DNA from: Microlunatus capsulatus
Lineage (GTDB): Bacteria > Actinomycetota > Actinomycetes > Propionibacteriales > Propionibacteriaceae
Direction: 5' to 3'
Assembly (NCBI RefSeq): GCF_017876495.1
Contig: NZ_JAGIOB010000001.1
Span: 1-64,000, forward strand
Length of the DNA: 64,000 bases
Shown here in pieces: positions 1 through 64,000 of this stretch. Made by a program: the position numbers and the translations under genes. The notes under the pieces were generated by a model that was not told the origin of the DNA, searched no databases, and saw only the letters and a list, made by a program, of their open reading frames with translations. Within the stretch, counting starts at the first letter, position 1, and each line of letters opens with the position of its first letter.

Positions 1-374
1 TTCTCGAAGGTGTAGGCGGTCTCGAGGTAGCTGGCCTTCGACTTGAACGCCGAGCCGAAGTCGACCTCCGGAGCGGCGACCGCGGTCGCGCCGAGGCTGG
101 CGATGGTGTCCTTCAGCGCGACGACGTGCGCCTCCTCGTCGGCCTGGATGTCCTCCAGGTACGACTTCGCCTTGCCGGTGAGGAGGTCGGCCTGGTTGCC
201 CTGGCGGTAGAACTCGGCCTCCAGGTACTCCAGCGTCAGGGCGTAGTTGAGGACGTCGACGGGACCGCTGAAGTCGTCGGCGGCGAAGGCCCACTTGGTG
301 CCCAGCATCTGCAGCCCGACGGCGGCGGGGATGACGGCGGCGGTGCCCTTGATCAGGTCTCTGCGGTTGATCAT
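1..374 (-). CDS. Ferritin-like domain protein (Ferritin_2 type), copy 2, cut by window edge
   Basis: About 124 codons are visible; the C-terminus lies beyond position 1. The N-terminus carries a twin-arginine-like motif (NRRDLIKG) followed by a hydrophobic stretch ending near AFAADD, so export is likely. The mature part begins with LNYALTLEYLEAEFY and continues with a DEEAHVVALKDTI helix, the paired E..EH signature of ferritin-like diiron four-helix bundles of the desiccation-related Ferritin_2 family. The start is the ATG at 372-374, preceded by a GAGAAGG ribosome site. It lies 17 nt downstream of a paralogue in the same direction and is surely co-transcribed with it. Iron binding or redox activity is family inference; the true substrate of this family is unknown. 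Confidence 0.85.
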   Translation of the reverse strand, partial: MINRRDLIKGTAAVIPAAVGLQMLGTKWAFAADDFSGPVDVLNYALTLEYLEAEFYRQGNQADLLTGKAKSYLEDIQADEEAHVVALKDTIASLGATAVAAPEVDFGSAFKSKASYLETAYTFE

Positions 375-391
375 GATGTGTCTGCCTTCTC

Positions 392-1069
392 TCAGGACTT
401 GATGAACGGGCCGGCGGCCTTGAGCACGGCCTTCATGGACTTGTTCTTCTCGAACGACGCCGGGAAGGGGTTGCCGCCCAGCAGGTCGGCCACCACCGCG
501 GCGTGCCGGGACTCGACCCCGGCGATCGACGCGGCCGCGGCGAGGATGTCGCCGTCCTCGATCCGGGCGACCTGGCCGTGGTAGGCCGTGACGCCCAGCT
601 CCTCGAACGTCGACGCCGTCGTGAGGAAGGTCTTCTTGTCGTCGAAGGTGCCGTCGGGGTAGGTGAACTTCGGCTTCGCGGCCGGCTTGCCGCCGAGGGA
701 CTTGACCGTGTCGGTCAGCACCGCGACGTGCTCCTTCTCGTGGTCCCCGATCGGGGTGACCAGATCCAGGTCGCGACCCTTCAGGGCCCCGCCCTCGATG
801 CCCTGGGCGTAGAAGTCCGCCTCCAGGTACTCCAGCGTCAGCGCGTAGTTGAGGATCTCCAGGTCGTTGGCGGAGGCGTCGGCCAGCGCCAGCTTGTCGC
901 GCTGGGACAGGGCCACCAGGGTCGAGCCGAAGCCGACGACGGCGGCGGCGCGGAGGAACCGGCGGCGCTGGCCCTCGTCGCCGAAGGTCATCACCGGGCG
1001 GCCGCCGAAGACCTGGGCGGCCGGGTCGAGCTGGTCGACCGGGGTCGGGGGAACGTTCTCGTGGTTCAT
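392..1069 (-). CDS. Ferritin-like domain protein (Ferritin_2 type), copy 1, Tat-exported
   Basis: 225 residues. A long N-terminus leads into a twin-arginine motif (QRRRFLRAAAVVGF, about residues 34-47) and a hydrophobic core, so Tat export is predicted. The mature domain repeats the pattern of its downstream paralogue: LNYALTLEYLEADFYAQG, then HEKEHVAVLTDTVKSLGG, then GVESRHAAVVADLL, giving the E, ExxH and ExRH residues expected of a ferritin-like four-helix bundle. The family (Pfam Ferritin_2, often called desiccation-related) is common in stress-tolerant actinobacteria. A class E sortase gene lies 96 nt upstream in the same direction. No sorting signal is visible in this protein. Confidence 0.88.
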   Translation of the reverse strand: MNHENVPPTPVDQLDPAAQVFGGRPVMTFGDEGQRRRFLRAAAVVGFGSTLVALSQRDKLALADASANDLEILNYALTLEYLEADFYAQGIEGGALKGRDLDLVTPIGDHEKEHVAVLTDTVKSLGGKPAAKPKFTYPDGTFDDKKTFLTTASTFEELGVTAYHGQVARIEDGDILAAAASIAGVESRHAAVVADLLGGNPFPASFEKNKSMKAVLKAAGPFIKS

Positions 1070-1165
1070 GCAGAGGTGTCTCTCTGTGAGGGGACGTGCT
1101 GATGAGCGTGCGTGCCATCGGCCGGCTCCCCGAGAGCTGGCGCTGCGTGAACGGGCGTCCGAGTG

Positions 1166-1933
1166 CTACCTCCCGCCCTTGCTGTCGGACTTCTTCACCG
1201 GACCCGTGGTGCTCGCGCGCACCACGATCCGGAAGACGGGGTGACCCTCGGGGTGGCAGGCGAAGAGGGTCAGGTTGTGGCTGGCCGGGTCCTTCGCCGG
1301 CTTCAGCACGAACGCCGGGTACTCGGCCTCCGGCACGATCGTGGTGTCCAGCACCTTGAACGTCGTCGCCTTGCCCTTGCCGACGGAGACCGTGATCTTG
1401 TCCCCGGCGCGCAGCAGGTTCAGGTACTTGAACGGGGCGGTGTGGGTGTTGCGGTGCCCCGACAGCACGGCCGTCCCGGCGTCGCCGGGCAGCGCGGTCC
1501 CCGGCCAGTGCCCCGGCCCGCGCTCCAGCACCGACTCGTACACACCCTCGCCGTAGGCGACGTCCAGCCCGATCCGCGGGATCGTGATCCGCCCGACCTT
1601 CCGGTACTTCCCCGGCTTGGTGGACACCGACGCGGCCTGCTTGGCCGACACCGGCTTGTCGTATCCCTGCCCGGCCGGGTCCGCGAGCTCCTTGCCCAGC
1701 GCCGCCACCACCGCCGCGGATGGGGCGGCGCGCACGCGCTTCCGGGGGCCCTGTGCGGCGACCGCCTGCGAGATGACGGCCGAGGGGTCGGCGGACGGGT
1801 CGGCCACGGGGGCCTGCCACGAGACCACCCACGGCGCCACGGCGCAGACGGGGACCAGCAGGGCCAGCAGGTAGGTCGAGACACGACGTCGCAGGGGCGG
1901 CGTCAACCGTCGTCGGGGGAAGCTCACGTGCAC
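1166..1933 (-). CDS. srtE: Class E sortase
   Basis: 255 residues with one N-terminal membrane segment (about 20-38) after a basic cytoplasmic tail. The sortase domain starts near residue 115 (RITIPRIGLDVAYGEGV). It contains GPGHWPGTALPG, the catalytic His160 in SGHRNTHTAPF, Cys226 in LTLFACHPEG and Arg235 in VFRIVVRA, so the His-Cys-Arg triad is complete. These motifs match actinobacterial class E sortases, which attach LAxTG-type proteins to peptidoglycan. The Cys motif is LFAC instead of the commoner LTTC. Start is GTG at 1931-1933; a second GTG two codons in is possible. It may head an operon with the two ferritin-like genes. A substrate could be the giant surface protein at the other end of the window, whose C-terminus is not visible. 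Confidence 0.88.
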   Translation of the reverse strand: MHVSFPRRRLTPPLRRRVSTYLLALLVPVCAVAPWVVSWQAPVADPSADPSAVISQAVAAQGPRKRVRAAPSAAVVAALGKELADPAGQGYDKPVSAKQAASVSTKPGKYRKVGRITIPRIGLDVAYGEGVYESVLERGPGHWPGTALPGDAGTAVLSGHRNTHTAPFKYLNLLRAGDKITVSVGKGKATTFKVLDTTIVPEAEYPAFVLKPAKDPASHNLTLFACHPEGHPVFRIVVRASTTGPVKKSDSKGGR

Positions 1934-2169
1934 GCGGCTCTCACGGCGGATGGACCGCCGAACTGGCTGACGGCAGCAACACCGCAGCGCTCGAATCCCC
2001 GAGCCATGACCAGCACCGGCAACCTAGCACCCCATTGAGCCGCGCACGACCATCTGGCGCGACAAGGGGTGCCGCGGGTGCTGGCGCGAGGCTCAGCTCC
2101 ACGCCGGTGACCGCGGCAGGCTGCTGCCGAGAACCGGGTACCCCCGGCGCGGCGTGGCAGGATCACGTG

Positions 2170-3672
2170 GTGACCCAGAGCCCTGCCCGGCCTGCTCCCG
2201 CGGTGGCCCTGGGGCCCCTCGCGGCCGCCGGCCTCGTCTTCTTCGCCTCCGCCGGGGTGCTCGTCGTCGAGATCGTCGCCCTGCGGCTGCTCGCGCCGCA
2301 CTTCGGGCTCACGCTGGAGACCAGCACGATGGTGATCGCCGTCGCCCTGGCGGCCATCGCGTCCGGCTCGTGGACCGGCGGGCGGCTGGCCGACCGGGTG
2401 CCGCCGCTGGGCCTCGTCGGACCCCTGATGGCGGTCTCGGGAGCGGTGGTCGCGCTGACGCCGGCGCTGGTCCGGACGACGGCGGCCACCGGGTCGGACT
2501 TCCTGCTCACGGCCGTCGCCACGCTGGTGATCTTCGTCCCCGGCACGTTGCTGGCCGCGGTGACGCCCTTGATCACGAAGCTCTCCCTGCACAGCCTCGA
2601 GCTCACCGGCACCGTCGTCGGCCGGCTGTCGGGGATCTCGACGGCGGGCTCCATCGTCGGCACGGTGCTCACCGGGTTCGTGCTGATCACCCGGGTCCCG
2701 GTGAGCGGCATCATGATCGGGCTCGGGGTGGCGCTGGTCGTGGTCGCCGTCGTCCTCATGGGGTTCCGCCGCCGGCGGCTGGTGGTGCTGCCCGTCGCGG
2801 CCCTCGTCCTCGGCGGCCTCGGCGTCGCGACCGTGCCGAGCGGCTGCGACCTGGAGACCGCCTACCACTGCGCCGCGGTCTGCGCCGACCCCGAGCGGCC
2901 CAGCGGGCGGACGCTGGTGCTGGACGGCGCCTCGCACTCCTACGTCGACCTCGACGACCCGACCCACCTCGAGTTCGACTACGTGCGCGGGGTGGTCGCG
3001 ACCATCGACAGCGCCTTCCCGGCGGGGGCCCCGCTGCGGGCGCACCACCTGGGCGGCGGCGGGCTGACGGTGCCGCACCACCTGGCGGCCACCCGTCCGG
3101 GCACCCGCAGCACGGTCAGCGAGATCGACCCGGGCGTGCTCCGGCTCGACCGCGAGCAGCTGGGTCTGGGCCCCGACGACGGCATCGAGCTCACCGTCGA
3201 GGACGCCCGGCTGGGCCTGGGGCGGATGGGTGACGCGAGCGTCGACGTCGTCGTCGGCGACGCGTTCGGCGGGGTGAGCGTCCCCTGGCACCTGACGACC
3301 CGGGAGACGGTGGGGGAGATCCACCGCGTGCTCGACGACGACGGGGTGTACGTGCTCAACGTCATCGACTCGGGCTCGATGGCCTTCGCCCGGGCCGAGG
3401 CGGCGACCCTGGCCGGCGTCTTCGACCACGTGGCCGTGGCCTCGGAGCCCGCGGTCGTCGACCGGACGAACGGCGAGAGCGGGGCGAACGTCGTGCTCGC
3501 CGCCTCCGACCGCCCGTTGGACGCCGCCGACGTCGAGGCGCGGCTCCGGGCGCTGGGGACGGACTGGTCGGTGGTCGCGGACGAGCCCGCGGCGGCCTGG
3601 TGGGGTGACGCGGTCAGCCTCACCGACGACTACGCCCCGGTCGACCAGCTGCTGGACCCCTACGGCAGCTGA
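2170..3672 (+). CDS. Fused membrane / spermidine-synthase-like protein
   Basis: 500 residues from the GTG at 2170, chosen because AGGA lies about 8 nt upstream; the frame is open further upstream but that part looks non-coding. The first ~220 residues hold about seven hydrophobic segments resembling an MFS half-transporter (FFASAGVLVVEIVALRLLAPHFG, a motif typical of fused MFS/spermidine synthases). The rest is a Rossmann methyltransferase-like domain with HHLGGGGLTVPHH, SEIDPGV and VVVGDAFGG, the spermidine synthase fold including the acidic residue after the second strand. Whether it makes polyamines is doubtful, because this fused group is functionally uncharacterised. It stands alone, with no polyamine genes nearby. 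Confidence 0.8.
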   Translation: MTQSPARPAPAVALGPLAAAGLVFFASAGVLVVEIVALRLLAPHFGLTLETSTMVIAVALAAIASGSWTGGRLADRVPPLGLVGPLMAVSGAVVALTPALVRTTAATGSDFLLTAVATLVIFVPGTLLAAVTPLITKLSLHSLELTGTVVGRLSGISTAGSIVGTVLTGFVLITRVPVSGIMIGLGVALVVVAVVLMGFRRRRLVVLPVAALVLGGLGVATVPSGCDLETAYHCAAVCADPERPSGRTLVLDGASHSYVDLDDPTHLEFDYVRGVVATIDSAFPAGAPLRAHHLGGGGLTVPHHLAATRPGTRSTVSEIDPGVLRLDREQLGLGPDDGIELTVEDARLGLGRMGDASVDVVVGDAFGGVSVPWHLTTRETVGEIHRVLDDDGVYVLNVIDSGSMAFARAEAATLAGVFDHVAVASEPAVVDRTNGESGANVVLAASDRPLDAADVEARLRALGTDWSVVADEPAAAWWGDAVSLTDDYAPVDQLLDPYGS

Positions 3673-3732
3673 GCGGTACCGCACACGCTCGTGGCGGCCC
3701 GTCCCGGCCGCGAGGTCGGGCAGGATGGGGCC

Positions 3733-4083
3733 ATGAGCGAGCCGCTGGACGAGGACGCCCCCGCGCTGGCGGCCGTGGCCGCCGACGCCACCACCCTGCT
3801 GGAGGCCTCGACCGACGACGGGGTCGGTCACCCGGGCCTGGAGGGCCTCGGCGACGCCGAGGACGTCGTCACCCAGCTGAGCCGGCTCGCCGAGGAGCTG
3901 CAGCGGACGATGACGCACCTCGGCGACTACCTCGACGAGAGCTCCTCCGGCCGCGACCACCCGCGTCCGGGGCTGGGGGCGGCCCGGCAGGCCCTCGGCG
4001 ACGTCCGGGTGGTGGCGGCCGAGATGGCGCAGCTGCTCCGGGTGGCCGAGCAGGCCCTGCTCGAGGCGCGCACCGCCCGCTGA
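3733..4083 (+). CDS. Small acidic helical protein of unknown function
   Basis: 116 residues starting at an ATG with AGGATGGGG a few bases upstream. The protein is acidic and Ala/Leu-rich, and looks almost entirely helical. Two long amphipathic segments (about 47-65 and 81-114, AEELQRTMTHLGDYLDE and VVAAEMAQLLRVAEQALLEA) could form a hairpin or coiled coil. There are no cysteines, signal peptide or membrane segment. It is 60 nt downstream of the spermidine-synthase-like gene and convergent with the kinase gene that follows. I do not recognise the family. Confidence 0.6.
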   Translation: MSEPLDEDAPALAAVAADATTLLEASTDDGVGHPGLEGLGDAEDVVTQLSRLAEELQRTMTHLGDYLDESSSGRDHPRPGLGAARQALGDVRVVAAEMAQLLRVAEQALLEARTAR

Positions 4084-4105
4084 GGTCGGGCTCGGCGCTG
4101 TCGGC

Positions 4106-4660
4106 TCAGCCCACCTGCGGCGGCAGGGAGGGCCAGCGCGCGGACGCCCAGTCCGACCACGTCGCGTGCGGTGGAGGCACCGGCGGGACCGCGCCGCCGG
4201 CCAGCTCGACCGCGTCGGGCACCTCGAACTGCTCCTGCCACTGCACCAGCTCGGCGTCGGTCATCAGGAACTCGCCCGGCCCGGCGTCGTAGCGCGCCGC
4301 GACCCGCCGGCGCTGCTCCGCCGGCTCCACCGGGAGGTAGACCACCTCGGGGTGGATCCCGCGCGCCGCCGCGATCCAGCGCAGCGCCGACCGCTCGTCG
4401 CGGCCCCACAGGCCGAAGTCCAGGACGACGTCGAGCCCCCGCTCGGCCGCGCGCAGCCCGACCTCGACGAGCTTCCCCTCGATCCGGTCGCGGTGCGCGA
4501 CCCGCTCGGCCGCGCGCCAACCCTCGGGGTCGTCGTCGGCGAAGACCGCCCTGAGCCAGTCGTCCGGCGTCAGCCGCAGGGCGCCGACGGCGACCTCCAG
4601 CTCCCGGGCGCGGGTGGTCTTGCCGGCTCCGGGCAGCCCGACGACCAGGTAGAGGGTCAC
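4106..4660 (-). CDS. P-loop AAA/zeta-toxin-like ATPase or kinase
   Basis: 184 residues from the GTG at 4658-4660. The protein begins VTLYLVVGLPGAGKTTRARELE, so the Walker A motif (GLPGAGKT) sits at the extreme N-terminus. This is typical of the small kinases of the AAA_33 / zeta-toxin / chloramphenicol-phosphotransferase-like group. A second strand ends in VVLDFGLWGRDER (likely Walker B-like/substrate region), and a basic lid-like segment EQRRRVAARYD follows. Such proteins usually phosphorylate small molecules; the substrate cannot be told from sequence. No antitoxin gene is adjacent, which argues against a toxin-antitoxin role. Confidence 0.75.
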   Translation of the reverse strand: MTLYLVVGLPGAGKTTRARELEVAVGALRLTPDDWLRAVFADDDPEGWRAAERVAHRDRIEGKLVEVGLRAAERGLDVVLDFGLWGRDERSALRWIAAARGIHPEVVYLPVEPAEQRRRVAARYDAGPGEFLMTDAELVQWQEQFEVPDAVELAGGAVPPVPPPHATWSDWASARWPSLPPQVG

Positions 4661-4834
4661 CGTGCCGACGCTAGTCCCGGTGGCCGGGCGGGGAGGGAGG
4701 TCCGGGCCCGGGGTGCCATGACAGTGCACCCCTCAGGTCTCCTCCCGGGGCCGCGGCCGTCCTACGGTCGACGACGGACGGCCTCCCGGAGGTCGGTCCG
4801 GACCGCCGGTCCCCGAAGCCCCAGGAGGAACCCG

Positions 4835-5170
4835 ATGACCGAACCCGCCCCGCAGCGCCGCCAGGTCGGCGGCGGCCGCCGCGCGATCGGCGACCTCGCG
4901 CCCAAGCTGGCCGAGCTCACCGACGACGTCCTCTTCGACGACGTCTGGAACCGGCCCGGGCTGGCCGCCCGCGACCGCAGCCTCGTCACGGTCGCCGCGC
5001 TGGTGGCCGGCGGCGACGCCGCCCAGCTGACGTTCCACCTCGACCACGCCCGCAAGAACGGCGTGACCGAGACCGAGCTCGTCGAGGCCATCACCCACCT
5101 CGCCTTCTACGTCGGCTGGCCCAAGGCCATGACCGCGGTCGGCGTCGCCCGGCAGGTCTTCGGCGGCTGA
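4835..5170 (+). CDS. Carboxymuconolactone decarboxylase-family protein
   Basis: 111 residues, start ATG at 4835 with a strong AGGAGGAA ribosome site at 4823-4830. The CMD fold is clear: LTDDVLFDDVWNRPGLAARDRSLVTVAALVAGG, FHLDHARKNGVTETELVEAITHLAFYVGWPKAM. The CxxC of AhpD-type peroxidase partners is absent, so it belongs to the gamma-CMD/YurZ-like subgroup. First gene of a three-gene set with a zinc alcohol dehydrogenase (43 nt gap) and a cupin (64 nt gap), a grouping widespread in bacteria and linked to redox or aldehyde stress. The exact reaction is unknown. Confidence 0.85.
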   Translation: MTEPAPQRRQVGGGRRAIGDLAPKLAELTDDVLFDDVWNRPGLAARDRSLVTVAALVAGGDAAQLTFHLDHARKNGVTETELVEAITHLAFYVGWPKAMTAVGVARQVFGG

Positions 5171-5213
5171 CCGCCCGCTCCGCCCACCGCACCGCCCCTC
5201 CGAGAGGAACCCT

Positions 5214-6248
5214 GTGAGAGCCACCCTGATGTACTCCTCCGGCGACGTCCGCGTCGAGGACGTCCCCGACCCCACCATCACCGCCCCGACCGACGCCCTG
5301 GTCCGGGTCACCCACGCCTGCGTGTGCGGCTCCGACCTGCACCCCTACCACGACCTCGAGGAGACCCCCGGCGGACGGCGGATGGGCCACGAGGCCATCG
5401 GCGTCGTCGAGGAGGTCGGCGAGCAGGTCACCACGCTGTCCGTGGGTGACACCGTCATCGTCCCCTTCGCCTGGTCCGACGGCACCTGCGCCTTCTGCCG
5501 CGACGGCATCACCACCTCCTGCGTCCACGGCGGCTTCTTCGACGGCGCCGCCTCGGCCACCCAGGCCGAGCTCCTGCTCGTCCCCTACGCCGACGGCACC
5601 GCCGTCGTCATCCCGGCCGGGACCGACGAGTCGCTGATGCCCTCGCTGCTGACCCTGTCCGACGTCTACCTGACCGGCTACCACGCCGCCCGCCAGGGCC
5701 AGGTCGGCCCCGGGACGACCGTGACCGTGATCGGCGACGGCGCCGTCGGCCTCTCCGCCGTGCTCGCCTCCAAGCAGCTGGGCGCGGAGACGATCATCCT
5801 GATGGGCCGGCACACCGCCCGCACCGACCTCGGCCGGGAGTTCGGCGCCACCCACGTCGTCGCCGAGCGCGGTGAGGAGGGCGTCGCGAAGGTCCTGGAG
5901 ATCACCGGCGGCGAGGGCTCGCACGTGGTCCTGGAGGCCGTCGGCCACATGCCCGCCTACGAGCAGGCCTACGGCATCGTCCGGCCCGGCGGCGTCATCT
6001 CCCGCGTCGGCGTCCCGCAGTACGAGGACGCCGCCGTCGGCTTCGCCTCCCTGTTCGGCAAGAACGCCACCCTCACCGGCGGCCCGGCCACCGTCCGCGC
6101 CTACCTGGAGGCCGCGATCCCGCAGGTCCTCGACGGCACCATCGACCCCGGCCGGGTCTTCGACCGCGAGCTGCCCCTCGAGGACATCGCGGAGGCCTAC
6201 CGGCTGATGGACTCCCGCGAGGCCCTCAAGGTGCTGATCCGGCCGTGA
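5214..6248 (+). CDS. Zinc-dependent alcohol dehydrogenase (MDR family)
   Basis: 344 residues from GTG 5214 with GAGAGGAA just upstream. Catalytic zinc ligands are Cys38 (VCGSDLH) and the GHE motif at 58-60. The Rossmann dinucleotide motif is VIGDGAVGLSAV (about 168-180). The structural-zinc loop reads SDGTCAFCRDGITTSC, so the first of the usual four cysteines is Asp and only three remain (Cys92, 95, 103). Length and order match alcohol/threonine dehydrogenase-type MDR enzymes. It is the middle gene of the CMD-ADH-cupin cluster and probably oxidises or reduces an alcohol/aldehyde with NAD(P). Confidence 0.9.
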   Translation: MRATLMYSSGDVRVEDVPDPTITAPTDALVRVTHACVCGSDLHPYHDLEETPGGRRMGHEAIGVVEEVGEQVTTLSVGDTVIVPFAWSDGTCAFCRDGITTSCVHGGFFDGAASATQAELLLVPYADGTAVVIPAGTDESLMPSLLTLSDVYLTGYHAARQGQVGPGTTVTVIGDGAVGLSAVLASKQLGAETIILMGRHTARTDLGREFGATHVVAERGEEGVAKVLEITGGEGSHVVLEAVGHMPAYEQAYGIVRPGGVISRVGVPQYEDAAVGFASLFGKNATLTGGPATVRAYLEAAIPQVLDGTIDPGRVFDRELPLEDIAEAYRLMDSREALKVLIRP

Positions 6249-6312
6249 GCGCGCTGACCGGGCGTCCCGCGACGACGCCGTCCTCGATCCGACCCCGCCC
6301 GGGAGCCCCCGC

Positions 6313-6714
6313 ATGAAGATCCTCACCCCCCAGCCGTCGACCCAGGGCCCGGCAGCGTGGTTCACCGGCGTCGTGCACTTCGACGTCATCGCGCCCGGGG
6401 ACCAGGCGCGCGGCAAGGTCAACGCCGTGCACTTCACCCCCGGCGCCCGGACCGCCTGGCACCGCCACCTCAACGGCCAGACCCTGCACGTCACCCAGGG
6501 GATCGGGCTGACGCAGTCCCGCGGTGGCGAGATCATGGTGATCCGCCCCGGCGACACGGTCTGGTGCCCGCCCGGTGAGTGGCACTGGCACGGCGCCGCC
6601 CCCGACCACCACATGACCCACCTGGCGATCTGGGACGGGATCGCCGAGGGTCAGGAGGGCGTCGAGACCGAGTGGGCCGACCACGTCACCGACGAGGAGT
6701 ACCAGCAGCGCTGA
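6313..6714 (+). CDS. Cupin-domain protein
   Basis: 133 residues. A single cupin barrel with both metal motifs: motif 1 GARTAWHRHLNGQTLHVTQG (His residues and Gln in place of the usual Glu-rich start) and motif 2 RPGDTVWCPPGEWHWHGA. The sequence resembles the carboxymuconolactone-associated cupins that include the small manganese hydroxynitrile lyases, but such activity is only a family possibility. It closes the three-gene redox cluster and ends 10 nt before a convergent gene. Confidence 0.88.
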   Translation: MKILTPQPSTQGPAAWFTGVVHFDVIAPGDQARGKVNAVHFTPGARTAWHRHLNGQTLHVTQGIGLTQSRGGEIMVIRPGDTVWCPPGEWHWHGAAPDHHMTHLAIWDGIAEGQEGVETEWADHVTDEEYQQR

Positions 6715-6724
6715 GGGGTCGGCA

Positions 6725-7711
6725 TCAGGCGCCCAGCAGGCCGAGCACCGCGCGGTGGTCGGCGGCCAGCGTCCGCAGCCGCTCCCGGAGCTCCGCGTCC
6801 CGGCCGGGGCCGACGTGCCACGGGAGCGCCTCCACGCCCTGCACGAAACGGGTGAGCTGCAGCTCGGTCCACGCATCCTCGACCGGGGACGGGACCCGGC
6901 CCGGGCCGGCCAGGTGGCCGAGATAGGCGACGAACAGGGCGCGGTCGGTCGGGGCGGCGGTGAGCCCCGGGGCGGCCAGCAGGTTGGCGATGTCGGCGAA
7001 CCGGGCCCGCTCGGCCAGGGTCGCCAGGTCGAGGACGACCAGCATCCCGTCCTCGGTCCGGCCGACCTGCTGCACCGCGAGCTCACCGTGGGTCAGCGCC
7101 CTCGGCAGCCCCCGGTGCACGGGGAGCGCACGCCGGTAGGTGTCGAGCCACGGGGCGCCGGCGTGCTCCGCGTGCAGCGCGCCGACCCGGTCGAGGGCCC
7201 TGGCGAGCAGCCGCTCGAACGTGTCCTGGGGCTGGCCCGGTCGGGTCCGGGCGATCGCGGGCGGGACGTCGGTCACCGCGTTCAGGGCGGCCGTCAGCCG
7301 CAGCAGGTCGTCCACGTCGGCCCGGGCGACCCCGATCGTCGGGAGGAGCTCCAGGCCGAGCACCTCCTCGTGCTCCCGTTCGACGCACACCGCCAGCCGC
7401 GGCACGGGGACGCCCCGGCGGGCGAGGAACCGGTGGCGCTCGCCCTCACGGGCCTCGTGCGGGTTCCGCTTGAAGAAGAGGGTGGTCCGCCGGGGGTGAC
7501 CGGCCGGCGCCTCGTAGGACAGGGTGGTGATCACCGACGGGTGCCCTCCCTGGTGCTCGCCGCGCTTCACGTGCGACTCGGCCGCCCGGCGGCGGACCGC
7601 CCCGGCGGGCAGGACGTCCACGAGGTCGGACCAGGTCAGGCCGAAGGGCAGCGGACCCGGCCGCGGCGACGGCAGCGGGGCCGGGCTGAGGTCCTCCGGC
7701 TGGCTGCCCAC
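6725..7711 (-). CDS. Phosphotransferase-like protein with altered catalytic loop
   Basis: 328 residues from a GTG at 7709-7711 with GAAGGA upstream, 20 nt after the GH125 gene, so co-transcribed. The fold is of the aminoglycoside phosphotransferase/homoserine kinase type: N-lobe (TLSYEAPAGHPRRTTLFFKRN), then a catalytic loop reading LTHGELAVQQVGR and a metal motif LVVLDLATLAERARFADIANLL. Canonical enzymes have HGDxxxxN; here Asp is Glu and Asn is Gln, so catalysis may be weak or lost. Pairing with a mannosidase suggests a sugar as ligand (inference). Confidence 0.75.
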   Translation of the reverse strand: MGSQPEDLSPAPLPSPRPGPLPFGLTWSDLVDVLPAGAVRRRAAESHVKRGEHQGGHPSVITTLSYEAPAGHPRRTTLFFKRNPHEAREGERHRFLARRGVPVPRLAVCVEREHEEVLGLELLPTIGVARADVDDLLRLTAALNAVTDVPPAIARTRPGQPQDTFERLLARALDRVGALHAEHAGAPWLDTYRRALPVHRGLPRALTHGELAVQQVGRTEDGMLVVLDLATLAERARFADIANLLAAPGLTAAPTDRALFVAYLGHLAGPGRVPSPVEDAWTELQLTRFVQGVEALPWHVGPGRDAELRERLRTLAADHRAVLGLLGA

Positions 7712-7731
7712 GGTCCTTCGGCCCGCCGGCC

Positions 7732-9063
7732 TCAGCCCGCCTGTCCCCGCTGGCGCAGCACGAGCTCGCAGAACATGGCGTCGGACCAGGAGAACCACGG
7801 GCGCGTGAAGTCCTCCGGGGCGTCGGGGTCGAAGGACTCGTGCATCCGGCCCGTGCCCGCGGTGGTGGCGGCGAGGGTGTCCAGGCAGGCGCGGCTCTCG
7901 GCCGGGTCGAGGGTGGTCAGCCCCTGCACCGAGAGGGCGATCGGCCAGACGTAGCCGGGCGGGGTGTGCGGGCTGCCGACGCCGGCCGCGCGGGCGCCGC
8001 GGTAGAAGTACGGGTTGGCGGGGGAGAGGACAAAGGCGCGGGTGGCGAGGTAGCGGGGGTCGTCCGCCGCCAGGTAGCCCGTCAGCGGGGCGGAGAGCAG
8101 GCTCGGCATGTTCGCGTCGTCCATCAGCAGCTGGTCGCCGCGGCCGTCCACCTCGTAGGCGTAGACGCGGCTGCCGTCGGGCAGGGTCGCGACGCCGTAG
8201 GTCTCGACCGCCTCCCGGACGGTGCGGCTGAGGCGGAGCGCCCGCTCCGCCAGCGCCGGGTCGTCGAGGAACTGGTCGGCGATCTCGGCGATCTGGCCGG
8301 CGGCCACGGCGACGAACATGTTGCCGGGGATGTTGTAGCCGAGCTCGCACGCGTCGTCGCTGGGACGGAACCCGCTCCAGACCAGGCCGCACGGGGCCGT
8401 CTCGCGGCCCCGGCCCTCCCGCACCAGCGTGTCGGTCGGCGGGCCGTCGAGGCGCTGGAAGCGGTAGGAGGACCGGGCCTCGTGGTCCTGCTCCGTCTCG
8501 AGGGTGTCCAGGACGGCGCGGAACGCGTCGCGCGCCACCGCGTCGAGGTGGTCGGTCCGTCCGGTGGTCCGCCACAGCTGGTGGGCCAGGTCGACGGGGA
8601 AGCAGAGCGAGTCGAGCTCGAACTTGCGCTCCCAGGTGACCGGGCCGGCGTCGGTGAGGTCGTCGGCGTGCCGGCTGGTGCGGACGTCGGTGAAGGAGTT
8701 GGCGTAGGGGTCGGTCAGCAGGAACAGCAGCTGGCGGCGCAGCACCCCGAGCAGCAGGTCCTGCAGCGCGGGGTCCTCGGCGCAGAGCAGCACGTACGGA
8801 CGGAGCTGGGCGGCCGAGTCCCGCAGCCACATGGCGGGGATGTCCCCGGTGAGCACGAAGACCGTGCCGTCCTCGCGCACCTGGGCGACCTCGCGCAAGT
8901 TGGTCGCCATGGCGTGCCGGAAGATCTCGACGACCTCCGCGGGCAGCACGGCCGTCAGGTCGCGCACCGCGTCCGCGAGCGGCCGCGGCTCGGGCACGGC
9001 GTCGGTGCTGGTCGCGGGCGGGGTGGGCGGCTGCGGTGCCGCTCCGGGCTCGTTCGACGACAT
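7732..9063 (-). CDS. Glycoside hydrolase family 125 exo-alpha-mannosidase
   Basis: 443 residues from ATG 9061-9063; a longer upstream reading is open but unlikely. The GH125 signature is strong: DGTVFVLTGDIPAMWLRDSAAQLRPY, FELDSLCFPVDLAHQLWR, SGFRPSDDACELGYNIPGNMFVAVA, DDANMPSLLSAPL and RPWFSWSDAMFCELVL. Family members are metal-independent, inverting alpha-1,6-mannosidases. No signal peptide is visible, so it probably acts in the cytoplasm on imported or internal mannosides. A phosphotransferase-like gene follows 20 nt downstream. Confidence 0.92.
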   Translation of the reverse strand: MSSNEPGAAPQPPTPPATSTDAVPEPRPLADAVRDLTAVLPAEVVEIFRHAMATNLREVAQVREDGTVFVLTGDIPAMWLRDSAAQLRPYVLLCAEDPALQDLLLGVLRRQLLFLLTDPYANSFTDVRTSRHADDLTDAGPVTWERKFELDSLCFPVDLAHQLWRTTGRTDHLDAVARDAFRAVLDTLETEQDHEARSSYRFQRLDGPPTDTLVREGRGRETAPCGLVWSGFRPSDDACELGYNIPGNMFVAVAAGQIAEIADQFLDDPALAERALRLSRTVREAVETYGVATLPDGSRVYAYEVDGRGDQLLMDDANMPSLLSAPLTGYLAADDPRYLATRAFVLSPANPYFYRGARAAGVGSPHTPPGYVWPIALSVQGLTTLDPAESRACLDTLAATTAGTGRMHESFDPDAPEDFTRPWFSWSDAMFCELVLRQRGQAG

Positions 9064-9362
9064 CGCGGGACGACCTCTCGGGTGCGGGGGGAGCAGCGGC
9101 TCAGGTGCGGAGATGTCTACCAGAGTGCCCCGGCCGAGCGGTCCGCTCGGGCCCGCCGCGTTGCCGGCGACGGCGGCGCAGCGACGAGCGGAGGACGGGG
9201 AAGGGCGGGGTTTCCGACATTCCTGGTGCTCGCTCTCCCCCTTTCCGACGTCTTCTCCGCGCTTTTCTGCCACCTTCTGCGCATGAGGGAGAACGGCTGC
9301 GGTCGTGTATCTTCATCTCTCCGACGGGGGTCGACCACGAGAACAGGAAAGGCCGGTGCCCG
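9064..9362. other. Divergent intergenic region
   Basis: About 300 bases between the start of the mannosidase gene and the GAF gene. It is locally richer in T (cttttctgcc and gtgtatcttc blocks around 9250-9320) than the surrounding coding DNA and must hold promoters for both divergent units. I see no clear paired -35/-10, no strong inverted repeat and no coding continuation. Confidence 0.5.
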
Positions 9363-9863
9363 GTGCAGGTGGACGAAGAGGGCCGTCGTCTCGAGGCCCT
9401 GAGGGCCCTCGACGCCCTCGACGTCGAGGAGCCGGACGCACGCTTCTCGTCGATGGTGCTCATCGCCCAGCACTGGTTCGACCTGCCGATGGTCAGCATC
9501 ACCCTGGTGGACGCCGACCGGCAGTGGCGGGTGGCCTCCTACGGGCCCCTGGCCCGCCAGACCGGCCTGGAGGGCGCGATCTGCCCGGTCGCCATGCACG
9601 CCGAGGACGTGTTCGTCGTGGACGACACCGCCCGGGACCCCCGGTTCGCGCCGGCCGCGGACGCCGTCGGCCCCGTCATCCGGTTCTACGCGGGCGCGCC
9701 GCTGCACGCGCCGACCGGTGAGGCCGTGGGGTCGTTCTGCGTCATGGGCCCGCGCCCCCGCAGCTTCAGCCGAGCCGACCGGGACGTGCTCGAGGACCTC
9801 GGGCGCTGGGTCGAGCAGGAGCTGGGGCGCGGCGTCCGGCCGCAGACCCGGACGTCGCCCTAG
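9363..9863 (+). CDS. Single GAF-domain protein
   Basis: 166 residues from GTG 9363, chosen because AGGAAAGG lies 10 nt upstream. The whole protein is one GAF domain: LDVEEPDARFSSMVLIAQHWFDLPMVSITLVDADRQWRVASYGP, then GAICPVAMHAEDVFVVDDTARDPRF, RFYAGAPLHAPTGEAVGSFCVMGPRPRSFS. It has the layout of the free-standing GAF proteins related to N-termini of GGDEF and kinase sensors. No output domain is attached. Ligand unknown; a small-molecule or redox sensor acting through a partner is the natural guess. Confidence 0.85.
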   Translation: MQVDEEGRRLEALRALDALDVEEPDARFSSMVLIAQHWFDLPMVSITLVDADRQWRVASYGPLARQTGLEGAICPVAMHAEDVFVVDDTARDPRFAPAADAVGPVIRFYAGAPLHAPTGEAVGSFCVMGPRPRSFSRADRDVLEDLGRWVEQELGRGVRPQTRTSP

Positions 9864-9994
9864 CCCCGGGCGGGGTGGGCGCGGAGGCGGCCGGCGACCG
9901 TCAGGTGTCACCGGCCTGAGCTCCGCAGCCGAGCTCCCCCAAGACTGCGGGGCCTGGAGCAGACGGTAGAGGCCGCCCGCTCGCCCGGTGGTGC

Positions 9995-10006
9995 ATCACG
10001 CGTGAT
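9995..10006. promoter_or_regulatory. Perfect 12-bp palindrome ATCACGCGTGAT
   Basis: A perfect palindrome in non-coding DNA. Eleven of its bases (ATCACGCGTGA) recur inside the promoter spacer of the TasA-like gene at 29957-29967, which makes a shared regulator plausible. There is no direct evidence for the binding protein. Confidence 0.4.
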
Positions 10007-10050
10007 CGTGACCTCGGTCCGCCGTGCTCGAGTCCAAGGTCCCGACCTGG

Positions 10051-10112
10051 TCACGGAGCCGGTGGGCCGGCCTGCGCCGGGTCACGGGGTGGGTGGACCG
10101 GCCTGCGCCGGC
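10051..10112. repeat. 31-bp imperfect tandem repeat, two copies
   Basis: Units 10051-10081 and 10082-10112 share TCACGG at the start and CCGGCCTGCGCCGG near the end. The region is non-coding, between convergent genes. Probably a local duplication; no function visible. Confidence 0.6.
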
Positions 10113-10162
10113 CGGGACGGGTCAGCCCGGGTCGGAGTCGGGACGACCTGTGCGCGGACGGA

Positions 10163-10546
10163 CTACGCGACCTTCTTCTTCGTGGGGGCGAACCGCTCGG
10201 GCACGCCCGGCCCGATGGCGCCGCTCCGGAGGAGGCTGAGCCGCTCGGTCAGGAGCTCCTCGAGCTCGGCCACGGAGCGCCGCTCCCGCAGCATGTCCCA
10301 GTGGGACCGGACCACCTTGGCGGGCTCCTCGACGGCTCGCTCCCCGTCGGAGCGGAGGGCCGGCGCCCAGCACCGGGGGCAGTCCCAGTCCAGGGGCAGC
10401 GCGGCCTCGGTCGAGAAGGTGACCGTGAAGTGGTGCTGCGCCGGGCAGTCGAAGTCGAGCTCCAGGCGTGGGGACAGGGTGACGTCCCGGTCGTTCTCGT
10501 GGCTCTTCGACCCCAGGCCGGTGGCGTTCATGGTGCGGCTGCGCAT
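10163..10546 (-). CDS. rbpA: RbpA-family RNA polymerase-binding protein
   Basis: 127 residues from the ATG at 10544-10546. The C-terminal segment RSHWDMLRERRSVAELEELLTERLSLLR (about 81-108) is the sigma-interaction domain signature of actinobacterial RbpA. The central core carries Cys34, His38, Cys56 and Cys59 (DFDCPAQHH and WDCPRCWAP), a possible zinc site. The N-terminal TGLGSKSHENDRDV matches the RbpA core-binding tail. RbpA binds RNA polymerase holoenzyme, stabilises open complexes and affects rifampicin tolerance. The C-terminal extension ending APTKKKVA and the divergent centre suggest it may be a second, RbpB-like paralogue instead of the main copy. Confidence 0.88.
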   Translation of the reverse strand: MRSRTMNATGLGSKSHENDRDVTLSPRLELDFDCPAQHHFTVTFSTEAALPLDWDCPRCWAPALRSDGERAVEEPAKVVRSHWDMLRERRSVAELEELLTERLSLLRSGAIGPGVPERFAPTKKKVA

Positions 10547-10593
10547 AGCGGTTCTGCTTTCGGTGACGCAGGAGAAGGGTGCTGGCCGCACCC

Positions 10594-10617
10594 CACCTAC
10601 CCGGCCCACGGTAGGTG
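10594..10617 (-). terminator. Stem-loop downstream of the quinone reductase gene
   Basis: An 8-bp perfect stem (CACCTACC / GGTAGGTG) with an 8-nt loop lies between the end of the reductase gene (10669) and the start of the RbpA-like gene (10546), both on the minus strand. A smaller stem AGGCG/CGCCT lies beside it at 10621-10635. There is no T-run, as is usual in such genomes. It could instead act in the rbpA leader. Confidence 0.45.
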
Positions 10618-10668
10618 CAGAGGCGGCTAACGCCTAACAGACGGGGCCGAGCGGGGTGGCCGCGCCGG

Positions 10669-11751
10669 TCAGCGGGCGGTCGAGGTCGGGGTGAGCACGA
10701 CCTTGCCGGCGACGGTGCGGCTCTCGGCCAGCGCGAGCGCCCGGGCCGCTTCCTCCAGCGGGAACCGTGCGGCGATCTGCGGCACGAGGTCGCCGGACGC
10801 GAGCAGCGCGGCGACGGCCGCGAAGGCCGTGTGCTGGCGGGCCCGGAACCGCTCCGCGCGGCGGCGGCCCGCCCAGAAGTTGTAGAAGGTCGCGCGCCGG
10901 CCGTCGGGCACCGCGTTCCAGACCGCGAGGCGGGCGAACAGCAGGAGCACGGGCAGCTGCGCCGGGCCGGAGGCGTCCTTCGTCGCCGCCGTCCCGTAGG
11001 ACACGAGGACGCCTCGGCGGCCGACGTGGCGCCAGGACCTGCGGATCCCCGCGCCCCCGACGTGGTCGAAGACGGCGTCGACGCCGTCGGGGGCGAGGGT
11101 GTCGACCTGCTCGTGCAGGGCCGGGTCGGCGGCGTCGAGCGGCTCGGCGCCGAGCCGGCGGAGCAGCGCGTGGTGGCGGGGGGCGGCCGTGCCCAGCACC
11201 CGGAGGCCGGCGTGCCGGGCCAGCTGGACGAGCGTCGAGCCGACCCCGCCGTTGGCGCCCAGCACGAGGACGGTGCCGCTGGCCGGCACCCGCGCGACGT
11301 CGTGCAGCATCTGCCACGCCGTGACCCCGTTGACGAGCACCGTCTCGACGGCGGCCGGGTCCAGGCCGTCGGGGACGGGCAGGGCGTCCGCGGCGTCGAC
11401 CTCGACGTGGCTGGCCCAACCGCCGGTCCCGGTCACCGCGGCCACCCGACGGCCCCGGAGGTCGTCCGCCACCCCTGGTCCGGTGGCGACCACGGTGCCG
11501 ACGAGGTCGTAGCCCGGGACGAAGGGGAAGGCCGGCTGGTCGTAGTACTTCCCGCGCCGCATCTGCTGCTCGGCGAAGGAGACGCCGGTGGCCCCGACCT
11601 CGACGACCACCCGGCCGGCGGCCGGCGCCGCGAGCGGGACGGACCGGACGACGAGCCCGTCGGGCGCGACCAGGCCGGGCAGCACGACCTCCGTGCGCGT
11701 GCGGGGGGACGTCGACCCGGACGGGGCGGACGAGCGGGGTGCGGTGGTCAT
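10669..11751 (-). CDS. Quinone oxidoreductase-like MDR protein
   Basis: 360 residues. Typical zinc-independent medium-chain reductase: GATGVSFAEQQMRRGKYYDQPAFPFVPGYDLVGTVVATGPGV (GroES-like part), GWASHVEVDA, VETVLVNGVTAWQMLHD and the NADPH motif VLVLGANGGVGSTLVQLARHAG, ending KVVLTPTS. The zinc ligands of alcohol dehydrogenases are missing. NADPH-dependent reduction of quinones or enones is the family activity. It is divergent from a TetR regulator with a long inverted repeat between them, so repression by that regulator with induction by a xenobiotic ligand is likely. Confidence 0.9.
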   Translation of the reverse strand: MTTAPRSSAPSGSTSPRTRTEVVLPGLVAPDGLVVRSVPLAAPAAGRVVVEVGATGVSFAEQQMRRGKYYDQPAFPFVPGYDLVGTVVATGPGVADDLRGRRVAAVTGTGGWASHVEVDAADALPVPDGLDPAAVETVLVNGVTAWQMLHDVARVPASGTVLVLGANGGVGSTLVQLARHAGLRVLGTAAPRHHALLRRLGAEPLDAADPALHEQVDTLAPDGVDAVFDHVGGAGIRRSWRHVGRRGVLVSYGTAATKDASGPAQLPVLLLFARLAVWNAVPDGRRATFYNFWAGRRRAERFRARQHTAFAAVAALLASGDLVPQIAARFPLEEAARALALAESRTVAGKVVLTPTSTAR

Positions 11752-11764
11752 CGGGGCTCCTAGG

Positions 11765-11814
11765 TTTACAGGCGATTACCCAAGGACCGTACGCCAGGGG
11801 TAAACGGATGTAAA
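11765..11814. promoter_or_regulatory. TetR operator candidate: inverted arms around the divergent promoter
   Basis: TTTACAGGCGATTACC at 11765-11780 and its imperfect reverse complement GGTAAACGGATGTAAA at 11799-11814 lie in the 72-bp gap between the reductase and tetR starts. The block is unusually AT-rich for this DNA and contains the only likely promoter sequences for both genes, so binding would control both. Confidence 0.65.
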
Positions 11815-11823
11815 GTCTTCGGT

Positions 11824-12486
11824 GTGAGCGACCTGGAGACACCGGCCCGGCGGACCCGCAACCCCCGCGGGGAGGGCGACCGGCTGCGGAGCGAGATCGT
11901 CGCGGCGGCCACCGTCCTGCTGCAGGAGGGGTCCGCGGCCGCCGTCACGCTGCGCGCCGTGGCCCGTGGGGCCGGCATCACCGCACCCGCCATCTACCGG
12001 CACTTCCCCGACGTCGACGCCATCCTGCGCGCGGTCGTGGACACGGCCTTCGCCGACCTCGAGCGGCGGCTGCGCGCGGCCCAGGAGAGCAGGGAGGACC
12101 CGGTCGGGAGGCTGCGCGCCGTGAGCCGCGGCTACCTCGACTTCGCCCGCCAGCAGCCCGAGCACTACCGGCTGATGTTCGGCGGGGCGTGGGACGCGTC
12201 GGCCGGCGCCGACGACGTGCAGCGGGCCGACCGGGCGAGCATCGGGATGGACGCGTTCCAGGTGCTCGTCGACGTGGTCGCGGGCTGCGTCGAGGCGGGC
12301 GCCTCGGCCGGCGACGACGCCTTCGCCGACGCGTCCGCGCTGTGGGTCGGCCTGCACGGGCTGGCCGGGCTGCGGCAGACCACCCCGCTGTTCCCCTGGC
12401 CGCGCGGCCTCGAGGACGACCTCGTCACGACGCTGACCCGCCTGATCCCGGCGGGGGAGCGGACGGCGTCGAGCCGCCGTCCTTGA
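11824..12486 (+). CDS. TetR/AcrR-family regulator
   Basis: 220 residues from GTG 11824. The N-terminal helix-turn-helix is canonical (LRSEIVAAATVLLQEGSAAAVTLRAVARGAGITAPAIYRHFPDVDAILRAVVDTAF, residues ~20-75). The C-terminal ligand domain contains LDFARQQPEHYRLMFGG, a motif of the TetR_C group with the WHG-like region. It is divergent from the quinone reductase gene and probably represses it and itself through the 11765-11814 inverted repeat. Confidence 0.9.
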   Translation: MSDLETPARRTRNPRGEGDRLRSEIVAAATVLLQEGSAAAVTLRAVARGAGITAPAIYRHFPDVDAILRAVVDTAFADLERRLRAAQESREDPVGRLRAVSRGYLDFARQQPEHYRLMFGGAWDASAGADDVQRADRASIGMDAFQVLVDVVAGCVEAGASAGDDAFADASALWVGLHGLAGLRQTTPLFPWPRGLEDDLVTTLTRLIPAGERTASSRRP

Positions 12487-12563
12487 CCGCTCAGCGCTGA
12501 CCGGGCGGGCTCTCCCCGCGGGGGCCGGTCCACGGGGGTGGCCGGACCGGCGAGGATGACCGC

Positions 12564-13970
12564 ATGGAGATGGCTGGCGACACCCTGCAGAAGGCCCTGA
12601 GGATCAACCTCGACCCGCGCTGGTACGGCACGGTGGCCGAGATCGGGGCGGGCCAGGAGGTCGCGCGCTGGTTCTTCCGCGCCGGCGGGGCGGCCGGGAC
12701 GATCGCCAAGTCGATGTCGGCGTACGACATGGCGGTCTCCGACGCCGTCTACGGCAAGTCCCAGCGCTACGTCTCGCTGGGCCGGCTGCAGGCGATGCTC
12801 GACCACGAGCTCGAGCTCAACGTGGACCGGCTCTCCCCGAGCCGCGGCGACGACACCTGCTTCTTCGCCTTCGCCGACACGGTGGTGGCCCGCAGCTACG
12901 CCGGCGGGAACGAGTGCCACGGCTGGATGGGCGTGCGCTTCCAGGCGCACCCGATGGACGAGCCCAACCAGATCGTCGTGCACGTGCGGATGCTCGACGA
13001 CGACGCCAGCCTCCAGCAGGAGGCCCTCGGCATCGTCGGGGTGAACCTCCTGCACGCCGCGTTCTTCGAGCGCCAGGAACCCGAGGACATCGTCCAGAGC
13101 CTGCTGGACAAGCTCTCCACCGGTCGCATCGAGATCGACATGATCCAGTTCACCGGCATCGAGTTCCGCCACGTCGACAACCGGCTGATGGCGCTGGAGC
13201 TGGTGCGCCTCGGGCTGTCCGGCGTCGCGATGTTCGGTCCCGACCGCGAGGTCCTGCAGCCCAGCGAGGTGCTGCGCAAGCACGCCGTCCTCGTCGAGCG
13301 CGGCAGCTTCCGGCCGCCCACCGTGGTGAACATCGACATGCTCGACTGCGCGCGGGAGAAGTTCGAGCAGGACCCCGCCGTCGCCGGCAAGCCCGTGCTG
13401 GCCCTGGCCGAGCTCTCGATGCGGAACCTGCTGGCCGGGGGGACGGTCGACCGGCGGGACTTCCTCGCCCGGGCCGACCTGCTGGCCGCCTGCGGGATGA
13501 CGGTGCTGATCTCGGACTACTTCGAGTACAACCGGCTGGCCCAGTACCTGGCCGCCCGCACGACGGAGCGGATCGGCATCGTCATGGGCGTGCCGAGCCT
13601 GGCCGACCTGTTCGACGAGGCGAACCACACCCAGATGCAGGGCGGGCTGCTGGAGAGCCTCGGCCGGTTGTTCAAGAACGACCTCAAGCTGTTCGTCTAC
13701 CCGATGGTGCGGACCGAGGACGGGACGGTCGTGACCGTCGAGGACCTCGACGTCGGGCCCGGTACGCAGCTGCTGTTCGACTACCTGGCCCGGCGCGGCA
13801 GCTTCGTGCACCTCGACCAGTTCGAGCCGCAGTACCTGCCGATCATGTCCCGCGACGTCCTGCGGCGGATCGCCTCCGGGGACCAGGCCTGGGAGGACAT
13901 GGTGCCGCCGGCCGTGGCCGAGCTGATCAAGAAGCGCGCCTTCTTCGGCTACCGGGCTGCGGTGGCCTGA
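12564..13970 (+). CDS. Conserved protein of unknown function (468 aa)
   Basis: A soluble, codon-typical 468-residue protein starting at ATG 12564 (in-frame ATG two codons later). I do not recognise a defined domain. Conspicuous stretches are MSAYDMAVSDAVYGKSQRYVS, SRGDDTCFFAFADTVVARSY, GWMGVRFQ, VGVNLLHAAFF, IQFTGIEFRHVDNRLMALELVRLGL and GIVMGVPSLADLFDE. No signal peptide, membrane segment or metal-cluster motif is visible. It is monocistronic, 77 nt after the tetR gene, with a CCGGTCC/GGACCGG stem (12525-12550) just upstream that may be a terminator or leader hairpin. Public annotation of relatives may be misleading; I give no function. Confidence 0.8.
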   Translation: MEMAGDTLQKALRINLDPRWYGTVAEIGAGQEVARWFFRAGGAAGTIAKSMSAYDMAVSDAVYGKSQRYVSLGRLQAMLDHELELNVDRLSPSRGDDTCFFAFADTVVARSYAGGNECHGWMGVRFQAHPMDEPNQIVVHVRMLDDDASLQQEALGIVGVNLLHAAFFERQEPEDIVQSLLDKLSTGRIEIDMIQFTGIEFRHVDNRLMALELVRLGLSGVAMFGPDREVLQPSEVLRKHAVLVERGSFRPPTVVNIDMLDCAREKFEQDPAVAGKPVLALAELSMRNLLAGGTVDRRDFLARADLLAACGMTVLISDYFEYNRLAQYLAARTTERIGIVMGVPSLADLFDEANHTQMQGGLLESLGRLFKNDLKLFVYPMVRTEDGTVVTVEDLDVGPGTQLLFDYLARRGSFVHLDQFEPQYLPIMSRDVLRRIASGDQAWEDMVPPAVAELIKKRAFFGYRAAVA

Positions 13971-14014
13971 GCCGGGGCGCGCGGCCGGGTCTGCCCGGGA
14001 CGGCGCGGGCCGGT

Positions 14015-14500
14015 TCAGCCGCCGAACGCCCGCTCCCACAGGTCGTGCCGGTCGTAGAAGGCGCGCAGGGCGTCCAGCTCGACGACCGCGTCGGCCGGGT
14101 CGGTGACGACCGGTCCGGCGGCCCACCAGTCGGCGCCGGGCAGGCCGGACGACGCGTAGAGCCGCGACCCGGGCGGCACGGGCTGGGCCGGGTCCCGCAG
14201 CCGGGCGACGACCTCCCCGTGCGCCGGCTCCCACAGCCGGACGGCCCCGGCCTCCTCCGGGCCCAGGACCACGGCGTCGAACCACCGCCAGACGACGGCG
14301 CTGTCGCCCGCCCGGGTGGCCACGGCGACCAGGTGCCCCGGCCGCACCCGCTCCGTCCTCGGGGCGGGGACGGTGGCCGCGAACCGCGTCGTCACCGCCT
14401 CGTGCCCGGTGTGCAGCTCGCACGCGTCCTCGGCGACGCGGAGAACCACGGCGCAGCGGAGGTCGGCGGCGGCGTCCTCGGCACGGGTCAGTCCCACCAC
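14015..14500 (-). CDS. Protein of unknown function coupled to the DUF4253 gene
   Basis: About 161 residues. Several GTG codons (14509, 14500, 14497) are possible starts; 14500 best fits a GGGAG ribosome site. Every choice overlaps the end of the upstream DUF4253 gene, so translation is probably coupled. The protein shows beta-rich sequence (CAVVLRVAEDACELHTGHEAVTTRFAATVP, RPGHLVAVATRAGDSAVVWRWFDAVVLGP) and ends LDALRAFYDRHDLWERAFGG. No known domain recognised. Confidence 0.65.
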   Translation of the reverse strand: MVGLTRAEDAAADLRCAVVLRVAEDACELHTGHEAVTTRFAATVPAPRTERVRPGHLVAVATRAGDSAVVWRWFDAVVLGPEEAGAVRLWEPAHGEVVARLRDPAQPVPPGSRLYASSGLPGADWWAAGPVVTDPADAVVELDALRAFYDRHDLWERAFGG

Positions 14501-15285
14501 AACCACCACTCCCGGCTCCCGGTCATCTGCGTCAACGCCTCGAGGGTCTCCACGCCCTGGTCGACGACGTCGGGGCAGTAGGCGTACAGCTCGGCGGCGG
14601 CCCGCAGCCGGCTCGGCGCGTCGGCCGGCGGACGGGTGACCAGCAGCTGGGCCACGTCGCGGGTGAGCCCGAACAGCTCGACGCCGAACAGCCCGGCCCA
14701 GCGGCCGAGGACCGCGGTGTGCTCCGCGCCGTGCACCTCGTGGTTGACGGCGCCGTCCCAGCCGAGCAGCTCCGGGACCACCCAGCCCGCCCGGGCGGGC
14801 ACCAGGACCAGGGTCGTCGGCTGCTCCGAGCTGGCGACCACCTGGGCCGGGGTGCGGACGTCGGCGACGACCTCGGGCACCGGGCCGCGCCCCACCAGCT
14901 CACCGGTCGCGCCGGCGTCCCCGGCCGCATCCTCGAGGTCGGCGGCCGCGAGCCGGCGCAGCAGGGCACGGGTGTCGTGGACGGTGAGCGGCGCCTCGTA
15001 GGGCTCCAGCTCGACCGCCTCCCAGAACGCCTCGTCGACCAGCACCGGCCACAGGCCGGTCCGGCCGAACCGGGCCCGGTGGTCGACCCAGAGCTCGCCG
15101 GGGTGCTCGCCCGGGTCGAGGGGCCGCGACCAGACGAGGTGCCCGGTCCCCGGGGTCCGTCGCGCCCGGAACGGGGCCTGGGCACCCGCGGGGGCCGGGG
15201 GGACGTCGGGCCACCGGGCGGGCGGGTCGGGGGGAGCGGCGTCGAGCAGCTCGACCAGCGTCGGCCCGGGGTGGGTGCTCACCAC
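14488..15285 (-). CDS. DUF4253-domain protein
   Basis: 265 residues. The C-terminal half has the DUF4253 signature: TTLVLVPARAGWVVPELLGWDGAVN, EHTAVLGRWAGLFGVELFGLTRDVAQLLVTRPP, AELYAYCPDVVDQGVETLEALTQ, ending REWWLWWD. Members are actinobacterial proteins of unknown role. It overlaps the following gene by several bases, which implies a two-gene operon. Confidence 0.8.
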   Translation of the reverse strand: MVSTHPGPTLVELLDAAPPDPPARWPDVPPAPAGAQAPFRARRTPGTGHLVWSRPLDPGEHPGELWVDHRARFGRTGLWPVLVDEAFWEAVELEPYEAPLTVHDTRALLRRLAAADLEDAAGDAGATGELVGRGPVPEVVADVRTPAQVVASSEQPTTLVLVPARAGWVVPELLGWDGAVNHEVHGAEHTAVLGRWAGLFGVELFGLTRDVAQLLVTRPPADAPSRLRAAAELYAYCPDVVDQGVETLEALTQMTGSREWWLWWD

Positions 15286-15338
15286 GCGAACCTACGCCGC
15301 GGCCGGGGTCGCGCCCGCCCCGGTGCGCGGGCGCCGGC

Positions 15339-15926
15339 TCAGCGTGCGGGGGCCGGCGCGGACGCCCGCGCCCGGAGTCCCTGGTCGAGGAAGTCGACGA
15401 GCCAGGTGAAGCTGTCGTCGACGTCGGTGTCGATCTGGAAGCTGCCGAGCGCCTCCAGGGTCGCGAAGCCGTGCAGGACGCTGCGGAGCATCCGCAGCGC
15501 GTGCACCTGCTCACCGGGGTCGAGGTGGTAGCCGTGCAGCATCGCCGTCCAGGACGCGAGCACCCGGCCGACGGCCGGCACGAGCGGGTCGTCGTCGCCG
15601 CTGACCTCGGCGGCGTTGCCCGCGGCGTAGCGCCCGGGGTGGGCGAGCACGTAGCGCCGCATGGCGTGCGCGCCGGCGAGCAGCGCCTCGCTGCCCGAGC
15701 GGCCCTGGGTCGCGTCGCGGATCGCGTCGGCCAGCTCGTGCATGCCCAGCACGGCGATCCGGTGGGCCAGGTCGGCCTGTCCGGAGACGTGCTTGTAGAG
15801 CGAGGGGGTCTTCACGCCGAGGCGCCCGGCCAGCAGGGCCATGCTCAGCTGGTCGAACCCGACCTCGTCGACCAGGTCGGCGGCGGCCGCTGTGACCGAG
15901 GCGGGCGCGAGCCCGGCCCTAGGCAC
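15339..15926 (-). CDS. TetR-family regulator, WHG-domain type
   Basis: 195 residues from the GTG at 15924-15926, which overlaps the TAG of the upstream hydrolase by 8 nt. HTH residues: LVDEVGFDQLSMALLAGRLGVKTPSLYKHVSGQADLAHRIAV (about 18-60). The C-terminal part HGFATLEALGSFQ is typical of the WHG/TetR_C_33 subgroup. Being second in an operon behind the hydrolase, it most likely autoregulates that operon through the inverted repeat at 16770-16786. Confidence 0.9.
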   Translation of the reverse strand: MPRAGLAPASVTAAAADLVDEVGFDQLSMALLAGRLGVKTPSLYKHVSGQADLAHRIAVLGMHELADAIRDATQGRSGSEALLAGAHAMRRYVLAHPGRYAAGNAAEVSGDDDPLVPAVGRVLASWTAMLHGYHLDPGEQVHALRMLRSVLHGFATLEALGSFQIDTDVDDSFTWLVDFLDQGLRARASAPAPAR

Positions 15927-16755
15927 GGGTGAGCGTCCGGGTGAGGAAGGGCAGGGTCAGCGCGACGACCTGGTCGGGGGTCTGGGCGTGGGGGTAGTGG
16001 CCGGCGCCGTCGATCACGACGACCTCGCCGAGCCCGGTGGGCAGGTCGGCGACGATCTTGTCGCCCTCGGCCCGCGGGTCGGCCCAGTCGGGGTCGAGGC
16101 TGCCCTCGACCACCAGCACGGGGCAGGTGACGTGGGCTAGCTGGGCACCGGCGTCGGTCGGGGGGCTCCCGGCCATGGCCTTGAGGACCGCCATCCGCCC
16201 GGGCTCGCGCAGCTTCTCCTCGATCCGGCCCAGGGCGGCGGTCCAGTCGGACGGCTTGTCGGGGTAGGCCAGGTCGAGGTAGCGCGTCCAGGCGGACAGG
16301 CTGCCCAGCGCGAGGGTGAGGCCCAGCTGCACCGTGCCGGCGCGGTGCCGACGGACCCGCAGCAGGCCGCCGACCGAGACCGACTGCTTGCGGGTGAAGG
16401 GCGCCAGCTCGACGACGCCCGCGACCAGCTCGGGGGCGGTGGCGGCCGCGATGGTGGCCGCGCCCCCGCTGATCGACTGGCCGACGAGGACGGCCGGGCC
16501 GCCCAGGTGGCGGACGAGGGCGACCAGGTCACCGGCGATGGCGGTGCGGCTGTAGTCGTCCCAGCCGAGGCTGGAGTCGCCGCAGCCCCGGAGGTCGACG
16601 TTCGCGACCCGGTACCCGGCCGCCACCAGGGCGGGGACCATGAAGCGGTAGGCGTGGCGGCTGTCGCCCATCCCGTGCGCGAGGACGACCAGGGGGCCCT
16701 CGCCGCTCAGGTCGTAGGCGAGGGTGCCGCCGTCGAGGGTCAGGTTCTCGGTCAT
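15919..16755 (-). CDS. Alpha/beta-fold hydrolase
   Basis: 278 residues from ATG 16753-16755 with GGAGGA upstream. Motifs: VVLAHGMGDSRHAYRFMVP (oxyanion HG), VDLRGCGDSS, nucleophile elbow VGQSISGGAA (Ser in GQSISG), acid in VVEGSLDPDW and His in DGAGHYPHAQTP. All members of the Ser-Asp-His triad are present. Substrate unknown. It is the first gene of an operon with its TetR regulator. Confidence 0.9.
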   Translation of the reverse strand: MTENLTLDGGTLAYDLSGEGPLVVLAHGMGDSRHAYRFMVPALVAAGYRVANVDLRGCGDSSLGWDDYSRTAIAGDLVALVRHLGGPAVLVGQSISGGAATIAAATAPELVAGVVELAPFTRKQSVSVGGLLRVRRHRAGTVQLGLTLALGSLSAWTRYLDLAYPDKPSDWTAALGRIEEKLREPGRMAVLKAMAGSPPTDAGAQLAHVTCPVLVVEGSLDPDWADPRAEGDKIVADLPTGLGEVVVIDGAGHYPHAQTPDQVVALTLPFLTRTLTRA

Positions 16756-16769
16756 GGTGTCCTCCGGTT

Positions 16770-16786
16770 GGCTAATAACGTTAGCC
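16770..16786. promoter_or_regulatory. Inverted repeat GGCTAA-N5-TTAGCC, likely TetR operator
   Basis: GGCTAATAACGTTAGCC lies 14 nt upstream of the hydrolase start codon; the central TAACGTTA is itself palindromic. Position and TA-richness fit an autoregulatory operator for the hydrolase-tetR operon. Confidence 0.7.
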
Positions 16787-16879
16787 CGGAACCTAGGGGC
16801 AGTAGCCGAACCTGTCAAGGGCCTCGTCGAGGGCCGCCGTCGGAGCGCACCCGGTCAGGCGTTCCCCTCCCTGTCGTCC

Positions 16880-17245
16880 TCAGGCGCGGTCGTGCAGCGC
16901 TACGTGGTAGCCGTCGGGGTCGGCGAAGGTGAAGGTCCGGCCGAAGGGCCCGTCGACGGGGGCAGAGACGACGGTGTGGCCGGCGGCGACCAGGCCGTCG
17001 TGGACCGACTGGACGTCGGTGGCGTGCAGCCAGAGCGCGACGCCGGTGCCGGGCCGGGCGGCGTCGAGGTCGGTGCCGGGGACGACCTCGCGCAGGGCGA
17101 AGGCGACGGGCCGGGTCTGGAAGGCGACCGCGTGCGGCGGCCCGGCCGGGGAGCGGACGAGGCCGAGGTGGCGCTCGTAGAAGGCCTGCGAGGCGGCGAG
17201 GTCGCGCGCCTGCAGGGAGATGAAGTCGGGTCCGGTGACGGGCAC
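16880..17245 (-). CDS. VOC-family (glyoxalase/bleomycin-resistance fold) protein
   Basis: 121 residues from GTG 17243-17245 with GAGGAGC upstream. One VOC module pair: FISLQARDLAASQAFYERHLGLVRSP, VALWLHATDVQSVHDGLVAAGHTVVSAPVDGPFGRTFTFADPDGYHVALHD. Putative metal or ligand residues are not certain. Divergent from a MarR regulator with two 18-bp operators between them, so expression is likely induced by a MarR ligand. Resistance-like binding or isomerase activity are family options. Confidence 0.88.
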   Translation of the reverse strand: MPVTGPDFISLQARDLAASQAFYERHLGLVRSPAGPPHAVAFQTRPVAFALREVVPGTDLDAARPGTGVALWLHATDVQSVHDGLVAAGHTVVSAPVDGPFGRTFTFADPDGYHVALHDRA

Positions 17246-17262
17246 GGGTTGCTCCTCTGGTT

Positions 17263-17280
17263 GTGTCAGTTGTCTGACAC
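17263..17280. promoter_or_regulatory. MarR operator 1 (GTGTCAG-N4-CTGACAC)
   Basis: Perfect inverted repeat GTGTCAGTTGTCTGACAC, immediately upstream of the VOC gene start. A second copy lies 10 bases further on. Confidence 0.75.
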
Positions 17281-17290
17281 GCACCACTGT

Positions 17291-17308
17291 ATGTCAGGAT
17301 GCTGACAT
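17291..17308. promoter_or_regulatory. MarR operator 2 (ATGTCAG-N4-CTGACAT), overlapping the marR start
   Basis: Perfect inverted repeat ATGTCAGGATGCTGACAT. It shares the TGTCAG-N4-CTGACA core with operator 1 and its last two bases are the first two of the marR start codon. The AGGA in its spacer also serves as ribosome site. Confidence 0.75.
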
Positions 17309-17753
17309 GAGTCGACGTGGTGCCGGCATCCACCTGGAGACGTCGGTCGGCTACCTGCTCAAGGAGGCCTCGAGCGCGCTGCGGCTCGCGATGGAGGAGG
17401 CGCTGCGGCCGCTCGGCATGACGATCACGCACTACTCCTGCCTGGAGCTGCTGGGTCAGCGACCGGGGCTGTCGAGCTCGGAGCTGGCGCGGGGGGCGTT
17501 CGTGACCCGGCAGTCGATGAACGTGCTGCTGCGCACTCTGGAGGAGGAGGGGCACGTGACCCGGCCGGCGGAGGCGCCGGTGGGCAAGGTGCTCCCGACG
17601 CGGCTCACCCTGCGCGGCCGGCGGCTGCTGGCCCGGGCGACCGTCGCGGTCCGCGAGGTCGAGGTGCGGATGCTCGACGGGCTGACCGAGGAGGAGCAGG
17701 CCGACGCCGCGCGGCTGCTCCGCGGGATGGCCCGCTCCCTGTCCGCGGGTTGA
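17307..17753 (+). CDS. MarR-family regulator
   Basis: 148 residues from ATG 17307. Winged-helix MarR features: LRPLGMTITHYSCLELLGQRPGLSSSELARGAFVTRQSMNVLLRTLEEEGHVTRPAEAPVGKVLPTRLTLRGRRLLARA. It is divergent from the VOC gene and has two operator copies in the 61-bp gap, one overlapping its own start, so it very likely represses both genes. Confidence 0.9.
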   Translation: MSRRGAGIHLETSVGYLLKEASSALRLAMEEALRPLGMTITHYSCLELLGQRPGLSSSELARGAFVTRQSMNVLLRTLEEEGHVTRPAEAPVGKVLPTRLTLRGRRLLARATVAVREVEVRMLDGLTEEEQADAARLLRGMARSLSAG

Positions 17754-17766
17754 CGACGCCCCCGCC

Positions 17767-18012
17767 TCAGGGTGCGGGCAGCAGGTCGTCCGGCGTGCCG
17801 TCCGGCAGCGACCCGTCGGGCTCCAGGGTCAGCTAGGTCGTGACGTCGAGGCGGCGGAGGAACGCGTCGTCGTGGCTGACGACGAGCAGGCCGCCGCGGT
17901 AGGACGCCAGCGCCCCGACCAGCTGGTCCAGCGTCTGCAGGTCGAGGTCGCGGGTGGGTTCGTCGACGGGTGCGGGGGCCTCAGCGGCCGGGGCGTCGCC
18001 GCCCTCAGCCAT
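17767..18012 (-). pseudogene. 3' remnant of an ABC-F-type ATPase gene
   Basis: The minus strand reads VDEPTRDLDLQTLDQLVGALASYRGGLLVVSHDDAFLRRLDVTT, which is the Walker B - H-loop end of an ABC-F (translation-factor-like) ATPase; canonical members read DEPTNNLDL. An in-frame TAG at 17833-17835 interrupts it, after which the frame still encodes a typical tail (LTLEPDGSLPDG) to a TGA at 17767-17769. Walker A, the signature motif and the whole first domain are missing. An ATG at 18010-18012, overlapping the stop of the upstream small gene, could still start a 59-residue peptide. Confidence 0.75.
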
Positions 18013-18259
18013 CGAGCAACTGCCCGTCGGGCGCCAGGCAGCGGTGCACGGTCCGGGCGCTGACCAGCGGCTCGACCGCCTCGGTCGAGGTCGCGAGCCG
18101 GCCGCCGCGCTGTTCGCACGCGTGCGCCAGCCGGCCCTGGTGCAGCACGGGGACGACGAGGCCCAGCAGGACGGCGGCGAGCAGGGCGGCGGCGAGGAGC
18201 GCCGCGGTCCGGGCGCGCTGGCGTCGCGGGGTCCTGGTCGGGCCGTGCGGGGGAGCCAT
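18005..18259 (-). CDS. Small single-pass membrane protein of unknown function
   Basis: 84 residues from ATG 18257-18259 with GGAGAGAGG upstream. A basic N-terminus (TRTPRRQRAR) is followed by one strongly hydrophobic segment (about 19-40) and an outer domain with two cysteines (HACEQRGG and VHRCLAPDG), which might form a disulfide. Its stop overlaps the potential start of the ABC-F remnant. Family not recognised. Confidence 0.6.
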   Translation of the reverse strand: MAPPHGPTRTPRRQRARTAALLAAALLAAVLLGLVVPVLHQGRLAHACEQRGGRLATSTEAVEPLVSARTVHRCLAPDGQLLDG

Positions 18260-18348
18260 GCCACCACCTCTCTCCGTCGGCGTCGACGGTGACGCGTTGA
18301 TCGTCGCAACCCGGCCTCGTGCCGGGTCCTCTTCCCGGGAGCGTCCCG

Positions 18349-19260
18349 TCAGGGGAGCATGTCGTCGCCGAGCACGCGGTCCAGCGCCGCCCGGCCGGCC
18401 GGGCCCCAGGCGGGCTTCCCGCCGGGCAGGCCGCGGTCCCCGTTCTGCCCCATGTGCAGGAGGAAGAGGCTCTTGAGCGCGGCCATCCCGCGGGCCCGCC
18501 GGACGGTCGCCGCGTCGGCGGCACCGTAGGCGGCGAAGAAGCGCGAGGCCGCCCCCGCCGGGAGCAGCACCCAGGCGGCGGCCAGGTCGACGGCCGGGTC
18601 GCCGGCTAACAGGTCGCCGAAGTCGAGGACCCCGGACAGCGTGCCGTCGGCGACGACGACGTTCGCCGGGTGCAGGTCCCCGTGCACCCACACCGGCGGA
18701 CCCGCCCACCCGGGCGCCGCGGCGGCATCGTCCCACAGCGCCCGGAGGGCGTCGGCGAGGGGGGCGACCACGGCGGCGTCGAGGGCACGGAGAGCGTGCT
18801 CGACGCCGGTGGCGCCGTCGCGGGGGAGCAGGCCGCGGCCGCTCCGGTCGGCGGGCGCGTCGGCGGGAGCCGGGACGTGGAGGGCCCGGAGGAAGGCGGC
18901 GAGGGCGTCGGCCGCGTCCTCACCGCGGGTGATCGAGCCGCGGTCCAGCGGGGTGCCCGGCACCCAGGTCATGACGGTCCACAGCTTCGCGGAGCGCGCC
19001 GACGGGGCGCCGTCGCGCACCGGGACGGGGACCGGCAGCGGCAGGCGGGGCGCCAGCAGGGGCAGCCACCGCCGCTCCGCCAGCTGCGGGCCTGGGTCGG
19101 TGTCCATGCGCTGGATGCGTACGGCCAGGTCGTCCCCGAGCCGCCACATCTGGTTGCCCCAGCCGCCGTCGACCGGCCGGAGGGGCAGCCCGGCCAGATC
19201 GGGGTGCTGGTCTCGCAGCAGGGCGCGGACGAGGTCCGCGGTGACCTCCGTCGCGCTCAT
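18349..19260 (-). CDS. Aminoglycoside phosphotransferase-family kinase
   Basis: 303 residues from ATG 19258-19260. Complete APH motifs: substrate/ATP lobe GWGNQMWRLGDDLAVRIQRM, catalytic loop VWVHGDLHPANVVV with Asp and Asn, metal motif GVLDFGDLLAGDPAVDLAAAW. It belongs to the broad phosphotransferase_enzyme family in which most actinobacterial members act on unknown small molecules; antibiotic modification cannot be claimed. It stands alone, between a gene remnant and a divergent esterase. Confidence 0.88.
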   Translation of the reverse strand: MSATEVTADLVRALLRDQHPDLAGLPLRPVDGGWGNQMWRLGDDLAVRIQRMDTDPGPQLAERRWLPLLAPRLPLPVPVPVRDGAPSARSAKLWTVMTWVPGTPLDRGSITRGEDAADALAAFLRALHVPAPADAPADRSGRGLLPRDGATGVEHALRALDAAVVAPLADALRALWDDAAAAPGWAGPPVWVHGDLHPANVVVADGTLSGVLDFGDLLAGDPAVDLAAAWVLLPAGAASRFFAAYGAADAATVRRARGMAALKSLFLLHMGQNGDRGLPGGKPAWGPAGRAALDRVLGDDMLP

Positions 19261-19606
19261 GCGGAGAGACGATACGGACGGGTCCGCGGACTTGTCGGGG
19301 GCGGGCGCCGCGCGGTGTCCGTGTCCTGGGGCAGCGCGCAGCGGGGCGACGGCCCGACTGTGCGCTCGGAGTCGCCGGCGGAGCAACACCTCGCCCCGCG
19401 CGAGTGCGCACGTCAACAGGTCTCGCAGCCCACTAGACCTGCGGACGCGCGCACTCGACGTCGACCCGGCCCGGCCCGGAGCTCGGCGAGTTCTGGTGGG
19501 GTCAGGTCGCGGGCTAGCCCTGGGGAGCGGTCTCCGGCAGCGCAGGACCTGGGCGGCGGCCACCGCGTCGGCCATGATGAGACGAACGGGTGGGGGAGGT
19601 GCGGCC
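19261..19606. other. Intergenic region between divergent kinase and esterase genes
   Basis: 346 bases with no gene I can support. A ribosome site GGGGGAGGT at 19592-19600 belongs to the esterase gene. Promoters for both directions should be here, but no consensus hexamer pair or inverted repeat stands out. Confidence 0.4.
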
Positions 19607-20323
19607 GTGGACCGCGAGCACGACGACCGACCGGACCCGGACCGGCTGCCGGCCTCCGCCGCACACCCCGGGGCGGGCGAGCTGGTCACCGAGCGGTTCC
19701 CCTACGACGGCGGGCGTGAGGTCACGGTGCACGTCCCCTCCGGTCGCCCGGAACTTGTCGTGCACGCGGGCGACGGCGAGCTGGTCGCCCGCTGGGGCGG
19801 CCTGCTCGAGGCGGCCGGGCTGCCGCCCACGTTGGTCGTCGGCGCGCACCGCACCGCCGACCCGGACGAGCGGGCGCGCCTCCGCGAGTACTGCCCCGTG
19901 ATCGACCCGGAGCGCTTCGCCGCGCACGAGGAGTTCCTGGTCGGCGACGTGCGCCGCTGGGTCCGGTCCCGCTTCGGCGTCGACCTGCCGCCGGCGCGCA
20001 CCGCCGTCTGCGGGGTGTCGGCGGGCGGCGAGCTCGCCCTGGCCCTGGGGCTGCGGCACCCGGACGTCTACGGCACGGTCCTCTGCGCCTCGCCGGGCGG
20101 CGGCTACCTCCCGCCGGCGGTGCTGCCGCGGCCGCTCCCGCGCACCTACCTCGTCGCCGGGACCGAGGAGCCGTGGTTCCTCGAGAACGCCACCCGGTGG
20201 GCGGACGCCCTGCGCGGCGCGGGCGCCGAGGTTGTGCTGGCCGAGCGGTCCGGCGAGCACGGCGGACCCTTCTGGGCGGCCGAGTTCCCGCGGATGGTGG
20301 CGTGGGCGTTCGGAGCTTGCTGA
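19607..20323 (+). CDS. Esterase of the putative-esterase (enterochelin esterase-like) family
   Basis: 238 residues from GTG 19607, placed 7 nt after GGGGGAGGT. Motifs: VTVHVPSGRPELVVHAGDGE, LVVGAHRTADPDERARLREYCP, nucleophile elbow AVCGVSAGGELALALGLRHPD (Ser in GVSAGG), then YLVAGTEEPWF and the His in RSGEHGGPFWAAEFP. A Ser-Glu/Asp-His triad is therefore available. The fold is that of esterase D/Fes-like enzymes. Substrate unknown. Confidence 0.85.
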   Translation: MDREHDDRPDPDRLPASAAHPGAGELVTERFPYDGGREVTVHVPSGRPELVVHAGDGELVARWGGLLEAAGLPPTLVVGAHRTADPDERARLREYCPVIDPERFAAHEEFLVGDVRRWVRSRFGVDLPPARTAVCGVSAGGELALALGLRHPDVYGTVLCASPGGGYLPPAVLPRPLPRTYLVAGTEEPWFLENATRWADALRGAGAEVVLAERSGEHGGPFWAAEFPRMVAWAFGAC

Positions 20324-20455
20324 CCTCGCCCGCCGCTCGGCACAGTCCCCGCGCTCGTCCGTCCGGGGACGGCGGGCTCTGCTCCTCCACGGGTGCGGTG
20401 CTCACCTGCCCGCGAGGGTGCGGAGCGGCCACGGTGGTCTCCCTAGGATGTGGCC

Positions 20456-21484
20456 ATGTCGTCGCCCGGTCCCGAGATCAACATGAAGGACGTGGCCGGC
20501 CGGGCCGGCGTCGCGATCTCCACCGTCTCCCGGGCGCTCAGCGGCGCTCCCGGGGTCTCGACCGCCACCCGGACCCGGATCGAGGCCGCGGCCGCCGAGC
20601 TCGGCTACGTCATCTCGCCGGCGGCCTCGAACCTGGCCGGCGGGGCGACGAAGCGGGTGGCCATCGTCGTGCCGCACCTCGCCCGGTGGATCTGCGCCGC
20701 CATGGTCGAGTCCCTGGAGGTGCGGCTGCGGGCGGCGGGCTTCGAGATCCTGATCTACCAGGTCGAGGACGCCGACGCCCGGCACCGGTTCTTCGCCCAG
20801 CTGCCGGCGCGGCGCAAGGTCGACGCGGTCGTCGTGGTGTGCCTGCCGGTGAGCGACGCCGAGCGGGCCCGGCTCGACCTGATGGGGGTGCAGGTGCTCG
20901 CCGCCGGGGGTCAGATGGTCGACTACCCGTTCGTCTGCATCGACGACTTCGAGGCCGCCCGGCAGGCCGTCGACCACCTCGTGCTGCTCGGGCACCGCCG
21001 GATCGCGATGATCGACGCCTACGACGAGGAGATCGTGGACTGGCCGCGCGAGTCCATCCGGCACGACGGGTACCGGCAGGCTCTGGCCGCCCGGTCGATC
21101 GAGGTCGACGACCAGCTCACCGTGCGCAGCGGCTGGGGCGGCGAGGCGGCCGCCGCGGCGATGGCCGCCCTGCTCAGCCTGCCCGAGCCTCCGACGGCGG
21201 TCTTCGCGCACTCCGACGAGGTGGCGCTGGGCGCGGTCCGCACGATCCGGCGCGCCGGGCTCCGCGTGCCCGAGGACCTGTCGGTCATCGGCATCGACGA
21301 CCACCCCTTCGCCGCCCTGACCGACCTGACGACGATCGAGCAGCCGGTGGCGCTCATCGCCACCCAGGCCGCCGAGCTGCTGCTCGACCTGCTCGGCGGG
21401 GTCGCCGCGCGGACGCAGGTCAAGGTGCCCACGCGCCTGGTGCCGCGGGCCACCACCGCGCGCCCCCGGGACGCCCTCGTCTGA
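20456..21484 (+). CDS. LacI-family regulator
   Basis: 342 residues from ATG 20456 (a GTG two codons earlier is possible). The HTH reads NMKDVAGRAGVAISTVSRALSGAPGVSTATRTRIEAAAAELGYVIS with the minor-groove helix. A periplasmic-binding-type effector domain follows: FVCIDDFEAARQAVDHLVLLGHRRIAMI, AVFAHSDEVALGAVRTIRRAGLRVPEDLSVIGIDDHPFA. The downstream gap holds two GCAAACGTTTG(C/T) palindromes, the classical LacI/GalR half-site pair, so it controls the sugar-binding lipoprotein gene and probably itself. Confidence 0.93.
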   Translation: MSSPGPEINMKDVAGRAGVAISTVSRALSGAPGVSTATRTRIEAAAAELGYVISPAASNLAGGATKRVAIVVPHLARWICAAMVESLEVRLRAAGFEILIYQVEDADARHRFFAQLPARRKVDAVVVVCLPVSDAERARLDLMGVQVLAAGGQMVDYPFVCIDDFEAARQAVDHLVLLGHRRIAMIDAYDEEIVDWPRESIRHDGYRQALAARSIEVDDQLTVRSGWGGEAAAAAMAALLSLPEPPTAVFAHSDEVALGAVRTIRRAGLRVPEDLSVIGIDDHPFAALTDLTTIEQPVALIATQAAELLLDLLGGVAARTQVKVPTRLVPRATTARPRDALV

Positions 21485-21495
21485 TCGGACCTCGG

Positions 21496-21507
21496 GCAAA
21501 CGTTTGC
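21496..21507. promoter_or_regulatory. LacI-type operator 1 (GCAAACGTTTGC)
   Basis: Perfect 12-bp palindrome just after the lacI-family gene, matching the consensus of LacI/GalR regulators with a central CG pair. Confidence 0.8.
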
Positions 21508-21562
21508 GATCAAGCCCAGGGCTCGAAGCGAATCCGACCAGATCTTTTCGCTCTGCTGCTAC

Positions 21563-21574
21563 GCAAACGTTTGT
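21563..21574. promoter_or_regulatory. LacI-type operator 2 (GCAAACGTTTGT), abutting the -35
   Basis: Near-perfect copy of operator 1, 67 bp downstream of it. Its last base is the first of the TTGACA -35 hexamer, so binding would block RNA polymerase. Two copies allow looping or cooperative binding. Confidence 0.8.
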
Positions 21575-21602
21575 TGACAGGTGGAGCTGCGACGGACAGG
21601 AT
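21574..21602 (+). promoter_or_regulatory. Promoter of the sugar-binding lipoprotein gene
   Basis: TTGACA at 21574-21579 and CAGGAT at 21597-21602 with 17-bp spacing, a good vegetative actinobacterial promoter. Confidence 0.7.
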
Positions 21603-21677
21603 GGCCAGGCCGTCGCACCGGAGCGCGCTCCTCGCGCCCCCGTCCCCGCGAGCGGCTCCTCCGACGAAAGGCACGTC

Positions 21678-22991
21678 ATGTCCCGGGTTCGTCCTGTTCG
21701 CCTCGGTCTCGCCGTCGTGACCCTCGGTGCGGTGGCCCTGGCCACCGCCTGCAGCGGCTCCAGCACGGCCCCGAGCGCCGCCGGCTCCTCCGCCGGCGCT
21801 GACGCCGCCTACAGCGATCGCGGCCCGATCACCTTCGCGCGGGCGAAGGACAACTCCGGCTACGCGCCGAAGGAGGTGGCGGCCTGGAACAAGGAGCACC
21901 CGGACGAGCAGGTCACCCTCCTCGACCTCCCGGACAGCGCCGACCAGCAGCGCCAGCAGATCATCCAGGGCCAGCAGGTGAAGGCCGACACCATGACGGT
22001 CGTCACCACCGACGTGGTCTGGACCGCGGAGTTCGCGGCCAAGGGCTACGTCGACGAGCTGCCCGCCGACGCGTTCGACCTGAGCGGCTACCTGCCCGCG
22101 ACGGTGAAGTCGGCCACCTACTTCGACAAGCTCTACGGGGTCCCCGGCGACTCCAACGGCGGGCTGCTCTACTACCGCAGCGACCTGCTCGAGAAGGCCG
22201 GCGTCGAGCCGCCGACCACGTGGGCCGAGATGAAGGCGGCCTGCGCCGCCGTCGCGAAGCTGCCCGAGGCTGACGGCGTCGACTGCTACGGCGGCCAGTT
22301 CGACAAGTACGAGGGCCTGACGGTCGCGTTCGCCGAGGCCGTCGACTCCTCGGGCGGCAGCATCATCGGTGCCGACGGGCAGCCGACGGTCGACACCCCC
22401 GAGGCGGCGGCCGGGCTCGGGTTCCTGGCCGACTCCTTCGCCGACGGGACGATCCCCAAGGGGGCGATCACCTGGAAGGAGGAGGAGAGCCGGCAGGCGT
22501 TCCAGTCCGGCAAGCTCGTCTTCCTGCGGAACTGGCCCTACGTCTACGGCCTCGCCGGGAAGACCGACGGCTCGTCGGAGGTGGCCGGCAAGTTCGACGT
22601 CGCCCCGCTGCCCGGCCTGGACGGACCCGGCACCTCCAGCCTCGGCGGCCTGAACTTCGCGATCACCAAGTACGGCAAGAACAAGGCGACCGCCGTCGAC
22701 TTCATCACGTTCCTCTCCTCGGCCGAGGAGCAGAAGCAGAGGGCGCTGGCCTCGGCCAACCCGCCGGTGCTGGAGTCGCTGTACGCGGATCCCGACATGG
22801 TGGCGAAGTTCCCCTACCTGCCGACGCTGAAGGACTCGATCGCCCAGGCCGAGCCCCTCCCCCAGGCCGTGCAGTACGGCGACGTGACCATCGCCGTCCA
22901 GGACGCCGTCTACGGCACCCTCAACGGGCAGACGCAGGCCGACGCCGCCCTCACGACCCTGCAGGGCAAGCTCACGGAGCTGGTCCGGTGA
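21678..22991 (+). CDS. Sugar-type ABC transporter solute-binding lipoprotein
   Basis: 437 residues from ATG 21678. Signal peptide with lipobox LATAC (Cys25), so a lipoprotein. The fold is solute-binding family 1: EVAAWNKEHPDEQVTLLDLPDSADQQRQQIIQG, LYGVPGDSNGGLLYYRSDLLEKAGVEPPTTWAEM, FLRNWPYVYGLA, SSLGGLNFAITKYGKNKATAVDFITFL. This is the trehalose/maltose-binding type. Transcription starts from a LacI-controlled promoter. Unusually no permease genes follow: the stop overlaps the start of an aldo/keto reductase by 4 nt. Confidence 0.9.
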   Translation: MSRVRPVRLGLAVVTLGAVALATACSGSSTAPSAAGSSAGADAAYSDRGPITFARAKDNSGYAPKEVAAWNKEHPDEQVTLLDLPDSADQQRQQIIQGQQVKADTMTVVTTDVVWTAEFAAKGYVDELPADAFDLSGYLPATVKSATYFDKLYGVPGDSNGGLLYYRSDLLEKAGVEPPTTWAEMKAACAAVAKLPEADGVDCYGGQFDKYEGLTVAFAEAVDSSGGSIIGADGQPTVDTPEAAAGLGFLADSFADGTIPKGAITWKEEESRQAFQSGKLVFLRNWPYVYGLAGKTDGSSEVAGKFDVAPLPGLDGPGTSSLGGLNFAITKYGKNKATAVDFITFLSSAEEQKQRALASANPPVLESLYADPDMVAKFPYLPTLKDSIAQAEPLPQAVQYGDVTIAVQDAVYGTLNGQTQADAALTTLQGKLTELVR

Positions 22992-23953
22992 CCCGCGTCC
23001 ACGAGCAGCCTCGGCAGCAGCTGGTCTACGGCTGCATGGGTCTCGGCGGCAGCTGGGACCCCACCCCGTACGACCGGCACGACGTGGCCGTGGCCGAGGC
23101 GGCGGTCGGTGCGGCGCTGGAGATCGGCATCCGCACCTTCGACCACGCCGACATCTACCGCTCCGGCAAGGCCGAGAGCGTGTTCGGGGAGATCCTGCAC
23201 GGCGACCCCGGCCTGCGGGACACGATCACGGTGCAGACCAAGTGCGGGATCCGGGTGGGCGAGTCCGGGCTGGGCGTGCACTACGACCTGCGCCCGGCCT
23301 CCATCGTGGAGCGGGTCCGGGCGAGCGTCGGGCGGCTGCAGGTCGACCACGTCGACACCCTGCTGCTGCACCGGCCCGACCCGCTGGCCCGGCCGGAGCA
23401 GGTCGCCGAGGCCCTGACGTCGCTGCACGCCGAGGGCCTGGTCCGCAGCGTCGGCGTGTCCAACATGTCCGCGGCGCAGATGGCGGCCCTGCAACGCCAC
23501 CTCGACCTGCCGCTGGTGGTCAACCAGCTCGAGCTGAGCCTGGCCAAGCGGGACTGGGTGGAGTCCGAGGTGCTGGTGAACGGCGACCAGGCCATCGCCC
23601 ACGACTTCCCAGCGGGGACCCTCGAGCACTGCGCGCAGGAGGGGGTGTCCGTGCAGTCCTGGGGTGCCCTCGCGCGAGGCGCCTACTCCGGCGCGGACCT
23701 CAGCGCGGCGAGCCCGGCGGACCGGGCCACCGCCGAGCTCGTCACCGCCCTCGCGGGCACGTACGGCACCACGGCCGAGGCGGTGGTCCTCGGCTGGCTC
23801 ACCAAGCACCCGGCGGCGGTCAGCCCTGTCGTCGGGACGACGGACCCCGCCCGCATCCGCGCCTGCGCCGACGCCCTCGCCGTGGGCGATCGGCTGACCC
23901 AGGTCGACTGGTACCGCCTCTTCGCGACCGCGCGGGGACAGGACGTCCCCTGA
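22988..23953 (+). CDS. Aldo/keto reductase
   Basis: 321 residues from GTG 22988 overlapping the upstream stop (GTGA). AKR motifs: FDHADIYRSGKAESVFGE (catalytic Asp and Tyr), TVQTKCGI (Lys), DTLLLHRPDPLARPEQVAEALTSLHAEGLVRSVGVSNMS (His), VVNQLELSL. NADPH-dependent reduction of a sugar aldehyde or ketone is the family activity, similar to YdhF-type AKRs. Translational coupling with the binding protein ties it to use of the same sugar. Confidence 0.92.
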   Translation: MTRVHEQPRQQLVYGCMGLGGSWDPTPYDRHDVAVAEAAVGAALEIGIRTFDHADIYRSGKAESVFGEILHGDPGLRDTITVQTKCGIRVGESGLGVHYDLRPASIVERVRASVGRLQVDHVDTLLLHRPDPLARPEQVAEALTSLHAEGLVRSVGVSNMSAAQMAALQRHLDLPLVVNQLELSLAKRDWVESEVLVNGDQAIAHDFPAGTLEHCAQEGVSVQSWGALARGAYSGADLSAASPADRATAELVTALAGTYGTTAEAVVLGWLTKHPAAVSPVVGTTDPARIRACADALAVGDRLTQVDWYRLFATARGQDVP

Positions 23954-23958
23954 CGTCG

Positions 23959-23985
23959 GTGGCCGGCACCCGTCGGTGCCGGCCC
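23959..23985 (+). terminator. Hairpin terminator after the aldo/keto reductase
   Basis: GTGGCCGGCACC pairs with GGTGCCGGCC(C)AC across a CGTC loop, directly after the stop codon. There is no T-run, as usual in very GC-rich genomes. Confidence 0.65.
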
Positions 23986-24143
23986 ACCTGACCCGGGGCG
24001 GGCGCTCGGCGTGAACGCCCGGTTTGGTCGGCGAGCGCCTCCTCGGCGAGGCTGGGGCCGGGACGGAGGCCGTCGGCGCGCGGTGCTGACCGGGGCACCG
24101 GCCTCCCGAGCACCCGCACCGAACCCTCGACAGGACGGCCCTG

Positions 24144-25379
24144 ATGGCGACGCCTCGCACCCTCCCGACGTCCTCCGCGGTCGGCGGCCTAGGGCGGTGG
24201 CAGGCGGGCCTGATGACCGCCTTCGCCGGCACCGGCGTCGGGGTGGCGACCTGGGTGACCCGGACGCCGGCCATCCGCGACGCGCTGGGCGCGACCACCG
24301 CCGAGATGGGCCTGGTCATCGCCGGGCTCTCCGTCGGCTCCATCCTCGGCATCAGCCTGGGCGGCCTGCTCGTCGCCCGCCGCGGGGCCCGGTTCGTCGT
24401 CGTCGGCGGGATGACCGCGATCGTGGCCGGCATGGTGGTCATCGCCGTCGGCGCCGCCACCGGGCAGAGCCTCGTCGTCGCCACCGGTCTGGCCTTCTTC
24501 GGCTACGGCATGGGCTCGGGGGAGATCGGCAACAACGTCTCCGGCGTCGAGCTCGAGGTGTCCGTCGGTCGCAGCGTCGTGCCGACCCTGCACGGCTGCT
24601 TCAGCCTGGGGACGGTGGTCGGCGCCCTCGCCGGGCTCGTCGCGAACCACGTGGCCCTCCCCGTCGCCGCCCACCTGGGGCTGGCCGCCGCCCTCGTCGG
24701 CGCGGGCACCGTCTGGCTGAGCCGGCAGGTCCCGGCCGGGACGGGACGCGTCGAGCGCGGAGCGCCGGGCGCCGACGACCAGCCCGCGGGGGAGCCGGAG
24801 CCGCGGTTCGCCTGGCTGGATGCGCGGTTGGTGGGGCTCGGCGTCATCATCCTCGGGATGGCCCTCGCCGAGGGCTCGGCGAGCGACTGGCTGCCGTTGA
24901 TCGTCGTCGACGGGTACGGCTCGACCGCGGTGCTCGGCTCGGTGATCTACGCGTTCTTCGGGGCGGCCATGGCGCTGGGCCGGCTCTCCGGCGGCCGGCT
25001 CATCGACCGGTTCGGCCGGGCGCCGGTGATGCGGACCAGCTCGCTGGTCGCCGCGGCCGGCATCGGCGTCGTGGTGGTGGCACCGGACCTGGTGGTCGCC
25101 GCGGCCGGCGTCCTGCTCTGGGGGCTCGGTGCCTCGCTCGGCTTCCCCGTCGCGCTCTCGGCCGCCGGTGACGACCCGCGACACGCCGCCCGGCGGGCCA
25201 CCGCCGTCGCGACCGCCGGGTACGCCGCCTTCCTGGTCGGCCCGCCGGTCCTCGGCCTGCTCGGCGAGCACGTCGGTCTCCGCGACGCGATGGTCGTCGT
25301 GCTCGTCGCCGTGCTCGCGACCACATTCGCGGCGGGGGCCGTGCGGCCGCGTCCGGCCCCGGTCGAGCCGCTCGGCTGA
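24144..25379 (+). CDS. MFS transporter
   Basis: 411 residues from ATG 24144. About twelve hydrophobic segments, with the first-loop motif GGLLVARRGARFVVVGG and a second in GGRLIDRFGRAPVM (GxxxDRxGR-like), the classical MFS loop 2-3 and 8-9 signatures. It resembles the FucP/YbjJ-like group that starts GVATWVTRTPAIRDALGAT. Substrate cannot be assigned; sugar, drug or metabolite efflux are possible. No regulator is adjacent. It ends 4 nt before a convergent gene. Confidence 0.9.
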   Translation: MATPRTLPTSSAVGGLGRWQAGLMTAFAGTGVGVATWVTRTPAIRDALGATTAEMGLVIAGLSVGSILGISLGGLLVARRGARFVVVGGMTAIVAGMVVIAVGAATGQSLVVATGLAFFGYGMGSGEIGNNVSGVELEVSVGRSVVPTLHGCFSLGTVVGALAGLVANHVALPVAAHLGLAAALVGAGTVWLSRQVPAGTGRVERGAPGADDQPAGEPEPRFAWLDARLVGLGVIILGMALAEGSASDWLPLIVVDGYGSTAVLGSVIYAFFGAAMALGRLSGGRLIDRFGRAPVMRTSSLVAAAGIGVVVVAPDLVVAAAGVLLWGLGASLGFPVALSAAGDDPRHAARRATAVATAGYAAFLVGPPVLGLLGEHVGLRDAMVVVLVAVLATTFAAGAVRPRPAPVEPLG

Positions 25380-25383
25380 GCGC

Positions 25384-25998
25384 TCAGGGCAGCGCCTGCT
25401 CGAGGTCCTCCAGCACCGACACCGCCACGTCGCAGGGGAAGCGGGCGTCCTCGCCGGTGCGCCGGCACGCCCGGCAGTGCAGCCGGGTGCTGCCGTCGGG
25501 CGGCGCGCTGGTCGCGGGGTCGTGCCCGTGCAGGATGACGCTGAGAGCCCGGATGAGGTGCTCGCCCGCGACCAGGGCCCCGCGCAGCGCCGCGTTGCGG
25601 CGGCGGACGTAGTCCCGCTGCTCGGCGGTGCCGACGCTCTCGACCAGCTGGAGCTGGGAGTGCACGGGTCCGTCCGCCCGGTCAGCGGGGAGGACCGGCG
25701 TCGTGCTGACGTCCTCCAGGCCCATCGACCAGCCGGGGAACCGCCGGTGCTCGGTGGTGTCGGTCCAGATGGTCAGCAGGCCGTGGTGACGGGGGTCGCG
25801 GAGGATGCGGCCGTAGAGCCGGCGCACGACGGACTCCTCGCCCTCCAGCAGCTGCATGACGTCGCCGTCGCGGACGACGAGGACCCCGGTGACGTCCAGC
25901 TCGGCGTTCCGGCGCCGGCACTGGTCGAGGAGGGCGGCGAGCTCCGGGTCCGACAGACCCCAACGCATGGTGCTGAGGTACACCAGAGTGAAAACCAC
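25384..25998 (-). CDS. BLUF-domain blue-light photoreceptor
   Basis: 204 residues from GTG 25996-25998 (weak ribosome site; a TTG further upstream is less likely). The BLUF domain fills residues 1-95: Tyr7 in LVYLST, Asn31 in RRNAELDVTGVLV, Gln49 in DVMQLLEG and RRFPGWSMGLED with Trp90. These are the flavin-contact residues needed for the photocycle. The C-terminal ~110 residues have no known output domain but end in a cysteine motif, LHCRACRRTGEDARFPCDV (C-x2-C-x10-C), that could bind metal. It has its own AT-rich promoter at 26037-26066. Confidence 0.9.
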   Translation of the reverse strand: MVFTLVYLSTMRWGLSDPELAALLDQCRRRNAELDVTGVLVVRDGDVMQLLEGEESVVRRLYGRILRDPRHHGLLTIWTDTTEHRRFPGWSMGLEDVSTTPVLPADRADGPVHSQLQLVESVGTAEQRDYVRRRNAALRGALVAGEHLIRALSVILHGHDPATSAPPDGSTRLHCRACRRTGEDARFPCDVAVSVLEDLEQALP

Positions 25999-26036
25999 CT
26001 CGGCACAGTAGGGCGGGACGGGCCGCCGCGGGCCGA

Positions 26037-26066
26037 ATATTACGAGATTCAACTGATTTTGGTCAG
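26037..26066 (-). promoter_or_regulatory. Promoter of the BLUF gene
   Basis: On the minus strand CTGACC (26066-26061) and TAATAT (26042-26037) are 18 bp apart. TAATAT is a near-consensus -10 in a rare AT-rich patch. The -35 overlaps the stop of the merR-type gene. The leader would be about 30 nt. Confidence 0.6.
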
Positions 26067-26881
26067 GTGGCCGCTGCTCCGGGTCGTCCGGCGGCCACCC
26101 GGAAGACCGGCCAGCCGATCTCGGTGCGCCAGACCGAGGCTTCCGGGGTGTCCCGCGGACCGACCAGGTAGCTCTCGCGGACGGGTCCCGCCACCGCGAG
26201 CGCGTTGGCCACGACCCAGGCGCCGAGCTCGCCGTAGGTGACGTCGATGTCGTCGTGCGCGCCCTCGTGGGTCGCCACCGCGAGCTCGACGGCGGGCAGC
26301 TCGACGGGGTGCACCCGGCCGCGCTGCGGGGGCCGGGGCGTCGCCCGGTGCACGAGGACGTGCCCCCGGCCGGTCTCGAACAGGGCGTTGTCGTACAGGC
26401 CGCCGGGGGCGCCCGACGGCTCGGTCACCGCCGCGTCCAGCTCAGCCATCGCGCCGCTGTACCAGGAGAGGACGTCGTCGAGGTCCACGTCGCCCTGGAC
26501 GGCGGCGACGGTGGTCGCCGCGACCGTCCGCAGCTCGACGGGGAGGGGCGCGAGCTCGGGGCGCAGCAGCCGGCGCAGCGACACCACCGCCGCCCGCGTG
26601 CGGTCCAGCTCGGCCTCCAGCCGCTGCAGGTGGTCGGCGACGAGGTCGGCCCGGGCACCCGGGTCGGGGGAGCGCACGATCCGGCGGACGTCGGCCAGCG
26701 GGACGTCGAGCTCGCGCAGCCGGTGGATGACCTGGGCCGTCGGGATCTGCTCCGGGCTGTAGGAGCGGTAGCCGGTGAACGGGTCGACGACGGCGGGGAC
26801 CAGCAGGTCGGCGTCGTGGTAGCGGCGCAGCGTCCGCACGCTCAGGTGGGTCAGCCGGGAGAACTCGCCGATCGCCAGCAT
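26063..26881 (-). CDS. MerR-family regulator with GyrI-like effector domain
   Basis: 272 residues from ATG 26879-26881. N-terminal MerR HTH: MLAIGEFSRLTHLSVRTLRRYHDADLLVPAVVDPFTGYRSYSPEQIPTAQVIHRLRELDVPL. A coiled-coil linker follows (HLQRLEAELDRTRAAVVSLRRLL), then a ~150-residue effector-binding (GyrI-like/AraC_E_bind) domain. This is the BmrR/TipA-like drug-sensing layout. A MerR-type palindrome lies between it and the divergent SnoaL-like gene. Confidence 0.92.
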   Translation of the reverse strand: MLAIGEFSRLTHLSVRTLRRYHDADLLVPAVVDPFTGYRSYSPEQIPTAQVIHRLRELDVPLADVRRIVRSPDPGARADLVADHLQRLEAELDRTRAAVVSLRRLLRPELAPLPVELRTVAATTVAAVQGDVDLDDVLSWYSGAMAELDAAVTEPSGAPGGLYDNALFETGRGHVLVHRATPRPPQRGRVHPVELPAVELAVATHEGAHDDIDVTYGELGAWVVANALAVAGPVRESYLVGPRDTPEASVWRTEIGWPVFRVAAGRPGAAAT

Positions 26882-26894
26882 GCCGGCAGTCTGC

Positions 26895-26916
26895 ACCCTC
26901 TCCCGGGGGGAGAGTC
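26895..26916. promoter_or_regulatory. MerR-type palindromic operator
   Basis: ACCCTCTCC at 26895-26903 is mirrored by GGAGAGT at 26909-26915, a dyad with a CGGGG centre. The ACCCTCTCC...GGAGAGT form is typical of operators embedded in long-spacer promoters activated by MerR-family drug sensors. Confidence 0.7.
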
Positions 26917-26959
26917 GTGTGCTGGACCCTCCCTCCGCGGGACGTCCCACGGTGGTCCC

Positions 26960-27310
26960 ATGACCGCACAGACGATCGAGCCCACGCAGCTCCCCGCCAC
27001 CATCCGCACCTACCTCACCGCGCACGCGGCCGGGGAGGCCGACGCCGCCGTCCGCGCCTTCGCCCCCGATGCCGTCGTCGTCGACGAGGGGAGGACCTTC
27101 CGCGGGACTGCCGAGGTGCTGGAGTTCCTCCGCCACGCCGGCGCCCAGTACCACTACACGACCGCGCTGGTCGGCGCCTCGCGCCTCGACGACGCGCAGT
27201 GGGTGGCCGTCAACCGCCTGGAGGGGGACTTCCCCGGCGGCGTCGCCGAGCTCGGCTACCGCTTCACCCTGGCCGACGACCTCATCACCGAGCTGGTCAT
27301 CGCCCCCTGA
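26960..27310 (+). CDS. SnoaL-like / NTF2-fold protein
   Basis: 116 residues from ATG 26960. SnoaL-like features: IRTYLTAHAAGEADAAVRAFAPDAVVVDEGRTFRGTAEVLEFL, then RLEGDFPGGVAELGYRFTLADDLITELVIAP. The NTF2 cone fold is used by many small-molecule isomerases and binding proteins; no catalytic set can be named. Divergent from the merR gene and likely its target. Confidence 0.85.
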   Translation: MTAQTIEPTQLPATIRTYLTAHAAGEADAAVRAFAPDAVVVDEGRTFRGTAEVLEFLRHAGAQYHYTTALVGASRLDDAQWVAVNRLEGDFPGGVAELGYRFTLADDLITELVIAP

Positions 27311-27354
27311 CCGGAACCGGTCCGGACGCCAGCCCCCGTCCAGCACTCGGCGCC

Positions 27355-27416
27355 GGGAAACCGCTGGGAGATCGCAGCCGTCGAGCGGGCGAGCGTGCGA
27401 TCCGTCAGCGGTTCCC
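27355..27416. terminator. Large bidirectional stem-loop between convergent genes
   Basis: GGGAAACCGCTG (27355-27366) pairs with CAGCGGTTCCC (27406-27416) with one bulged A, and inside it GATCGCA (27370-27376) pairs with TGCGATC (27396-27402). The whole lies between a plus gene ending at 27310 and a minus gene ending at 27428, fitting a two-way terminator. Confidence 0.75.
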
Positions 27417-27427
27417 GCCGTCCGGGC

Positions 27428-28282
27428 TCAGCGCCGGCCGGAGGTGTAGTGCGCCAGGGCGTCCGCGGCGGTGAGCGTGCGGCCGTAGACGGCGACCTCG
27501 TCGACGGAGGCGGCGAGGAAGTTGCTCGTGGGGGCGCTGGGCCAGCCGGACAGGTTGTCGTAGCCGACGCGGAGGTAGCCGGGGAAGGACGTCGAGATGA
27601 CGGCGGTCGAGCTGGCCACGGACACGCCGTCGACGTAGAGCTGGAGGCCTGAGGGTCCGGCGGTGGCCATCACGTGGTGCCAGGCTCCGTCGTTCACCGC
27701 GGCGGGGGAGGTCACCGTCGTCTTGGCCGCGTTGTTGACGCCGAAGACGACCCGCCCGGTGCCCGTCAGGTACAGCACCCGGTCCACCGAGGTCGAGGGG
27801 CCGAGGCTGGAGGCGCCCAGCGCGCTGACCAGGCCGCCCCGGTCGGTCGTGGTGCGCAGCCAGGCCTCGGTGCTGTAGGTGGTGCTCGAGCTGAGCGAGG
27901 TGGCGTAGGAGACGTAGCCGGTGGAGCCGTCGAAGGTGACGGCGGTCCCGGTGTCCCGCACGCAGGCGCCGGACACGCCGCGGGTGACGGTGCCGGTGTA
28001 GGTGCCGTTGCGGCCGTTGGCGCTGGAGTCGGTGGCCACGGTGCCGGAGGTCTCGTCGAGCTTGTAGTAGAAGCCGGGCGTGCTCGCGGTGTAGGCGGCG
28101 GCGCAGGTGAAGTACGGCGCGGTCGCGGCAGTGGCGTTCGTGTTGGTCAGCCGGGCGGTCAGCGCGGCCGTCGAGCCCGGGGTGGCCACGGCCAGCGCGC
28201 TGACCAGCAGCGTCAGCAGCAGGGTGCAGAGCTGGAGGGCGCGTCGGCGCTGGGGCGCGGGCACGGGCGGGGCCGGGGTCAT
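27428..28282 (-). CDS. Secreted LamG/concanavalin-like protein, likely SipW-type substrate
   Basis: 284 residues from ATG 28280-28282, overlapping the signal peptidase stop by 4 nt (ATGA). The signal peptide (about 12-40) ends VATPGSTAALTARLTNTNATAATA, the type of site used by SipW-class peptidases: a hydrophobic core followed by TAALTARLTNT rather than a simple AxA. The mature domain is a LamG-like jellyroll: YYKLDETSGTVATDSSANGRNGTYTGTV, VTFDGSTGYVSY, STEAWLRT, GAWHHVMATAGPSGLQLYVDGV, SVDEVAVYGRTLTAADALAHY. Probably binds carbohydrate or matrix at the cell surface. Confidence 0.85.
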   Translation of the reverse strand: MTPAPPVPAPQRRRALQLCTLLLTLLVSALAVATPGSTAALTARLTNTNATAATAPYFTCAAAYTASTPGFYYKLDETSGTVATDSSANGRNGTYTGTVTRGVSGACVRDTGTAVTFDGSTGYVSYATSLSSSTTYSTEAWLRTTTDRGGLVSALGASSLGPSTSVDRVLYLTGTGRVVFGVNNAAKTTVTSPAAVNDGAWHHVMATAGPSGLQLYVDGVSVASSTAVISTSFPGYLRVGYDNLSGWPSAPTSNFLAASVDEVAVYGRTLTAADALAHYTSGRR

Positions 28283-29151
28283 CGGGTGGTGCGACCCGCC
28301 GGCCGCCCGGGGTCGGGGGAGAGCCCGACCGCGAGGGTCCACAGCAGGGGGAGCAGGCAGACGACGACCATCCCGACCAGCCACCAGCCGTGCAGCTCGG
28401 GGCTGCCGCTGACCAGCAGCGCCCCGCCGGGGCGGTCGGAGGCGACGAGGACGCTGCCCACCTCGCCGGCGTGCAGGTCGACGTAGTCGCCCGCCGTCCC
28501 GGTGATGCGGGTGGGCAGCAGGCCGCCCGAGGCGACGGTGGCGCGCGGGCCGTCCGGCGTGGTGACCACCGCGACCAGCACCGGGTGCACGAAGGGCCGG
28601 ATGATGAGCGAGGTCACGGCGACGAGCACGCAGCTGCCGAGGACGCGGACGCTGGAGCGCCAGCGCAGCGGCACGTACCAGCCGGAGCCGACCACCAGGA
28701 CGACGACGCCCAGCAGCAGCGTGGGCAGGGCGCGGACCAGCCAGCCGAGCCCGCGGTAGTGGCCCACCACCTCGCCGACCAGGGAGTCCTGGGTGACCGG
28801 GAACGGGTCGACGGCGCCGTTGACGTCGCCCTGCACCTGGAGGTTGCCGTCGGCCAGCACGGCGACGACGCGGTGGGTGACGAGGCTGCCGGGCAGGTTC
28901 GGGGGCCGGTAGGTGACGACGTCCCCGACCTCGAGCAGCGCCAGCGGGGCGGGCCGGGTCAGGATCAGCGTGCCGACCGGGGCGGCGGTGCCCATCGACG
29001 GCGTCTCGATGACGGCCCATCGACCGCCGCTCACCCGCCAGGCAGCCCCGGAGACGACCAGCAGCAGGCAGGCCAGCAGGGCGGCGACGACGGCGGCGGA
29101 GAGCAGCCCGCCGGGGCGGCGGAGCGGTACCGCGGGTGCGGCGAGAGCCAT
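28279..29151 (-). CDS. sipW: SipW-like signal peptidase I
   Basis: 290 residues from ATG 29149-29151. An N-terminal membrane helix (about 17-36) precedes the catalytic serine Ser52 in VIETPSMGTAAPVG. The usual general-base Lys is replaced by His93 in LVTHRVVAV, the hallmark of the ER/SipW class. Two more membrane segments and a long C-terminal outer domain ending in a further helix follow, longer than Bacillus SipW. It lies between a TasA-like and a LamG-like exported protein and probably processes both. Confidence 0.9.
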   Translation of the reverse strand: MALAAPAVPLRRPGGLLSAAVVAALLACLLLVVSGAAWRVSGGRWAVIETPSMGTAAPVGTLILTRPAPLALLEVGDVVTYRPPNLPGSLVTHRVVAVLADGNLQVQGDVNGAVDPFPVTQDSLVGEVVGHYRGLGWLVRALPTLLLGVVVLVVGSGWYVPLRWRSSVRVLGSCVLVAVTSLIIRPFVHPVLVAVVTTPDGPRATVASGGLLPTRITGTAGDYVDLHAGEVGSVLVASDRPGGALLVSGSPELHGWWLVGMVVVCLLPLLWTLAVGLSPDPGRPAGRTTR

Positions 29152-29223
29152 CGGTACCTCCTCGGCCGGGGGGTGGACGTGGGGCTCCCGGCCCCGACCG
29201 CTGGTCGGGACCGGGAGGGCGGG

Positions 29224-29889
29224 TCAGGAGGTGAAGGTCCAGACCAGCGGCTGGGAGGCGGCGAGACCCTGGTAGGTGTTGCCCGCGGCGGAGGCGAGCG
29301 TCACCGCGAAGGTGAAGGTGGCCGACGCCCCGGCCGCCACGGGCGACGTCAGGGTCAGGGCGCCGCCCGCGGCGAGGGTGGTCAGCGTCGAGCTCGCCGG
29401 GCTGATCGTCGTCGTGGTCGCGCCGACGGTCTGGGTGATGACCACGCCGAGCTTGGCGCAGAGGTCGGTCGCGCTGCCGGTGACCGCACCCGACTGGGTG
29501 CAGGTGCCCGGGGCCAGGGTGAAGGAGGCTGCCGGCGCGGTCCCGACGTTCTTGATCGTCACGGTCGTCGACACGGTCTGGCCGGGGACCATCGTCGTCG
29601 ACCCGCCGTACTTGTTGATCGTGGCGCACGTCGCCGCGTTGTTGGTCACGTTGTTGCCGGAGCCGTCGGTGGACAGGCAGGTGGTGGTGCCGGCCGCGTT
29701 CTTCTCCTCCATGATCACCGTGCCGGCCGCCGCCGTGTTGACCGAGTTGGTGATCGAGGCGGTGAACGCCGCAAGGCTGGAGTTCATCGAGAGCGCCAGC
29801 ACGACCACACCGAGCACGCCGGTCAGCAGGGCGACCAGGGTGAGGCGTCGGCGGGGGGCGCGGGCGGCGGGGACGGGGGAGAGGGACAC
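29224..29889 (-). CDS. TasA/camelysin-like secreted protein
   Basis: 221 residues from GTG 29887-29889 with GGAG upstream. The signal segment RRRLTLVALLTGVLGVVVLALSMNSSLAAFTASITNSVNTAAAGT is the SipW-cognate type (hydrophobic core, then AAFTAS/T-N). The mature part is Thr/Ala/Val-rich beta sequence (TVSTTVTIKNVGTAPAASFTLAPGTC, LTSPVAAGASATFTFAVTLASAAGNTYQGL) with four cysteines (CLST, CATI, CTQS, DLCAK). This is a camelysin/TasA-like fold with a DUF-like jellyroll. Bacillus TasA forms biofilm fibres; a similar matrix role here is inference. First gene of the three-gene operon. Confidence 0.8.
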   Translation of the reverse strand: MSLSPVPAARAPRRRLTLVALLTGVLGVVVLALSMNSSLAAFTASITNSVNTAAAGTVIMEEKNAAGTTTCLSTDGSGNNVTNNAATCATINKYGGSTTMVPGQTVSTTVTIKNVGTAPAASFTLAPGTCTQSGAVTGSATDLCAKLGVVITQTVGATTTTISPASSTLTTLAAGGALTLTSPVAAGASATFTFAVTLASAAGNTYQGLAASQPLVWTFTS

Positions 29890-29947
29890 GAGCGGGCTCC
29901 AGACGGGAGAGGTGGTGGACCGGGTCGCCGCCCCCGCGACAGCAGGA

Positions 29948-29976
29948 ACGATATGGATCACGCGTGAGGTGGACAA
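29948..29976 (-). promoter_or_regulatory. Promoter of the TasA-like/SipW operon, with palindromic spacer
   Basis: Minus strand TTGTCC (29976-29971) and TATCGT (29953-29948) with 17-bp spacing. The spacer contains ATCACGCGTGA (29957-29967), nearly the palindrome seen at 9995-10006, placed where a repressor would block the polymerase. Confidence 0.55.
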
Positions 29977-30081
29977 CGGTGTCAGCCCAAGTCGCGACGG
30001 TGGTCCCGAACATCCGGGACGAAGGTCCCGGCACGGCCGCGAACGCTTGACGGGCTCCCGGCGACGTGAGGGGATGCGGGG

Positions 30082-30579
30082 GTGCAGACCCCGCCCGTCG
30101 TGGCCGACCCGTCGGACGACGTCCTCGCCGACACCGCGACGCAGGACGCCCCGGCCGGCCGGCTGCGGCTGGACGACCAGCTCTGCTTCGCCCTCTACGC
30201 GGCGACCAACGAGATCGTCCGGGTCTACCGCCCGCTGCTCGCCGAGCTGGGCCTCACCTACCCGCAGTACCTGCTGATGATGGCGCTGTGGGAGCAGGAC
30301 GACCAGCCGGTCACCGCGCTCGCCCGGACGCTGCACCTGCCCGCCCACGGGGTGCTGCCGGTCCTCACCCGCCTCGCGGAGGCCGGGCTCGTCTCCCGGC
30401 GCCCCGATCCCGTCGACCGACGGGTGACCCGGGTGACGCTCACGCCAGCCGGTGCCGCGCTCGAGGGCTCGGCCGCGGCAGCGCAGCGGGTGGTGGCCAG
30501 TCGGACCCGGCTGGCCCCCGACGCCTTCCGCGAGCTGCGCAGCGGGCTGCACGAGCTCTCGGCCGTCCTGCGCGGCTGA
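30082..30579 (+). CDS. OhrR-like MarR-family regulator
   Basis: 165 residues from GTG 30082. After a 28-residue N-terminal extension it reads LRLDDQLCFALYAATNEIVRVYRPLLAELGLTYPQYLLMMALWEQDDQPVTALARTLHL. This carries the reactive cysteine (Cys35) and the two tyrosines of OhrR-type peroxide sensors. The wing follows (DPVDRRVTRVTLTPAG). OhrR senses organic hydroperoxides through that Cys and usually represses ohr; no ohr gene is in this window. It is divergent from the TasA-like operon, sharing a ~190-bp gap. Confidence 0.85.
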   Translation: MQTPPVVADPSDDVLADTATQDAPAGRLRLDDQLCFALYAATNEIVRVYRPLLAELGLTYPQYLLMMALWEQDDQPVTALARTLHLPAHGVLPVLTRLAEAGLVSRRPDPVDRRVTRVTLTPAGAALEGSAAAAQRVVASRTRLAPDAFRELRSGLHELSAVLRG

Positions 30580-30604
30580 CGGGCCAGGCCCAGGAGCCGA
30601 CCGC

Positions 30605-31366
30605 TCAGGTGCTCGAGGAGTCCGCCGCCGGCTCCACGTCCGGGGTGCGCAGCACGGCGAACTCCACCGTGCGCCGCAGCGCGTAGCCCAGCTGCAGGTA
30701 GAGCTCGACCGCGCTCGTGTTGGCGGCCCCGGTGTGCAGGAAGGGCGTCTCCCCCCGCTGGCGGATCTCGTGCCCCACCGCGCGCACCAGCCGGGTGGCC
30801 AGCCCCTGGCGTCGGTGGTCGGGGTGGGTGCAGACGGCGCTGATCTCGGTCCAGCCCGGCGGGTGCAGCCGCTCGCCGGCCAGGGCGACCAGCCGGCCGT
30901 CGCGCCACAGGCCGAGGTAGCCCCCCAGCTCGTGGGTGCGGGGGCGGAAGGGTCCCGGCTCGGTGCGGGCCACCAGGTCGGCGGCCTCGAACGCCTCGGC
31001 CGCGCCGACGGGGGACGCCTCGGGGTCGGGGCCGGTGCGGTGGTCCGGCGTGGCCACCAGCTGGACGCCGGGGATGAGCGCCTCGACCGCCCAGCCCGCT
31101 GGGAGGCCGTCGACCAGACCGGGCGGGCCCGTCAGCAGCACGGTCTGCCCGGCGCCCTGGAGCCGGTGGAGGTCCGCCCACGACCGCGGGTCGCCGGGGT
31201 CGGCGAGCGCGCCGAAGGGGGAGAGGTCGGTCCGGTAGCGCCGCGCCCGCCCCTGCCCCTCGGCGAACCGGGCGTGCGGTCCGGTGAGCGAGGCCCAGGC
31301 CGCGCTGTCGAGCGGGTGGGGCGGTGCCGACGCGGCAGCGGTCGAGACCGGGGTGGGGGCGCTCAC
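30605..31366 (-). CDS. GNAT-family (FR47-like) N-acetyltransferase
   Basis: About 253 residues if begun at GTG 31364-31366; the frame extends to 31486, but the extra 40 residues look unlike family members, which start near HPLDSAAWASLTGPHARFAEG. The GNAT core is at the C-terminus: GYLGLWRDGRLVALAGERLHPPGWTEISAVCTHPDHRRQGLATRLVRAVGHEIRQRGETPFLHT with the acetyl-CoA loop RRQGLA, then NTSAVELYLQLGYALRRTVEFAVL. Substrate unknown. No ribosome site is obvious for the shorter start. Confidence 0.82.
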   Translation of the reverse strand: MSAPTPVSTAAASAPPHPLDSAAWASLTGPHARFAEGQGRARRYRTDLSPFGALADPGDPRSWADLHRLQGAGQTVLLTGPPGLVDGLPAGWAVEALIPGVQLVATPDHRTGPDPEASPVGAAEAFEAADLVARTEPGPFRPRTHELGGYLGLWRDGRLVALAGERLHPPGWTEISAVCTHPDHRRQGLATRLVRAVGHEIRQRGETPFLHTGAANTSAVELYLQLGYALRRTVEFAVLRTPDVEPAADSSST

Positions 31367-31491
31367 CCGGTCGGCAACGTGGACGTCGTCGCGTCTGTTC
31401 CGGCCCTCCCGGAGCCGGCTCGTCCGGACAGGAGGGGTGGCCGAGGGGCGTCCAGCGCCTGAGAAGCCTGTTCGGTCGGTGGACACCGCTC

Positions 31492-31506
31492 TAGTATTCC
31501 CTACTA
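31492..31506. promoter_or_regulatory. Inverted repeat TAGTA-N5-TACTA upstream of the sulfur genes
   Basis: TAGTATTCCCTACTA lies about 25 nt upstream of the FAD-protein start in an AT-rich patch. A related TGTATCCCTAGTAG occurs in the promoter of the riboswitch operon (about 34882-34895). The pair could be an operator for a sulfur-status regulator; the protein is unknown. Confidence 0.5.
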
Positions 31507-31530
31507 AGTCTGCAGAGTTCAGGGGATGTG

Positions 31531-33510
31531 ATGAGCGGAAGCGGTGGGCCGGGCGGGGAGCCCGTGGTGCTGGTGCTCGTGGGCCTGGGCCCGCGCGGCG
31601 CCGGGCTCCTGGAGCGGGTGGTCAGCAACGCCGCGGTGGAGAGCCGTCGGCCGGTGGAGGTCCACCTCGTCGACCCGTTCCCACCGGGAGGCGGCCGGGT
31701 GTGGCGCGACGCCCAGTCCGAGCTGCTCCGGCTCAACACCACCGCGGAGGACCTGACGGCCTTCGTCGACGCCAGCGTGACGATGGAGGGACCGGTGACG
31801 CCCGGCCCCTCCCTGGCGGACTGGTGCCGGACGGCGGGCGCGGGGCTCGCCGACCCCGCGCTGGTGTCAGAGGCGGCCGCCCTGGGCCCGCTCGACTTCC
31901 CGACGCGCCGGCTCGCCAGCGCCTACCTGGCTGCGGCCCTGGAGCGGACGCTGGCCCGGCTGCCCCCCTCGGTGACCGTCGTCACCCATGCCCGCCGGGC
32001 CGTCGACCTCCTCACGACCGGGACGGGGGAGCGCGACCTCGTCGTCCTCGACGACGGCACCCGGCTGGCCGCCGACGCCGTGGTGCTGCTGACCAGCCAC
32101 GTCGACGTCCGGCCCGCCCCGCCGTTCGCGGCGCTGGCGGCGTTCGCCGACGCGCACGGGCTGACCTACGTCCCGCCGGGTTACGGCGGTGACCTGGACC
32201 TCGAGCTGCTGCGGCCCGGCCAGGACGTCCTGGCCCGCGGGTTCGGGCTGGGGTTCGTCGACCTCATGGTCCTGCTGACCGAGGGCCGGGGCGGCAAGTT
32301 CGTGGAGGACCCGGACGACGACGCGCCGGGCCGGCTGCGCTACGAGCCGTCGGGGGCCGAGCCGCGGCTGCTCGTCGGTTCACGGCGCGGTGTGCCGTAC
32401 CACGCCAAGCCGATGTACCGGTTGCGCGCGGCCAAGCCGGAGCGGACCACCTTCTGCACCCCGGAGGCCGTCGCCGCCCTGCTGGAGCGCGGGCAGCCGA
32501 TCACCTTCCTCCGCGACCTCTGGCCGCTGGTCGCCCTGGAGGTCACCTGGGCCTACCACGTCGAGCTGGCGCAGGGCCACCCCGAGCGGGTGGCCGTGCC
32601 CTGGCCGGAGTTCGCGGCCACCTTCGCGCGGCTCGCGCCCGACGCGACGGCGCTGCACGGCTGGCTCACCGCCGTCGTGCCCGACGCCCGCGACCGCCTC
32701 GACCTCGCCGCCCTCGACCGGCCGTTGGACGGGCTCCGGGTCGTGGACCGCGAGGAGCTGCGCCGGGTCGTCCGCCGTCACGTCCGCGACGACCTCGACC
32801 GGCGCCAGGACGTGCGGTTCAGCGCCGACCTCGGGGCCTTCCACGGGCTGCTCGCCGTGCTCCCCGTGATCGGGCCGGCCCTCGGGTCCCCGCTGATGGA
32901 CCCGCGCTCGCTCGTCGAGGAGTTCACCGGCTGGTTCATGGGCTTCTTCAGCAGCTACGCCAGCGGTCCGCCGCCGGACCGGCTCGAGCAGTTCCTCGCC
33001 CTCGAGGAGGCCGGCGTCGTGCAGCTCGTCGGCCCCGGCCTGGAGGTCGCGGCGGACCCCGCGCGCCGCGTGTTCGTCGGCCGCTCGAGCGCGGTGCCCG
33101 GCGAGGTGACGGCTCGCGCCCTCCTCGAGGCGACCCTGCCGGCCTTCGACCTGGCCCGGGCCGACGACCCGCTGCTGGCGGCCCTGGCCGCCCGCGGCGA
33201 GGTCGCCAGCCAGGTCCTCACCGGCCCGGACGGGGTACGGCTCGACACCGGGCAGCTGGCCGTCGACGCCGGCCACCGCCTCCGCCGGGCCGACGGCACG
33301 ACCTCCCCGCGCCGCTTCGCGCTCGGGATGCACACCACCGTGAAGTCGGCGGCCTTCGCCCGGCCCGGCAGCAACGGGCCGGTGCACCGCCACAACGACC
33401 AGGTGGCCCGGGCGCTCCTCGCGCTCGAGCCGCTCACCGCCGCCACCAGCGGCACCCCCGTCCACCGACCGCCCGACACCGACCAGCCCCCACGTCCAGG
33501 AGGACAGTGA
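31531..33510 (+). CDS. FAD/NAD(P)-binding protein of the sulfur cluster
   Basis: 659 residues from ATG 31531 with AGGGG upstream (GTG 31528 possible). N-terminal NAD_binding_9-type dinucleotide fold: VVLVLVGLGPRGAGLLERVV (GxGPRG), VEVHLVDPFPPGGGRVWR, LLRLNTTAEDLTAF, DAVVLLTSHVDVRP. The rest resembles the large actinobacterial FAD/NAD(P)-binding proteins with FLRDLWPLVALEVTWAYHVEL and GRSSAVPGEVTARALLEATLPAFDLARA, ending GMHTTVKSAAFARPGSNGPVHRHNDQVARALL. An oxidoreductase role in organosulfur breakdown is implied by position: one base separates it from an SsuD-like gene. Confidence 0.85.
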   Translation: MSGSGGPGGEPVVLVLVGLGPRGAGLLERVVSNAAVESRRPVEVHLVDPFPPGGGRVWRDAQSELLRLNTTAEDLTAFVDASVTMEGPVTPGPSLADWCRTAGAGLADPALVSEAAALGPLDFPTRRLASAYLAAALERTLARLPPSVTVVTHARRAVDLLTTGTGERDLVVLDDGTRLAADAVVLLTSHVDVRPAPPFAALAAFADAHGLTYVPPGYGGDLDLELLRPGQDVLARGFGLGFVDLMVLLTEGRGGKFVEDPDDDAPGRLRYEPSGAEPRLLVGSRRGVPYHAKPMYRLRAAKPERTTFCTPEAVAALLERGQPITFLRDLWPLVALEVTWAYHVELAQGHPERVAVPWPEFAATFARLAPDATALHGWLTAVVPDARDRLDLAALDRPLDGLRVVDREELRRVVRRHVRDDLDRRQDVRFSADLGAFHGLLAVLPVIGPALGSPLMDPRSLVEEFTGWFMGFFSSYASGPPPDRLEQFLALEEAGVVQLVGPGLEVAADPARRVFVGRSSAVPGEVTARALLEATLPAFDLARADDPLLAALAARGEVASQVLTGPDGVRLDTGQLAVDAGHRLRRADGTTSPRRFALGMHTTVKSAAFARPGSNGPVHRHNDQVARALLALEPLTAATSGTPVHRPPDTDQPPRPGGQ

Positions 33511-33511
33511 C

Positions 33512-34603
33512 ATGCCCATCGAGTTCCTCGGCATCGGAGCCACCCACGACGGCTCCGAGACCACGCCCCGCTCCGGCGGCAGCTTCGACCCCGAGTACAC
33601 CGTCCGGCTGGCCCGTGCCCACCAGGACCACGGCTGGGACCGCGTGCTGACAACCTACGGCTCGGGCTCGCCGGACCCGGCGCAGGCCGCGGCCCTGATC
33701 GCCGCCCGCACCGACACCCTGCAGGTCCTCGTGGCGCACCGGCCCAACCTGTCGATCCCCACCTTCGCGGCCAAGACCCTGGCCACCCTCGACCACATCT
33801 CCGGGGGCCGGACGACGGTGCACATGATCACCGGCGGCAGCGACCACGAGCAGCAGCGGGAGGGCGACTTCCTCCCCAAGGACGCCCGCTACGACCGGAC
33901 CCGGGAGTACATCCAGATCCTCAAGCAGGTGTGGACCCGGCACGAGGCCTTCGACTTCTCGGGCGAGCACTACCGCTTCGCCGACTTCGTGGCCGACGTC
34001 TTCCCGGTCCAGCAGCCCCGGCCGCAGGTCAGCTTCGGCGGGTCCTCGGACGCGGCCTACGCCGTCGGCACGGCCGAGGCCGACATCTTCTGCCTGTGGG
34101 GCGAGCCGCTGGCCGACACCCGCGAGCAGATCGAGCGGGTCCGGCGCGAGGCGGCGGCCGCCGGCCGCGCGACGCCGCCCCGCATCCAGGTGGCGTTCCG
34201 GCCGATCCTCGCGCCCACCGAGGCGCAGGCGTGGGCCAAGGCCGAGGACGTCGTGCGCCGGATCGAGGCGCGCAAGGCCGGCGGCCAGCAGTTCCGGCTC
34301 GCCCCCGCGTCGCCGGAGAACACCGGCTCGCAGCGGCTGCTCGCCATCGCCGACCGCGGGGACCGGCACGACCGCATCCTCTACTCCGGGACGGCGAAGG
34401 CCACCGGCGGCGCCGGGAACTCCAACGCGCTGGTCGGCACCCCGGAGCAGGTCGCCGAGGCGCTCCTGGAGTACGTCGACCTCGGCGTGGACATCATCTC
34501 CGCGCGCGGCTACGACACCCTGCAGGACGCCGTCGACTTCGGCGACCAGGTGATCCCCCTCGTCCGCGCCGAGGTGGCCCGCCGGGAAGCCGTCGCCGCA
34601 TGA
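33512..34603 (+). CDS. LLM-class flavin-dependent monooxygenase, SsuD-like
   Basis: 363 residues from ATG 33512 with AGGAGGACAG upstream. The luciferase-like barrel is clear: EFLGIGATHDGSET, DHGWDRVLTTYGSGSPDPAQAAALIAARTDTLQVLVAHRPNLSIPTFAAKTLATLDHISGGRTTVHMITGGSDHEQQREGD, KDARYDRTREYIQILKQVW, FGGSSDAAYAVG. These match alkanesulfonate monooxygenases (SsuD/SfnG group), which release sulfite from sulfonates with reduced FMN. Its reductant could come from the FMN reductase or flavin reductase ending the cluster. Confidence 0.9.
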   Translation: MPIEFLGIGATHDGSETTPRSGGSFDPEYTVRLARAHQDHGWDRVLTTYGSGSPDPAQAAALIAARTDTLQVLVAHRPNLSIPTFAAKTLATLDHISGGRTTVHMITGGSDHEQQREGDFLPKDARYDRTREYIQILKQVWTRHEAFDFSGEHYRFADFVADVFPVQQPRPQVSFGGSSDAAYAVGTAEADIFCLWGEPLADTREQIERVRREAAAAGRATPPRIQVAFRPILAPTEAQAWAKAEDVVRRIEARKAGGQQFRLAPASPENTGSQRLLAIADRGDRHDRILYSGTAKATGGAGNSNALVGTPEQVAEALLEYVDLGVDIISARGYDTLQDAVDFGDQVIPLVRAEVARREAVAA

Positions 34604-34827
34604 GCGCCTCAGCACCCGGCCCGCGGGAGGGGCGCCGCCGCTCGCGCGGTGCCGCGGGGGACTGCGCCGCCTGGCTGGGCCCGCACGACCTCGCCGCCAT
34701 GGTGGGGCTGGCGGCGGCGGCGTCCGGCGGGCAGGCCGGGGCGGCTCCGGTCGGGTCGCCGGCCGGCTCTGCCGCCGGCCCCAGCCCGACCGTGCTGGCC
34801 GCCCGGCTGTCGACCCTGCTCCGCTAG
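34600..34827 (+). CDS. Small Ala-rich protein coupled to the SsuD-like gene
   Basis: 75 residues, start ATG 34600 overlapping the monooxygenase stop (ATGA). After a basic start it reads CAAWLGPHDLAAMVGLAAAASGGQAG and ends PTVLAARLSTLLR, two potential short helices around a Gly/Pro-rich linker. No known family. The exact 4-nt overlap supports translation. Confidence 0.55.
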   Translation: MSASAPGPREGRRRSRGAAGDCAAWLGPHDLAAMVGLAAAASGGQAGAAPVGSPAGSAAGPSPTVLAARLSTLLR

Positions 34828-34880
34828 CAACTCCCCGTCGTCCCGCTGCTCGGGACACCTGTCCACCTGCCGAGATTGCC

Positions 34881-34911
34881 TTGTATCCCTAGTAGTGCGC
34901 AGGGGTACAGT
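34881..34911 (+). promoter_or_regulatory. Promoter of the SAM-IV-controlled operon
   Basis: TTGTAT (34881-34886) and TACAGT (34906-34911) with 19-bp spacing, ending a few bases before the first aptamer helix. The spacer includes the CCCTAGTAG element resembling the inverted repeat at 31492-31506. Confidence 0.55.
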
Positions 34912-34916
34912 TCTTC

Positions 34917-35033
34917 CTGTCACGAGTGCCAGCGTCAAGCCCCGGCTTGCTGGCCGGCAACCCTCCTCCGCGGTGGGGTGCCCCGGGTGAGGACACGGCT
35001 GGCGTCCGTCCGGACGCCGGCAAGCGCGGACCC
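34917..35033 (+). ncRNA. SAM-IV riboswitch
   Basis: The sequence is close to known actinobacterial SAM-IV aptamers over its full length: GAGTGCCAGCGTCAAG, CCCCGGCTTGCTGGCC, GGCAACCCTCC, CGCGGTGGGGTGCCCCGGG, closing strand GAGGACAC pairing with the TGTC at the 5' end, and the downstream GGCAAGCGCGGACC that forms the SAM-IV-specific pseudoknot. It binds S-adenosylmethionine and switches off downstream genes when SAM is plentiful. It sits in the leader of the desulfurase-GST-monooxygenase-ABC operon, 35 nt before its first start codon. Confidence 0.93.
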
Positions 35034-35046
35034 CGGCCCGGGGTCC
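35028..35046 (+). promoter_or_regulatory. Expression-platform hairpin of the SAM-IV riboswitch
   Basis: GGACCCCGGCCCGGGGTCC forms a very stable stem that begins inside the 3' end of the aptamer and ends about 9 nt before the ribosome site GGAGG. It may act as an early terminator or fold the ribosome site away; no T-run is present, so translational control is slightly favoured. Confidence 0.5.
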
Positions 35047-35067
35047 TGTTCCCGGAGGTCGTCGGCG

Positions 35068-36468
35068 ATGAGCCTGCTCACCCACCCCAGCACCACCACG
35101 TCCCGCCGGCCGCCCGCGCCGGCCGCGCTGCTGCCCGTCGTCGGGGCCGGGCAGTCCGTGCCCCTCGTGGACGGCCGCAGCGCCCGCTACGTCCACCTTG
35201 ACTACGCCGCCAGTGCGCCGGCCCTGCAGGCGGTGGCCGACCACGTCACCGCCGTCCTGCCCGCCTACGCCAGCGTCCACCGCGGGGCCGGCTACCTGTC
35301 CCAGGTGTCCACCCGGCTGCTGGAGCAGGCGCGCGGCGAGATCGCCCGCTCGGTCGGCGCCCGGGACGACGACGTCGTGGTCCTCACCCGCAACACCACC
35401 GACGCGCTCACCCTGCTCAGCACCGCCGTGCCGGGCGAGGTCGTCGTGCTGGACGTCGAGCACCACGCCAACCTGCTGCCGTGGCAGCGGGGCACCGCCC
35501 GCGTCGTCCCCGCGGCCGGCACGCTCGCCGCGACCGAGGCGGCGCTGGCCGCCGAGCTGGGACGGCGGCCCGCCGCGCTGCTCGCCGTCACGGGGGCGTC
35601 GAACGTCACCGGCGAGGTGCCGCCGCTGGCCCGGCTGGCCGCCCTGGCCCACGCCCACGGCGCCCGGATCGTCGTCGACGCCGCGCAGCTCGTGCCCCAC
35701 CGGGGGTTCGACCTGGCGGGTCTCGACGTCGACTACGTCGCGTTCTCCGGGCACAAGCTGTACGCGCCGTTCGGCGCCGGTGCGCTGGTCGGCCGTCCCG
35801 ACTGGCTGGACGCGGCGCCGCCGCACCAGCCCGGCGGCGGCGCCGTCCGCGAGGTGGGCACGACCGCCACCGTCTGGGCGCGCAGCCCGGAGCGGCACGA
35901 GGGCGGCACACCCAACGTGCTCGGCGTCGCGGCGCTCGCCGAGGCCTGCCGCGTGCTGGCGGCCGTCGGGTTCGACCGGGTGCGCGAGCACGAGGCCGTC
36001 CTGCACGACCGGCTGGTGCAGGGGCTGCGCGACCGCGGGATCGAGCCGCTGCGGATCTGGACCGACGCGCCCGACGTCGTCGGCGTCGTCAGCTTCACCG
36101 TCCCCGGCTCCACGGCCTCGCAGGTCGCCGCGTTCCTCTCCGCCGAGCACGGCGTCGGGGTCCGCGACGGACGCTTCTGCGCCCACCCGCTGCTGGCCCG
36201 GCTCGGGGCGTCCGACGGCGCCGTGCGCGCCAGCCTCGGCGTCGGCAGCAGCGCGGCCGACGTCGACCGCCTCCTCGACGCCCTCGACCGGCTGCGCGCC
36301 GACGGCCCGCGCTGGACCTACACCAGCTCCGGCGGCAGCTGTCGACCGTCGCCCGACCCCCGCCCCCTGCCCGCGTGGTGGACCGGTGACGACGGCCTCG
36401 ACGGCCCGTCCGCCGCCCCGCCCTCGCCGTGCACCCCCACCCCCGCACCTCCTGGAGACCACCGATGA
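35068..36468 (+). CDS. Class V aminotransferase / cysteine desulfurase-like protein
   Basis: 466 residues from ATG 35068. PLP-enzyme landmarks: LDYAASAPALQAV, DVEHHANLLPW (His132/133), VTGASNVTGEVPPL, VVDAAQLVPHRGFDL (Asp204, Gln207), SGHKLYAPFGAG (Lys230, Schiff base), HEGGTPNVLGVAAL, and the loop DGRFCAHPLL whose Cys371 is at the persulfide position. The SufS/Csd architecture is complete. The Pro-rich C-terminal ~50 residues are an extension. First gene after the SAM-IV riboswitch; probably liberates sulfur from cysteine or an analogue made by the operon. Confidence 0.88.
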   Translation: MSLLTHPSTTTSRRPPAPAALLPVVGAGQSVPLVDGRSARYVHLDYAASAPALQAVADHVTAVLPAYASVHRGAGYLSQVSTRLLEQARGEIARSVGARDDDVVVLTRNTTDALTLLSTAVPGEVVVLDVEHHANLLPWQRGTARVVPAAGTLAATEAALAAELGRRPAALLAVTGASNVTGEVPPLARLAALAHAHGARIVVDAAQLVPHRGFDLAGLDVDYVAFSGHKLYAPFGAGALVGRPDWLDAAPPHQPGGGAVREVGTTATVWARSPERHEGGTPNVLGVAALAEACRVLAAVGFDRVREHEAVLHDRLVQGLRDRGIEPLRIWTDAPDVVGVVSFTVPGSTASQVAAFLSAEHGVGVRDGRFCAHPLLARLGASDGAVRASLGVGSSAADVDRLLDALDRLRADGPRWTYTSSGGSCRPSPDPRPLPAWWTGDDGLDGPSAAPPSPCTPTPAPPGDHR

Positions 36469-37412
36469 CCCTCACCACCCCCGGCACCCGCTTCGCCGGC
36501 CCCGTCGACACCGAGCGCTACGGCGAGTACCGGGTCACCCGGCGCCCCGACGACCCGCGGCCGCTCTACCGCTTCACCGGCCGGCTCAGCTCCGACGGCT
36601 CGACCCCGTTCCACGCCGAGCCCGGCCGGTACCACCTCTACGCCGGCTGGTTCTGCCCCTGGGCCCAGCGGGTGGTGCTGCAGGTCGCGGCCAACGGCCT
36701 GCTGGCCGCGCCCGGCGGCGAGGGCGCCCTCTCGGTGTCCTACGTCGACGACGCCCGCGACGCCCGGGGCTGGGCCTTCCGCGAGACCCACGGCCCCGAC
36801 CCCGTGAACGGGTTCACGCTGCTGCGGGACGCCTACGAGGCCACCGAGCCCGGCTTCGACGGCCACGTCAGCGTGCCGACGCTGTGGGACACCACGACCG
36901 GGCGCGTGGTCAGCAACGACTACACGACCCTCGGGATCGACATCGCCACCCAGTTCGGCGGCTCCCGGTGGCCCGGCGTGGACACCTACCCGGTGCACCT
37001 GCGCGAGGAGATCGAGGCCCTGGACGCCTGGGTCGGCCCCGCCGTCAACCAGGGTGCCGGCCGCGCCCGCGGCCAGGGGCCCGCCGCCGAGCAGGCCCGG
37101 GTCGAGCTGCGGGGCGCCTTCGACCGCCTGGACGCCCTGCTGGTGGACCGCAGCTTCCTGGTCGGCCACGGGCTGACCGAGGCCGACTTCCGGCTCTGGG
37201 TGAGCCTGGCCCGCTACGACGTGCAGACCAACGCCACCGGGGAGGTCGGGCCGCCGCTCAGCGCCTGGCCCGAGCTGGCCCGCTACGCCGGCTGGCTCGC
37301 CGACCTGCCCGCGTTCCGGGCCACCACGCGGTGGGCGAGCTTCACCGCCCCCGGCACCGCGCCCTCCTTCCTGCCCCCGGCCGCCGCCGCCACCGAGAGG
37401 ACCTCCGCATGA
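36465..37412 (+). CDS. Glutathionyl-hydroquinone reductase-like GST (Xi/Omega class)
   Basis: 315 residues from ATG 36465, overlapping the upstream stop by 4 nt. The thioredoxin-fold active site is YAGWFCPWAQRVVL with Cys64 in the CPWA motif of Xi-class enzymes (YqjG/ECM4). Other signatures are VSVPTLWDTTTGRVVSNDY and ALDAWVGPAVNQGAGRA, with a C-terminal helical domain containing LVGHGLTEADFRLWVSLARYD. Family enzymes reductively remove glutathione from quinone or other conjugates. Actinobacteria mostly use mycothiol, so the thiol partner here is an open question. Confidence 0.9.
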   Translation: MTLTTPGTRFAGPVDTERYGEYRVTRRPDDPRPLYRFTGRLSSDGSTPFHAEPGRYHLYAGWFCPWAQRVVLQVAANGLLAAPGGEGALSVSYVDDARDARGWAFRETHGPDPVNGFTLLRDAYEATEPGFDGHVSVPTLWDTTTGRVVSNDYTTLGIDIATQFGGSRWPGVDTYPVHLREEIEALDAWVGPAVNQGAGRARGQGPAAEQARVELRGAFDRLDALLVDRSFLVGHGLTEADFRLWVSLARYDVQTNATGEVGPPLSAWPELARYAGWLADLPAFRATTRWASFTAPGTAPSFLPPAAAATERTSA

Positions 37413-38620
37413 CGGGCCCGCTGCACCTCGCCGTCGCACTCGACGGCGCCGGGTGGCACCCCGCCGCCTGGCGGCTGCCGTCGGCCCGCCCCGCCGAGCT
37501 GCTGACCGCGGGCTACTGGACCGATCTCACCCGGCGCGCGGAGGAGGGCCTGCTGGACCTCGTCACCTTCGAGGACGCCCTCGCCCTGCAGCGCTCCGAC
37601 CCCCGCGGCTCCGGCCCGGACGACCGCACCGACGAGGTCCGCGGGCGTCTCGACGCGGTGCTCGTCGCCGCCCGGGTGGCCCCGCTGACGTCGCGGATCG
37701 GCCTGGTGCCGACGGCGACGGTCACCCACACCGAGCCGTTCCACGTCTCCAAGGCCATCGCCACCCTGGACCACGTCTCCGACGGGCGCGCCGGCTGGCG
37801 GGCCCAGGTCTCCGTGCGGCCGGAGGAGGCGGCCCACGTCGGCCGCCGCGAGGTCCCGCGGGTGGACCTGCTGCGACCCGACGACCCGGCCACCCGCCAG
37901 CTCGTCGAGGACCTCTTCGCCGAGGCGGGCGACGCCGTCGAGGTGGTCCGCCGCCTCTGGGACAGCTGGGAGGACGACGCCGAGATCCGCGACGTCGCCA
38001 CCGGCCGGTTCGTCGACCGCGACAAGCTCCACGCCGTCGACTTCGAGGGCCGCTGGTTCAGCGTCCGCGGGCCCTCGATCACCCCGCGGCCGCCGCAGGG
38101 GCAGCCGCTCGTCGCCGCCCTCGCCCACGCCGCGGTCCCGCGGGCCTTCGCCGCCCGCTCGGCCGACGTCGTCTTCGTCACCCCGTCCGACAACGCGGGC
38201 GCGGCGTCCGACGTCGCCGACATCACCCGGCACCGCGAGGCCGCCGGGCGTGCGGGGACCACCCACGTGTGGGCGGACCTCGTCGTCCTGCTGGACCCCG
38301 ACGCCGACCGGGCGCACCGCCGCTGGCAGCAGCTCGAGACCTGGTCGGGGCGCACCTTCAGCAGCGACGCCGAGGTGTTCGTCGGCACCCCGCAGGGGCT
38401 GGCCGACCTGCTGCTGGCGCGGGCCGAGGCCGGCCTCACCGGCTTCCGGCTGCGGCCGGCCGCCCTGCCCGAGGACCTGGACGTGGTCGTCGACGCGCTG
38501 GTGCCGGAGCTGCAGCGCCGCGGGGCGTTCCGCACGGCCTACGAGGCCGACACCCTGCGCGGCCTGCTCGGCCTGGCCCGCCCGCTCAACCGCTACGCGT
38601 CCGTGGAGGACCTCCGATGA
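37409..38620 (+). CDS. LLM-class flavin monooxygenase (second of three)
   Basis: 403 residues from ATG 37409, overlapping the GST stop by 4 nt. Luciferase-like features: LHLAVALDGAGWHPAAWR, EEGLLDLVTFEDALAL, RIGLVPTATVTHTEPFHVSKAIATLDHVSDGRAGWRAQVS, HAVDFEGRWFSVRGPSITPRPPQGQPLVAALA, RSADVVFVTPSD. It has the layout of NtaA/SnaA/DszA-like enzymes, though shorter in the insertion. Likely oxidises a C-S bond using reduced flavin. Confidence 0.88.
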   Translation: MTGPLHLAVALDGAGWHPAAWRLPSARPAELLTAGYWTDLTRRAEEGLLDLVTFEDALALQRSDPRGSGPDDRTDEVRGRLDAVLVAARVAPLTSRIGLVPTATVTHTEPFHVSKAIATLDHVSDGRAGWRAQVSVRPEEAAHVGRREVPRVDLLRPDDPATRQLVEDLFAEAGDAVEVVRRLWDSWEDDAEIRDVATGRFVDRDKLHAVDFEGRWFSVRGPSITPRPPQGQPLVAALAHAAVPRAFAARSADVVFVTPSDNAGAASDVADITRHREAAGRAGTTHVWADLVVLLDPDADRAHRRWQQLETWSGRTFSSDAEVFVGTPQGLADLLLARAEAGLTGFRLRPAALPEDLDVVVDALVPELQRRGAFRTAYEADTLRGLLGLARPLNRYASVEDLR

Positions 38621-40053
38621 CCGCACCCCGCAAGCAGATCCACCTCGCCGCCCACTTCCCGGGCGTCAACAACACCACCGTGTGGAGCGACCCGGCCGCC
38701 GGCAGCCACATCGCGTTCAGCTCGTTCGTGCACCTCGCGCAGACCGCCGAGCGCGCCAAGTTCGACTTCTTCTTCCTGGCCGAGGGCCTGCGCCTGCGCG
38801 AGCAGAACGGGCAGATCTACGACCTCGACGTCGTCGGCCGGCCGGACACCTTCACCGTCCTGGCCGCGCTGGCCGCGGTCACCGACCGGCTGGGCCTGGC
38901 CGGCACCATCAACTCCACCTTCAACGAGCCCTACGAGGTGGCCCGGCAGTTCGCCAGCCTGGACCACCTCTCGGCCGGGCGCGCGGCCTGGAACGTCGTC
39001 ACCTCCTGGGACGCGTTCACCGGCGAGAACTTCCGCCGGGGCGGGTACCTGCCCCAGGACGAGCGCTACGCCCGCGCCCAGCACTTCCTCGACGCCACCT
39101 CCACCCTGTTCGACTCCTGGCGCGGCGACGAGGTGCTGGCCGACCAGCGGTCGGGCGCCTTCCTGTCCCGGCCCGACGTCGGACGGTTCGCCCACGCCGA
39201 CCAGCACGTCGACATCGCCGGGGCCTTCACCACCCCGCGCAGCCCGCAGGGCCGGCCGGTGATCTTCCAGGCCGGGGACTCCGAGGAGGGCCGGGAGTTC
39301 GCCGCGGCCTCCGCCGACGCGATCTTCACCGGGCACTCCACCTGGGACGCCGGCCGCGCGTTCTACGCCGACCTCAAGGGCCGGCTGGCCCGGCACGGCC
39401 GCCGGCCCGAGCAGCTCGTCGTGCTGCCGGCCGCCACCTTCGTGCTGGGGGACACCGACTCCGAGGCCGCCGACCTGGCGCACGACGTGCGCCGGCTGCA
39501 GGTCAGCGGGCAGACGGCCATCAAGTTCGCCGAGCAGCTCTGGAACACCGACCTGTCCGACCACGACCCGGACGGCCCGCTGCCCTCGTTCGACCCGGTG
39601 GTGGGGGAGAACACGATCGCCCGCGGCCGCGCCAGCGTCCGCCGCTTCCGCGACCCGGTCGCCACCGCGCGGGAGTGGCGGGAGCGGGCCGAGGCCGAGC
39701 ACCTGTCGCTGCGCGAGCTGGTCATCGAGATGACCGGGCGGCAGTCCTTCATCGGCTCGGCCGAGACGGTGGCGACGACGATCGACGCCTTCGTGCAGGG
39801 CGACGTCAGCGACGGCTTCATCCTCGTCCCCCACATCACCCCGGGCGGCCTCGACCGGTTCGCCGACGAGGTGGTGCCGCTGCTGCAGGAGCGCGGCTCC
39901 TTCCGCACCGAGTACGAGGGCACGACCCTGCGCGACCACCTCGGGCTCGACACCCCCGAACCCGCCGCCCGCCCCCAGCCCGGCGCCCCGCGCCCTGAGC
40001 CTGTCGAAGGGCTCGTGACGTCCACCGCCGCCCGGGCCGCCCGCCGGCCCTGA
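38617..40053 (+). CDS. NtaA/SnaA/DszA-type FMN-dependent monooxygenase (third)
   Basis: 478 residues from ATG 38617, overlapping the previous stop by 4 nt. Typical family blocks: IHLAAHFPGVNNTTVWSDP, FVHLAQTAERAKFDFFFLAEGL, TINSTFNEPYEVARQFASLDHLSAGRAAWNVVTSWD, GYLPQDERYARAQHFL, HVDIAGAFTTPRSPQGRPVIFQAGDSEEGREFAA, GQTAIKFAEQLW. Members include DszA and other C-S or C-N cleaving oxygenases. The last 30 residues are Pro/Ala-rich and include PRPEPVEGL, encoded by an inserted palindromic repeat (39992-40012), so the C-terminus has been extended or changed. Confidence 0.9.
   Translation: MTAPRKQIHLAAHFPGVNNTTVWSDPAAGSHIAFSSFVHLAQTAERAKFDFFFLAEGLRLREQNGQIYDLDVVGRPDTFTVLAALAAVTDRLGLAGTINSTFNEPYEVARQFASLDHLSAGRAAWNVVTSWDAFTGENFRRGGYLPQDERYARAQHFLDATSTLFDSWRGDEVLADQRSGAFLSRPDVGRFAHADQHVDIAGAFTTPRSPQGRPVIFQAGDSEEGREFAAASADAIFTGHSTWDAGRAFYADLKGRLARHGRRPEQLVVLPAATFVLGDTDSEAADLAHDVRRLQVSGQTAIKFAEQLWNTDLSDHDPDGPLPSFDPVVGENTIARGRASVRRFRDPVATAREWRERAEAEHLSLRELVIEMTGRQSFIGSAETVATTIDAFVQGDVSDGFILVPHITPGGLDRFADEVVPLLQERGSFRTEYEGTTLRDHLGLDTPEPAARPQPGAPRPEPVEGLVTSTAARAARRP
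39992..40012. repeat. REP-like palindromic element inside a coding region
   Basis: The core CCTGAGCCTGTCGAAGG, flanked by complementary GC / GGGC ends, is a palindromic repeat seen scattered in many GC-rich bacterial genomes. It normally sits between genes; here it encodes PRPEPVEG at the end of the third monooxygenase. I found only this copy in the window. Confidence 0.6.
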
Positions 40054-40122
40054 GCCGCGCGTCGCGCGCCGCACCCGCACCCGCACCCGACGACCCGTCC
40101 CTCCACTCCTGAAGGAACCCTC

Positions 40123-41727
40123 GTGAGCACGCCCCTCCGCCGTCCCGGCGCCGTCCTGCTGGTCCCCGCCCTCGCCGCCGCCCTCGCGCTGAGCGCCTGC
40201 GGCGGCAGCAGCACGACCGCCGGCACCGGCGACGCCGACACCTTCCGCTTCGCCCTCGCCTCCGACCCGGGCTGCCTCAACCCCCGCGTCGCCGGCAACA
40301 ACGACGCCGCCTACCCCTCCCGCCAGCTGGTGGACTCACTCACCGACCAGGACCCCGGGACCGGGGAGATCAAGCCCTGGCTGGCCGAGACGTTCTCCGT
40401 CGACAAGACCGCCACCCGGTTCACCTTCACCCTGCGCGACGGCGTGACCTTCAGCGACGGCACGCCCCTGACCGCCGCCGTCGTGCAGCAGAACTTCGAC
40501 GAGATCATCGCGAACGGCGCCGCGCAGGCGCAGTCGCTGCAGTTCCTCACCGGCTACGCCCGCACCGTCGTCGTCGACGAGCGCACCGCCCGGGTCGAGT
40601 TCGACCAACCCAACGCCCAGTTCCTGCAGGCCACCGCCAGCCACTTCCTCGGGCTGCTGGCCCCGTCGTCGCTCGCGGCGGACCCGGCGACGCGCTGCGA
40701 CGGGAACATCGTGGGCACCGGCCCCTTCGTCCTCGACCACTACACGAAGAACACCGAGGTGGTGGAGACCCGGCGGCCGGGCTACGCCTGGGGGTCCTCC
40801 CTCTGGGACCACACCGGCGAGGCCGCCTCGGCGCGGCTCGACTTCAGGGTGATCCCGGAGTCCGGCGTGCGCTCGGGCTCGCTGCGCTCCGGCCAGGTGG
40901 ACGCGATCAACGGGGTCCCGCCCCAGGACGAGGCGTCGCTCGCGGCCGGCGGGACCACCCTGCAGATCCGGCCGAACCCCGGGCTGGTGTTCACCCTCAC
41001 CCCGAACATCAAGCGCCCGGCGCTGTCCGACGTCCGGGTCCGGCGGGCGCTCAGCCTCGCGGTCGACCGGCCCGCCGTCGTCGCGGCCGCGCTGAGCCCC
41101 AGCTTCGAGGTGGCCTCCAGCGCCGTCGCCGGCACCACGCCCGGCTGGGTCGACCTCAGCAGCCAGCTCACCCACGACCCCGCGGAGGCCGAGCGCCTGC
41201 TCGAGGCGGCCGGCTGGACGGAGGGGGCCGACGGCATCCGGCAGAAGGACGGCCAGAAGCTGCGCCTGGTGACCTACTGGGCGCCCGTCTTCAACCCCAA
41301 CCAGACCGCCCTGGAGCTCATCCAGCAGCAGGCCCGCCAGGTGGGCATCGAGCTGGACCTCAACTCCCTGCCGGTCGGGGAGCTGCAGGCCAAGCTGGCG
41401 ACGGGGGACTTCGACCTCTCGTGGGGCAACAGCACCCGGCCCGACCCGGACATCCTGCGCAACACCTACTGGCGCGACGGCGCCGCCCCGTACGGGATCG
41501 ACGACCCCGCCCTGGTGAAGGCCCTGAAGGGGCAGCAGACGACGACGGACCAGGAGGTCCGGTTCGCCGACGCCGCCCGCGCCCAGCGGGTCATCGTCGA
41601 TAAGGCCTACGGCGTCCCGGTCTTCGAGCTGACGACGGTGCTGGGGCTGCGGCCCGGCGTCACCGGCGTCCGGTTCGACTCCTACTCCCGGCTGCAGCTC
41701 GTCGCGGCCGCCGCCACGGGGGACTGA
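40123..41727 (+). CDS. Dipeptide/oligopeptide-type ABC solute-binding lipoprotein
   Basis: 534 residues from GTG 40123 with GAAGGAAC upstream. Lipobox LSACG (Cys26). Solute-binding family 5 landmarks: DSLTDQDPGTGEIKPWLAETFSVDKTATRFTFTLRDGVTFSDGTPLTA, GTGPFVLDHYTKN, LSDVRVRRALSLAVDRPAVV, DPAEAERLLEAAGWTEGADGI, GDFDLSWGNSTRPDPDILRNTYWRDG. It delivers substrate to the permeases that follow. In this riboswitch-controlled operon the substrate is probably a sulfur-containing peptide or conjugate (inference). Confidence 0.9.
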   Translation: MSTPLRRPGAVLLVPALAAALALSACGGSSTTAGTGDADTFRFALASDPGCLNPRVAGNNDAAYPSRQLVDSLTDQDPGTGEIKPWLAETFSVDKTATRFTFTLRDGVTFSDGTPLTAAVVQQNFDEIIANGAAQAQSLQFLTGYARTVVVDERTARVEFDQPNAQFLQATASHFLGLLAPSSLAADPATRCDGNIVGTGPFVLDHYTKNTEVVETRRPGYAWGSSLWDHTGEAASARLDFRVIPESGVRSGSLRSGQVDAINGVPPQDEASLAAGGTTLQIRPNPGLVFTLTPNIKRPALSDVRVRRALSLAVDRPAVVAAALSPSFEVASSAVAGTTPGWVDLSSQLTHDPAEAERLLEAAGWTEGADGIRQKDGQKLRLVTYWAPVFNPNQTALELIQQQARQVGIELDLNSLPVGELQAKLATGDFDLSWGNSTRPDPDILRNTYWRDGAAPYGIDDPALVKALKGQQTTTDQEVRFADAARAQRVIVDKAYGVPVFELTTVLGLRPGVTGVRFDSYSRLQLVAAAATGD

Positions 41728-41730
41728 GCG

Positions 41731-42705
41731 GTGACCCGCTACCTGCTGGGCCGGGTCGGCCAGGCCGTCCTGGTGCTGTGGGCGGCCTACACCGTGGCCT
41801 TCCTCGTCCTGTACGGTCTGCCCGGGGACCCAGCGGCGCTCATCGCCGCCGGCGGGGACGTCGCCAACAGCGCGGCGACGCCGGAGCAGGTGGCCGCGCT
41901 GCGCGCGCAGTACGGCTACGACCAGCCGCTGGTCGTCCAGTACCTGCACCACCTCGGCGCCGCCCTCACCGGGGACCTCGGCACCTCGCCGCGGACGGGT
42001 CCCGTCGCCGCCTCGATCGCGCAGGCCGTCCCGCCGACCGCCCAGATCGCGGCCCTCGGGCTGCTGCTCTCGGTGGTCGTCGGCGGCGGGCTGGCCCTGA
42101 CCGCCACGTTCGTCCGGACCCGCTGGCTGCGCCAGCTCCTGCTGTCCCTGCCCCCGCTGGGGGTCTCGGTGCCCAGCTTCTGGATCGGGCTGCTGCTGCT
42201 CCAGGGGTTCTCCTTCGGGCTGGGCTGGTTCCCGGCCTTCGGGAACGACGGCCCTGCCAGCCTCGTTCTGCCGGCGGTCACCCTGGCCGTCCTCGGCAGC
42301 GCCCTGGTCGCCCAGGTCTTCGCCCGCAGCCTGCGGGGCGAGGCCGCCGAGGCCTACGCCGACACCGCCCGGGCCAAGGGCGCCTCCCGGCTGCGGGTGC
42401 ACCTGCGGCACACCGCCCGCAACGCCTCCCTGCCGACGTTCACCATCACCGGCCTGCTGGTCGGGCAGTTCCTCGCGGGCACGGTGGTCACCGAGACGGT
42501 CTTCTCCCGCGCCGGCCTGGGCCAGCTCACCGCGACCGCGGTCAGCACCCAGGACATCCCGCTGGCGCTCGGCGTCGTCGTCTTCGGCGCCGCGGTGGTG
42601 GTCGCGGCCAGCCTGGCCGTCGACCTCGCCTACCCGCTGCTCGACCCGCGGATGCGACGGGTGACCCGGCCGGCCCGCGGACCGGTCCCGGCGGTGGCGT
42701 CATGA
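41731..42705 (+). CDS. ABC transporter permease, DppB type
   Basis: 324 residues from GTG 41731, 3 nt after the binding-protein stop. About six membrane segments, starting RYLLGRVGQAVLVLWAAYTVAFLVLYGLPGDPA. The inner-membrane coupling loop is EAAEAYADTARAKGASRLRVHLRHTARNASLPTFTITGLLVGQFLAGTVVTETVFSRAGLG, the EAA motif of DppB/OppB proteins. Confidence 0.93.
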   Translation: MTRYLLGRVGQAVLVLWAAYTVAFLVLYGLPGDPAALIAAGGDVANSAATPEQVAALRAQYGYDQPLVVQYLHHLGAALTGDLGTSPRTGPVAASIAQAVPPTAQIAALGLLLSVVVGGGLALTATFVRTRWLRQLLLSLPPLGVSVPSFWIGLLLLQGFSFGLGWFPAFGNDGPASLVLPAVTLAVLGSALVAQVFARSLRGEAAEAYADTARAKGASRLRVHLRHTARNASLPTFTITGLLVGQFLAGTVVTETVFSRAGLGQLTATAVSTQDIPLALGVVVFGAAVVVAASLAVDLAYPLLDPRMRRVTRPARGPVPAVAS

Positions 42706-43610
42706 GCCTCCTCGACACCCGCTCCGCCCTGCTGGACGACGGTGGCGTCCCGCCCGTGGCCGAGCCGGAGCCCGCCCGGTCCCGGCGACGGGGACGGTGG
42801 CGCCTGCTGCTGGCCCCCGGCCTGCTGGTCTCGGCGCTCTGGCTGCTCCTGGTGGTCGTCGCGGCGTTCGGGCCGGGCCTGCTCACCGCGACCGACCCGT
42901 ACGCGGCCGACACCACGGCGCTGCTGCAGCCGCCCTCGGCCGCCCACTGGTTCGGCACCGACCAGATCGGCCGCGACCTGTTCAGCCGCGTCGTCCACGG
43001 CTCCGCCCTGTCGCTGCAGGCGACCCTGATCGCGGTGGCCGTCGGGGTGGTCCTCGGCGCCGCCGTCGGGCTGCTGGCCGGAGCCGCGGGCGGCTGGCTC
43101 GACGCGGTGCTGATGCGCGCCGTCGACGTCCTGCTGGCCATCCCCAGCCTGCTGCTCTCGCTCGCCCTCATCACGGTGCTCGGCCCCGGCACGGTCAACG
43201 TGGCCATCGCCGTCGGATTCGGCAGCGTGGCGGGCTGCGCCCGGATCATGCGGGCCGAGGTGCTCCGGGTCCGGCAGTCGGTCTACGTGGAGGCGGCGAC
43301 CTCGCTGGGCGTCCGGCGCCGCACCGTGCTGCTCCGGCACGTCCTGCCCAACGCGGCCGGCCCGGTGCTGGTGCTCGCCGCGCTCGACTTCGGCACGGCC
43401 ATCCTGGCGGTCTCCTCGCTGAGCTTCCTCGGCTACGGGGCCAAGCCGCCGACGCCGGAGTGGGGCTCCCTGGTGGCCGCCGGGCGCGACTTCCTGGGCA
43501 GCGGCTGGTGGCTCACCACGCTGCCCGGGCTCGTCGTCGTCGCCACCGTGCTCGCCGCCAACCGCATCGCCCGCGCCCTGGAGCGCGGCCGAGAAGGAGC
43601 TGACGCATGA
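42702..43610 (+). CDS. ABC transporter permease, DppC type
   Basis: 302 residues from ATG 42702, overlapping the first permease by 4 nt. DppC features: HWFGTDQIGRDLFSRVVHGSALSL, VDVLLAIPSLLLSLALITVLGPG, EAA loop SVYVEAATSLGVRRRTVLLRHVLPNAAGPVLV, SFLGYGAKPPTPEWGSLVAAGRDF. Forms the membrane pore with the DppB-type partner. Confidence 0.93.
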   Translation: MSLLDTRSALLDDGGVPPVAEPEPARSRRRGRWRLLLAPGLLVSALWLLLVVVAAFGPGLLTATDPYAADTTALLQPPSAAHWFGTDQIGRDLFSRVVHGSALSLQATLIAVAVGVVLGAAVGLLAGAAGGWLDAVLMRAVDVLLAIPSLLLSLALITVLGPGTVNVAIAVGFGSVAGCARIMRAEVLRVRQSVYVEAATSLGVRRRTVLLRHVLPNAAGPVLVLAALDFGTAILAVSSLSFLGYGAKPPTPEWGSLVAAGRDFLGSGWWLTTLPGLVVVATVLAANRIARALERGREGADA

Positions 43611-45346
43611 CCACCACCACGACCGCGCGGGAGCACGTCGCCGCGGACGCCGCTCCCGCCCCGGTCCCCGGCCGGGCGGCGGCTCCTGCCGAGCGCGGCC
43701 CGAGCCTGCTGCGGCTCGCCGGGCTGCGGGTGACCTACGGGAGCGGGGCCCGCGCCGTCGCCGCCGTCCGGGGCGTCGACCTCGAGGTCGACGCCGGGGA
43801 GACCGTCGCCCTCGTCGGGGAGTCCGGCTCGGGCAAGTCGACGACGGCCCACGCGCTGCTGGGCCTGCTGCCGCCCGCGGCACGGGTGAGCGCCGGCGCC
43901 GCGACGCTCGACGGCGAGGCCCTGCTGGCCCCGGGCCGCCGGCCGCCGCGCGGGCTGCTCGGCCGCCGGGTCGGCTTCGTCCCGCAGGACCCGATGACCG
44001 CCCTCAACCCGGTCCAGCGGGTCGGCGACCAGGTGGCGGAGGTGCTGCGGGTGCACGGCTTGGCCGACCGCGCCGGGGCGGCCGAGCGGGCCGTCGACGC
44101 CCTCGCCCGCGCCGGCCTGGACCGCCCGGCCGAGCGCGCCCGGCAGTACCCGCACGAGCTCTCCGGCGGCATGCGGCAGCGGGTGCTGATCGCCATCGCC
44201 CTCGTCGCCGAACCCGCCCTGCTGGTGGCCGACGAGCCGACCAGCGCCCTGGACGTCACCGTCCAGCGGGTGATCCTCGACCGGATCGCCGCGCTCAGCG
44301 CCGACACCGGGACCGGCGTCCTGCTCATCACCCACGACCTCGGCGTCGCCGCTCAGCGGGCGGACCGGGTGGTGGTGATGCGGGGCGGGGAGGTCGTCGA
44401 GCAGGGCCTGTCCCGCTCGCTCGTCGCCTCGCCCCGGCACCCGTACACGCGGGAGCTGCTGGCCGCCGCGCCCGGCCCCGGCTCGCCGGTGCTCGCCGCC
44501 CCGCGGCCGGCGGACGCGCCCGGCGTCGTGCCGCTGCTGGAGCTCCGCGCGGTGCGGAAGGAGTACCCGCTGCCCCGCGGCAGCGCCCAGGCCGTGCTAG
44601 CCGCCGTCGACGGCGTCGACCTCGTCGTGGGCCGGGCGGAGACCGTCGGCCTGGTGGGCGAGTCCGGCTCCGGCAAGTCGACGACGGCGCGGCTGGCCGC
44701 CCGGCTGGTGGAGCCGAGCGGCGGCGGCGTCCTCTTCGACGGCGAGGAGGTCGACGGGGTGCGCGGCGAGCGGCTGCGCCGGCTGCGCCGCCGCTTCCAG
44801 CTCGTCTACCAGAACCCGTACGCCTCGCTCGACCCCCGGCTGAGCGTGGGGGACAGCGTCGCCGAGCCGCTCCGGGCGTTCGGCGTCGGCCCCCGGCGCG
44901 AGCGCGGCGAGCGCGTCGCCGAGCTGCTGGAGCGGGTCGCGCTGCCGCGGGCGGCCGCCGACCGGCGGCCGGCCGAGCTCTCGGGGGGCCAGCGGCAGCG
45001 CGTCGCCATCGCCCGCGCGCTCGCGCTGCGGCCGGACCTGGTGATCTGCGACGAGCCCGTCTCGGCCCTCGACGTCTCGGTCCAGGCCCGGATCCTCGAG
45101 CTGCTCGTCGGGCTGCAGGCCGACCTCGGCCTCAGCTACCTCTTCATCTCCCACGATCTGGCGGTGGTGCGCCAGATCGCCCACCGCACCGCCGTGATGC
45201 GGGCGGGGCTCGTCGTCGAGTCCGGCCCCACCGAGCAGATCTTCACCGACCCCCGCACCGACTACACCCGCGAGCTGCTCGCGGCCATCCCCGACCCGCA
45301 CGCCCCCCGCGCGCCGCGCCCCGCGGCGGAAGGACGACGACCATGA
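43607..45346 (+). CDS. Fused DppD-DppF-type ABC ATPase
   Basis: 579 residues from ATG 43607, overlapping the permease by 4 nt. Two complete nucleotide-binding domains. Domain 1: Walker A GESGSGKSTTAHAL, signature ELSGGMRQRVLIA, Walker B LLVADEPTSALDV. Domain 2: Walker A GESGSGKSTTARLA, signature ELSGGQRQRVAIA, Walker B LVICDEPVSALDV, H-loop FISHDLAVV. The fusion of the usual separate D and F subunits is common in actinobacteria. Energises the importer. Confidence 0.94.
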   Translation: MTTTTTAREHVAADAAPAPVPGRAAAPAERGPSLLRLAGLRVTYGSGARAVAAVRGVDLEVDAGETVALVGESGSGKSTTAHALLGLLPPAARVSAGAATLDGEALLAPGRRPPRGLLGRRVGFVPQDPMTALNPVQRVGDQVAEVLRVHGLADRAGAAERAVDALARAGLDRPAERARQYPHELSGGMRQRVLIAIALVAEPALLVADEPTSALDVTVQRVILDRIAALSADTGTGVLLITHDLGVAAQRADRVVVMRGGEVVEQGLSRSLVASPRHPYTRELLAAAPGPGSPVLAAPRPADAPGVVPLLELRAVRKEYPLPRGSAQAVLAAVDGVDLVVGRAETVGLVGESGSGKSTTARLAARLVEPSGGGVLFDGEEVDGVRGERLRRLRRRFQLVYQNPYASLDPRLSVGDSVAEPLRAFGVGPRRERGERVAELLERVALPRAAADRRPAELSGGQRQRVAIARALALRPDLVICDEPVSALDVSVQARILELLVGLQADLGLSYLFISHDLAVVRQIAHRTAVMRAGLVVESGPTEQIFTDPRTDYTRELLAAIPDPHAPRAPRPAAEGRRP

Positions 45347-45900
45347 CCTCCCTGCTCGACCCCTCCGGACCGCCCCCGGGCGTCCTCGCCCTGGCCGGCA
45401 ACCCCCGCCCCGGGTCCCGCACCCTGCTGGTGGCCCGGACGGTCGCCGACCAGCTGGCCGACCGGCTCCACCTCGGCGGCACCACCGCCCTGGACCTCGC
45501 CGACGTCGCCGGTGAGCTGTTCGCTGCCGAGGCTCCCGCGGCCGACCGCTACCGGGCGGCGCTCGCCGGCGCGGCGGTCGCGGTGGTGGCGACGCCCGTC
45601 TACAAGGCCAGCTACACCGGCCTGCTCAAGGCGTTCCTCGACGGCCTCCCCACGGGCGGGCTGCGGGGGGTGCTCGCGGTGCCCGTCGTGGTCTCGGCCA
45701 GCCCCGCCCACTCCTTCGCGGCCGAGCACCTGCTGCGGCCGCTGCTCGTCGAGCTCGGCGCGCTGGTCCCCGCCCGCCCGCTGGCCCTGACGGAGGCGCA
45801 GCTCGGCGACCTCGACGCCGTGGTCGCCTCCTGGGCCGACGAGGCCGCCCCGCTGCTGGCCCGGCTGGTGCCGGCCCCGGTGCCGGGGAGCGACCGGTGA
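45343..45900 (+). CDS. NAD(P)H-dependent FMN reductase, SsuE-like
   Basis: 185 residues from ATG 45343, overlapping the ATPase stop. Flavodoxin-like reductase: VLALAGNPRPGSRTLLVARTVADQL, VVATPVYKASYTGLLKAFLDGLPTGGLRGVLAVPVVVSASPAHSFAAEHLLRPLLVELGA. This matches the SsuE/MsuE family that supplies reduced FMN to SsuD-type monooxygenases, consistent with the three flavin monooxygenases in the same region. Confidence 0.9.
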   Translation: MTSLLDPSGPPPGVLALAGNPRPGSRTLLVARTVADQLADRLHLGGTTALDLADVAGELFAAEAPAADRYRAALAGAAVAVVATPVYKASYTGLLKAFLDGLPTGGLRGVLAVPVVVSASPAHSFAAEHLLRPLLVELGALVPARPLALTEAQLGDLDAVVASWADEAAPLLARLVPAPVPGSDR

Positions 45901-46424
45901 CCGCCCGCTCCTGGCCGCCCGGCGCGGTCCCCGCCGAGCCGCTCGACCCCGGGGCCTTCCGGTCGGTGTTCCGCCGCCACCCGGCCGGGGTCGCCGTCGT
46001 CACCCTGGCCGACGGCGACCGCCCCGTCGGCTTCACCGCCACCTCGGTCATCTCGGTGTCCGCCGAGCCGCCGGTGCTGGTGTTCTCCGTCGCCGGCACC
46101 TCGTCCTCCTGGCCGGCGCTCTCCCGGGCGACCAGCCTGGTGGTCAACTTCCTCGCCGCCGAGCAGGTCGACGTCTCGGCCCGGTTCGCCACCAGCGGCA
46201 TCGACCGGTTCGCCGGTGTCGCCTGGCAATGGCTGCCGAGCGGCGAGCCGGTGGTGGACGGGGTCCCCTCCTGGGTGCGCGGTGAGGTGCTGCAGCGCAC
46301 AGCGGTGGGGTCGAGCTTCCTCGTCGCCGTCCTGGCCACCCGGGCCGAGCAGCGCGACGGGTCCGCGCCGCTCGTCTACCACGACCGCGCCTACCACCGG
46401 GTGGACGACGGCTCGGCGGTCTGA
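45897..46424 (+). CDS. Flavin reductase domain protein
   Basis: 175 residues from GTG 45897, overlapping the FMN reductase by 4 nt. Flavin-reductase-like split barrel: FRSVFRRHPAGVAVVTLADGDRPVGFTATSVISVSAEPPVLVFSVAGTSSSWPALSRATSLVVNFLAAEQVDVSARFA, LVYHDRAYHRVD. Such DIM6/NTAB-type reductases pass reduced FMN to two-component monooxygenases of the NtaA/DszA group. With the SsuE-like protein the operon has two reductant sources. Last gene of the coupled series. Confidence 0.9.
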   Translation: MTARSWPPGAVPAEPLDPGAFRSVFRRHPAGVAVVTLADGDRPVGFTATSVISVSAEPPVLVFSVAGTSSSWPALSRATSLVVNFLAAEQVDVSARFATSGIDRFAGVAWQWLPSGEPVVDGVPSWVRGEVLQRTAVGSSFLVAVLATRAEQRDGSAPLVYHDRAYHRVDDGSAV

Positions 46425-46507
46425 CGCGTGTCGGACGCGGGCCCCTAGGGTGGTCCGGCGGCGACCCCGACCGGGGCCGCGGTGACGAGCAGCAGCGGAG
46501 GGACGCG

Positions 46508-46942
46508 ATGCCCCCACGGTCCCGACGGGCGGGGCGCGAGCGACCCGTCGTCACCCAGCCGGAGGGCCCCGTCCTGGTCGTCTGCCGCGGCGGCGACTGC
46601 GGCAACCGGACGCTGTTCCCCGGCACGGACCACGTCGGCCAGCTGCGGGCGCTCCGGGCCGGCGTGGTGGGGACGACGGCGAGGGTGCTGACCAGCCCCT
46701 GCCTGGACGCGTGCGAGCACGCGAACGTCGTGGTGGTGCTGCCCGGCCGCGCGGGCCGCGAGCGGGGCGGGGAGCCCGTGTGGGTCGGCGGCGTGCTGGA
46801 CCCGGCCGTCACCGACGACCTCGTCGCCTGGGTCGCGGCCGGCGGACCCGCCGTCGCCGAGCCGCCCGTCCTCGTCGACATCGCCCGCGTCCGGCCCAGC
46901 CGGCAGAGCCGCCAGGAGCTGGACGAGGTCCTGGAGGGCTGA
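46508..46942 (+). CDS. Thioredoxin-like 2Fe-2S ferredoxin
   Basis: 144 residues from ATG 46508 with GGAGGGA upstream. After a basic N-terminus it reads VLVVCRGGDCGNRTLF ... ARVLTSPCLDACEHANVVVVLPG, giving C-x4-C and C-x3-C spaced as in the thioredoxin-like 2Fe-2S fold of NuoE C-termini and stand-alone (2Fe-2S) ferredoxins. It follows the sulfur operon by 83 nt and precedes a hairpin terminator; whether it belongs to that operon or is separate is unclear. Confidence 0.82.
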   Translation: MPPRSRRAGRERPVVTQPEGPVLVVCRGGDCGNRTLFPGTDHVGQLRALRAGVVGTTARVLTSPCLDACEHANVVVVLPGRAGRERGGEPVWVGGVLDPAVTDDLVAWVAAGGPAVAEPPVLVDIARVRPSRQSRQELDEVLEG

Positions 46943-46986
46943 CGGGGTGTGACAGCCCCGCGCCCGTGGGTACCGGGGCCTGGCAA

Positions 46987-47015
46987 GCCGCACCCGACCC
47001 GTGTCCGGGTGCGGC
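46987..47015 (+). terminator. Hairpin terminator after the ferredoxin gene
   Basis: A 10-bp perfect stem GCCGCACCCG / CGGGTGCGGC with a 9-nt loop lies 45 nt after the stop codon. No T-run. Confidence 0.7.
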
Positions 47016-47157
47016 CCAGGCTGGGAGGGTTGAGAGGACAGCCCTTCCGGTCGTCGCCCTCTACCGGTGCGCGGACGCGGACGGATGCACCCGTGGTGCG
47101 GCGGAGTGGTCGAGGTCGGCGACGGGTCGGGCGCGAGCCGCCCCGTACCGTCGGGGT

Positions 47158-48006
47158 GTGCCGCTCACCCAGGTCGCCGGTCTCGCCGTCCGCTCGTGGG
47201 GTGACGTCGCGCCCGACCGGCCCGCCGTCCTCGCCCTGCACGGGCTCACCAGCACGTCGGCGGTGTGGGCCGACCTCGCCGCCCGGCTGCCCGGCGTGCC
47301 CGTGCTGGCCCCCGACCTGCCCGGTCGCGGCGGGTCGGTCGACGTGGCGGTCGCGCCCGGCCTGCCCGGGCTCGCCGCCGCCGTCGTGCGGGCCGTGGAC
47401 GCGCTGGGGCTGCGCCGGCTGGTCGTCGTCGGCCACTCGATGGGCGCCTTCCTGGCCCCGCTGGTGGTCCAGCAGCTGGGCGCCCGCGCGGAGGCCGTCG
47501 TCCTGCTCGACGGCGGTGTGCCGCCCGAGCCCTCGGCCCTGCTGCGCCCCCTCGTCGTGCGTGCGCTGTTCACCGTCCAGCTGCGCCGGCTCGTGCGGAC
47601 CTGGCCCGATGTCGAGCGCTACACCCGGGCCGCCGAGGGCGGCGCGGCCGACCACCGCCCCGACCTGCACGCCGGCTTCCGGGCCTGGTCCGAGGCGGTC
47701 CTCGCCCCGCACGCCGGCGGGTTCCGGCCGCGGCTGGACGTCCGCCGGATCGTCGCGGACGCGGTCGACAGCCTCACCCGGCCCCCGCACCTGCACGTGC
47801 TCCGGGGGAGCGCCGCCCCGGTCCACCTGCTCGCCGCCGCCCGCGGGGCCGACGACGGCCGGCCCGCCTTCCTCTCCGACGCGGCCGTCGCCGCCGGTCG
47901 GGTGGTCCTGCCCGACCTCAGCTGGGAGCGGGTGCAGGCCAACCACGCCACCCTGCTCTTCGAGCCGGCGACGGCGGCCGTCGTGACGCGCCTGCTGGCG
48001 CGGTAG
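47158..48006 (+). CDS. Alpha/beta-fold hydrolase
   Basis: 282 residues from GTG 47158 (GTG 47156 is out of frame). Motifs: AVLALHGLTSTSAVWADLAARLP, LAPDLPGRGGS, nucleophile elbow VVVGHSMGAFLAPL (Ser in GHSMG), His in QANHATLLF near the end. The acid is probably in the HVLRGSAAPVHL region, where the usual Asp is not obvious. Substrate unknown. Monocistronic after a terminator. Confidence 0.87.
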   Translation: MPLTQVAGLAVRSWGDVAPDRPAVLALHGLTSTSAVWADLAARLPGVPVLAPDLPGRGGSVDVAVAPGLPGLAAAVVRAVDALGLRRLVVVGHSMGAFLAPLVVQQLGARAEAVVLLDGGVPPEPSALLRPLVVRALFTVQLRRLVRTWPDVERYTRAAEGGAADHRPDLHAGFRAWSEAVLAPHAGGFRPRLDVRRIVADAVDSLTRPPHLHVLRGSAAPVHLLAAARGADDGRPAFLSDAAVAAGRVVLPDLSWERVQANHATLLFEPATAAVVTRLLAR

Positions 48007-48119
48007 CCGATCTGGGCGCGCGCCGCCGGTCGCGGCCGGTCGTGACCGTTCACCGGCCCGCCCCCCGCGGTCGACCCGCTGGACCACGGCCGTTCACCGG
48101 CGTCGTCCAGGGTGTGCCG

Positions 48120-48335
48120 GTGACGACACCGGCCTGCTCCCGCCGGGGCGGGCCCGCGGCGCCGGACGGCCCGTCGGCCGACCCCGCCGCGACGACCCGG
48201 CCCGAGCGCCCGCGGGTGCGCGGGCGGACCGACGACCTGCGCTACCAGGCCAACGCCGAGGACCCGGGCCGGGCCCGCTGGCCCGAGCTCAAGGCCCGGA
48301 TCAGCACCGCCGGCTTCGACCCCGGCGCGGCCTGA
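48120..48335 (+). CDS. Small hydrophilic protein of unknown function
   Basis: 71 residues if begun at GTG 48120. The first half is Pro/Ala-rich and probably disordered; the second half RTDDLRYQANAEDPGRARWPELKARISTAGFDPG looks like real protein with a conserved-looking helical segment. Codon use is ordinary for the genome, but the ribosome site is weak. Could be a chance frame. Confidence 0.4.
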   Translation: MTTPACSRRGGPAAPDGPSADPAATTRPERPRVRGRTDDLRYQANAEDPGRARWPELKARISTAGFDPGAA

Positions 48336-48392
48336 CCGACCTCGAGGATCCCCCCTCGGACCGGGATCCGGTCGGGCGTGGCCGCGCCCGAG

Positions 48393-48411
48393 TGAGGGCA
48401 GGCTAACCTCA
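48393..48411. promoter_or_regulatory. IdeR/DmdR iron box
   Basis: TGAGGGCAGGCTAACCTCA matches 15 of 19 positions of the DtxR/IdeR consensus TTAGGTTAGGCTAACCTAA, including the whole GGCTAACCT half. It lies 50 nt upstream of the siderophore-interacting protein, so iron-replete repression is expected. Confidence 0.85.
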
Positions 48412-48460
48412 CCTGCACGGGTGTCGCACCGGCGTCCGTTCCGATCGAGGGAGGGCGTCC

Positions 48461-49279
48461 ATGGCGGAGGCGACGGCCCGGCGGCCGAGCCGGGCCACGA
48501 AGGCCGAGCACGTCGGCATGGGGATGTACGAGGCGGTGGTGGCGCGCACCCGCCGGCTGACCCCGCACCTGGTCCGCGTGACGCTGGCCTCGGAGGAGCT
48601 GCGCGGCTTCCGCGACGACGGCCCCGACCAGCGGTTCAAGCTGCTGCTGCCGCACCCGGGACAGGAGCGGCCGGTGCTGCCGGACCGCGAGGACTGGTAC
48701 GAGTCGTGGCGGGCGATGCCCGTCGACGTCCGGCCCGTCATGCGGACCTACACGATCCGGACGGCCCGTCCCGAGGAGGGCGAGGTGGACGTCGACGTCG
48801 TCCTGCACCAGCCGTCCGGGCCGGCCTCCAGCTGGGCCGCCGCCGCCGCGCCGGGGGACCGGGTTGCGCTCTACGCCGCCTGGGCCGAGTACGAGGTCGC
48901 CCCGGACGCCGGCCGCCAGCTGGTCGCCGGCGACCACACCGCGCTGCCGGCCATCGGGGCCATCTGCGAGCGGCTGGACGCCGGCGCGCAGGCCGACGTC
49001 CTGGTGGAGGTGGCCGGTCCGGAGGAGCGGCTCGAGCTCTGCACCCCGCCCGGGGTGGTGCTGCGCTGGCTGGACGCGGTGCCGGGGCGCCCGGGGGCCG
49101 CGCTGGCAGCCGCCGTCGGGGCGCTGCCCGTCGACATCGGCTTCGGGTACGCCTGGGTCGCGGCCGACCGGGACACGGTCGCGCAGATCCGCCGGCACCT
49201 CGTGGGCGCCCGCGGTCTGGCGCCCGAGCAGGTGATGTTCATGGGCTACTGGCGCACCGACGGGGCGATCGATGAGTGA
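48461..49279 (+). CDS. Siderophore-interacting protein (FAD-binding ferric reductase)
   Basis: 272 residues from ATG 48461. SIP-family landmarks: LTPHLVRVTLASEELRGF, DQRFKLLLPHPGQ, VMRTYTIRTARPEEGEVDVDVVLHQPSGPASSWAAAAAPGDRVALYA (RxYTIR FAD motif), HTALPAIGAICERL, GFGYAWVAADRDTVAQIRRHLVGARGLAPEQVMFMGYWRTDGA. These NAD(P)H-dependent enzymes reduce ferric siderophores in the cytoplasm. Controlled by an IdeR box and coupled by an 8-nt overlap to a siderophore-binding lipoprotein. Confidence 0.93.
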   Translation: MAEATARRPSRATKAEHVGMGMYEAVVARTRRLTPHLVRVTLASEELRGFRDDGPDQRFKLLLPHPGQERPVLPDREDWYESWRAMPVDVRPVMRTYTIRTARPEEGEVDVDVVLHQPSGPASSWAAAAAPGDRVALYAAWAEYEVAPDAGRQLVAGDHTALPAIGAICERLDAGAQADVLVEVAGPEERLELCTPPGVVLRWLDAVPGRPGAALAAAVGALPVDIGFGYAWVAADRDTVAQIRRHLVGARGLAPEQVMFMGYWRTDGAIDE

Positions 49280-50231
49280 GGTCAGCCGCCGGGCCCTGCT
49301 GGGCGGGCTGCTCGGCACCACGACGCTGCCCGCGGCCTGCGGGAGGGCCAGCGAGGACGGGACGCCGGGGCCCGGGGGCGCGACGGCCGCCGGCGGCACC
49401 CGGACCGTCGAGTCCGCCCGCGGACCGGTGGAGATCCCCCGCGCGCCCCGCCGGGTGGTCTGCACCGACTTCTACTCCACCTACGCGCTGCTCGACGTCG
49501 GCTTCACCCCGGTCGGGACGGCGGAGGCGACGGTCGGGGGCGTGCTGCCCGCCCAGCAGGCCGCCTACGACGCGTTGACCAAGGTCGGCACGACCACCGA
49601 GCTGCGCTACGAGGCGATCGCCGCCCTGACGCCGGACCTCGTCCTCGGCACCCTGGTCCCCGGCCTGGCCGAGGACCTGCCCGAGAAGCTGGCCGCGATC
49701 GCCCCGACGGCGCTGTTCGCCGCGAGCAGCCCCGGGGACTGGAAGCAGCGGGCCGTCCGCGCCGCCGACGCCGTCGGCCGCCGTGCCGAGGGCGAGGCGC
49801 TGGCCCGGGCCTACGACGCGCGGGTCGCCGAGCTGCGCTCGACGCACGCCGAGCCGCTGGGCCGGCTCACCTGGGCACTCGTCCGGGCCAGCACCGACGG
49901 CACGGTCTTCGTCGACGGGGCGACCTCGTGGAGCGGGGTGGTCCTGGCCGACCTCGGCGCCCGGCTCACAGCGGCGGCGCCCGCCGACGTCCCGACCACC
50001 CCGATCTCGGCCGAGCGCTACGACGGCCTCGCCGACGCCGACGTCGTCCTCTCCCTGGCCGACGCCACCGGCCGGCCCGACCCGCGCACCGCCGACGCCC
50101 TCGGCCAGGCCGCCTTCACCCGGACCGTCGACGCGGCCCGCCAGGTCCCGCTGTCCAGCTACTACGCCGCGCACTACCTCGACGGCCAGGCCGTGCTGGA
50201 CCAGGTCGAGGCGGTCCTCGAGCAGAGCTGA
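49272..50231 (+). CDS. Iron-siderophore ABC solute-binding lipoprotein
   Basis: 319 residues from ATG 49272, overlapping the SIP gene by 8 nt. Signal peptide with twin arginines (SRRALLGGLLGTT) and lipobox LPAAC (Cys23). FecB/FepB-like binding fold: APRRVVCTDFYSTYALLDVGFTPVG, RYEAIAALTPDLVLGTLVPGLAEDLPEKLAAIAPTALFAA, RYDGLADADVVLSLADATGRPD. Catches ferric siderophore outside the cell. No permease or ATPase follows, so it must share a transporter encoded elsewhere. Confidence 0.9.
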   Translation: MSEVSRRALLGGLLGTTTLPAACGRASEDGTPGPGGATAAGGTRTVESARGPVEIPRAPRRVVCTDFYSTYALLDVGFTPVGTAEATVGGVLPAQQAAYDALTKVGTTTELRYEAIAALTPDLVLGTLVPGLAEDLPEKLAAIAPTALFAASSPGDWKQRAVRAADAVGRRAEGEALARAYDARVAELRSTHAEPLGRLTWALVRASTDGTVFVDGATSWSGVVLADLGARLTAAAPADVPTTPISAERYDGLADADVVLSLADATGRPDPRTADALGQAAFTRTVDAARQVPLSSYYAAHYLDGQAVLDQVEAVLEQS

Positions 50232-50320
50232 GCGGATCGTGGTGGGTCGTGCCGCGATGTCGCGGCACGGTCCGCCACGGTCATGGGTCGGGGTCCGGCG
50301 GGGCGGGGGCTGCTAGGTTC

Positions 50321-50495
50321 GGCGGTACGAGCTGGTCGTGCACCCGGGAGGGTGACAGGGAACCCGGTGGGACTCCGGGGCTGGCGCGCAGCGGTGAGGG
50401 TGACGTGGGTGGCGTGAGACCACTGGGACCGGTGAGGTCCTGGGAAGGTGCCATCGGCGGGTGATCCCGAGTCCGAAGACCTGCCGGCTCGCTGT
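50321..50495 (+). ncRNA. Cobalamin (adenosylcobalamin-type) riboswitch
   Basis: All conserved blocks are present in order: GGGAACCCGGTG (50358-50369), GACTCCGGGGCTG and CGCGCAGCGGTGA (50371-50397), the CCACTGGG and CTGGGAAGG regions, and the B12 box GAGTCCGAAGACCTGCC (50469-50485). It lies in the 314-nt leader of the FhuF-like and binding-protein genes and should switch them off when cobalamin is abundant. Outer boundaries are approximate. Confidence 0.93.
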
Positions 50496-50545
50496 CCGCC
50501 GTCAGGACCTCGCGACCTGGGTCCCCCGACCGAAACGAGACTGGT

Positions 50546-51391
50546 GTGCCCGCACCGACCCTGCCCGCCGTCGACCCCGTCCTCGACGCCCTCGCCCGTG
50601 ACCCCGTCCGGCCCCCCCTGCACCGGCCGCACCCGCGCGCCGACCCGGTGGACCGGCCCTGGCGGACGTTCGCCGACCTCGCCGACGTCCCGGCCTGGGC
50701 CGACGTCGCCGACCGGTACGCCCGAGCCGTCGGCACCGCGCACCGAGCGGTCGGCGGGGCCTGCGCCCTGCAGCACTGGAGCGGGGACTGGCTGGCGCTC
50801 GTCCTCCCCGTCTGGCTGCGGACCGGTGCCCTGCTCGACCTCTCCGCCGACCGCTGGTGGGTGTGGTGGGACGCGCGCGGGATGCCCGCCGGCCTCGCCC
50901 TCGACGCGGCCGTGGCCGCGGTCGCCCCCGCCCCCGCCGACGTCGCCGTGGCCGTCGTGGCGGCCGCCCGGCCGGTCGTCGACGCCGTCTCCGCCGCCAC
51001 CCGGATCACCCCGAAGCTGGCCTGGGGCTCGGTGGCCACGTCCTGCGCCGGCGTCCTCGCCACCGTCCACCGCAGCCTGGCGCCGCCGCGGCGGGCCGCG
51101 TTCGCCGACCTCGCGGAGGCGGTGCTCGACGCCCCGGCCTGGCCGCACCGGCCGCTGCTGAGCCCCGTCCTCGTGGAGGCCGACGACGGCCTGCGGCTGG
51201 CCCACCGCCGGCACACCTGCTGCCTGATCCGGCTCGGCGGCTCGCGGGCCTGCGCCTCGTGCCGCGACCTGCCCGCCGACGAGCGCGACCGCCGCACCAC
51301 CGCCGCCGTCCGGCGCCTCGACCCCGGTCCCGAGACCCCGCTGTGGCCCGGCCTGACCGCCGCCGGACCCGTGTCCGGCCGCCGGCCGTGA
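50546..51391 (+). CDS. FhuF-like 2Fe-2S protein under cobalamin riboswitch control
   Basis: 281 residues from GTG 50546. The C-terminus has the FhuF-type cluster: Cys225-Cys226, Cys236 and Cys239 in HTCCLIRLGGSRACASCRDLP (CC-x9-C-x2-C). The upstream domain (WRTFADLADVPAWADVADRYARAVG, ALQHWSGDWLALVLPVWLRTGALLDLSADRWWVWWDARGMPAG, ATSCAGVLATVHRSL) fits the FhuF N-terminal fold. FhuF reduces ferric siderophores in E. coli. Here the riboswitch and the neighbouring binding protein suggest a corrinoid role, perhaps reduction of the cobalt or decyanation (inference). Confidence 0.8.
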   Translation: MPAPTLPAVDPVLDALARDPVRPPLHRPHPRADPVDRPWRTFADLADVPAWADVADRYARAVGTAHRAVGGACALQHWSGDWLALVLPVWLRTGALLDLSADRWWVWWDARGMPAGLALDAAVAAVAPAPADVAVAVVAAARPVVDAVSAATRITPKLAWGSVATSCAGVLATVHRSLAPPRRAAFADLAEAVLDAPAWPHRPLLSPVLVEADDGLRLAHRRHTCCLIRLGGSRACASCRDLPADERDRRTTAAVRRLDPGPETPLWPGLTAAGPVSGRRP

Positions 51392-51464
51392 CCCCGCCGA
51401 CCCCGGCTGCACCGCCGTCCCCCTCCCCGCCGAGCCCGCACCGACCCAGCCCCAGGAGCACACC

Positions 51465-52553
51465 GTGACGTCCCGACCCCCGGCCCCCCGACCCCTCGCC
51501 GCCCGCCGGGCCCGGCGCCGGCCCGCCCCGGCCGCCGTCGGGCTGCTGGCGCTGGTCCTCGTCGCCTGCGCCCCCGCCGGGTCGCCGCCCGAGCCCGCCG
51601 GCAGCGCCACCGGCCCCGCCGGGACGGTGACGGTCGACAACTGCGGCGCGCCGGCGACGTTCCCGTCGCCGGCCCGGCGGATGTTCGTCAACGACAGCAA
51701 CCTGACGGCCCTGAGCCTGGCCGTCGGGGCCGCCGACCAGATCGCCGCCGTCACCAGCCTCGAGGACGACGTCGACGTGCTGACCCGCAAGTACGGCGAC
51801 GTCGTCTCCCGGCTCCCGCTGGTCTCTGCCGAGTACCCGACGATGGAGAACGTCGTCGCCGCGCGGGCCGACGTCGTCGTCGCCGGCTGGAACTACGGCT
51901 ACAGCGACTCCACCAACCTGACGCCGCAGACCCTCGCCGAGCGGGGGGTGGCGGGCTACGTGCTGAGCGAGAGCTGCCGGCGGCCCGACGGCACCCGCGG
52001 CACGATGGACCCCTGGGAGGCGGTCCGCGCCGACCTGCGCAATATCGGCGCGATCACCGGGCACCCGGGCACGGCCGCCGACGTCGTCGCCGACACCGAC
52101 CGCCGCCTGGACGCGCTCCGGGCGGCGCCGCAGCCGGCGGAGAAGCCGGTGGTCTTCGTCTTCGACAGCGGCACCGACGCGATCTTCTCCTCGGGTGCCT
52201 TCGGCGGCCCGCAGGCCGTCATCGAGGCGGCGGGGGGGACCAACGCGCTCGCCGACGTCGAGGACACCTGGACCGAGGTGCCCTGGGAGCGGCTGGCGAC
52301 CGCCCGCCCGGACTACATCGTCTTCGTCGACTACCCGGGCCAGACCGTCGCCGAGAAGGAGCGGGTGCTGGCCACCCACCCGGCGAGCCGGGACCTGCCG
52401 GCGGTCCGGGAGAAGCGGTACCTCTCGCTGCCCTACGCGCTGTGGACCAGCGGACCGCTCAACATCGACGCCGCGGAGCACCTGCGCCACGGCCTCGAGC
52501 AGGCCGGGCTGGTGCCGCCCAGCGCCGTCCGCCCCGCGCTCGACCTGGGCTGA
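51465..52553 (+). CDS. BtuF/FecB-like ABC solute-binding lipoprotein
   Basis: 362 residues from GTG 51465 with AGGAG upstream. Lipobox LVACA (Cys35). Peripla_BP_2 fold: CGAPATFPSPARRMFVNDSNLTALSLAVGAADQIAAVTSLEDD, VSAEYPTMENVVAARADVVVAGWNYGYS, FVFDSGTDAIFSSGAFGGPQAVIEAAGGTNALADVEDTWTEVPWERLATARPDYIVFVDYPG. Same fold as BtuF and FecB; being downstream of a cobalamin riboswitch favours cobalamin or another corrinoid as ligand. No permease or ATPase gene accompanies it. Confidence 0.87.
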   Translation: MTSRPPAPRPLAARRARRRPAPAAVGLLALVLVACAPAGSPPEPAGSATGPAGTVTVDNCGAPATFPSPARRMFVNDSNLTALSLAVGAADQIAAVTSLEDDVDVLTRKYGDVVSRLPLVSAEYPTMENVVAARADVVVAGWNYGYSDSTNLTPQTLAERGVAGYVLSESCRRPDGTRGTMDPWEAVRADLRNIGAITGHPGTAADVVADTDRRLDALRAAPQPAEKPVVFVFDSGTDAIFSSGAFGGPQAVIEAAGGTNALADVEDTWTEVPWERLATARPDYIVFVDYPGQTVAEKERVLATHPASRDLPAVREKRYLSLPYALWTSGPLNIDAAEHLRHGLEQAGLVPPSAVRPALDLG

Positions 52554-52584
52554 GCCCGGACCGGTCGCGCCGGCGGGTCGCCGC

Positions 52585-53571
52585 TCAGCCGGGCGTGGAG
52601 CCCGCGGTCGGGGCCCCGCTGGGCGGCGAGCCGCCCGGTCCGCCCGACGGCGCGCCGGAGGGCGGGGCGCCACCGGGCCCGCCGGCGCCGCCACCGGGAG
52701 CCTGGCCGGCGACCGGCTGCGTACTGGTGTCGATCCCGACGGCGAGCCGCACCGTCAGCCCGCCCGCGACGTCGCCGGTCACCGTGCCCAGCTGGTTCGC
52801 CCCGTCGTCGTCGCCGAAGACGTTGTCGTCGGCCAGGCTGACGCCGTCGAGGTTCGCCACCGAGGCCGCGTAGCCGTCCGTGCCGTAGACCTGCCGGCAG
52901 ACGTCCTCGGGCAGCGCGACCTGGGAGGTGGCGATCGCCGCGGTGGCGTCGGCGGTGCTGGCGACGTCGGGGTAGACCTCGAAGTGGACGTGCGGCCAGC
53001 GGCCGCTGTAGCAGCCGGGGAAGACGCTGGTGAAGGTCACGGCGCCGTCGTCGTCGGCGACCTGGACCCCGCGCAGGTAGTTCTCCCCGGTGATCCCGTC
53101 GGAGTACAGCGAGTAGCCGCCCTCCCGCGTGCAGTGCCAGACGTAGACCGCGGCGCCGGTGAACGGCGACCCGTCGGCGAGGTCCACCAGGTCCAGCTGG
53201 AGCGTCATCGCCACCCCCTCGGCGGTCCCGTCGGCGTCGCCGAAGCTCGAGCGGATGTCGCGGCGGACGATGCCCGACTGCTCCAGCACGTCCGGCCCGT
53301 TGGACCCGTCCCCGGGGTAGGGCCCGGCCGTCTCGTCGGGGATCTCGGCCAGCGCGCCCGCCGCCGCCGACGGCGACCCGGAGGTCGCGGCGGTGGCGCC
53401 GCAGGCGGTCAGGGTGACGGCGGTGGCGCCGAGGCCGGCCGCCCGCAGCAGCCGCCGCCGGCTGAGCAGGGTGACGACGTCGAAGGGGAGCCCCTGGTCG
53501 GTCAGCTCCTCCTCGGTGCGGTCGAGGGGGCGACCCTCGTAGGTCGGGCTGGGGTGGGGCTGGCTGGGCAC
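52585..53571 (-). CDS. Exported intradiol-dioxygenase-like lipoprotein
   Basis: 328 residues from GTG 53569-53571 with AGGAGC upstream. A Tat-like motif (SRRRLLRAAGLGATAVTLTAC) ends in a lipobox Cys57. The domain is the intradiol ring-cleavage dioxygenase beta-type fold: EIPDETAGPYPGDGSNGPDVLEQSGIVRRDIR, AAVYVWHCTREGGYSLYS (Tyr ligand), YLRGVQVADDDGAVTFTSVFPGCYSGRWPHVHFEVY (His ligands). An extracellular location is odd for catechol cleavage but known for this subgroup. The last ~45 residues are a Gly/Pro/Ser-rich tail, probably wall-spanning or disordered. Confidence 0.85.
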   Translation of the reverse strand: MPSQPHPSPTYEGRPLDRTEEELTDQGLPFDVVTLLSRRRLLRAAGLGATAVTLTACGATAATSGSPSAAAGALAEIPDETAGPYPGDGSNGPDVLEQSGIVRRDIRSSFGDADGTAEGVAMTLQLDLVDLADGSPFTGAAVYVWHCTREGGYSLYSDGITGENYLRGVQVADDDGAVTFTSVFPGCYSGRWPHVHFEVYPDVASTADATAAIATSQVALPEDVCRQVYGTDGYAASVANLDGVSLADDNVFGDDDGANQLGTVTGDVAGGLTVRLAVGIDTSTQPVAGQAPGGGAGGPGGAPPSGAPSGGPGGSPPSGAPTAGSTPG

Positions 53572-53956
53572 GGTCGCTCCTGGGTCGTCGGTCGGGTGTG
53601 CCCTGACCGTAGGGAGCGCGGTTGTCCACCGACCCGGGTCGGGCTGTGCGCCCGCTGTGAGGGCTCCGGACGACGACGGGCCGGGGGCGGTCAGGCCCCG
53701 AGCAGCCGGCGGCCCGCCTCCACCCGCTCGGCGGGCACGGCTGCGTCGGAGGCGAAGGCCACGAGTGTCTGCACGTCGGTCCTGACCGGTCGGGCGCCCG
53801 CAGGCGTCGGGAAGGGCGATGATGCCGCAGCCCGGTCAGCCCCTGTCGGCGGGTGCCTCCGGCCCGGCGTCCGGGTTCGCCGCCCGACCGGCCTGCGGAT
53901 GCGGCCGGCCGGGGGCGGTCCGCCCGGGTGGCCGCCCCGGCTGCGAGGATCGGCGG
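53572..53956. other. Gap between divergent genes with a possible gene end
   Basis: 385 bases. On the minus strand the frame ending at 53691 reads TLVAFASDAAVPAERVEAGRRLLGA, which looks like the C-terminal helix of a real protein, but no credible start or upstream domain exists; it may be a gene remnant or a very short gene. Otherwise only the start region of the next plus-strand gene (GAGGA at 53944) is recognisable. Confidence 0.35.
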
Positions 53957-54331
53957 GTGGACCCGATGCTGCTGGTGATCCTGGGCGTGCTCGGCTACCT
54001 GCTGGCCGGCGCGGTGACGGCGCGCGTGCTGTGGCACCTCCGGCACGAGACGGTCGCCGGTCCCCGCGACACGGCGGCGGTCCTGCTCGGCTGGCCGCTG
54101 GTGCTGGCGATCGCCGGCGGCACCTGGGCCGTCGACGGGGTCCACCAGCTGGTGACCCGGCCGACGAGCGAGGAGCGGCTCGAGCAGCAGCGGGAGGCGC
54201 TGCAGCGCCGGATCCGGCAGCTCGAGCGCGACCTCGACCAGGCCGTCGACGACACCACCGCGCTCGCCGACCCGGTGGTCCCCGAGCCCGGGCGCCCCGA
54301 CCCGCGGCGCCCGCCGGCCGACGGGGGCTGA
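53957..54331 (+). CDS. Small membrane protein with coiled-coil tail
   Basis: 124 residues from GTG 53957 with GCGAGGA 8 nt upstream. Two hydrophobic segments: MLLVILGVLGYLLAGAVTARVLW (about 4-26) and AAVLLGWPLVLAIAGGTWAV (about 37-56). A charged coiled coil follows (SEERLEQQREALQRRIRQLERDLDQAVDD, about 68-96) and then a Pro-rich end. Family not recognised; topology suggests a scaffold or accessory membrane protein. Confidence 0.6.
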   Translation: MDPMLLVILGVLGYLLAGAVTARVLWHLRHETVAGPRDTAAVLLGWPLVLAIAGGTWAVDGVHQLVTRPTSEERLEQQREALQRRIRQLERDLDQAVDDTTALADPVVPEPGRPDPRRPPADGG

Positions 54332-54398
54332 GCCCGCGGTCGTTGCCGGACCGGCAACGGGGCTGGCCGTCCGCTGGAGCGGGGGACACCCTGGAGGC

Positions 54399-55079
54399 GT
54401 GCGCGACCCCGACACCTCCGGACCCACCCCCGAGCCGTCCGGGCCTGCCCGTGACCCGTACCGCGGAGACCCCGGGGCCCGGGACGCCTGGGACGAGCGC
54501 TACGCGGGGGAGACCCGGCTGTGGAGCGGGGCGCCGAACGGCGCGCTGGTGGCCGAGGTGGCCGCGCTCCCGCCCGGCCGGGTGCTCGACGTGGGCTGCG
54601 GGGAGGGGGCGGACGTGGTCTGGCTCGCCGGCCGCGGCTGGGACGTCACCGCCCTGGAGGTCTCGGGCGTGGCCCTCGCCCGGGCGGCGGCGCACGCCCG
54701 CGACGCCGGCGTCGACGCCCGCTGGGTGCACGCCGGGCTGGTGGAGGCGGCAGCGGGGCTGACCGGCTTCGACCTCGTCTCGGCCCAGTACCCCGCCCTG
54801 CCGGCGACGCCCGACGCCGCGGGGGAGCGGGCGCTGCTCGGCGCCGTCGCCCCGGGCGGCCTGCTGCTCCTGGTGCACCACGCCGGTGTCGACGAGGCGA
54901 CGGCCCGCGCGCACGGCTTCGACCCCGACGACTACGTCGGCCCGGGCTCGGTGCGCCGCCTGCTCGACGACGGCTGGGCCGTCGAGGTCGACGAGGACCG
55001 CCCGCGGGTGGCGCCGCCCGGCGGCGCCGGCGCCCACCACACCCACGACCACGTGCTGCGGGTGCGCCGGCTGCGCTGA
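54399..55079 (+). CDS. Class I SAM-dependent methyltransferase
   Basis: 226 residues from GTG 54399. Motif I VLDVGCGEGADVVWLAGRGWDVTALEVSGVALARAAAHA is unmistakable; the block before it, WDERYAGETRLWSGAPNGALVAEV, is typical of TehB/thiopurine-like methyltransferases. Later VAPGGLLLLVHH and a C-terminal DDYVGPGSVRRLLDDGWAVEVDEDRPR follow. Ends AGAHHTHDHVLRVRRL, a usual close for this group. Substrate unknown; detoxification is a family possibility. Confidence 0.88.
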   Translation: MRDPDTSGPTPEPSGPARDPYRGDPGARDAWDERYAGETRLWSGAPNGALVAEVAALPPGRVLDVGCGEGADVVWLAGRGWDVTALEVSGVALARAAAHARDAGVDARWVHAGLVEAAAGLTGFDLVSAQYPALPATPDAAGERALLGAVAPGGLLLLVHHAGVDEATARAHGFDPDDYVGPGSVRRLLDDGWAVEVDEDRPRVAPPGGAGAHHTHDHVLRVRRLR

Positions 55080-55086
55080 GCCCGGC

Positions 55087-56148
55087 TCAGGACGCGCTGC
55101 CCCCCGCGGGCTCGACGTCCTCGGGCAGCGGGTAGATGATGCCGCGCAGCTCCTGGGCGATGGTGTCGGTCTGCTCCACCAGCGGCCGGACCTCGGCGGC
55201 CAGCTGCGGGTGGCTGCTGCTCAGCTGGCTCATCCCCAGCGTCAGGCCGTAGAGCCGGTGCAGGGTGAGGTCGCCGACCTGGCGCGCCATCCGCTCGCGC
55301 TCGTCGGCGGTGCCGACCCGGCGCTCGGCCACCGCCAGGGCCGCGGAGCTCTCCACCAGCGCGCTGCGCATCGTCTCGGCCGCGGCGGCGATCGTGCGCA
55401 CCTCGGACGGCCCGGCGACGGTGATCGGCCGGCTGCGGTCCCCGGCGGCCACCGCGGCCAGCTCGTCGACGAGCCGGCTCAGCGGTCGGGTGGTCCGGCG
55501 CGCCAGGGCGAACGCCGTCCCCACCCCGACGGTGACGGCGAGCAGCGCGGCCAGGGTCGTGGCGACGTTGGCGCGCTGCTGCGCCGCGGCCACCTGGGCC
55601 AGCCGGTCCTGGGTGAGCTGGCTCACCCGGGACGCGACGTCGCCCAGCCGCTGCCGCAGTCCGTCGAACAGCTCCTTGCCCCGGAGCGCGAACGCCTCGG
55701 TGTCGGCCGTGGACACCGGACCCTGCCGGCGAGCGGCCAGCTCGGGCTCGGCGACCTCCTGCTGCCAGGTGCGACCGGCCTCGGCGGCCGAGGCCAGCAG
55801 CGCGGTGGCCGTCGGGTCGGTGTCCAGCAGCCCGGTCAGCTGCTGCTGCAGCCGGTCGCTCTCCTCGCGTCCCCGCTCGTAGGGCTGCAGGAAGGTGTCC
55901 AGCCGGGTGAGCGCGTAGCCGCGCTGGCCCGACTCCTGGTCGACGTAGGCCCGGGTCAGGTCGGCCACGGCCGTCTGGGCCGGTCGCAGCCGCTCGCGCA
56001 GCTCGGCGCGGACGTCGCCGACCTGCAGCCGCTCCCAGGTGGTGACGCCTGCGCTGAGGACGGTCATGGCCACCAGCAGCGCCATGCTCGAGAGGATCGC
56101 CTGCCGCAGCGTCAGCTCGCGGCCCGAGCGGGACCAGAGGCTCCTCAC
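55087..56148 (-). CDS. CHASE3-HAMP sensor with degenerate histidine-kinase dimerisation domain
   Basis: 353 residues from GTG 56146-56148 with GGAG upstream. Layout: membrane helix (about 18-36), extracellular CHASE3 domain (about 40-185, AYVDQESGQRGYALTRLDTFLQPYERG is its hallmark), second membrane helix (about 196-215), HAMP (215-268), then a HisKA_3-like helix pair ERERMARQVGDLTLHRLYGLTLGMSQ. NarL-type kinases read ARDLHD there; this one has Gly292 where the phosphoacceptor His should be. There is no ATPase domain after it. It therefore cannot autophosphorylate by the usual route. No response regulator is adjacent. Confidence 0.85.
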   Translation of the reverse strand: MRSLWSRSGRELTLRQAILSSMALLVAMTVLSAGVTTWERLQVGDVRAELRERLRPAQTAVADLTRAYVDQESGQRGYALTRLDTFLQPYERGREESDRLQQQLTGLLDTDPTATALLASAAEAGRTWQQEVAEPELAARRQGPVSTADTEAFALRGKELFDGLRQRLGDVASRVSQLTQDRLAQVAAAQQRANVATTLAALLAVTVGVGTAFALARRTTRPLSRLVDELAAVAAGDRSRPITVAGPSEVRTIAAAAETMRSALVESSAALAVAERRVGTADERERMARQVGDLTLHRLYGLTLGMSQLSSSHPQLAAEVRPLVEQTDTIAQELRGIIYPLPEDVEPAGGSAS

Positions 56149-56509
56149 CGCCGCGCTCCGTTCACGGCGTCCCCGCGGCGCGGACCGCGTCCCCGCGCAG
56201 GCGGCCGGTGTCCGCCGACCTGCTCGTGGCGGTGCCGACGGGGAGCGGAGGACGGGGGCGACGGGGCATCTGCGGGCGACCGATCTGGACCGTGACGGGA
56301 CCGGACACCGACGTCCGGAGCAGGAAGTCCCCCGAGGACTGGATGCGGAGGAAGTTACCTCATGCGTGATGCCGTCTGCACCTTCTCGTCTCAGCCGCAC
56401 GGGGGCCGGCTGGCGCGGGCGTGGCCGGATCGTTACTGTCCTGCCTGCCGGACGGGGGTCGGTCGGCTGCGGGCGTCCCGCGCCGACGTCACAACGCCAA
56501 GGGTCCCTC
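56149..56509. other. Intergenic region upstream of the giant surface protein
   Basis: 361 bases between the divergent sensor and giant-protein genes. Contains AGGAAGTTACCTCATGCGTGATGCC (two short AT-containing patches around 56350-56373) and GGATCGTTACTGTCC near 56430, either of which could hold a promoter for the long gene. I saw no riboswitch or long inverted repeat. Confidence 0.4.
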
Positions 56510-59500
56510 GTGCACTCTGCCCCCGCCTCCCGCCCCCGCGCGCTCGTCGCCCTGGTCCTGAGCCTGGCGCTCGTCCTCGCCTGGGTCGACGGCTCCGCGC
56601 GCACCGCCCAGGCTGCGGGGACCCCGGACGTCGCCCTCACGGCGGAGCTGCCGGACGGCATCCTGCTGGGCACGACGGTGCCGGTCGTGCTCACGGCCCG
56701 CAACCCCCAGGGCCCCGACGCCTACAACGTCGCCTTCCGGCTCGTCCTGCCGGCCGGGGTGGCGCTGGCCTCCGCCGAGCCCGCCGCGAGCCGCACGGTG
56801 ACCGACGCCGACGGCGTCCGCACCGTCCTCTGGGACAACGTGTCCGACCTCGTGACCGGGACCACCAGCCAGGTCGTCGCCCAGGTGGCCTACAGCGACG
56901 TGCTGCCGATCGGGCCGACGGCGGTCAGCGCGGGCGCCTACGCCAGCACCAACCCGCGCCAGCTGGCCCGCTTCGACGCGGCCGGGCTGCCCGTCGCCTC
57001 GTCCTCGACGGGCTCCGACACCGAGGAGGCGACCTCGGCGCTGGTCCCGTTCAAGCTCACGAAGGACGTCCGCCGCCCCGAGAACGAGGTGCCGCGCGGG
57101 GTGCACACGCAGAAGACGGTCGTGACGCTGCGGGTGCAGAACAACGCCGTCGGCCCCTCCGGCGGGCTGAGCCTGGTCGACTACCTGCCCGCCGAGCTGG
57201 AGTTCCTCGGCTGCGGCACCGACGACAACTCGGCCGCCGGCACCGAGGAGCACCCGGGCTCGGGCCGCCTCGACGACGTCGCGCCGCCGGCGCCGGGCCA
57301 CCCGTGCCCGCGGCCCTCCTCGGTCGACACCCAGCGGGTCGACCCGCCCGGGCCCCAGCCGCTCGGGATCTACACCGTCGTCCGCTGGGACAGCGCCAGC
57401 CTGGCCGCGGCCCTCGGCTCGGCCTCCCTGGCCCCCTCGGCCGCGCGGACGATCGCCTACGTGATGGGCGTGCCGGAGCGGGCCAACGTGCTCTTCGGCG
57501 CCGGTGGCCCCGGAGCGGCCGGCGGCGGCCAGGCGAGCAACCTCGACAACAACAGCGGCCCCTCGACCCGGGAGGGCGCCGAGCGCTCGGTGGTCAACCG
57601 GGCCGTCGTCACCGGGGAGTACGAGGGGGAGAGCTACACCTCCGCCAGCGCCGAGGAGGTGACGCTGGAGGACCTCGCCCTGCAGAAGTCGGTCAGCACC
57701 GACGCCATCGCCCAGGGCCGCGTCAGCACCTGGACCCTCGACCTGCAGGTCAGCGAGTACACGAGCACGGGCACCGGGATCCTCGTCACCGACACCCTGC
57801 CCGACGGCCTGTGCCCGCTCGGCGCGCCCAACCCGGACACCGAGTGCGCCGGCGGCCCCGCGCCGTCCCCGGCCTACAGCAATGCCGTCGAGAACGCCGA
57901 CGGCACCTGGACGCTGACCTGGGAGCTGCCCGACGCCGAGGCCGACGACGTCCGCACGATCACGTACTCCACCCGGGCCCGCTCGGCCTACCAGGAGGAC
58001 GGCACCGACGCGGCCCCGGTGCGCGCCCAGGACGCCTGGGCCAACACCGTCGAGGTCGCCGCCACCCTCACCGACCTCGACGGGCCGACCCGCGAGGTCG
58101 GCGACGCCTCCGAGGCCGGCCAGCAGGCGGGGCCGATCAGCTTCGCGAAGCAGGTGGCCGCGCCGACCGCCGCCGGCTGCGGCGACGGCTCGGGCCTGGC
58201 CTGGGCCGACGACGAGGCCCCCGGCAGCTTCGGGGTGGGCGACACCGTCTGCTGGCGGCTGGTCGCCGCCGCGCCCGAGGGCCTGGACACCACCGGCCTG
58301 GTGGTCAGCGACTTCCTGCCTGCTGGCTTCGGGTACGTGTCCTCGGCGGCCGGCGCCCGCTCCGACGTGCCGGTGCCCGACCCGGCCGTCGACGGCCGCC
58401 GGGTGGCCTGGGCGCTGACCGGGGCCGGGGACCTGGACCAGACCCAGCGGGTCGAGATCGTCCTCACCAGCCGGATCGAGAGCGTCCTGGACGCCGACCC
58501 CGACGAGCTCCAGGGCAATCTCGGCAAGCTCGTCTTCCGCAACACCGACGGCACCGTCTTCCAGCTGCGCGACGACGCCGCCGCCCGCTGGGCGGCCCCG
58601 CTGCTCACCCTGGACAAGACCGCCTCGCGCACCAGCGCCCAGGCCGGTGACCGGGTCACCTACACCCTCGTCGTGGCCAACGGCGGCAACCAGGACGTCG
58701 TCGACGTCTCGGTCCGCGACCTGCTGCCGCCGCGCATCGGCTGCGCGGGCGTCAGCGACCTGCCCGCCGGCTTCACCTGCACCGCCGGCAACCAGCTGCA
58801 GGGCACCGTCCCGGCGATCGCGGCCGGGGACAGCGTCACCCTCACCTACACCGTCACGCTGCCCGCCGACACCGGCCCGGCCGAGGCGTTCCGGAACCGG
58901 GCGGGGGTGCGGCAGTTCGACGTCGAGGCCAACAGCGGTGACGGCACCTTCACCTACGTGCCCGCCGACAACGTCGACCCGACGCTCACCCCGAACACCA
59001 CCCCGGCGGTCGACGCGACCACCGTCACCTCCCGCGACGTCGCCGTGGTCAAGGACCACAGCACCGCCGTCGCCGAGGCCGGCAACAGCGCGGCCCAGGC
59101 CACCATCGGGGAGGAGGTGCGGTACACGGTGACGACGACGGTCCCGCGCGGCACCACCCTCGAGGGCGCCGCGCTGGTCGACACGCTGCCCGCCGGGCTG
59201 GACCTGCTGACGACCGGCCCGGCCCCGGTGCTGACCCTCGACGGCGCCGAGGCCCCGGGCTTCGCCGTCCTCGCCGACGACGCGGCCAACCGGCTCACCG
59301 TCCGCTACCCGACGCCCTTCGCCTCCGGCGAGGCCGACCGGGTGCTCCGGCTCACCTACAGCGCGCAGGTCCGCGGGACCGCCGCGGTCCGGGCCGGGAG
59401 CACCCTGACCAACACCGCCACGCTCGGCTTCACCCCGCCCGGCGGGACCGCCCGCACCGTGGGCGACGCCGAGGGCGTCGTCGTGGTCGAGCCCGACGTC

Positions 59501-62500
59501 AACCTGGCCAAGGTCGAGGACGACGTCGACAACTTCGCCAACCCCGGTGAGCGGATCACCTACCACGTCCGCGTCTCGAACGCCGGGGGCACCTCGGTGG
59601 CCCACGACACCGAGGTCGTCGACACGCTGCCCACCTCGGTCGAGCCGGTCGACGACGCCGGCGCCCGGGTGCCCGACGGCGCCCTCGTCGGCCCCGACCA
59701 GGGCCGCTGGGACGCCACCGCCCGCACCCTGACCTGGACGGTGCCGACCCTGGTGGCCGGCGCCACCACGTCGCTCGACTTCGACGTGCGGGTGGACAGC
59801 CCCGTCGTCGCCCCCACCAGCTTCACCAACACCGCCTCCGCCACCACCACCTCGCTCGCCGGGGACGTGCCGGGTGAGCGCGTCGCACCGGCGCCGACCA
59901 ACGCCGCCCGCTACCGGGCGGACGCGTCCGTCGGGCTGCAGGGGCCGCGGCTGGGGCTGACCAAGGCCGTCGACCGGCCGCGCGCGGCCGTCGGGGAGGT
60001 CGTCACCTACACGGTGGTGGCCACCGTCGCCCCCGACGTGCAGACCTTCGACGCCACGGTCCTCGACACCCTGCCCGCCGGGCTGCGCTACCTCGACACC
60101 GTGGCGGCCAGCTGCACCGCACCCGTCGACTGCACCGCCACCGTCACCACCCTGCCCCCGGCCGGGCAGCGGCTCGGCTGGTTCGTCGGCGACCTCGCCC
60201 CCGGCACCGTGCCCCGCCAGCTCACCGTCGTCTACCGCGCGGTGGTGGCCGACGTCGCCGCCGCCCGGGACGGCGCCGTGCTGACCAACGCGGCCCAGGT
60301 CGACAACAACGGCACCGACAAGATCGCCGGCACCCCGACCACCCTGCCGGCCGACGCCGCGTTCGACGGCCGGACGCCCAGCACCGCCGTGAACATGACT
60401 GTCACGGAGCCGCGGCTGGTGCTGGACAAGACCGTCGCCGGCGGGGTGGACGACGTCCGCCGCGCCCGGCCCGGGCAGACCCTCGGCTACAGCGTGCGGG
60501 TCCAGAACACCGGGACCTCCACCGCGCACGACGTCGTGGTCGCCGACGCCGTCGACCGGCGGCTGCGGGCCGGGACCGTCGCCGACGGCGCCGGCTGGAC
60601 CGTCACCGACGCCGACCCCTCCGACGGCACCCTCGCCTTCGCCGTGCCCACCCTGGTCGCCGGGGCGTCGCTGACCCTCACCTACACCCTCGTGGTGCCG
60701 CCGCTGACCGCCGCTGACGAGGTCGTCGCCGGGCCCGAGCTGCCCAACACCGCCGACGCCACCTACGCGTCCGCCTCGACCGCGGCCGTCGGGCCGCGGC
60801 GGGCCTACGACGACGTGACCGCCGACCGGGTCGACGTCGAGGTCGACCTCGCCGGCCTGGGGAACCGCGTCTGGTTCGACACCGACGGCAACGGCCGGCA
60901 GGACGCCGGCGAGCGCGGCCTGACCGGCGTGCCGGTCGAGGTCACCTACCTGGGCCCGGACGGCGTCGTGGGCGGCGGGGACGACGAGACCCGCACCGCC
61001 ACCACCGGTGACGACGGCGCCTGGTCCCTCGACCAGCTGCCGGGCGGCCGCTACCGCGTCCGCGTCGCCGCCGCCGACCTGCCCGCGGGCTCGGCGGCCA
61101 GCTACGACCTCGACGGCACCACCACCCCGTTCAGCACCCTGCTCACCCTGGCCGAGAACCAGGTCCGCACCGACGTCGACTTCGGCGTCACCGGCACCGG
61201 CCGGGTGGGCGACCTCGTCTGGCTGGACCGCGACGCCGACGGCGTCCGCGACGCCGAGGAGCCCCCGCTGGCCGGCGTCCGGGTGGCCGTCACCTGGGCC
61301 GGCCCCGACCGCACCGCGGGCACGGCCGACGACGTCGTCCACCTCGCCGTCACCGACGCGGCCGGCCGCTGGGAGGTGCGGGCGCTGCCCGCCGGCGGCC
61401 TCGTCGTCGCGCTGGACCGGGCGAGCCTGCCCACCGGCACCGAGCCGGCCTCCGACCCCGACGGCCAGCGCGGCACCGCCGCCGACGGCACGGCCGCCGG
61501 CACCCTCGCCGCGGGCGCGTCCGACCTCGGCCTCGACTTCGGCCTGCGCGGCACCGGGTCCGTCGGCGACCTCGTCTGGCTGGACCGCGACGGCGACGGC
61601 GTCCCCGGAGCGGGGGAGCCGCCGCTGGCCGGGGTCCGCGTCGAGCTGACCTGGCCCGGGACCGACGGGCGCTACGGGACCGCCGACGACCTGCTGGTGG
61701 ACAGCACGACCGACGCGTCGGGCCGCTGGCGGATCGGCGCGCTGCCGGCCGGTGAGCACCGGGTCCGGCTGGACCGCAGCACCCTGCCGCCGGGCACCGC
61801 CCCGGTCAGCGACCCCGACGGGCAGCGCGGCGCCGCCGCCGACGGAGCGGCCACCACGACCCTGGCCGCCGGCCAGGTGCAGGACGGGCTCGACTTCGGC
61901 CTCGACGGCACCGGCGCGCTCGGCGACCTCGTCTGGCTGGACCGCGACGCCGACGGCACCCTCGACGCCGGTGAGACCCCGCTGGCCGGGGTGGCCGTCG
62001 ACGTCCTCTGGCTGGGCCAGGACGGCGTCCGCGGTGGGGGCGACGACGTCGGCTACCGGGCGGTCACCGCCGCCGACGGCACCTGGTCGGTGACCGGGCT
62101 GCCGGCCGGGGCCCACCGGGCCGCGCTGGACCCGGCGACCGTGCCGGCCGGCCTGGTCGCCGCCTCCGACCCCGACGGCGCCCGCGGGTCCGACGCCGAC
62201 GGCGTGGCCACCGGCCGGCTGGGCGCCGGGCAGTCCGACCTCGGCGTCGACTTCGGCCTCCGAGGCACCGGCGACGTGGGGGACCTCATCTGGCTGGACC
62301 GCGACCTCGACGGCACCCGGGACGCCGACGAGCCGCCGCTGGCCGCGGTGGCCGTCGACGTCGTCTGGGCCGGTCCCGACGGCGCCCTCGGCACCGCCGA
62401 CGACGTGCCCTTCCGCACCACCACCGGGGCTGACGGCCGCTGGTCGGTGGCCGGGCTGCCGGCCGGGCCGCTGCGGGTGGCCCTGGACCTGCAGACCCTG

Positions 62501-64000
62501 CCGCTGGGCACCGCCCTCGGCTCCGAGCCCGACGCCGTCGACGGCGTCGCGGCCGACGGCGTGCTGCTCACGACCCTCGCCGCCGGGGCGAGCGACCGCT
62601 CGCTGGACTTCGGGCTGCGGGGCACCGGCACGGTCGGCGACCGCGTCTGGCTGGACCGCGACGCCGACGGCGTGCAAGACGCCGACGAGCCGGGCCTGCC
62701 CGGCGTCGCCGTCACCGTCCGCTGGCCGGGCAGCGACGCCCGGGCCGGCACCGACGACGACCTCGTCGTCACCGTGACCACGGGAGCCGACGGCGCCTGG
62801 ACCGTCCCGGGGCTGCCCGCCGGGCAGCTCGCGCTGGTCCTGGACCCGCGAACCCTTCCCGCGGGCACCCGTCCCGTCACCGACCCGGGGCAGGACCCGG
62901 CGGACGAGGCCGACGGCCGTGCCTCGACCGCGCTCGACCCGGGCGAGGACGACCGGACGCTGGACTTCGGGCTGAACGGCACCGGCACCCTCGGCGACCT
63001 GGTCTGGCTCGACCACGACGGCGACGGGACCGTGGACGGCGACGAGCCGGCGCTGGCCGGCGTGGGCGTCGACGTCGACTGGTCGGGTCCCGACGGCGTC
63101 CTCGGCACCCCCGACGACGTCCGCTACCGCGCCACCACCGACGCCTCGGGCCGCTGGCGGGTGACCGGCCTGGTCGCCGGGCCCTTCGTCGTCCGGCTCG
63201 ACGCGTCGACCTTCCCGCCGGGGACGGCGGTCGTCGCCGACCCCGAGGGCGACGTCGACGGCACCGCGACCGGTCAGCTGGCCGCCGGCGCCTCGGACCT
63301 CTCCCTCGACTTCGGCCTGCGCGGCACGGGGTCGCTGGGCGACCTCGTGTGGCTGGACCGGGACGCCGACGGCACCCGGGGCGAGGCGGAGCCGGGCCTG
63401 TCCGGGGTCGCGGTCGAGGTCACCTGGCCCGGGCGCGACGGCGTCCTCGACACCGACGACGACCTCCGCGTCTCCACCACCACCTCGGCCACCGGGGCTT
63501 GGCGGGTGGCGGGTCTGCCGGCCGGCGACCACCGCGTCCGGCTGGACCCGGAGACGCTGCCGGCGGGCGTCGTGCCCGCCTCCGACCCCGACGGCCAGCG
63601 GGGGCCCGACGCCGACGGCGCCGCCGTCGTGGCCCTCGCGCCCGGGCAGCAGCGCGACGACGTCGACCTCGGCCTGGCCGGCACGGGCAGCGTCGGCGAC
63701 CTGGTCTGGCTGGACCGCGACGCCGACGGCGCCGTGGACGACGACGAGCCGCCGCTGCCCGGCGTCGCCGTCGTCGTGAGCTGGCTCGGCCAGGACGGGG
63801 AGCCCGGCGGGGGCGACGACGTCGCCCAGCGCGTCCTCACCGCCCCCGACGGCCGCTGGCGCGTCACCGGGCTGCCCGCCGGGCCGTTCCGGGTCGTGCT
63901 GGACCCGGCCGGCCGGCCCGCCGGCACCGCCCCCGCCTCGGACCCGGACGGCCAGCGCGGCGAGGACGCCGACGGCGCGGCCGCCGGCTCGCTGACCGCG
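56510..64000 (+). CDS. Giant secreted surface protein with DUF11 and SdrD B-like repeats, cut by window edge
   Basis: Open from GTG 56510 (AAGGG 6 nt upstream) to the end of the window: 2,497 codons and unfinished. Residues 1-36 are a signal peptide (RALVALVLSLALVLAWVDG ... AQAA). Residues ~40-700 hold beta-rich modules with long acidic loops. About 700-1450 are DUF11-type modules, recognisable by repeated phrases such as LTLDKTASRTSAQAGDRVTYTLVVANGG, VVDTLPTSVEPV and TLGYSVRVQNTGTSTAHDVVVAD. From residue ~1450 run nine SdrD B-like modules of mostly 119 residues, each beginning GDLVWLDRDADG with a DxDxDG calcium loop. Expected to be a long wall-attached stalk or adhesin; the C-terminal anchor is beyond the window. 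Confidence 0.9.
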   Translation, partial: MHSAPASRPRALVALVLSLALVLAWVDGSARTAQAAGTPDVALTAELPDGILLGTTVPVVLTARNPQGPDAYNVAFRLVLPAGVALASAEPAASRTVTDADGVRTVLWDNVSDLVTGTTSQVVAQVAYSDVLPIGPTAVSAGAYASTNPRQLARFDAAGLPVASSSTGSDTEEATSALVPFKLTKDVRRPENEVPRGVHTQKTVVTLRVQNNAVGPSGGLSLVDYLPAELEFLGCGTDDNSAAGTEEHPGSGRLDDVAPPAPGHPCPRPSSVDTQRVDPPGPQPLGIYTVVRWDSASLAAALGSASLAPSAARTIAYVMGVPERANVLFGAGGPGAAGGGQASNLDNNSGPSTREGAERSVVNRAVVTGEYEGESYTSASAEEVTLEDLALQKSVSTDAIAQGRVSTWTLDLQVSEYTSTGTGILVTDTLPDGLCPLGAPNPDTECAGGPAPSPAYSNAVENADGTWTLTWELPDAEADDVRTITYSTRARSAYQEDGTDAAPVRAQDAWANTVEVAATLTDLDGPTREVGDASEAGQQAGPISFAKQVAAPTAAGCGDGSGLAWADDEAPGSFGVGDTVCWRLVAAAPEGLDTTGLVVSDFLPAGFGYVSSAAGARSDVPVPDPAVDGRRVAWALTGAGDLDQTQRVEIVLTSRIESVLDADPDELQGNLGKLVFRNTDGTVFQLRDDAAARWAAPLLTLDKTASRTSAQAGDRVTYTLVVANGGNQDVVDVSVRDLLPPRIGCAGVSDLPAGFTCTAGNQLQGTVPAIAAGDSVTLTYTVTLPADTGPAEAFRNRAGVRQFDVEANSGDGTFTYVPADNVDPTLTPNTTPAVDATTVTSRDVAVVKDHSTAVAEAGNSAAQATIGEEVRYTVTTTVPRGTTLEGAALVDTLPAGLDLLTTGPAPVLTLDGAEAPGFAVLADDAANRLTVRYPTPFASGEADRVLRLTYSAQVRGTAAVRAGSTLTNTATLGFTPPGGTARTVGDAEGVVVVEPDVNLAKVEDDVDNFANPGERITYHVRVSNAGGTSVAHDTEVVDTLPTSVEPVDDAGARVPDGALVGPDQGRWDATARTLTWTVPTLVAGATTSLDFDVRVDSPVVAPTSFTNTASATTTSLAGDVPGERVAPAPTNAARYRADASVGLQGPRLGLTKAVDRPRAAVGEVVTYTVVATVAPDVQTFDATVLDTLPAGLRYLDTVAASCTAPVDCTATVTTLPPAGQRLGWFVGDLAPGTVPRQLTVVYRAVVADVAAARDGAVLTNAAQVDNNGTDKIAGTPTTLPADAAFDGRTPSTAVNMTVTEPRLVLDKTVAGGVDDVRRARPGQTLGYSVRVQNTGTSTAHDVVVADAVDRRLRAGTVADGAGWTVTDADPSDGTLAFAVPTLVAGASLTLTYTLVVPPLTAADEVVAGPELPNTADATYASASTAAVGPRRAYDDVTADRVDVEVDLAGLGNRVWFDTDGNGRQDAGERGLTGVPVEVTYLGPDGVVGGGDDETRTATTGDDGAWSLDQLPGGRYRVRVAAADLPAGSAASYDLDGTTTPFSTLLTLAENQVRTDVDFGVTGTGRVGDLVWLDRDADGVRDAEEPPLAGVRVAVTWAGPDRTAGTADDVVHLAVTDAAGRWEVRALPAGGLVVALDRASLPTGTEPASDPDGQRGTAADGTAAGTLAAGASDLGLDFGLRGTGSVGDLVWLDRDGDGVPGAGEPPLAGVRVELTWPGTDGRYGTADDLLVDSTTDASGRWRIGALPAGEHRVRLDRSTLPPGTAPVSDPDGQRGAAADGAATTTLAAGQVQDGLDFGLDGTGALGDLVWLDRDADGTLDAGETPLAGVAVDVLWLGQDGVRGGGDDVGYRAVTAADGTWSVTGLPAGAHRAALDPATVPAGLVAASDPDGARGSDADGVATGRLGAGQSDLGVDFGLRGTGDVGDLIWLDRDLDGTRDADEPPLAAVAVDVVWAGPDGALGTADDVPFRTTTGADGRWSVAGLPAGPLRVALDLQTLPLGTALGSEPDAVDGVAADGVLLTTLAAGASDRSLDFGLRGTGTVGDRVWLDRDADGVQDADEPGLPGVAVTVRWPGSDARAGTDDDLVVTVTTGADGAWTVPGLPAGQLALVLDPRTLPAGTRPVTDPGQDPADEADGRASTALDPGEDDRTLDFGLNGTGTLGDLVWLDHDGDGTVDGDEPALAGVGVDVDWSGPDGVLGTPDDVRYRATTDASGRWRVTGLVAGPFVVRLDASTFPPGTAVVADPEGDVDGTATGQLAAGASDLSLDFGLRGTGSLGDLVWLDRDADGTRGEAEPGLSGVAVEVTWPGRDGVLDTDDDLRVSTTTSATGAWRVAGLPAGDHRVRLDPETLPAGVVPASDPDGQRGPDADGAAVVALAPGQQRDDVDLGLAGTGSVGDLVWLDRDADGAVDDDEPPLPGVAVVVSWLGQDGEPGGGDDVAQRVLTAPDGRWRVTGLPAGPFRVVLDPAGRPAGTAPASDPDGQRGEDADGAAAGSLTA
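60859..64000 (+). repeat. SdrD B-like repeat array, 357-bp period
   Basis: The motif coding for GDLVWLD recurs at 60863, 61211, 61568, 61925, 62282, 62639, 62996, 63341 and 63698. The spacings are 348, then five of 357, then 345, then 357 bp. Six of the eight intervals are exactly 119 codons. The array continues past the window end. Confidence 0.92.

Follow-up and report, generated by a model that had tools for sequence, protein, structure and literature searches.

Gene content and layout of the cluster

The window, the whole 64,000-nucleotide stretch of Microlunatus capsulatus DNA analysed here, contains twelve open, co-directional genes on the plus strand between positions 31531 and 46424. 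Pfam confirms the families of all twelve and NCBIfam those of ten, the two permeases having been left out of the NCBIfam scan. Seven of the eleven gene junctions are 4-nt overlaps and the other four measure +1, +464, +69 and +3 nt. The reading frames and junctions therefore bear out the sequence-only reading, which had described twelve co-directional genes joined mostly by such overlaps. The +464 nt junction holds a SAM-IV riboswitch aptamer (34918–35032, plus strand), 35 nt upstream of the third gene. The earlier view that the cluster lies largely under this riboswitch stands for the ten downstream genes, which it can lead, but not for the two genes upstream of it. The set also has a thirteenth member that had been missed, a divergent GNAT N-acetyltransferase (30605–31366, minus strand; Pfam FR47/Acetyltransf_1). 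Most parts of the cluster are known enzyme kinds, and its most novel element is the SAM-IV-led PLP enzyme family to which the third gene belongs.

The first gene (31531–33510, plus strand; Pfam NAD_binding_9) encodes NB9, a FAD/NAD(P)-binding relative of the class B flavin monooxygenases. NB9 is a near full-length match to the L-aspartate N-hydroxylase 8cp2 (289 bits), and the equivalents of Asn62 and Arg577 are retained in all ten NB9 sequences. The aspartate-site residues R409, R412, N413 and R416 of 8cp2 are kept in none of these ten, and we rejected NB9 as an L-aspartate N-hydroxylase because the fold is present and the aspartate site is gone.

The second gene (33512–34603, plus strand; Pfam Bac_luciferase) encodes an SsuD-like LLM flavin monooxygenase that scores 219.6 bits against TIGR03565, under the cut-off of 518.2. 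The equivalent of the active-site tryptophan of MsuD (Trp195) is kept. However, the sulfonate-binding arginines R225 and R296 are replaced by A and T/S in 7/7 sequences, and the available text on MsuD reports that changing either arginine to alanine brings sulfite below measurable levels (PMC8234197). Sulfonate cleavage is thus not supported for this protein. An 85% relative sits behind its own SAM-IV in one genome (G041).

Behind the riboswitch come CSD, a cysteine-desulfurase-like class V PLP enzyme (35068–36468; Pfam Aminotran_5), a Xi-type glutathione transferase (GST; 36465–37412), and two further LLM monooxygenases, LLM5 (37409–38620) and LLM6 (38617–40053), all on the plus strand. The GST carries a CPWA motif at Cys64, and its solved relatives include Xi GSTs and glutathionyl-hydroquinone reductase. 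LLM6 exceeds the cut-off of the NtaA/DmoA family FMN monooxygenase model TIGR03860 (396.5 bits against 279.7), and LLM5, of NtaA/DszA/CmoJ type, falls just below it (267.1 bits). Against solved structures, LLM6 scores highest with YtnJ, which bears the name CmoJ in 6ask (276 bits), followed by the DszA-like BdsA and NTA monooxygenase (251 bits each). In model comparison LLM5 ties four different enzymes, so that NTA-, BdsA- and CmoJ-types are not separated. Because LLM6 scores BdsA nearly as highly as YtnJ and LLM5 ties four enzymes, the C–S substrate is not fixed by these comparisons.

The remaining plus-strand genes encode a dipeptide-type ABC importer and two reductases. The importer comprises a family 5 solute-binding protein (40123–41727; SBP_bac_5), two permeases (41731–42705 and 42702–43610; both BPD_transp_1) and a fused double ATPase (43607–45346; two ABC_tran stretches plus oligo_HPY). 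The best NCBIfam match of the binding protein is TIGR04028, at 320.2 bits below the cut-off of 468.5. In the comparison of its model, binders of glutathione, dipeptides, nickel and opines come out level, and the fold search singled out no ligand. The reductases are an SsuE-like NAD(P)H:FMN reductase (45343–45900; FMN_red), at 86.6 bits under the TIGR03567 cut-off of 164.05, and an HsaB/HpaC-like flavin reductase (45897–46424; Flavin_Reduct, 114.7 bits). No deacetylase domain was found by Pfam among the 13 cluster proteins; the same genome encodes two M20 amidohydrolases over the cut-off, outside the cluster.

Sulfur-linked signals and the PLP enzyme

The aptamer matches the RF00634 covariance model over positions 1–116 of 116, and its 118.5 bits (E 2.6e-21) exceed the gathering score of 38. 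It is one of two SAM-IV copies in the genome, the second of which leads cysteine dioxygenase and rhodanese. A consensus scan for promoters and terminators found no promoter-like sites; it gave a single terminator-like site, which does not exceed the number in shuffled sequences. An operator-like motif shared by the stretches ahead of NB9 and of the riboswitch, noticed on visual inspection, was dropped as a regulon signal, since a whole-genome search allowing one mismatch returned the NB9 site only.

CSD aligns with SufS/CsdB with the PLP lysine (Lys230) and the persulfide cysteine (Cys371) present. It scores below the curated cut-off of every NCBIfam model listed, including TIGR01979 (272.7 bits against 475.1). 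In six SAM-IV-linked CSD sequences GRFCAHP replaces GHHCA; more broadly, SGHK is found in 35/35 relatives and FCAHP in 33/35. At E <= 1e-90, members of the family turn up in 122 of the 345 genomes of the class, the present one among them. Same-strand SAM-IV lies directly upstream of CSD in 33 of the 35 loci examined, mostly with unrelated neighbours (sixteen of the CSD stretches were chosen by hand). Because CSD usually stands alone behind SAM-IV in these loci, the riboswitch probably arrived together with it. A CSD is present in 3/80 LLM5 loci, one of them of ordinary GHHCA type, and the link between CSD and the LLM pathway is therefore loose. We found no assigned reaction in the literature for this widespread SAM-IV-led PLP enzyme.

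Conservation and probable sulfur control in relatives

The sequence-only reading would have counted a gene set confined to this strain as a refutation, but conservation is found in a genus mate and in an LLM5–LLM6 core that recurs in Actinobacteria. The genus mate G088 (locus L021) has all twelve genes in the same order plus one extra LLM, and is the only genome with the complete set of twelve together among the loci examined. In another genus mate, G125, CSD and the LLM5 run are apart, each behind its own SAM-IV. In 76 of 80 named loci from Actinobacteria, LLM5 and LLM6 are same-strand neighbours. Neighbourhood counts rest on a codon log-odds gene finder trained on the twelve window genes and on clusters made for this analysis.

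The enzyme types of the cluster are linked in relatives to SAM-IV or to cysteine-type leader peptides. SAM-IV is present in 12 of the 80 loci, with 15 copies where a background of 58 copies in 304 Mb predicts about 0.30. Cysteine-type leader peptides give 44 matches in the 80 loci and none in reversed sequences, and 22 of the 44, spread over 20 loci, lie no more than 250 nt ahead of LLM5 or one of its paralogues. One or other signal occurs in 29/80 loci. SAM-IV surroundings were surveyed in twenty hand-chosen stretches, two of which matched none of 15 queries. A narrow literature search found no published report of SAM-IV-led LLM operons.

The GNAT extends this linkage. The window protein shares 55–57% identity with its counterparts in the five SAM-IV-led Streptomyces operons that contain a GNAT (L041, L043, L051, L054 and L062), in both G041 and G161 a GNAT lies near SAM-IV copies, and the divergent arrangement beside NB9 recurs at genus-mate loci L021 and L023. 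By sequence family, an N-acetyltransferase is encoded with LLM enzymes, as in CmoO/CmoJ salvage. Window-type GNAT co-occurs with an amino-acid ABC transporter in 10/13 loci, L045 included (Fisher 2e-5; this and the Poisson figures ignore the relatedness of the genomes). Pooling two GNAT families gives 20 loci, 17 of them with amino-acid ABC (one, L045, by hand). The Streptomyces loci, with amino-acid ABC, GNAT and four LLMs, presumably have the layout closest to the Bacillus operon.

Interpretation and comparison with known systems

The gene content, the riboswitch, the conservation of the cluster and the sulfur-linked signals of its relatives support sulfur salvage, with a core that resembles Bacillus CmoO/CmoJ. 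The same reading is favoured by YtnJ (CmoJ) as the nearest solved relative of LLM6, by the two M20 amidohydrolases encoded elsewhere in the genome, and by an Allorhizobium locus in which, with a 53% relative of LLM6 present, five LLMs, GNAT, ABC genes, an M20 aminoacylase and a sulfonate-type binding protein stand together. We consider it rather probable that the cluster is a SAM-repressed organosulfur salvage system, the actinobacterial counterpart of Bacillus S-substituted-cysteine salvage. The organosulfur scavenging proposed by the sequence-only reading is supported as conserved sulfur salvage under sulfur control; its peptide or thiol-conjugate substrate is not supported, the binding-protein model tying four ligand types, and neither is its removal of the conjugate by the GST. 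Several observations count against salvage: 51/80 loci have neither SAM-IV nor a counted leader, the window cluster has neither a deacetylase nor a cystine-type ABC, and the SAM-IV reported in the available text on M. avium leads O-acetylhomoserine sulfhydrylase instead (PMC3774663). The Streptomyces GSTs with their own SAM-IV or leaders also count against it, being of a different branch, 28–31% identical to the window GST. Of the 20 GST loci, nine have a GST like that of the window and 11 one from a separate branch.

Under the salvage reading, low SAM would allow the riboswitch to permit expression of CSD, GST, LLM5, LLM6 and the genes behind them. The importer would take up an S-substituted cysteine, either free or within a small peptide or conjugate. 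The GNAT would acetylate its amine, and NB9 or one of the LLMs might oxidize the sulfur. With FMNH2 supplied by the two reductases, LLM5/LLM6 would cut the C–S bond to give an aldehyde and N-acetylcysteine sulfenate. The GST may then carry out a reduction, either of this sulfenate directly or of the mixed disulfide formed between it and a small thiol, and a deacetylase encoded elsewhere in the genome could free cysteine. Finally, CSD would desulfurate cysteine or its sulfinate, supplying sulfur for making methionine and SAM. A more specific version, which we hold to be rather unlikely, makes CSD an unassigned, SAM-repressed actinobacterial family that bypasses classical transsulfuration in passing sulfur from cysteine or its sulfinate to methionine synthesis, with the LLM/GNAT/importer module as a feeder recovering cysteine from S-conjugates. 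As the other SAM-IV in the genome leads cysteine dioxygenase and rhodanese, both copies would then free cysteine sulfur.

It is unlikely that the substrates are instead small sulfides, sulfones or sulfonates, handled by three LLMs in series like DmoA, SfnG and SsuD. The whole-protein score of the second gene product is SsuD-like, soil bacteria, a Rhodococcus included, are described in the available text as assimilating DMS through two-component monooxygenases and one flavin reductase (PMC13352529), and the Allorhizobium locus has a sulfonate-type binding protein. However, the missing sulfonate arginines argue against such substrates, to which a GNAT and peptide or amino-acid importers are ill-suited, and Pfam finds an acyl-CoA-dehydrogenase-type (group D) domain in none of the twelve proteins.

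We think it distinctly improbable that the transcript unites two independent units, CSD with a SAM-IV of its own and an LLM/importer operon that happens to follow it. The solitary SAM-IV–CSD arrangement of most relatives fits this idea, as does G114, which has no CSD at the locus and no SAM-IV found in its genome by this search, and still keeps NB9–GST–LLM5–LLM6 and the reductases. Against it, CSD precedes LLM genes in the window and in L021, L022, L024, L040 and L110. LLM runs with a start other than CSD carry their own SAM-IV (L026, L041, L043, L047, L051, L054, L062, L084 and L154). It is very improbable that the operon serves the catabolism of aminopolycarboxylates (NTA/EDTA-like) or of other sulfur-free compounds: the NtaA/DmoA assignment of LLM6, the presence of EmoA and an NTA monooxygenase among solved relatives, the dipeptide-type importer and the FMN reductases would suit it, but it sits poorly with SAM-IV and cysteine-type leaders and leaves the GNAT, CSD and GST unexplained.

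A putative sulfur regulon of SAM-IV plus cysteine-type leader peptides can be read from sequence and would connect several oxidative enzymes of unassigned function with the use of organosulfur compounds by Actinobacteria; the CSD reaction is directly testable.

Our literature search agrees with the sequence-only reading in finding no pathway with exactly this gene set, and the acetylate–oxidize–cleave core is of a described kind, represented by CmoO/CmoJ and yxe in the portions of PMC10863075 and PMC9706529 available. The Bacillus subtilis CmoO/CmoJ system, which in that account cuts the C–S bond of N-acetylated S-substituted cysteine, shares a flavin reductase, a predicted N-acetylation step and an LLM that may be CmoJ-like with the window (PMC10863075). 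Compared with what is described there, the window adds a dipeptide-type importer, the LLM5–LLM6 pair, the SsuD-like LLM, NB9, the Xi GST, CSD and SAM-IV, and its cluster lacks the deacetylase. The yxe locus for S-(2-succino)cysteine breakdown has the acetyltransferase, LLM monooxygenase and ABC importer logic in common, whereas its YxeP-type deacetylase domain is absent from the window and CSD, GST and NB9 are not among the yxe components listed in the available text (PMC9706529). The SsuD-like LLM shares family and active-site tryptophan with the alkanesulfonate monooxygenases SsuD/MsuD, but not their sulfonate arginines. CSD shares fold family and Lys and Cys positions with the cysteine desulfurases SufS/CsdA/CsdB, but the six SAM-IV-linked sequences have GRFCAHP in place of GHHCA. 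CRV15_21540 of Streptomyces clavuligerus, which may be comparable, is likewise a class V PLP enzyme. It is preceded by a predicted SAM-IV, and the available text, which assigns it no function, reports that a premature transcript was observed (PMC8269248).

Gene layout and the window riboswitch

The plus strand of the window carries twelve genes (31531–46424) with 4-nt overlaps at seven of eleven junctions, bearing out the sequence-only reading of a co-directional run of mostly overlapping genes. That reading also placed the run largely under a SAM-IV riboswitch. A full SAM-IV aptamer lies at 34918–35032 (+), 35 nt upstream of the start codon of gene 3, which encodes a cysteine-desulfurase-like class V PLP enzyme (CSD, 35068–36468). 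The genes for the FAD/NAD(P)-binding protein NB9 (31531–33510) and an SsuD-like LLM flavin monooxygenase (33512–34603) precede the aptamer, so that the riboswitch can lead at most ten genes.

A GC-rich inverted repeat at 35028–35046 (+), between the aptamer and the ribosome-binding site, is a possible expression platform; a similar repeat is visible at locus L021 of the genus mate G088. A small frame (34600–34827, +) and the stop codon of the SsuD-like LLM gene overlap in an ATGA; the end of this frame (ARLSTLLR) seemingly recurs upstream of the riboswitch at two loci, L022 and L024, that lack the SsuD-like LLM. Elsewhere in the window, a Cobalamin riboswitch (50316–50502, +; 79.6 bits) lies upstream of a weak FhuF-like gene (50546–51391) and a Peripla_BP_2 binding protein (51465–52553), adjoining a siderophore-interacting protein (48461–49279) and a second Peripla_BP_2 protein (49272–50231).

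The genome, a single contig of 4.41 Mb, contains two SAM-IV copies. The second (G000:C1:2962405–2962520; 9906–10021, −, of fetched locus L030) is followed by a leader-peptide-like frame, the sole cysteine dioxygenase found in this genome and a rhodanese; the same dioxygenase–rhodanese pair accompanies the second SAM-IV of G088.

Conservation and sulfur-control signals

Relatives of LLM5, the first of two adjacent LLM monooxygenases (LLM5 and LLM6), occur in 14 of 147 genomes of the family (own included; E ≤ 1e-30) and in four of the 14 other genomes listed for the genus (78–88% identity). A search of other Actinobacteria for the gene order, as the sequence-only reading had suggested, found all twelve genes in unchanged order in G088, where one additional LLM gene separates LLM6 from the binding protein. 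The genus mates G041, G074 and G114 share NB9, the GST, LLM5, LLM6 and both flavin reductases with the window; neither the dipeptide-type importer nor a close relative of the SsuD-like LLM was found at these three loci, of which the G041 stretch starts at a contig end. An amino-acid importer adjoins NB9 in G074, where the GST is split into two frames (L024 11278–12239, −). CSD and its SAM-IV occur together in G088, G041 and G074; both are absent from the G114 locus, and a SAM-IV search of the whole G114 genome was negative. In G125, CSD is separate from the LLM5 run and each has its own upstream SAM-IV.

Beyond the genus, named genomes were scanned with LLM5 and the best 80 of a larger number of loci were examined with our own gene finder and protein clusters. 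LLM5 and LLM6 are same-strand neighbours in 76 of these 80 best loci. Importers are of the dipeptide type in 17 and the amino-acid (cystine-like) type in 20, with either one in 34, and further LLMs from two other families occur in 41. The same loci contain NB9 (5), CSD (3, one being the ordinary type), a GST of the window type (9) or of another branch (11), and a GNAT acetyltransferase of the window family (13, ten of them with the amino-acid importer). The divergent window GNAT (30605–31366, −), missing from the earlier gene list, is 55–57% identical to the GNAT within five SAM-IV-led Streptomyces operons. The c17 family (tested member DUF1684; for example L110 13831–14676) recurs in 9 of 90 fetched neighbourhoods.

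A covariance model made from six SAM-IV copies detects 15 copies, spread over 12 of the 80 best named loci, where 0.3 would be expected from the rate of 58 copies per 304 Mb in 39 genomes. These copies lead CSD (L040, L110), an amino-acid importer–GNAT–LLM5–LLM6 run (L041, L043, L051, L054, L062) or its counterpart without GNAT (L084), LLM5 (L047), a second amino-acid importer (L040), a dipeptide-type importer run (L067), further LLMs (L110) and the other-branch GST (L035, L039, L047). At L154, one of a head-to-head SAM-IV pair leads CSD and the other an LLM–LLM5–LLM6–reductase run. In G041 the SsuD-like LLM has an 85% relative behind a SAM-IV, and SAM-IV copies of G041 and G161 have GNAT, LLM or importer relatives nearby. 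G161 (Nakamurella, the genome of L110) has nine copies, with LLM, GNAT or permease relatives near several.

Short frames that end in a motif of the type H-[VI]-D-L-x-R...C provide a signal independent of SAM-IV. The 80 loci contain 44 such leader frames, versus none in reversed sequences; 22 lie no more than 250 nt upstream of LLM5 or a paralogue, in 20 loci, and others precede the other-branch GST (five loci), the SsuD-like LLM (three), the binding protein (three) and NB9 (one). Among four frames compared with NCBIfam, one narrowly passes the cut-off of the 'putative leader peptide' model (27.1 against 27), another hits the Ms4527A Cys-rich leader model at a score below cut-off and two had no match. 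Leader peptides of this kind have been described as cysteine-responsive attenuators. Counting leaders solely before LLM5, LLM6, the SsuD-like LLM, the binding protein or NB9, at least one signal is present in 29 of the 80 loci and neither in 51.

CSD as a SAM-IV-led family

CSD relatives (E ≤ 1e-90) occur in 122 of 345 genomes of the class, own included. Among 35 loci examined (29 top-scoring and six hand-picked lower-scoring), 33 have a same-strand upstream SAM-IV, all 35 retain the lysine motif and 33 FCAHP; the window protein has both the SufS lysine and cysteine. Some of the stretches fetched have identified neighbours, which are unrelated: Tex, a family 3 glycosyl transferase and an M28 peptidase. 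A further 20 stretches, each around another SAM-IV copy, were picked by hand, and CSD lies within 10 of them. Since CSD loci usually carry an upstream SAM-IV amid unrelated neighbours, these comparisons suggest that the window riboswitch most likely came with CSD. Excerpts of earlier reports describe a premature transcript for a SAM-IV-led class V PLP enzyme in S. clavuligerus (PMC8269248) and a SAM-IV leading O-acetylhomoserine sulfhydrylase in M. avium (PMC3774663). This functionally unassigned, SAM-IV-led PLP enzyme is the most novel part of the cluster.

Enzymes and comparison with S-alkylcysteine salvage

The alignment of NB9 with an L-aspartate N-hydroxylase spans almost the entire NB9 protein (partial text of PMC10404684). 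The active-site asparagine is conserved in all ten sequences compared, and none of the four aspartate-site residues tested is retained in any of the ten. Together these features make NB9 a probable flavoprotein of the class B type whose substrate is not aspartate, and we infer that it may act in sulfoxidation. In MsuD, changing either of two sulfonate-binding arginines to alanine leaves sulfite not measurable, according to an extract of PMC8234197; both equivalents are substituted in 7/7 sequences of the SsuD-like LLM, with the tryptophan retained. LLM6 is nearest to YtnJ (named CmoJ in structure 6ask), with BdsA little behind. The GST has a CPWA motif, and the predicted structure of the binding protein (mean pLDDT 89) does not point to a particular ligand.

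The sequence-only proposal of sulfur salvage under sulfur control is supported by conservation and by the SAM-IV and leader signals; its substrate steps remain proposals. In the Bacillus CmoO/CmoJ path, as outlined in part of PMC10863075, S-alkylcysteine is acetylated and converted to a sulfoxide, then to a sulfenic acid and an aldehyde, followed by reduction and deacetylation. The window thiol enzyme could perform the reduction, and deacetylation would occur in trans, through other genes of the genome, which has two M20 genes outside the cluster. For a path of this kind the window offers an acetyltransferase, a CmoJ-like pair, reductases and an importer. An Allorhizobium locus with an LLM6 relative encodes a GNAT and an M20 aminoacylase beside five LLMs, together with ABC genes and a binding protein of the sulfonate type.
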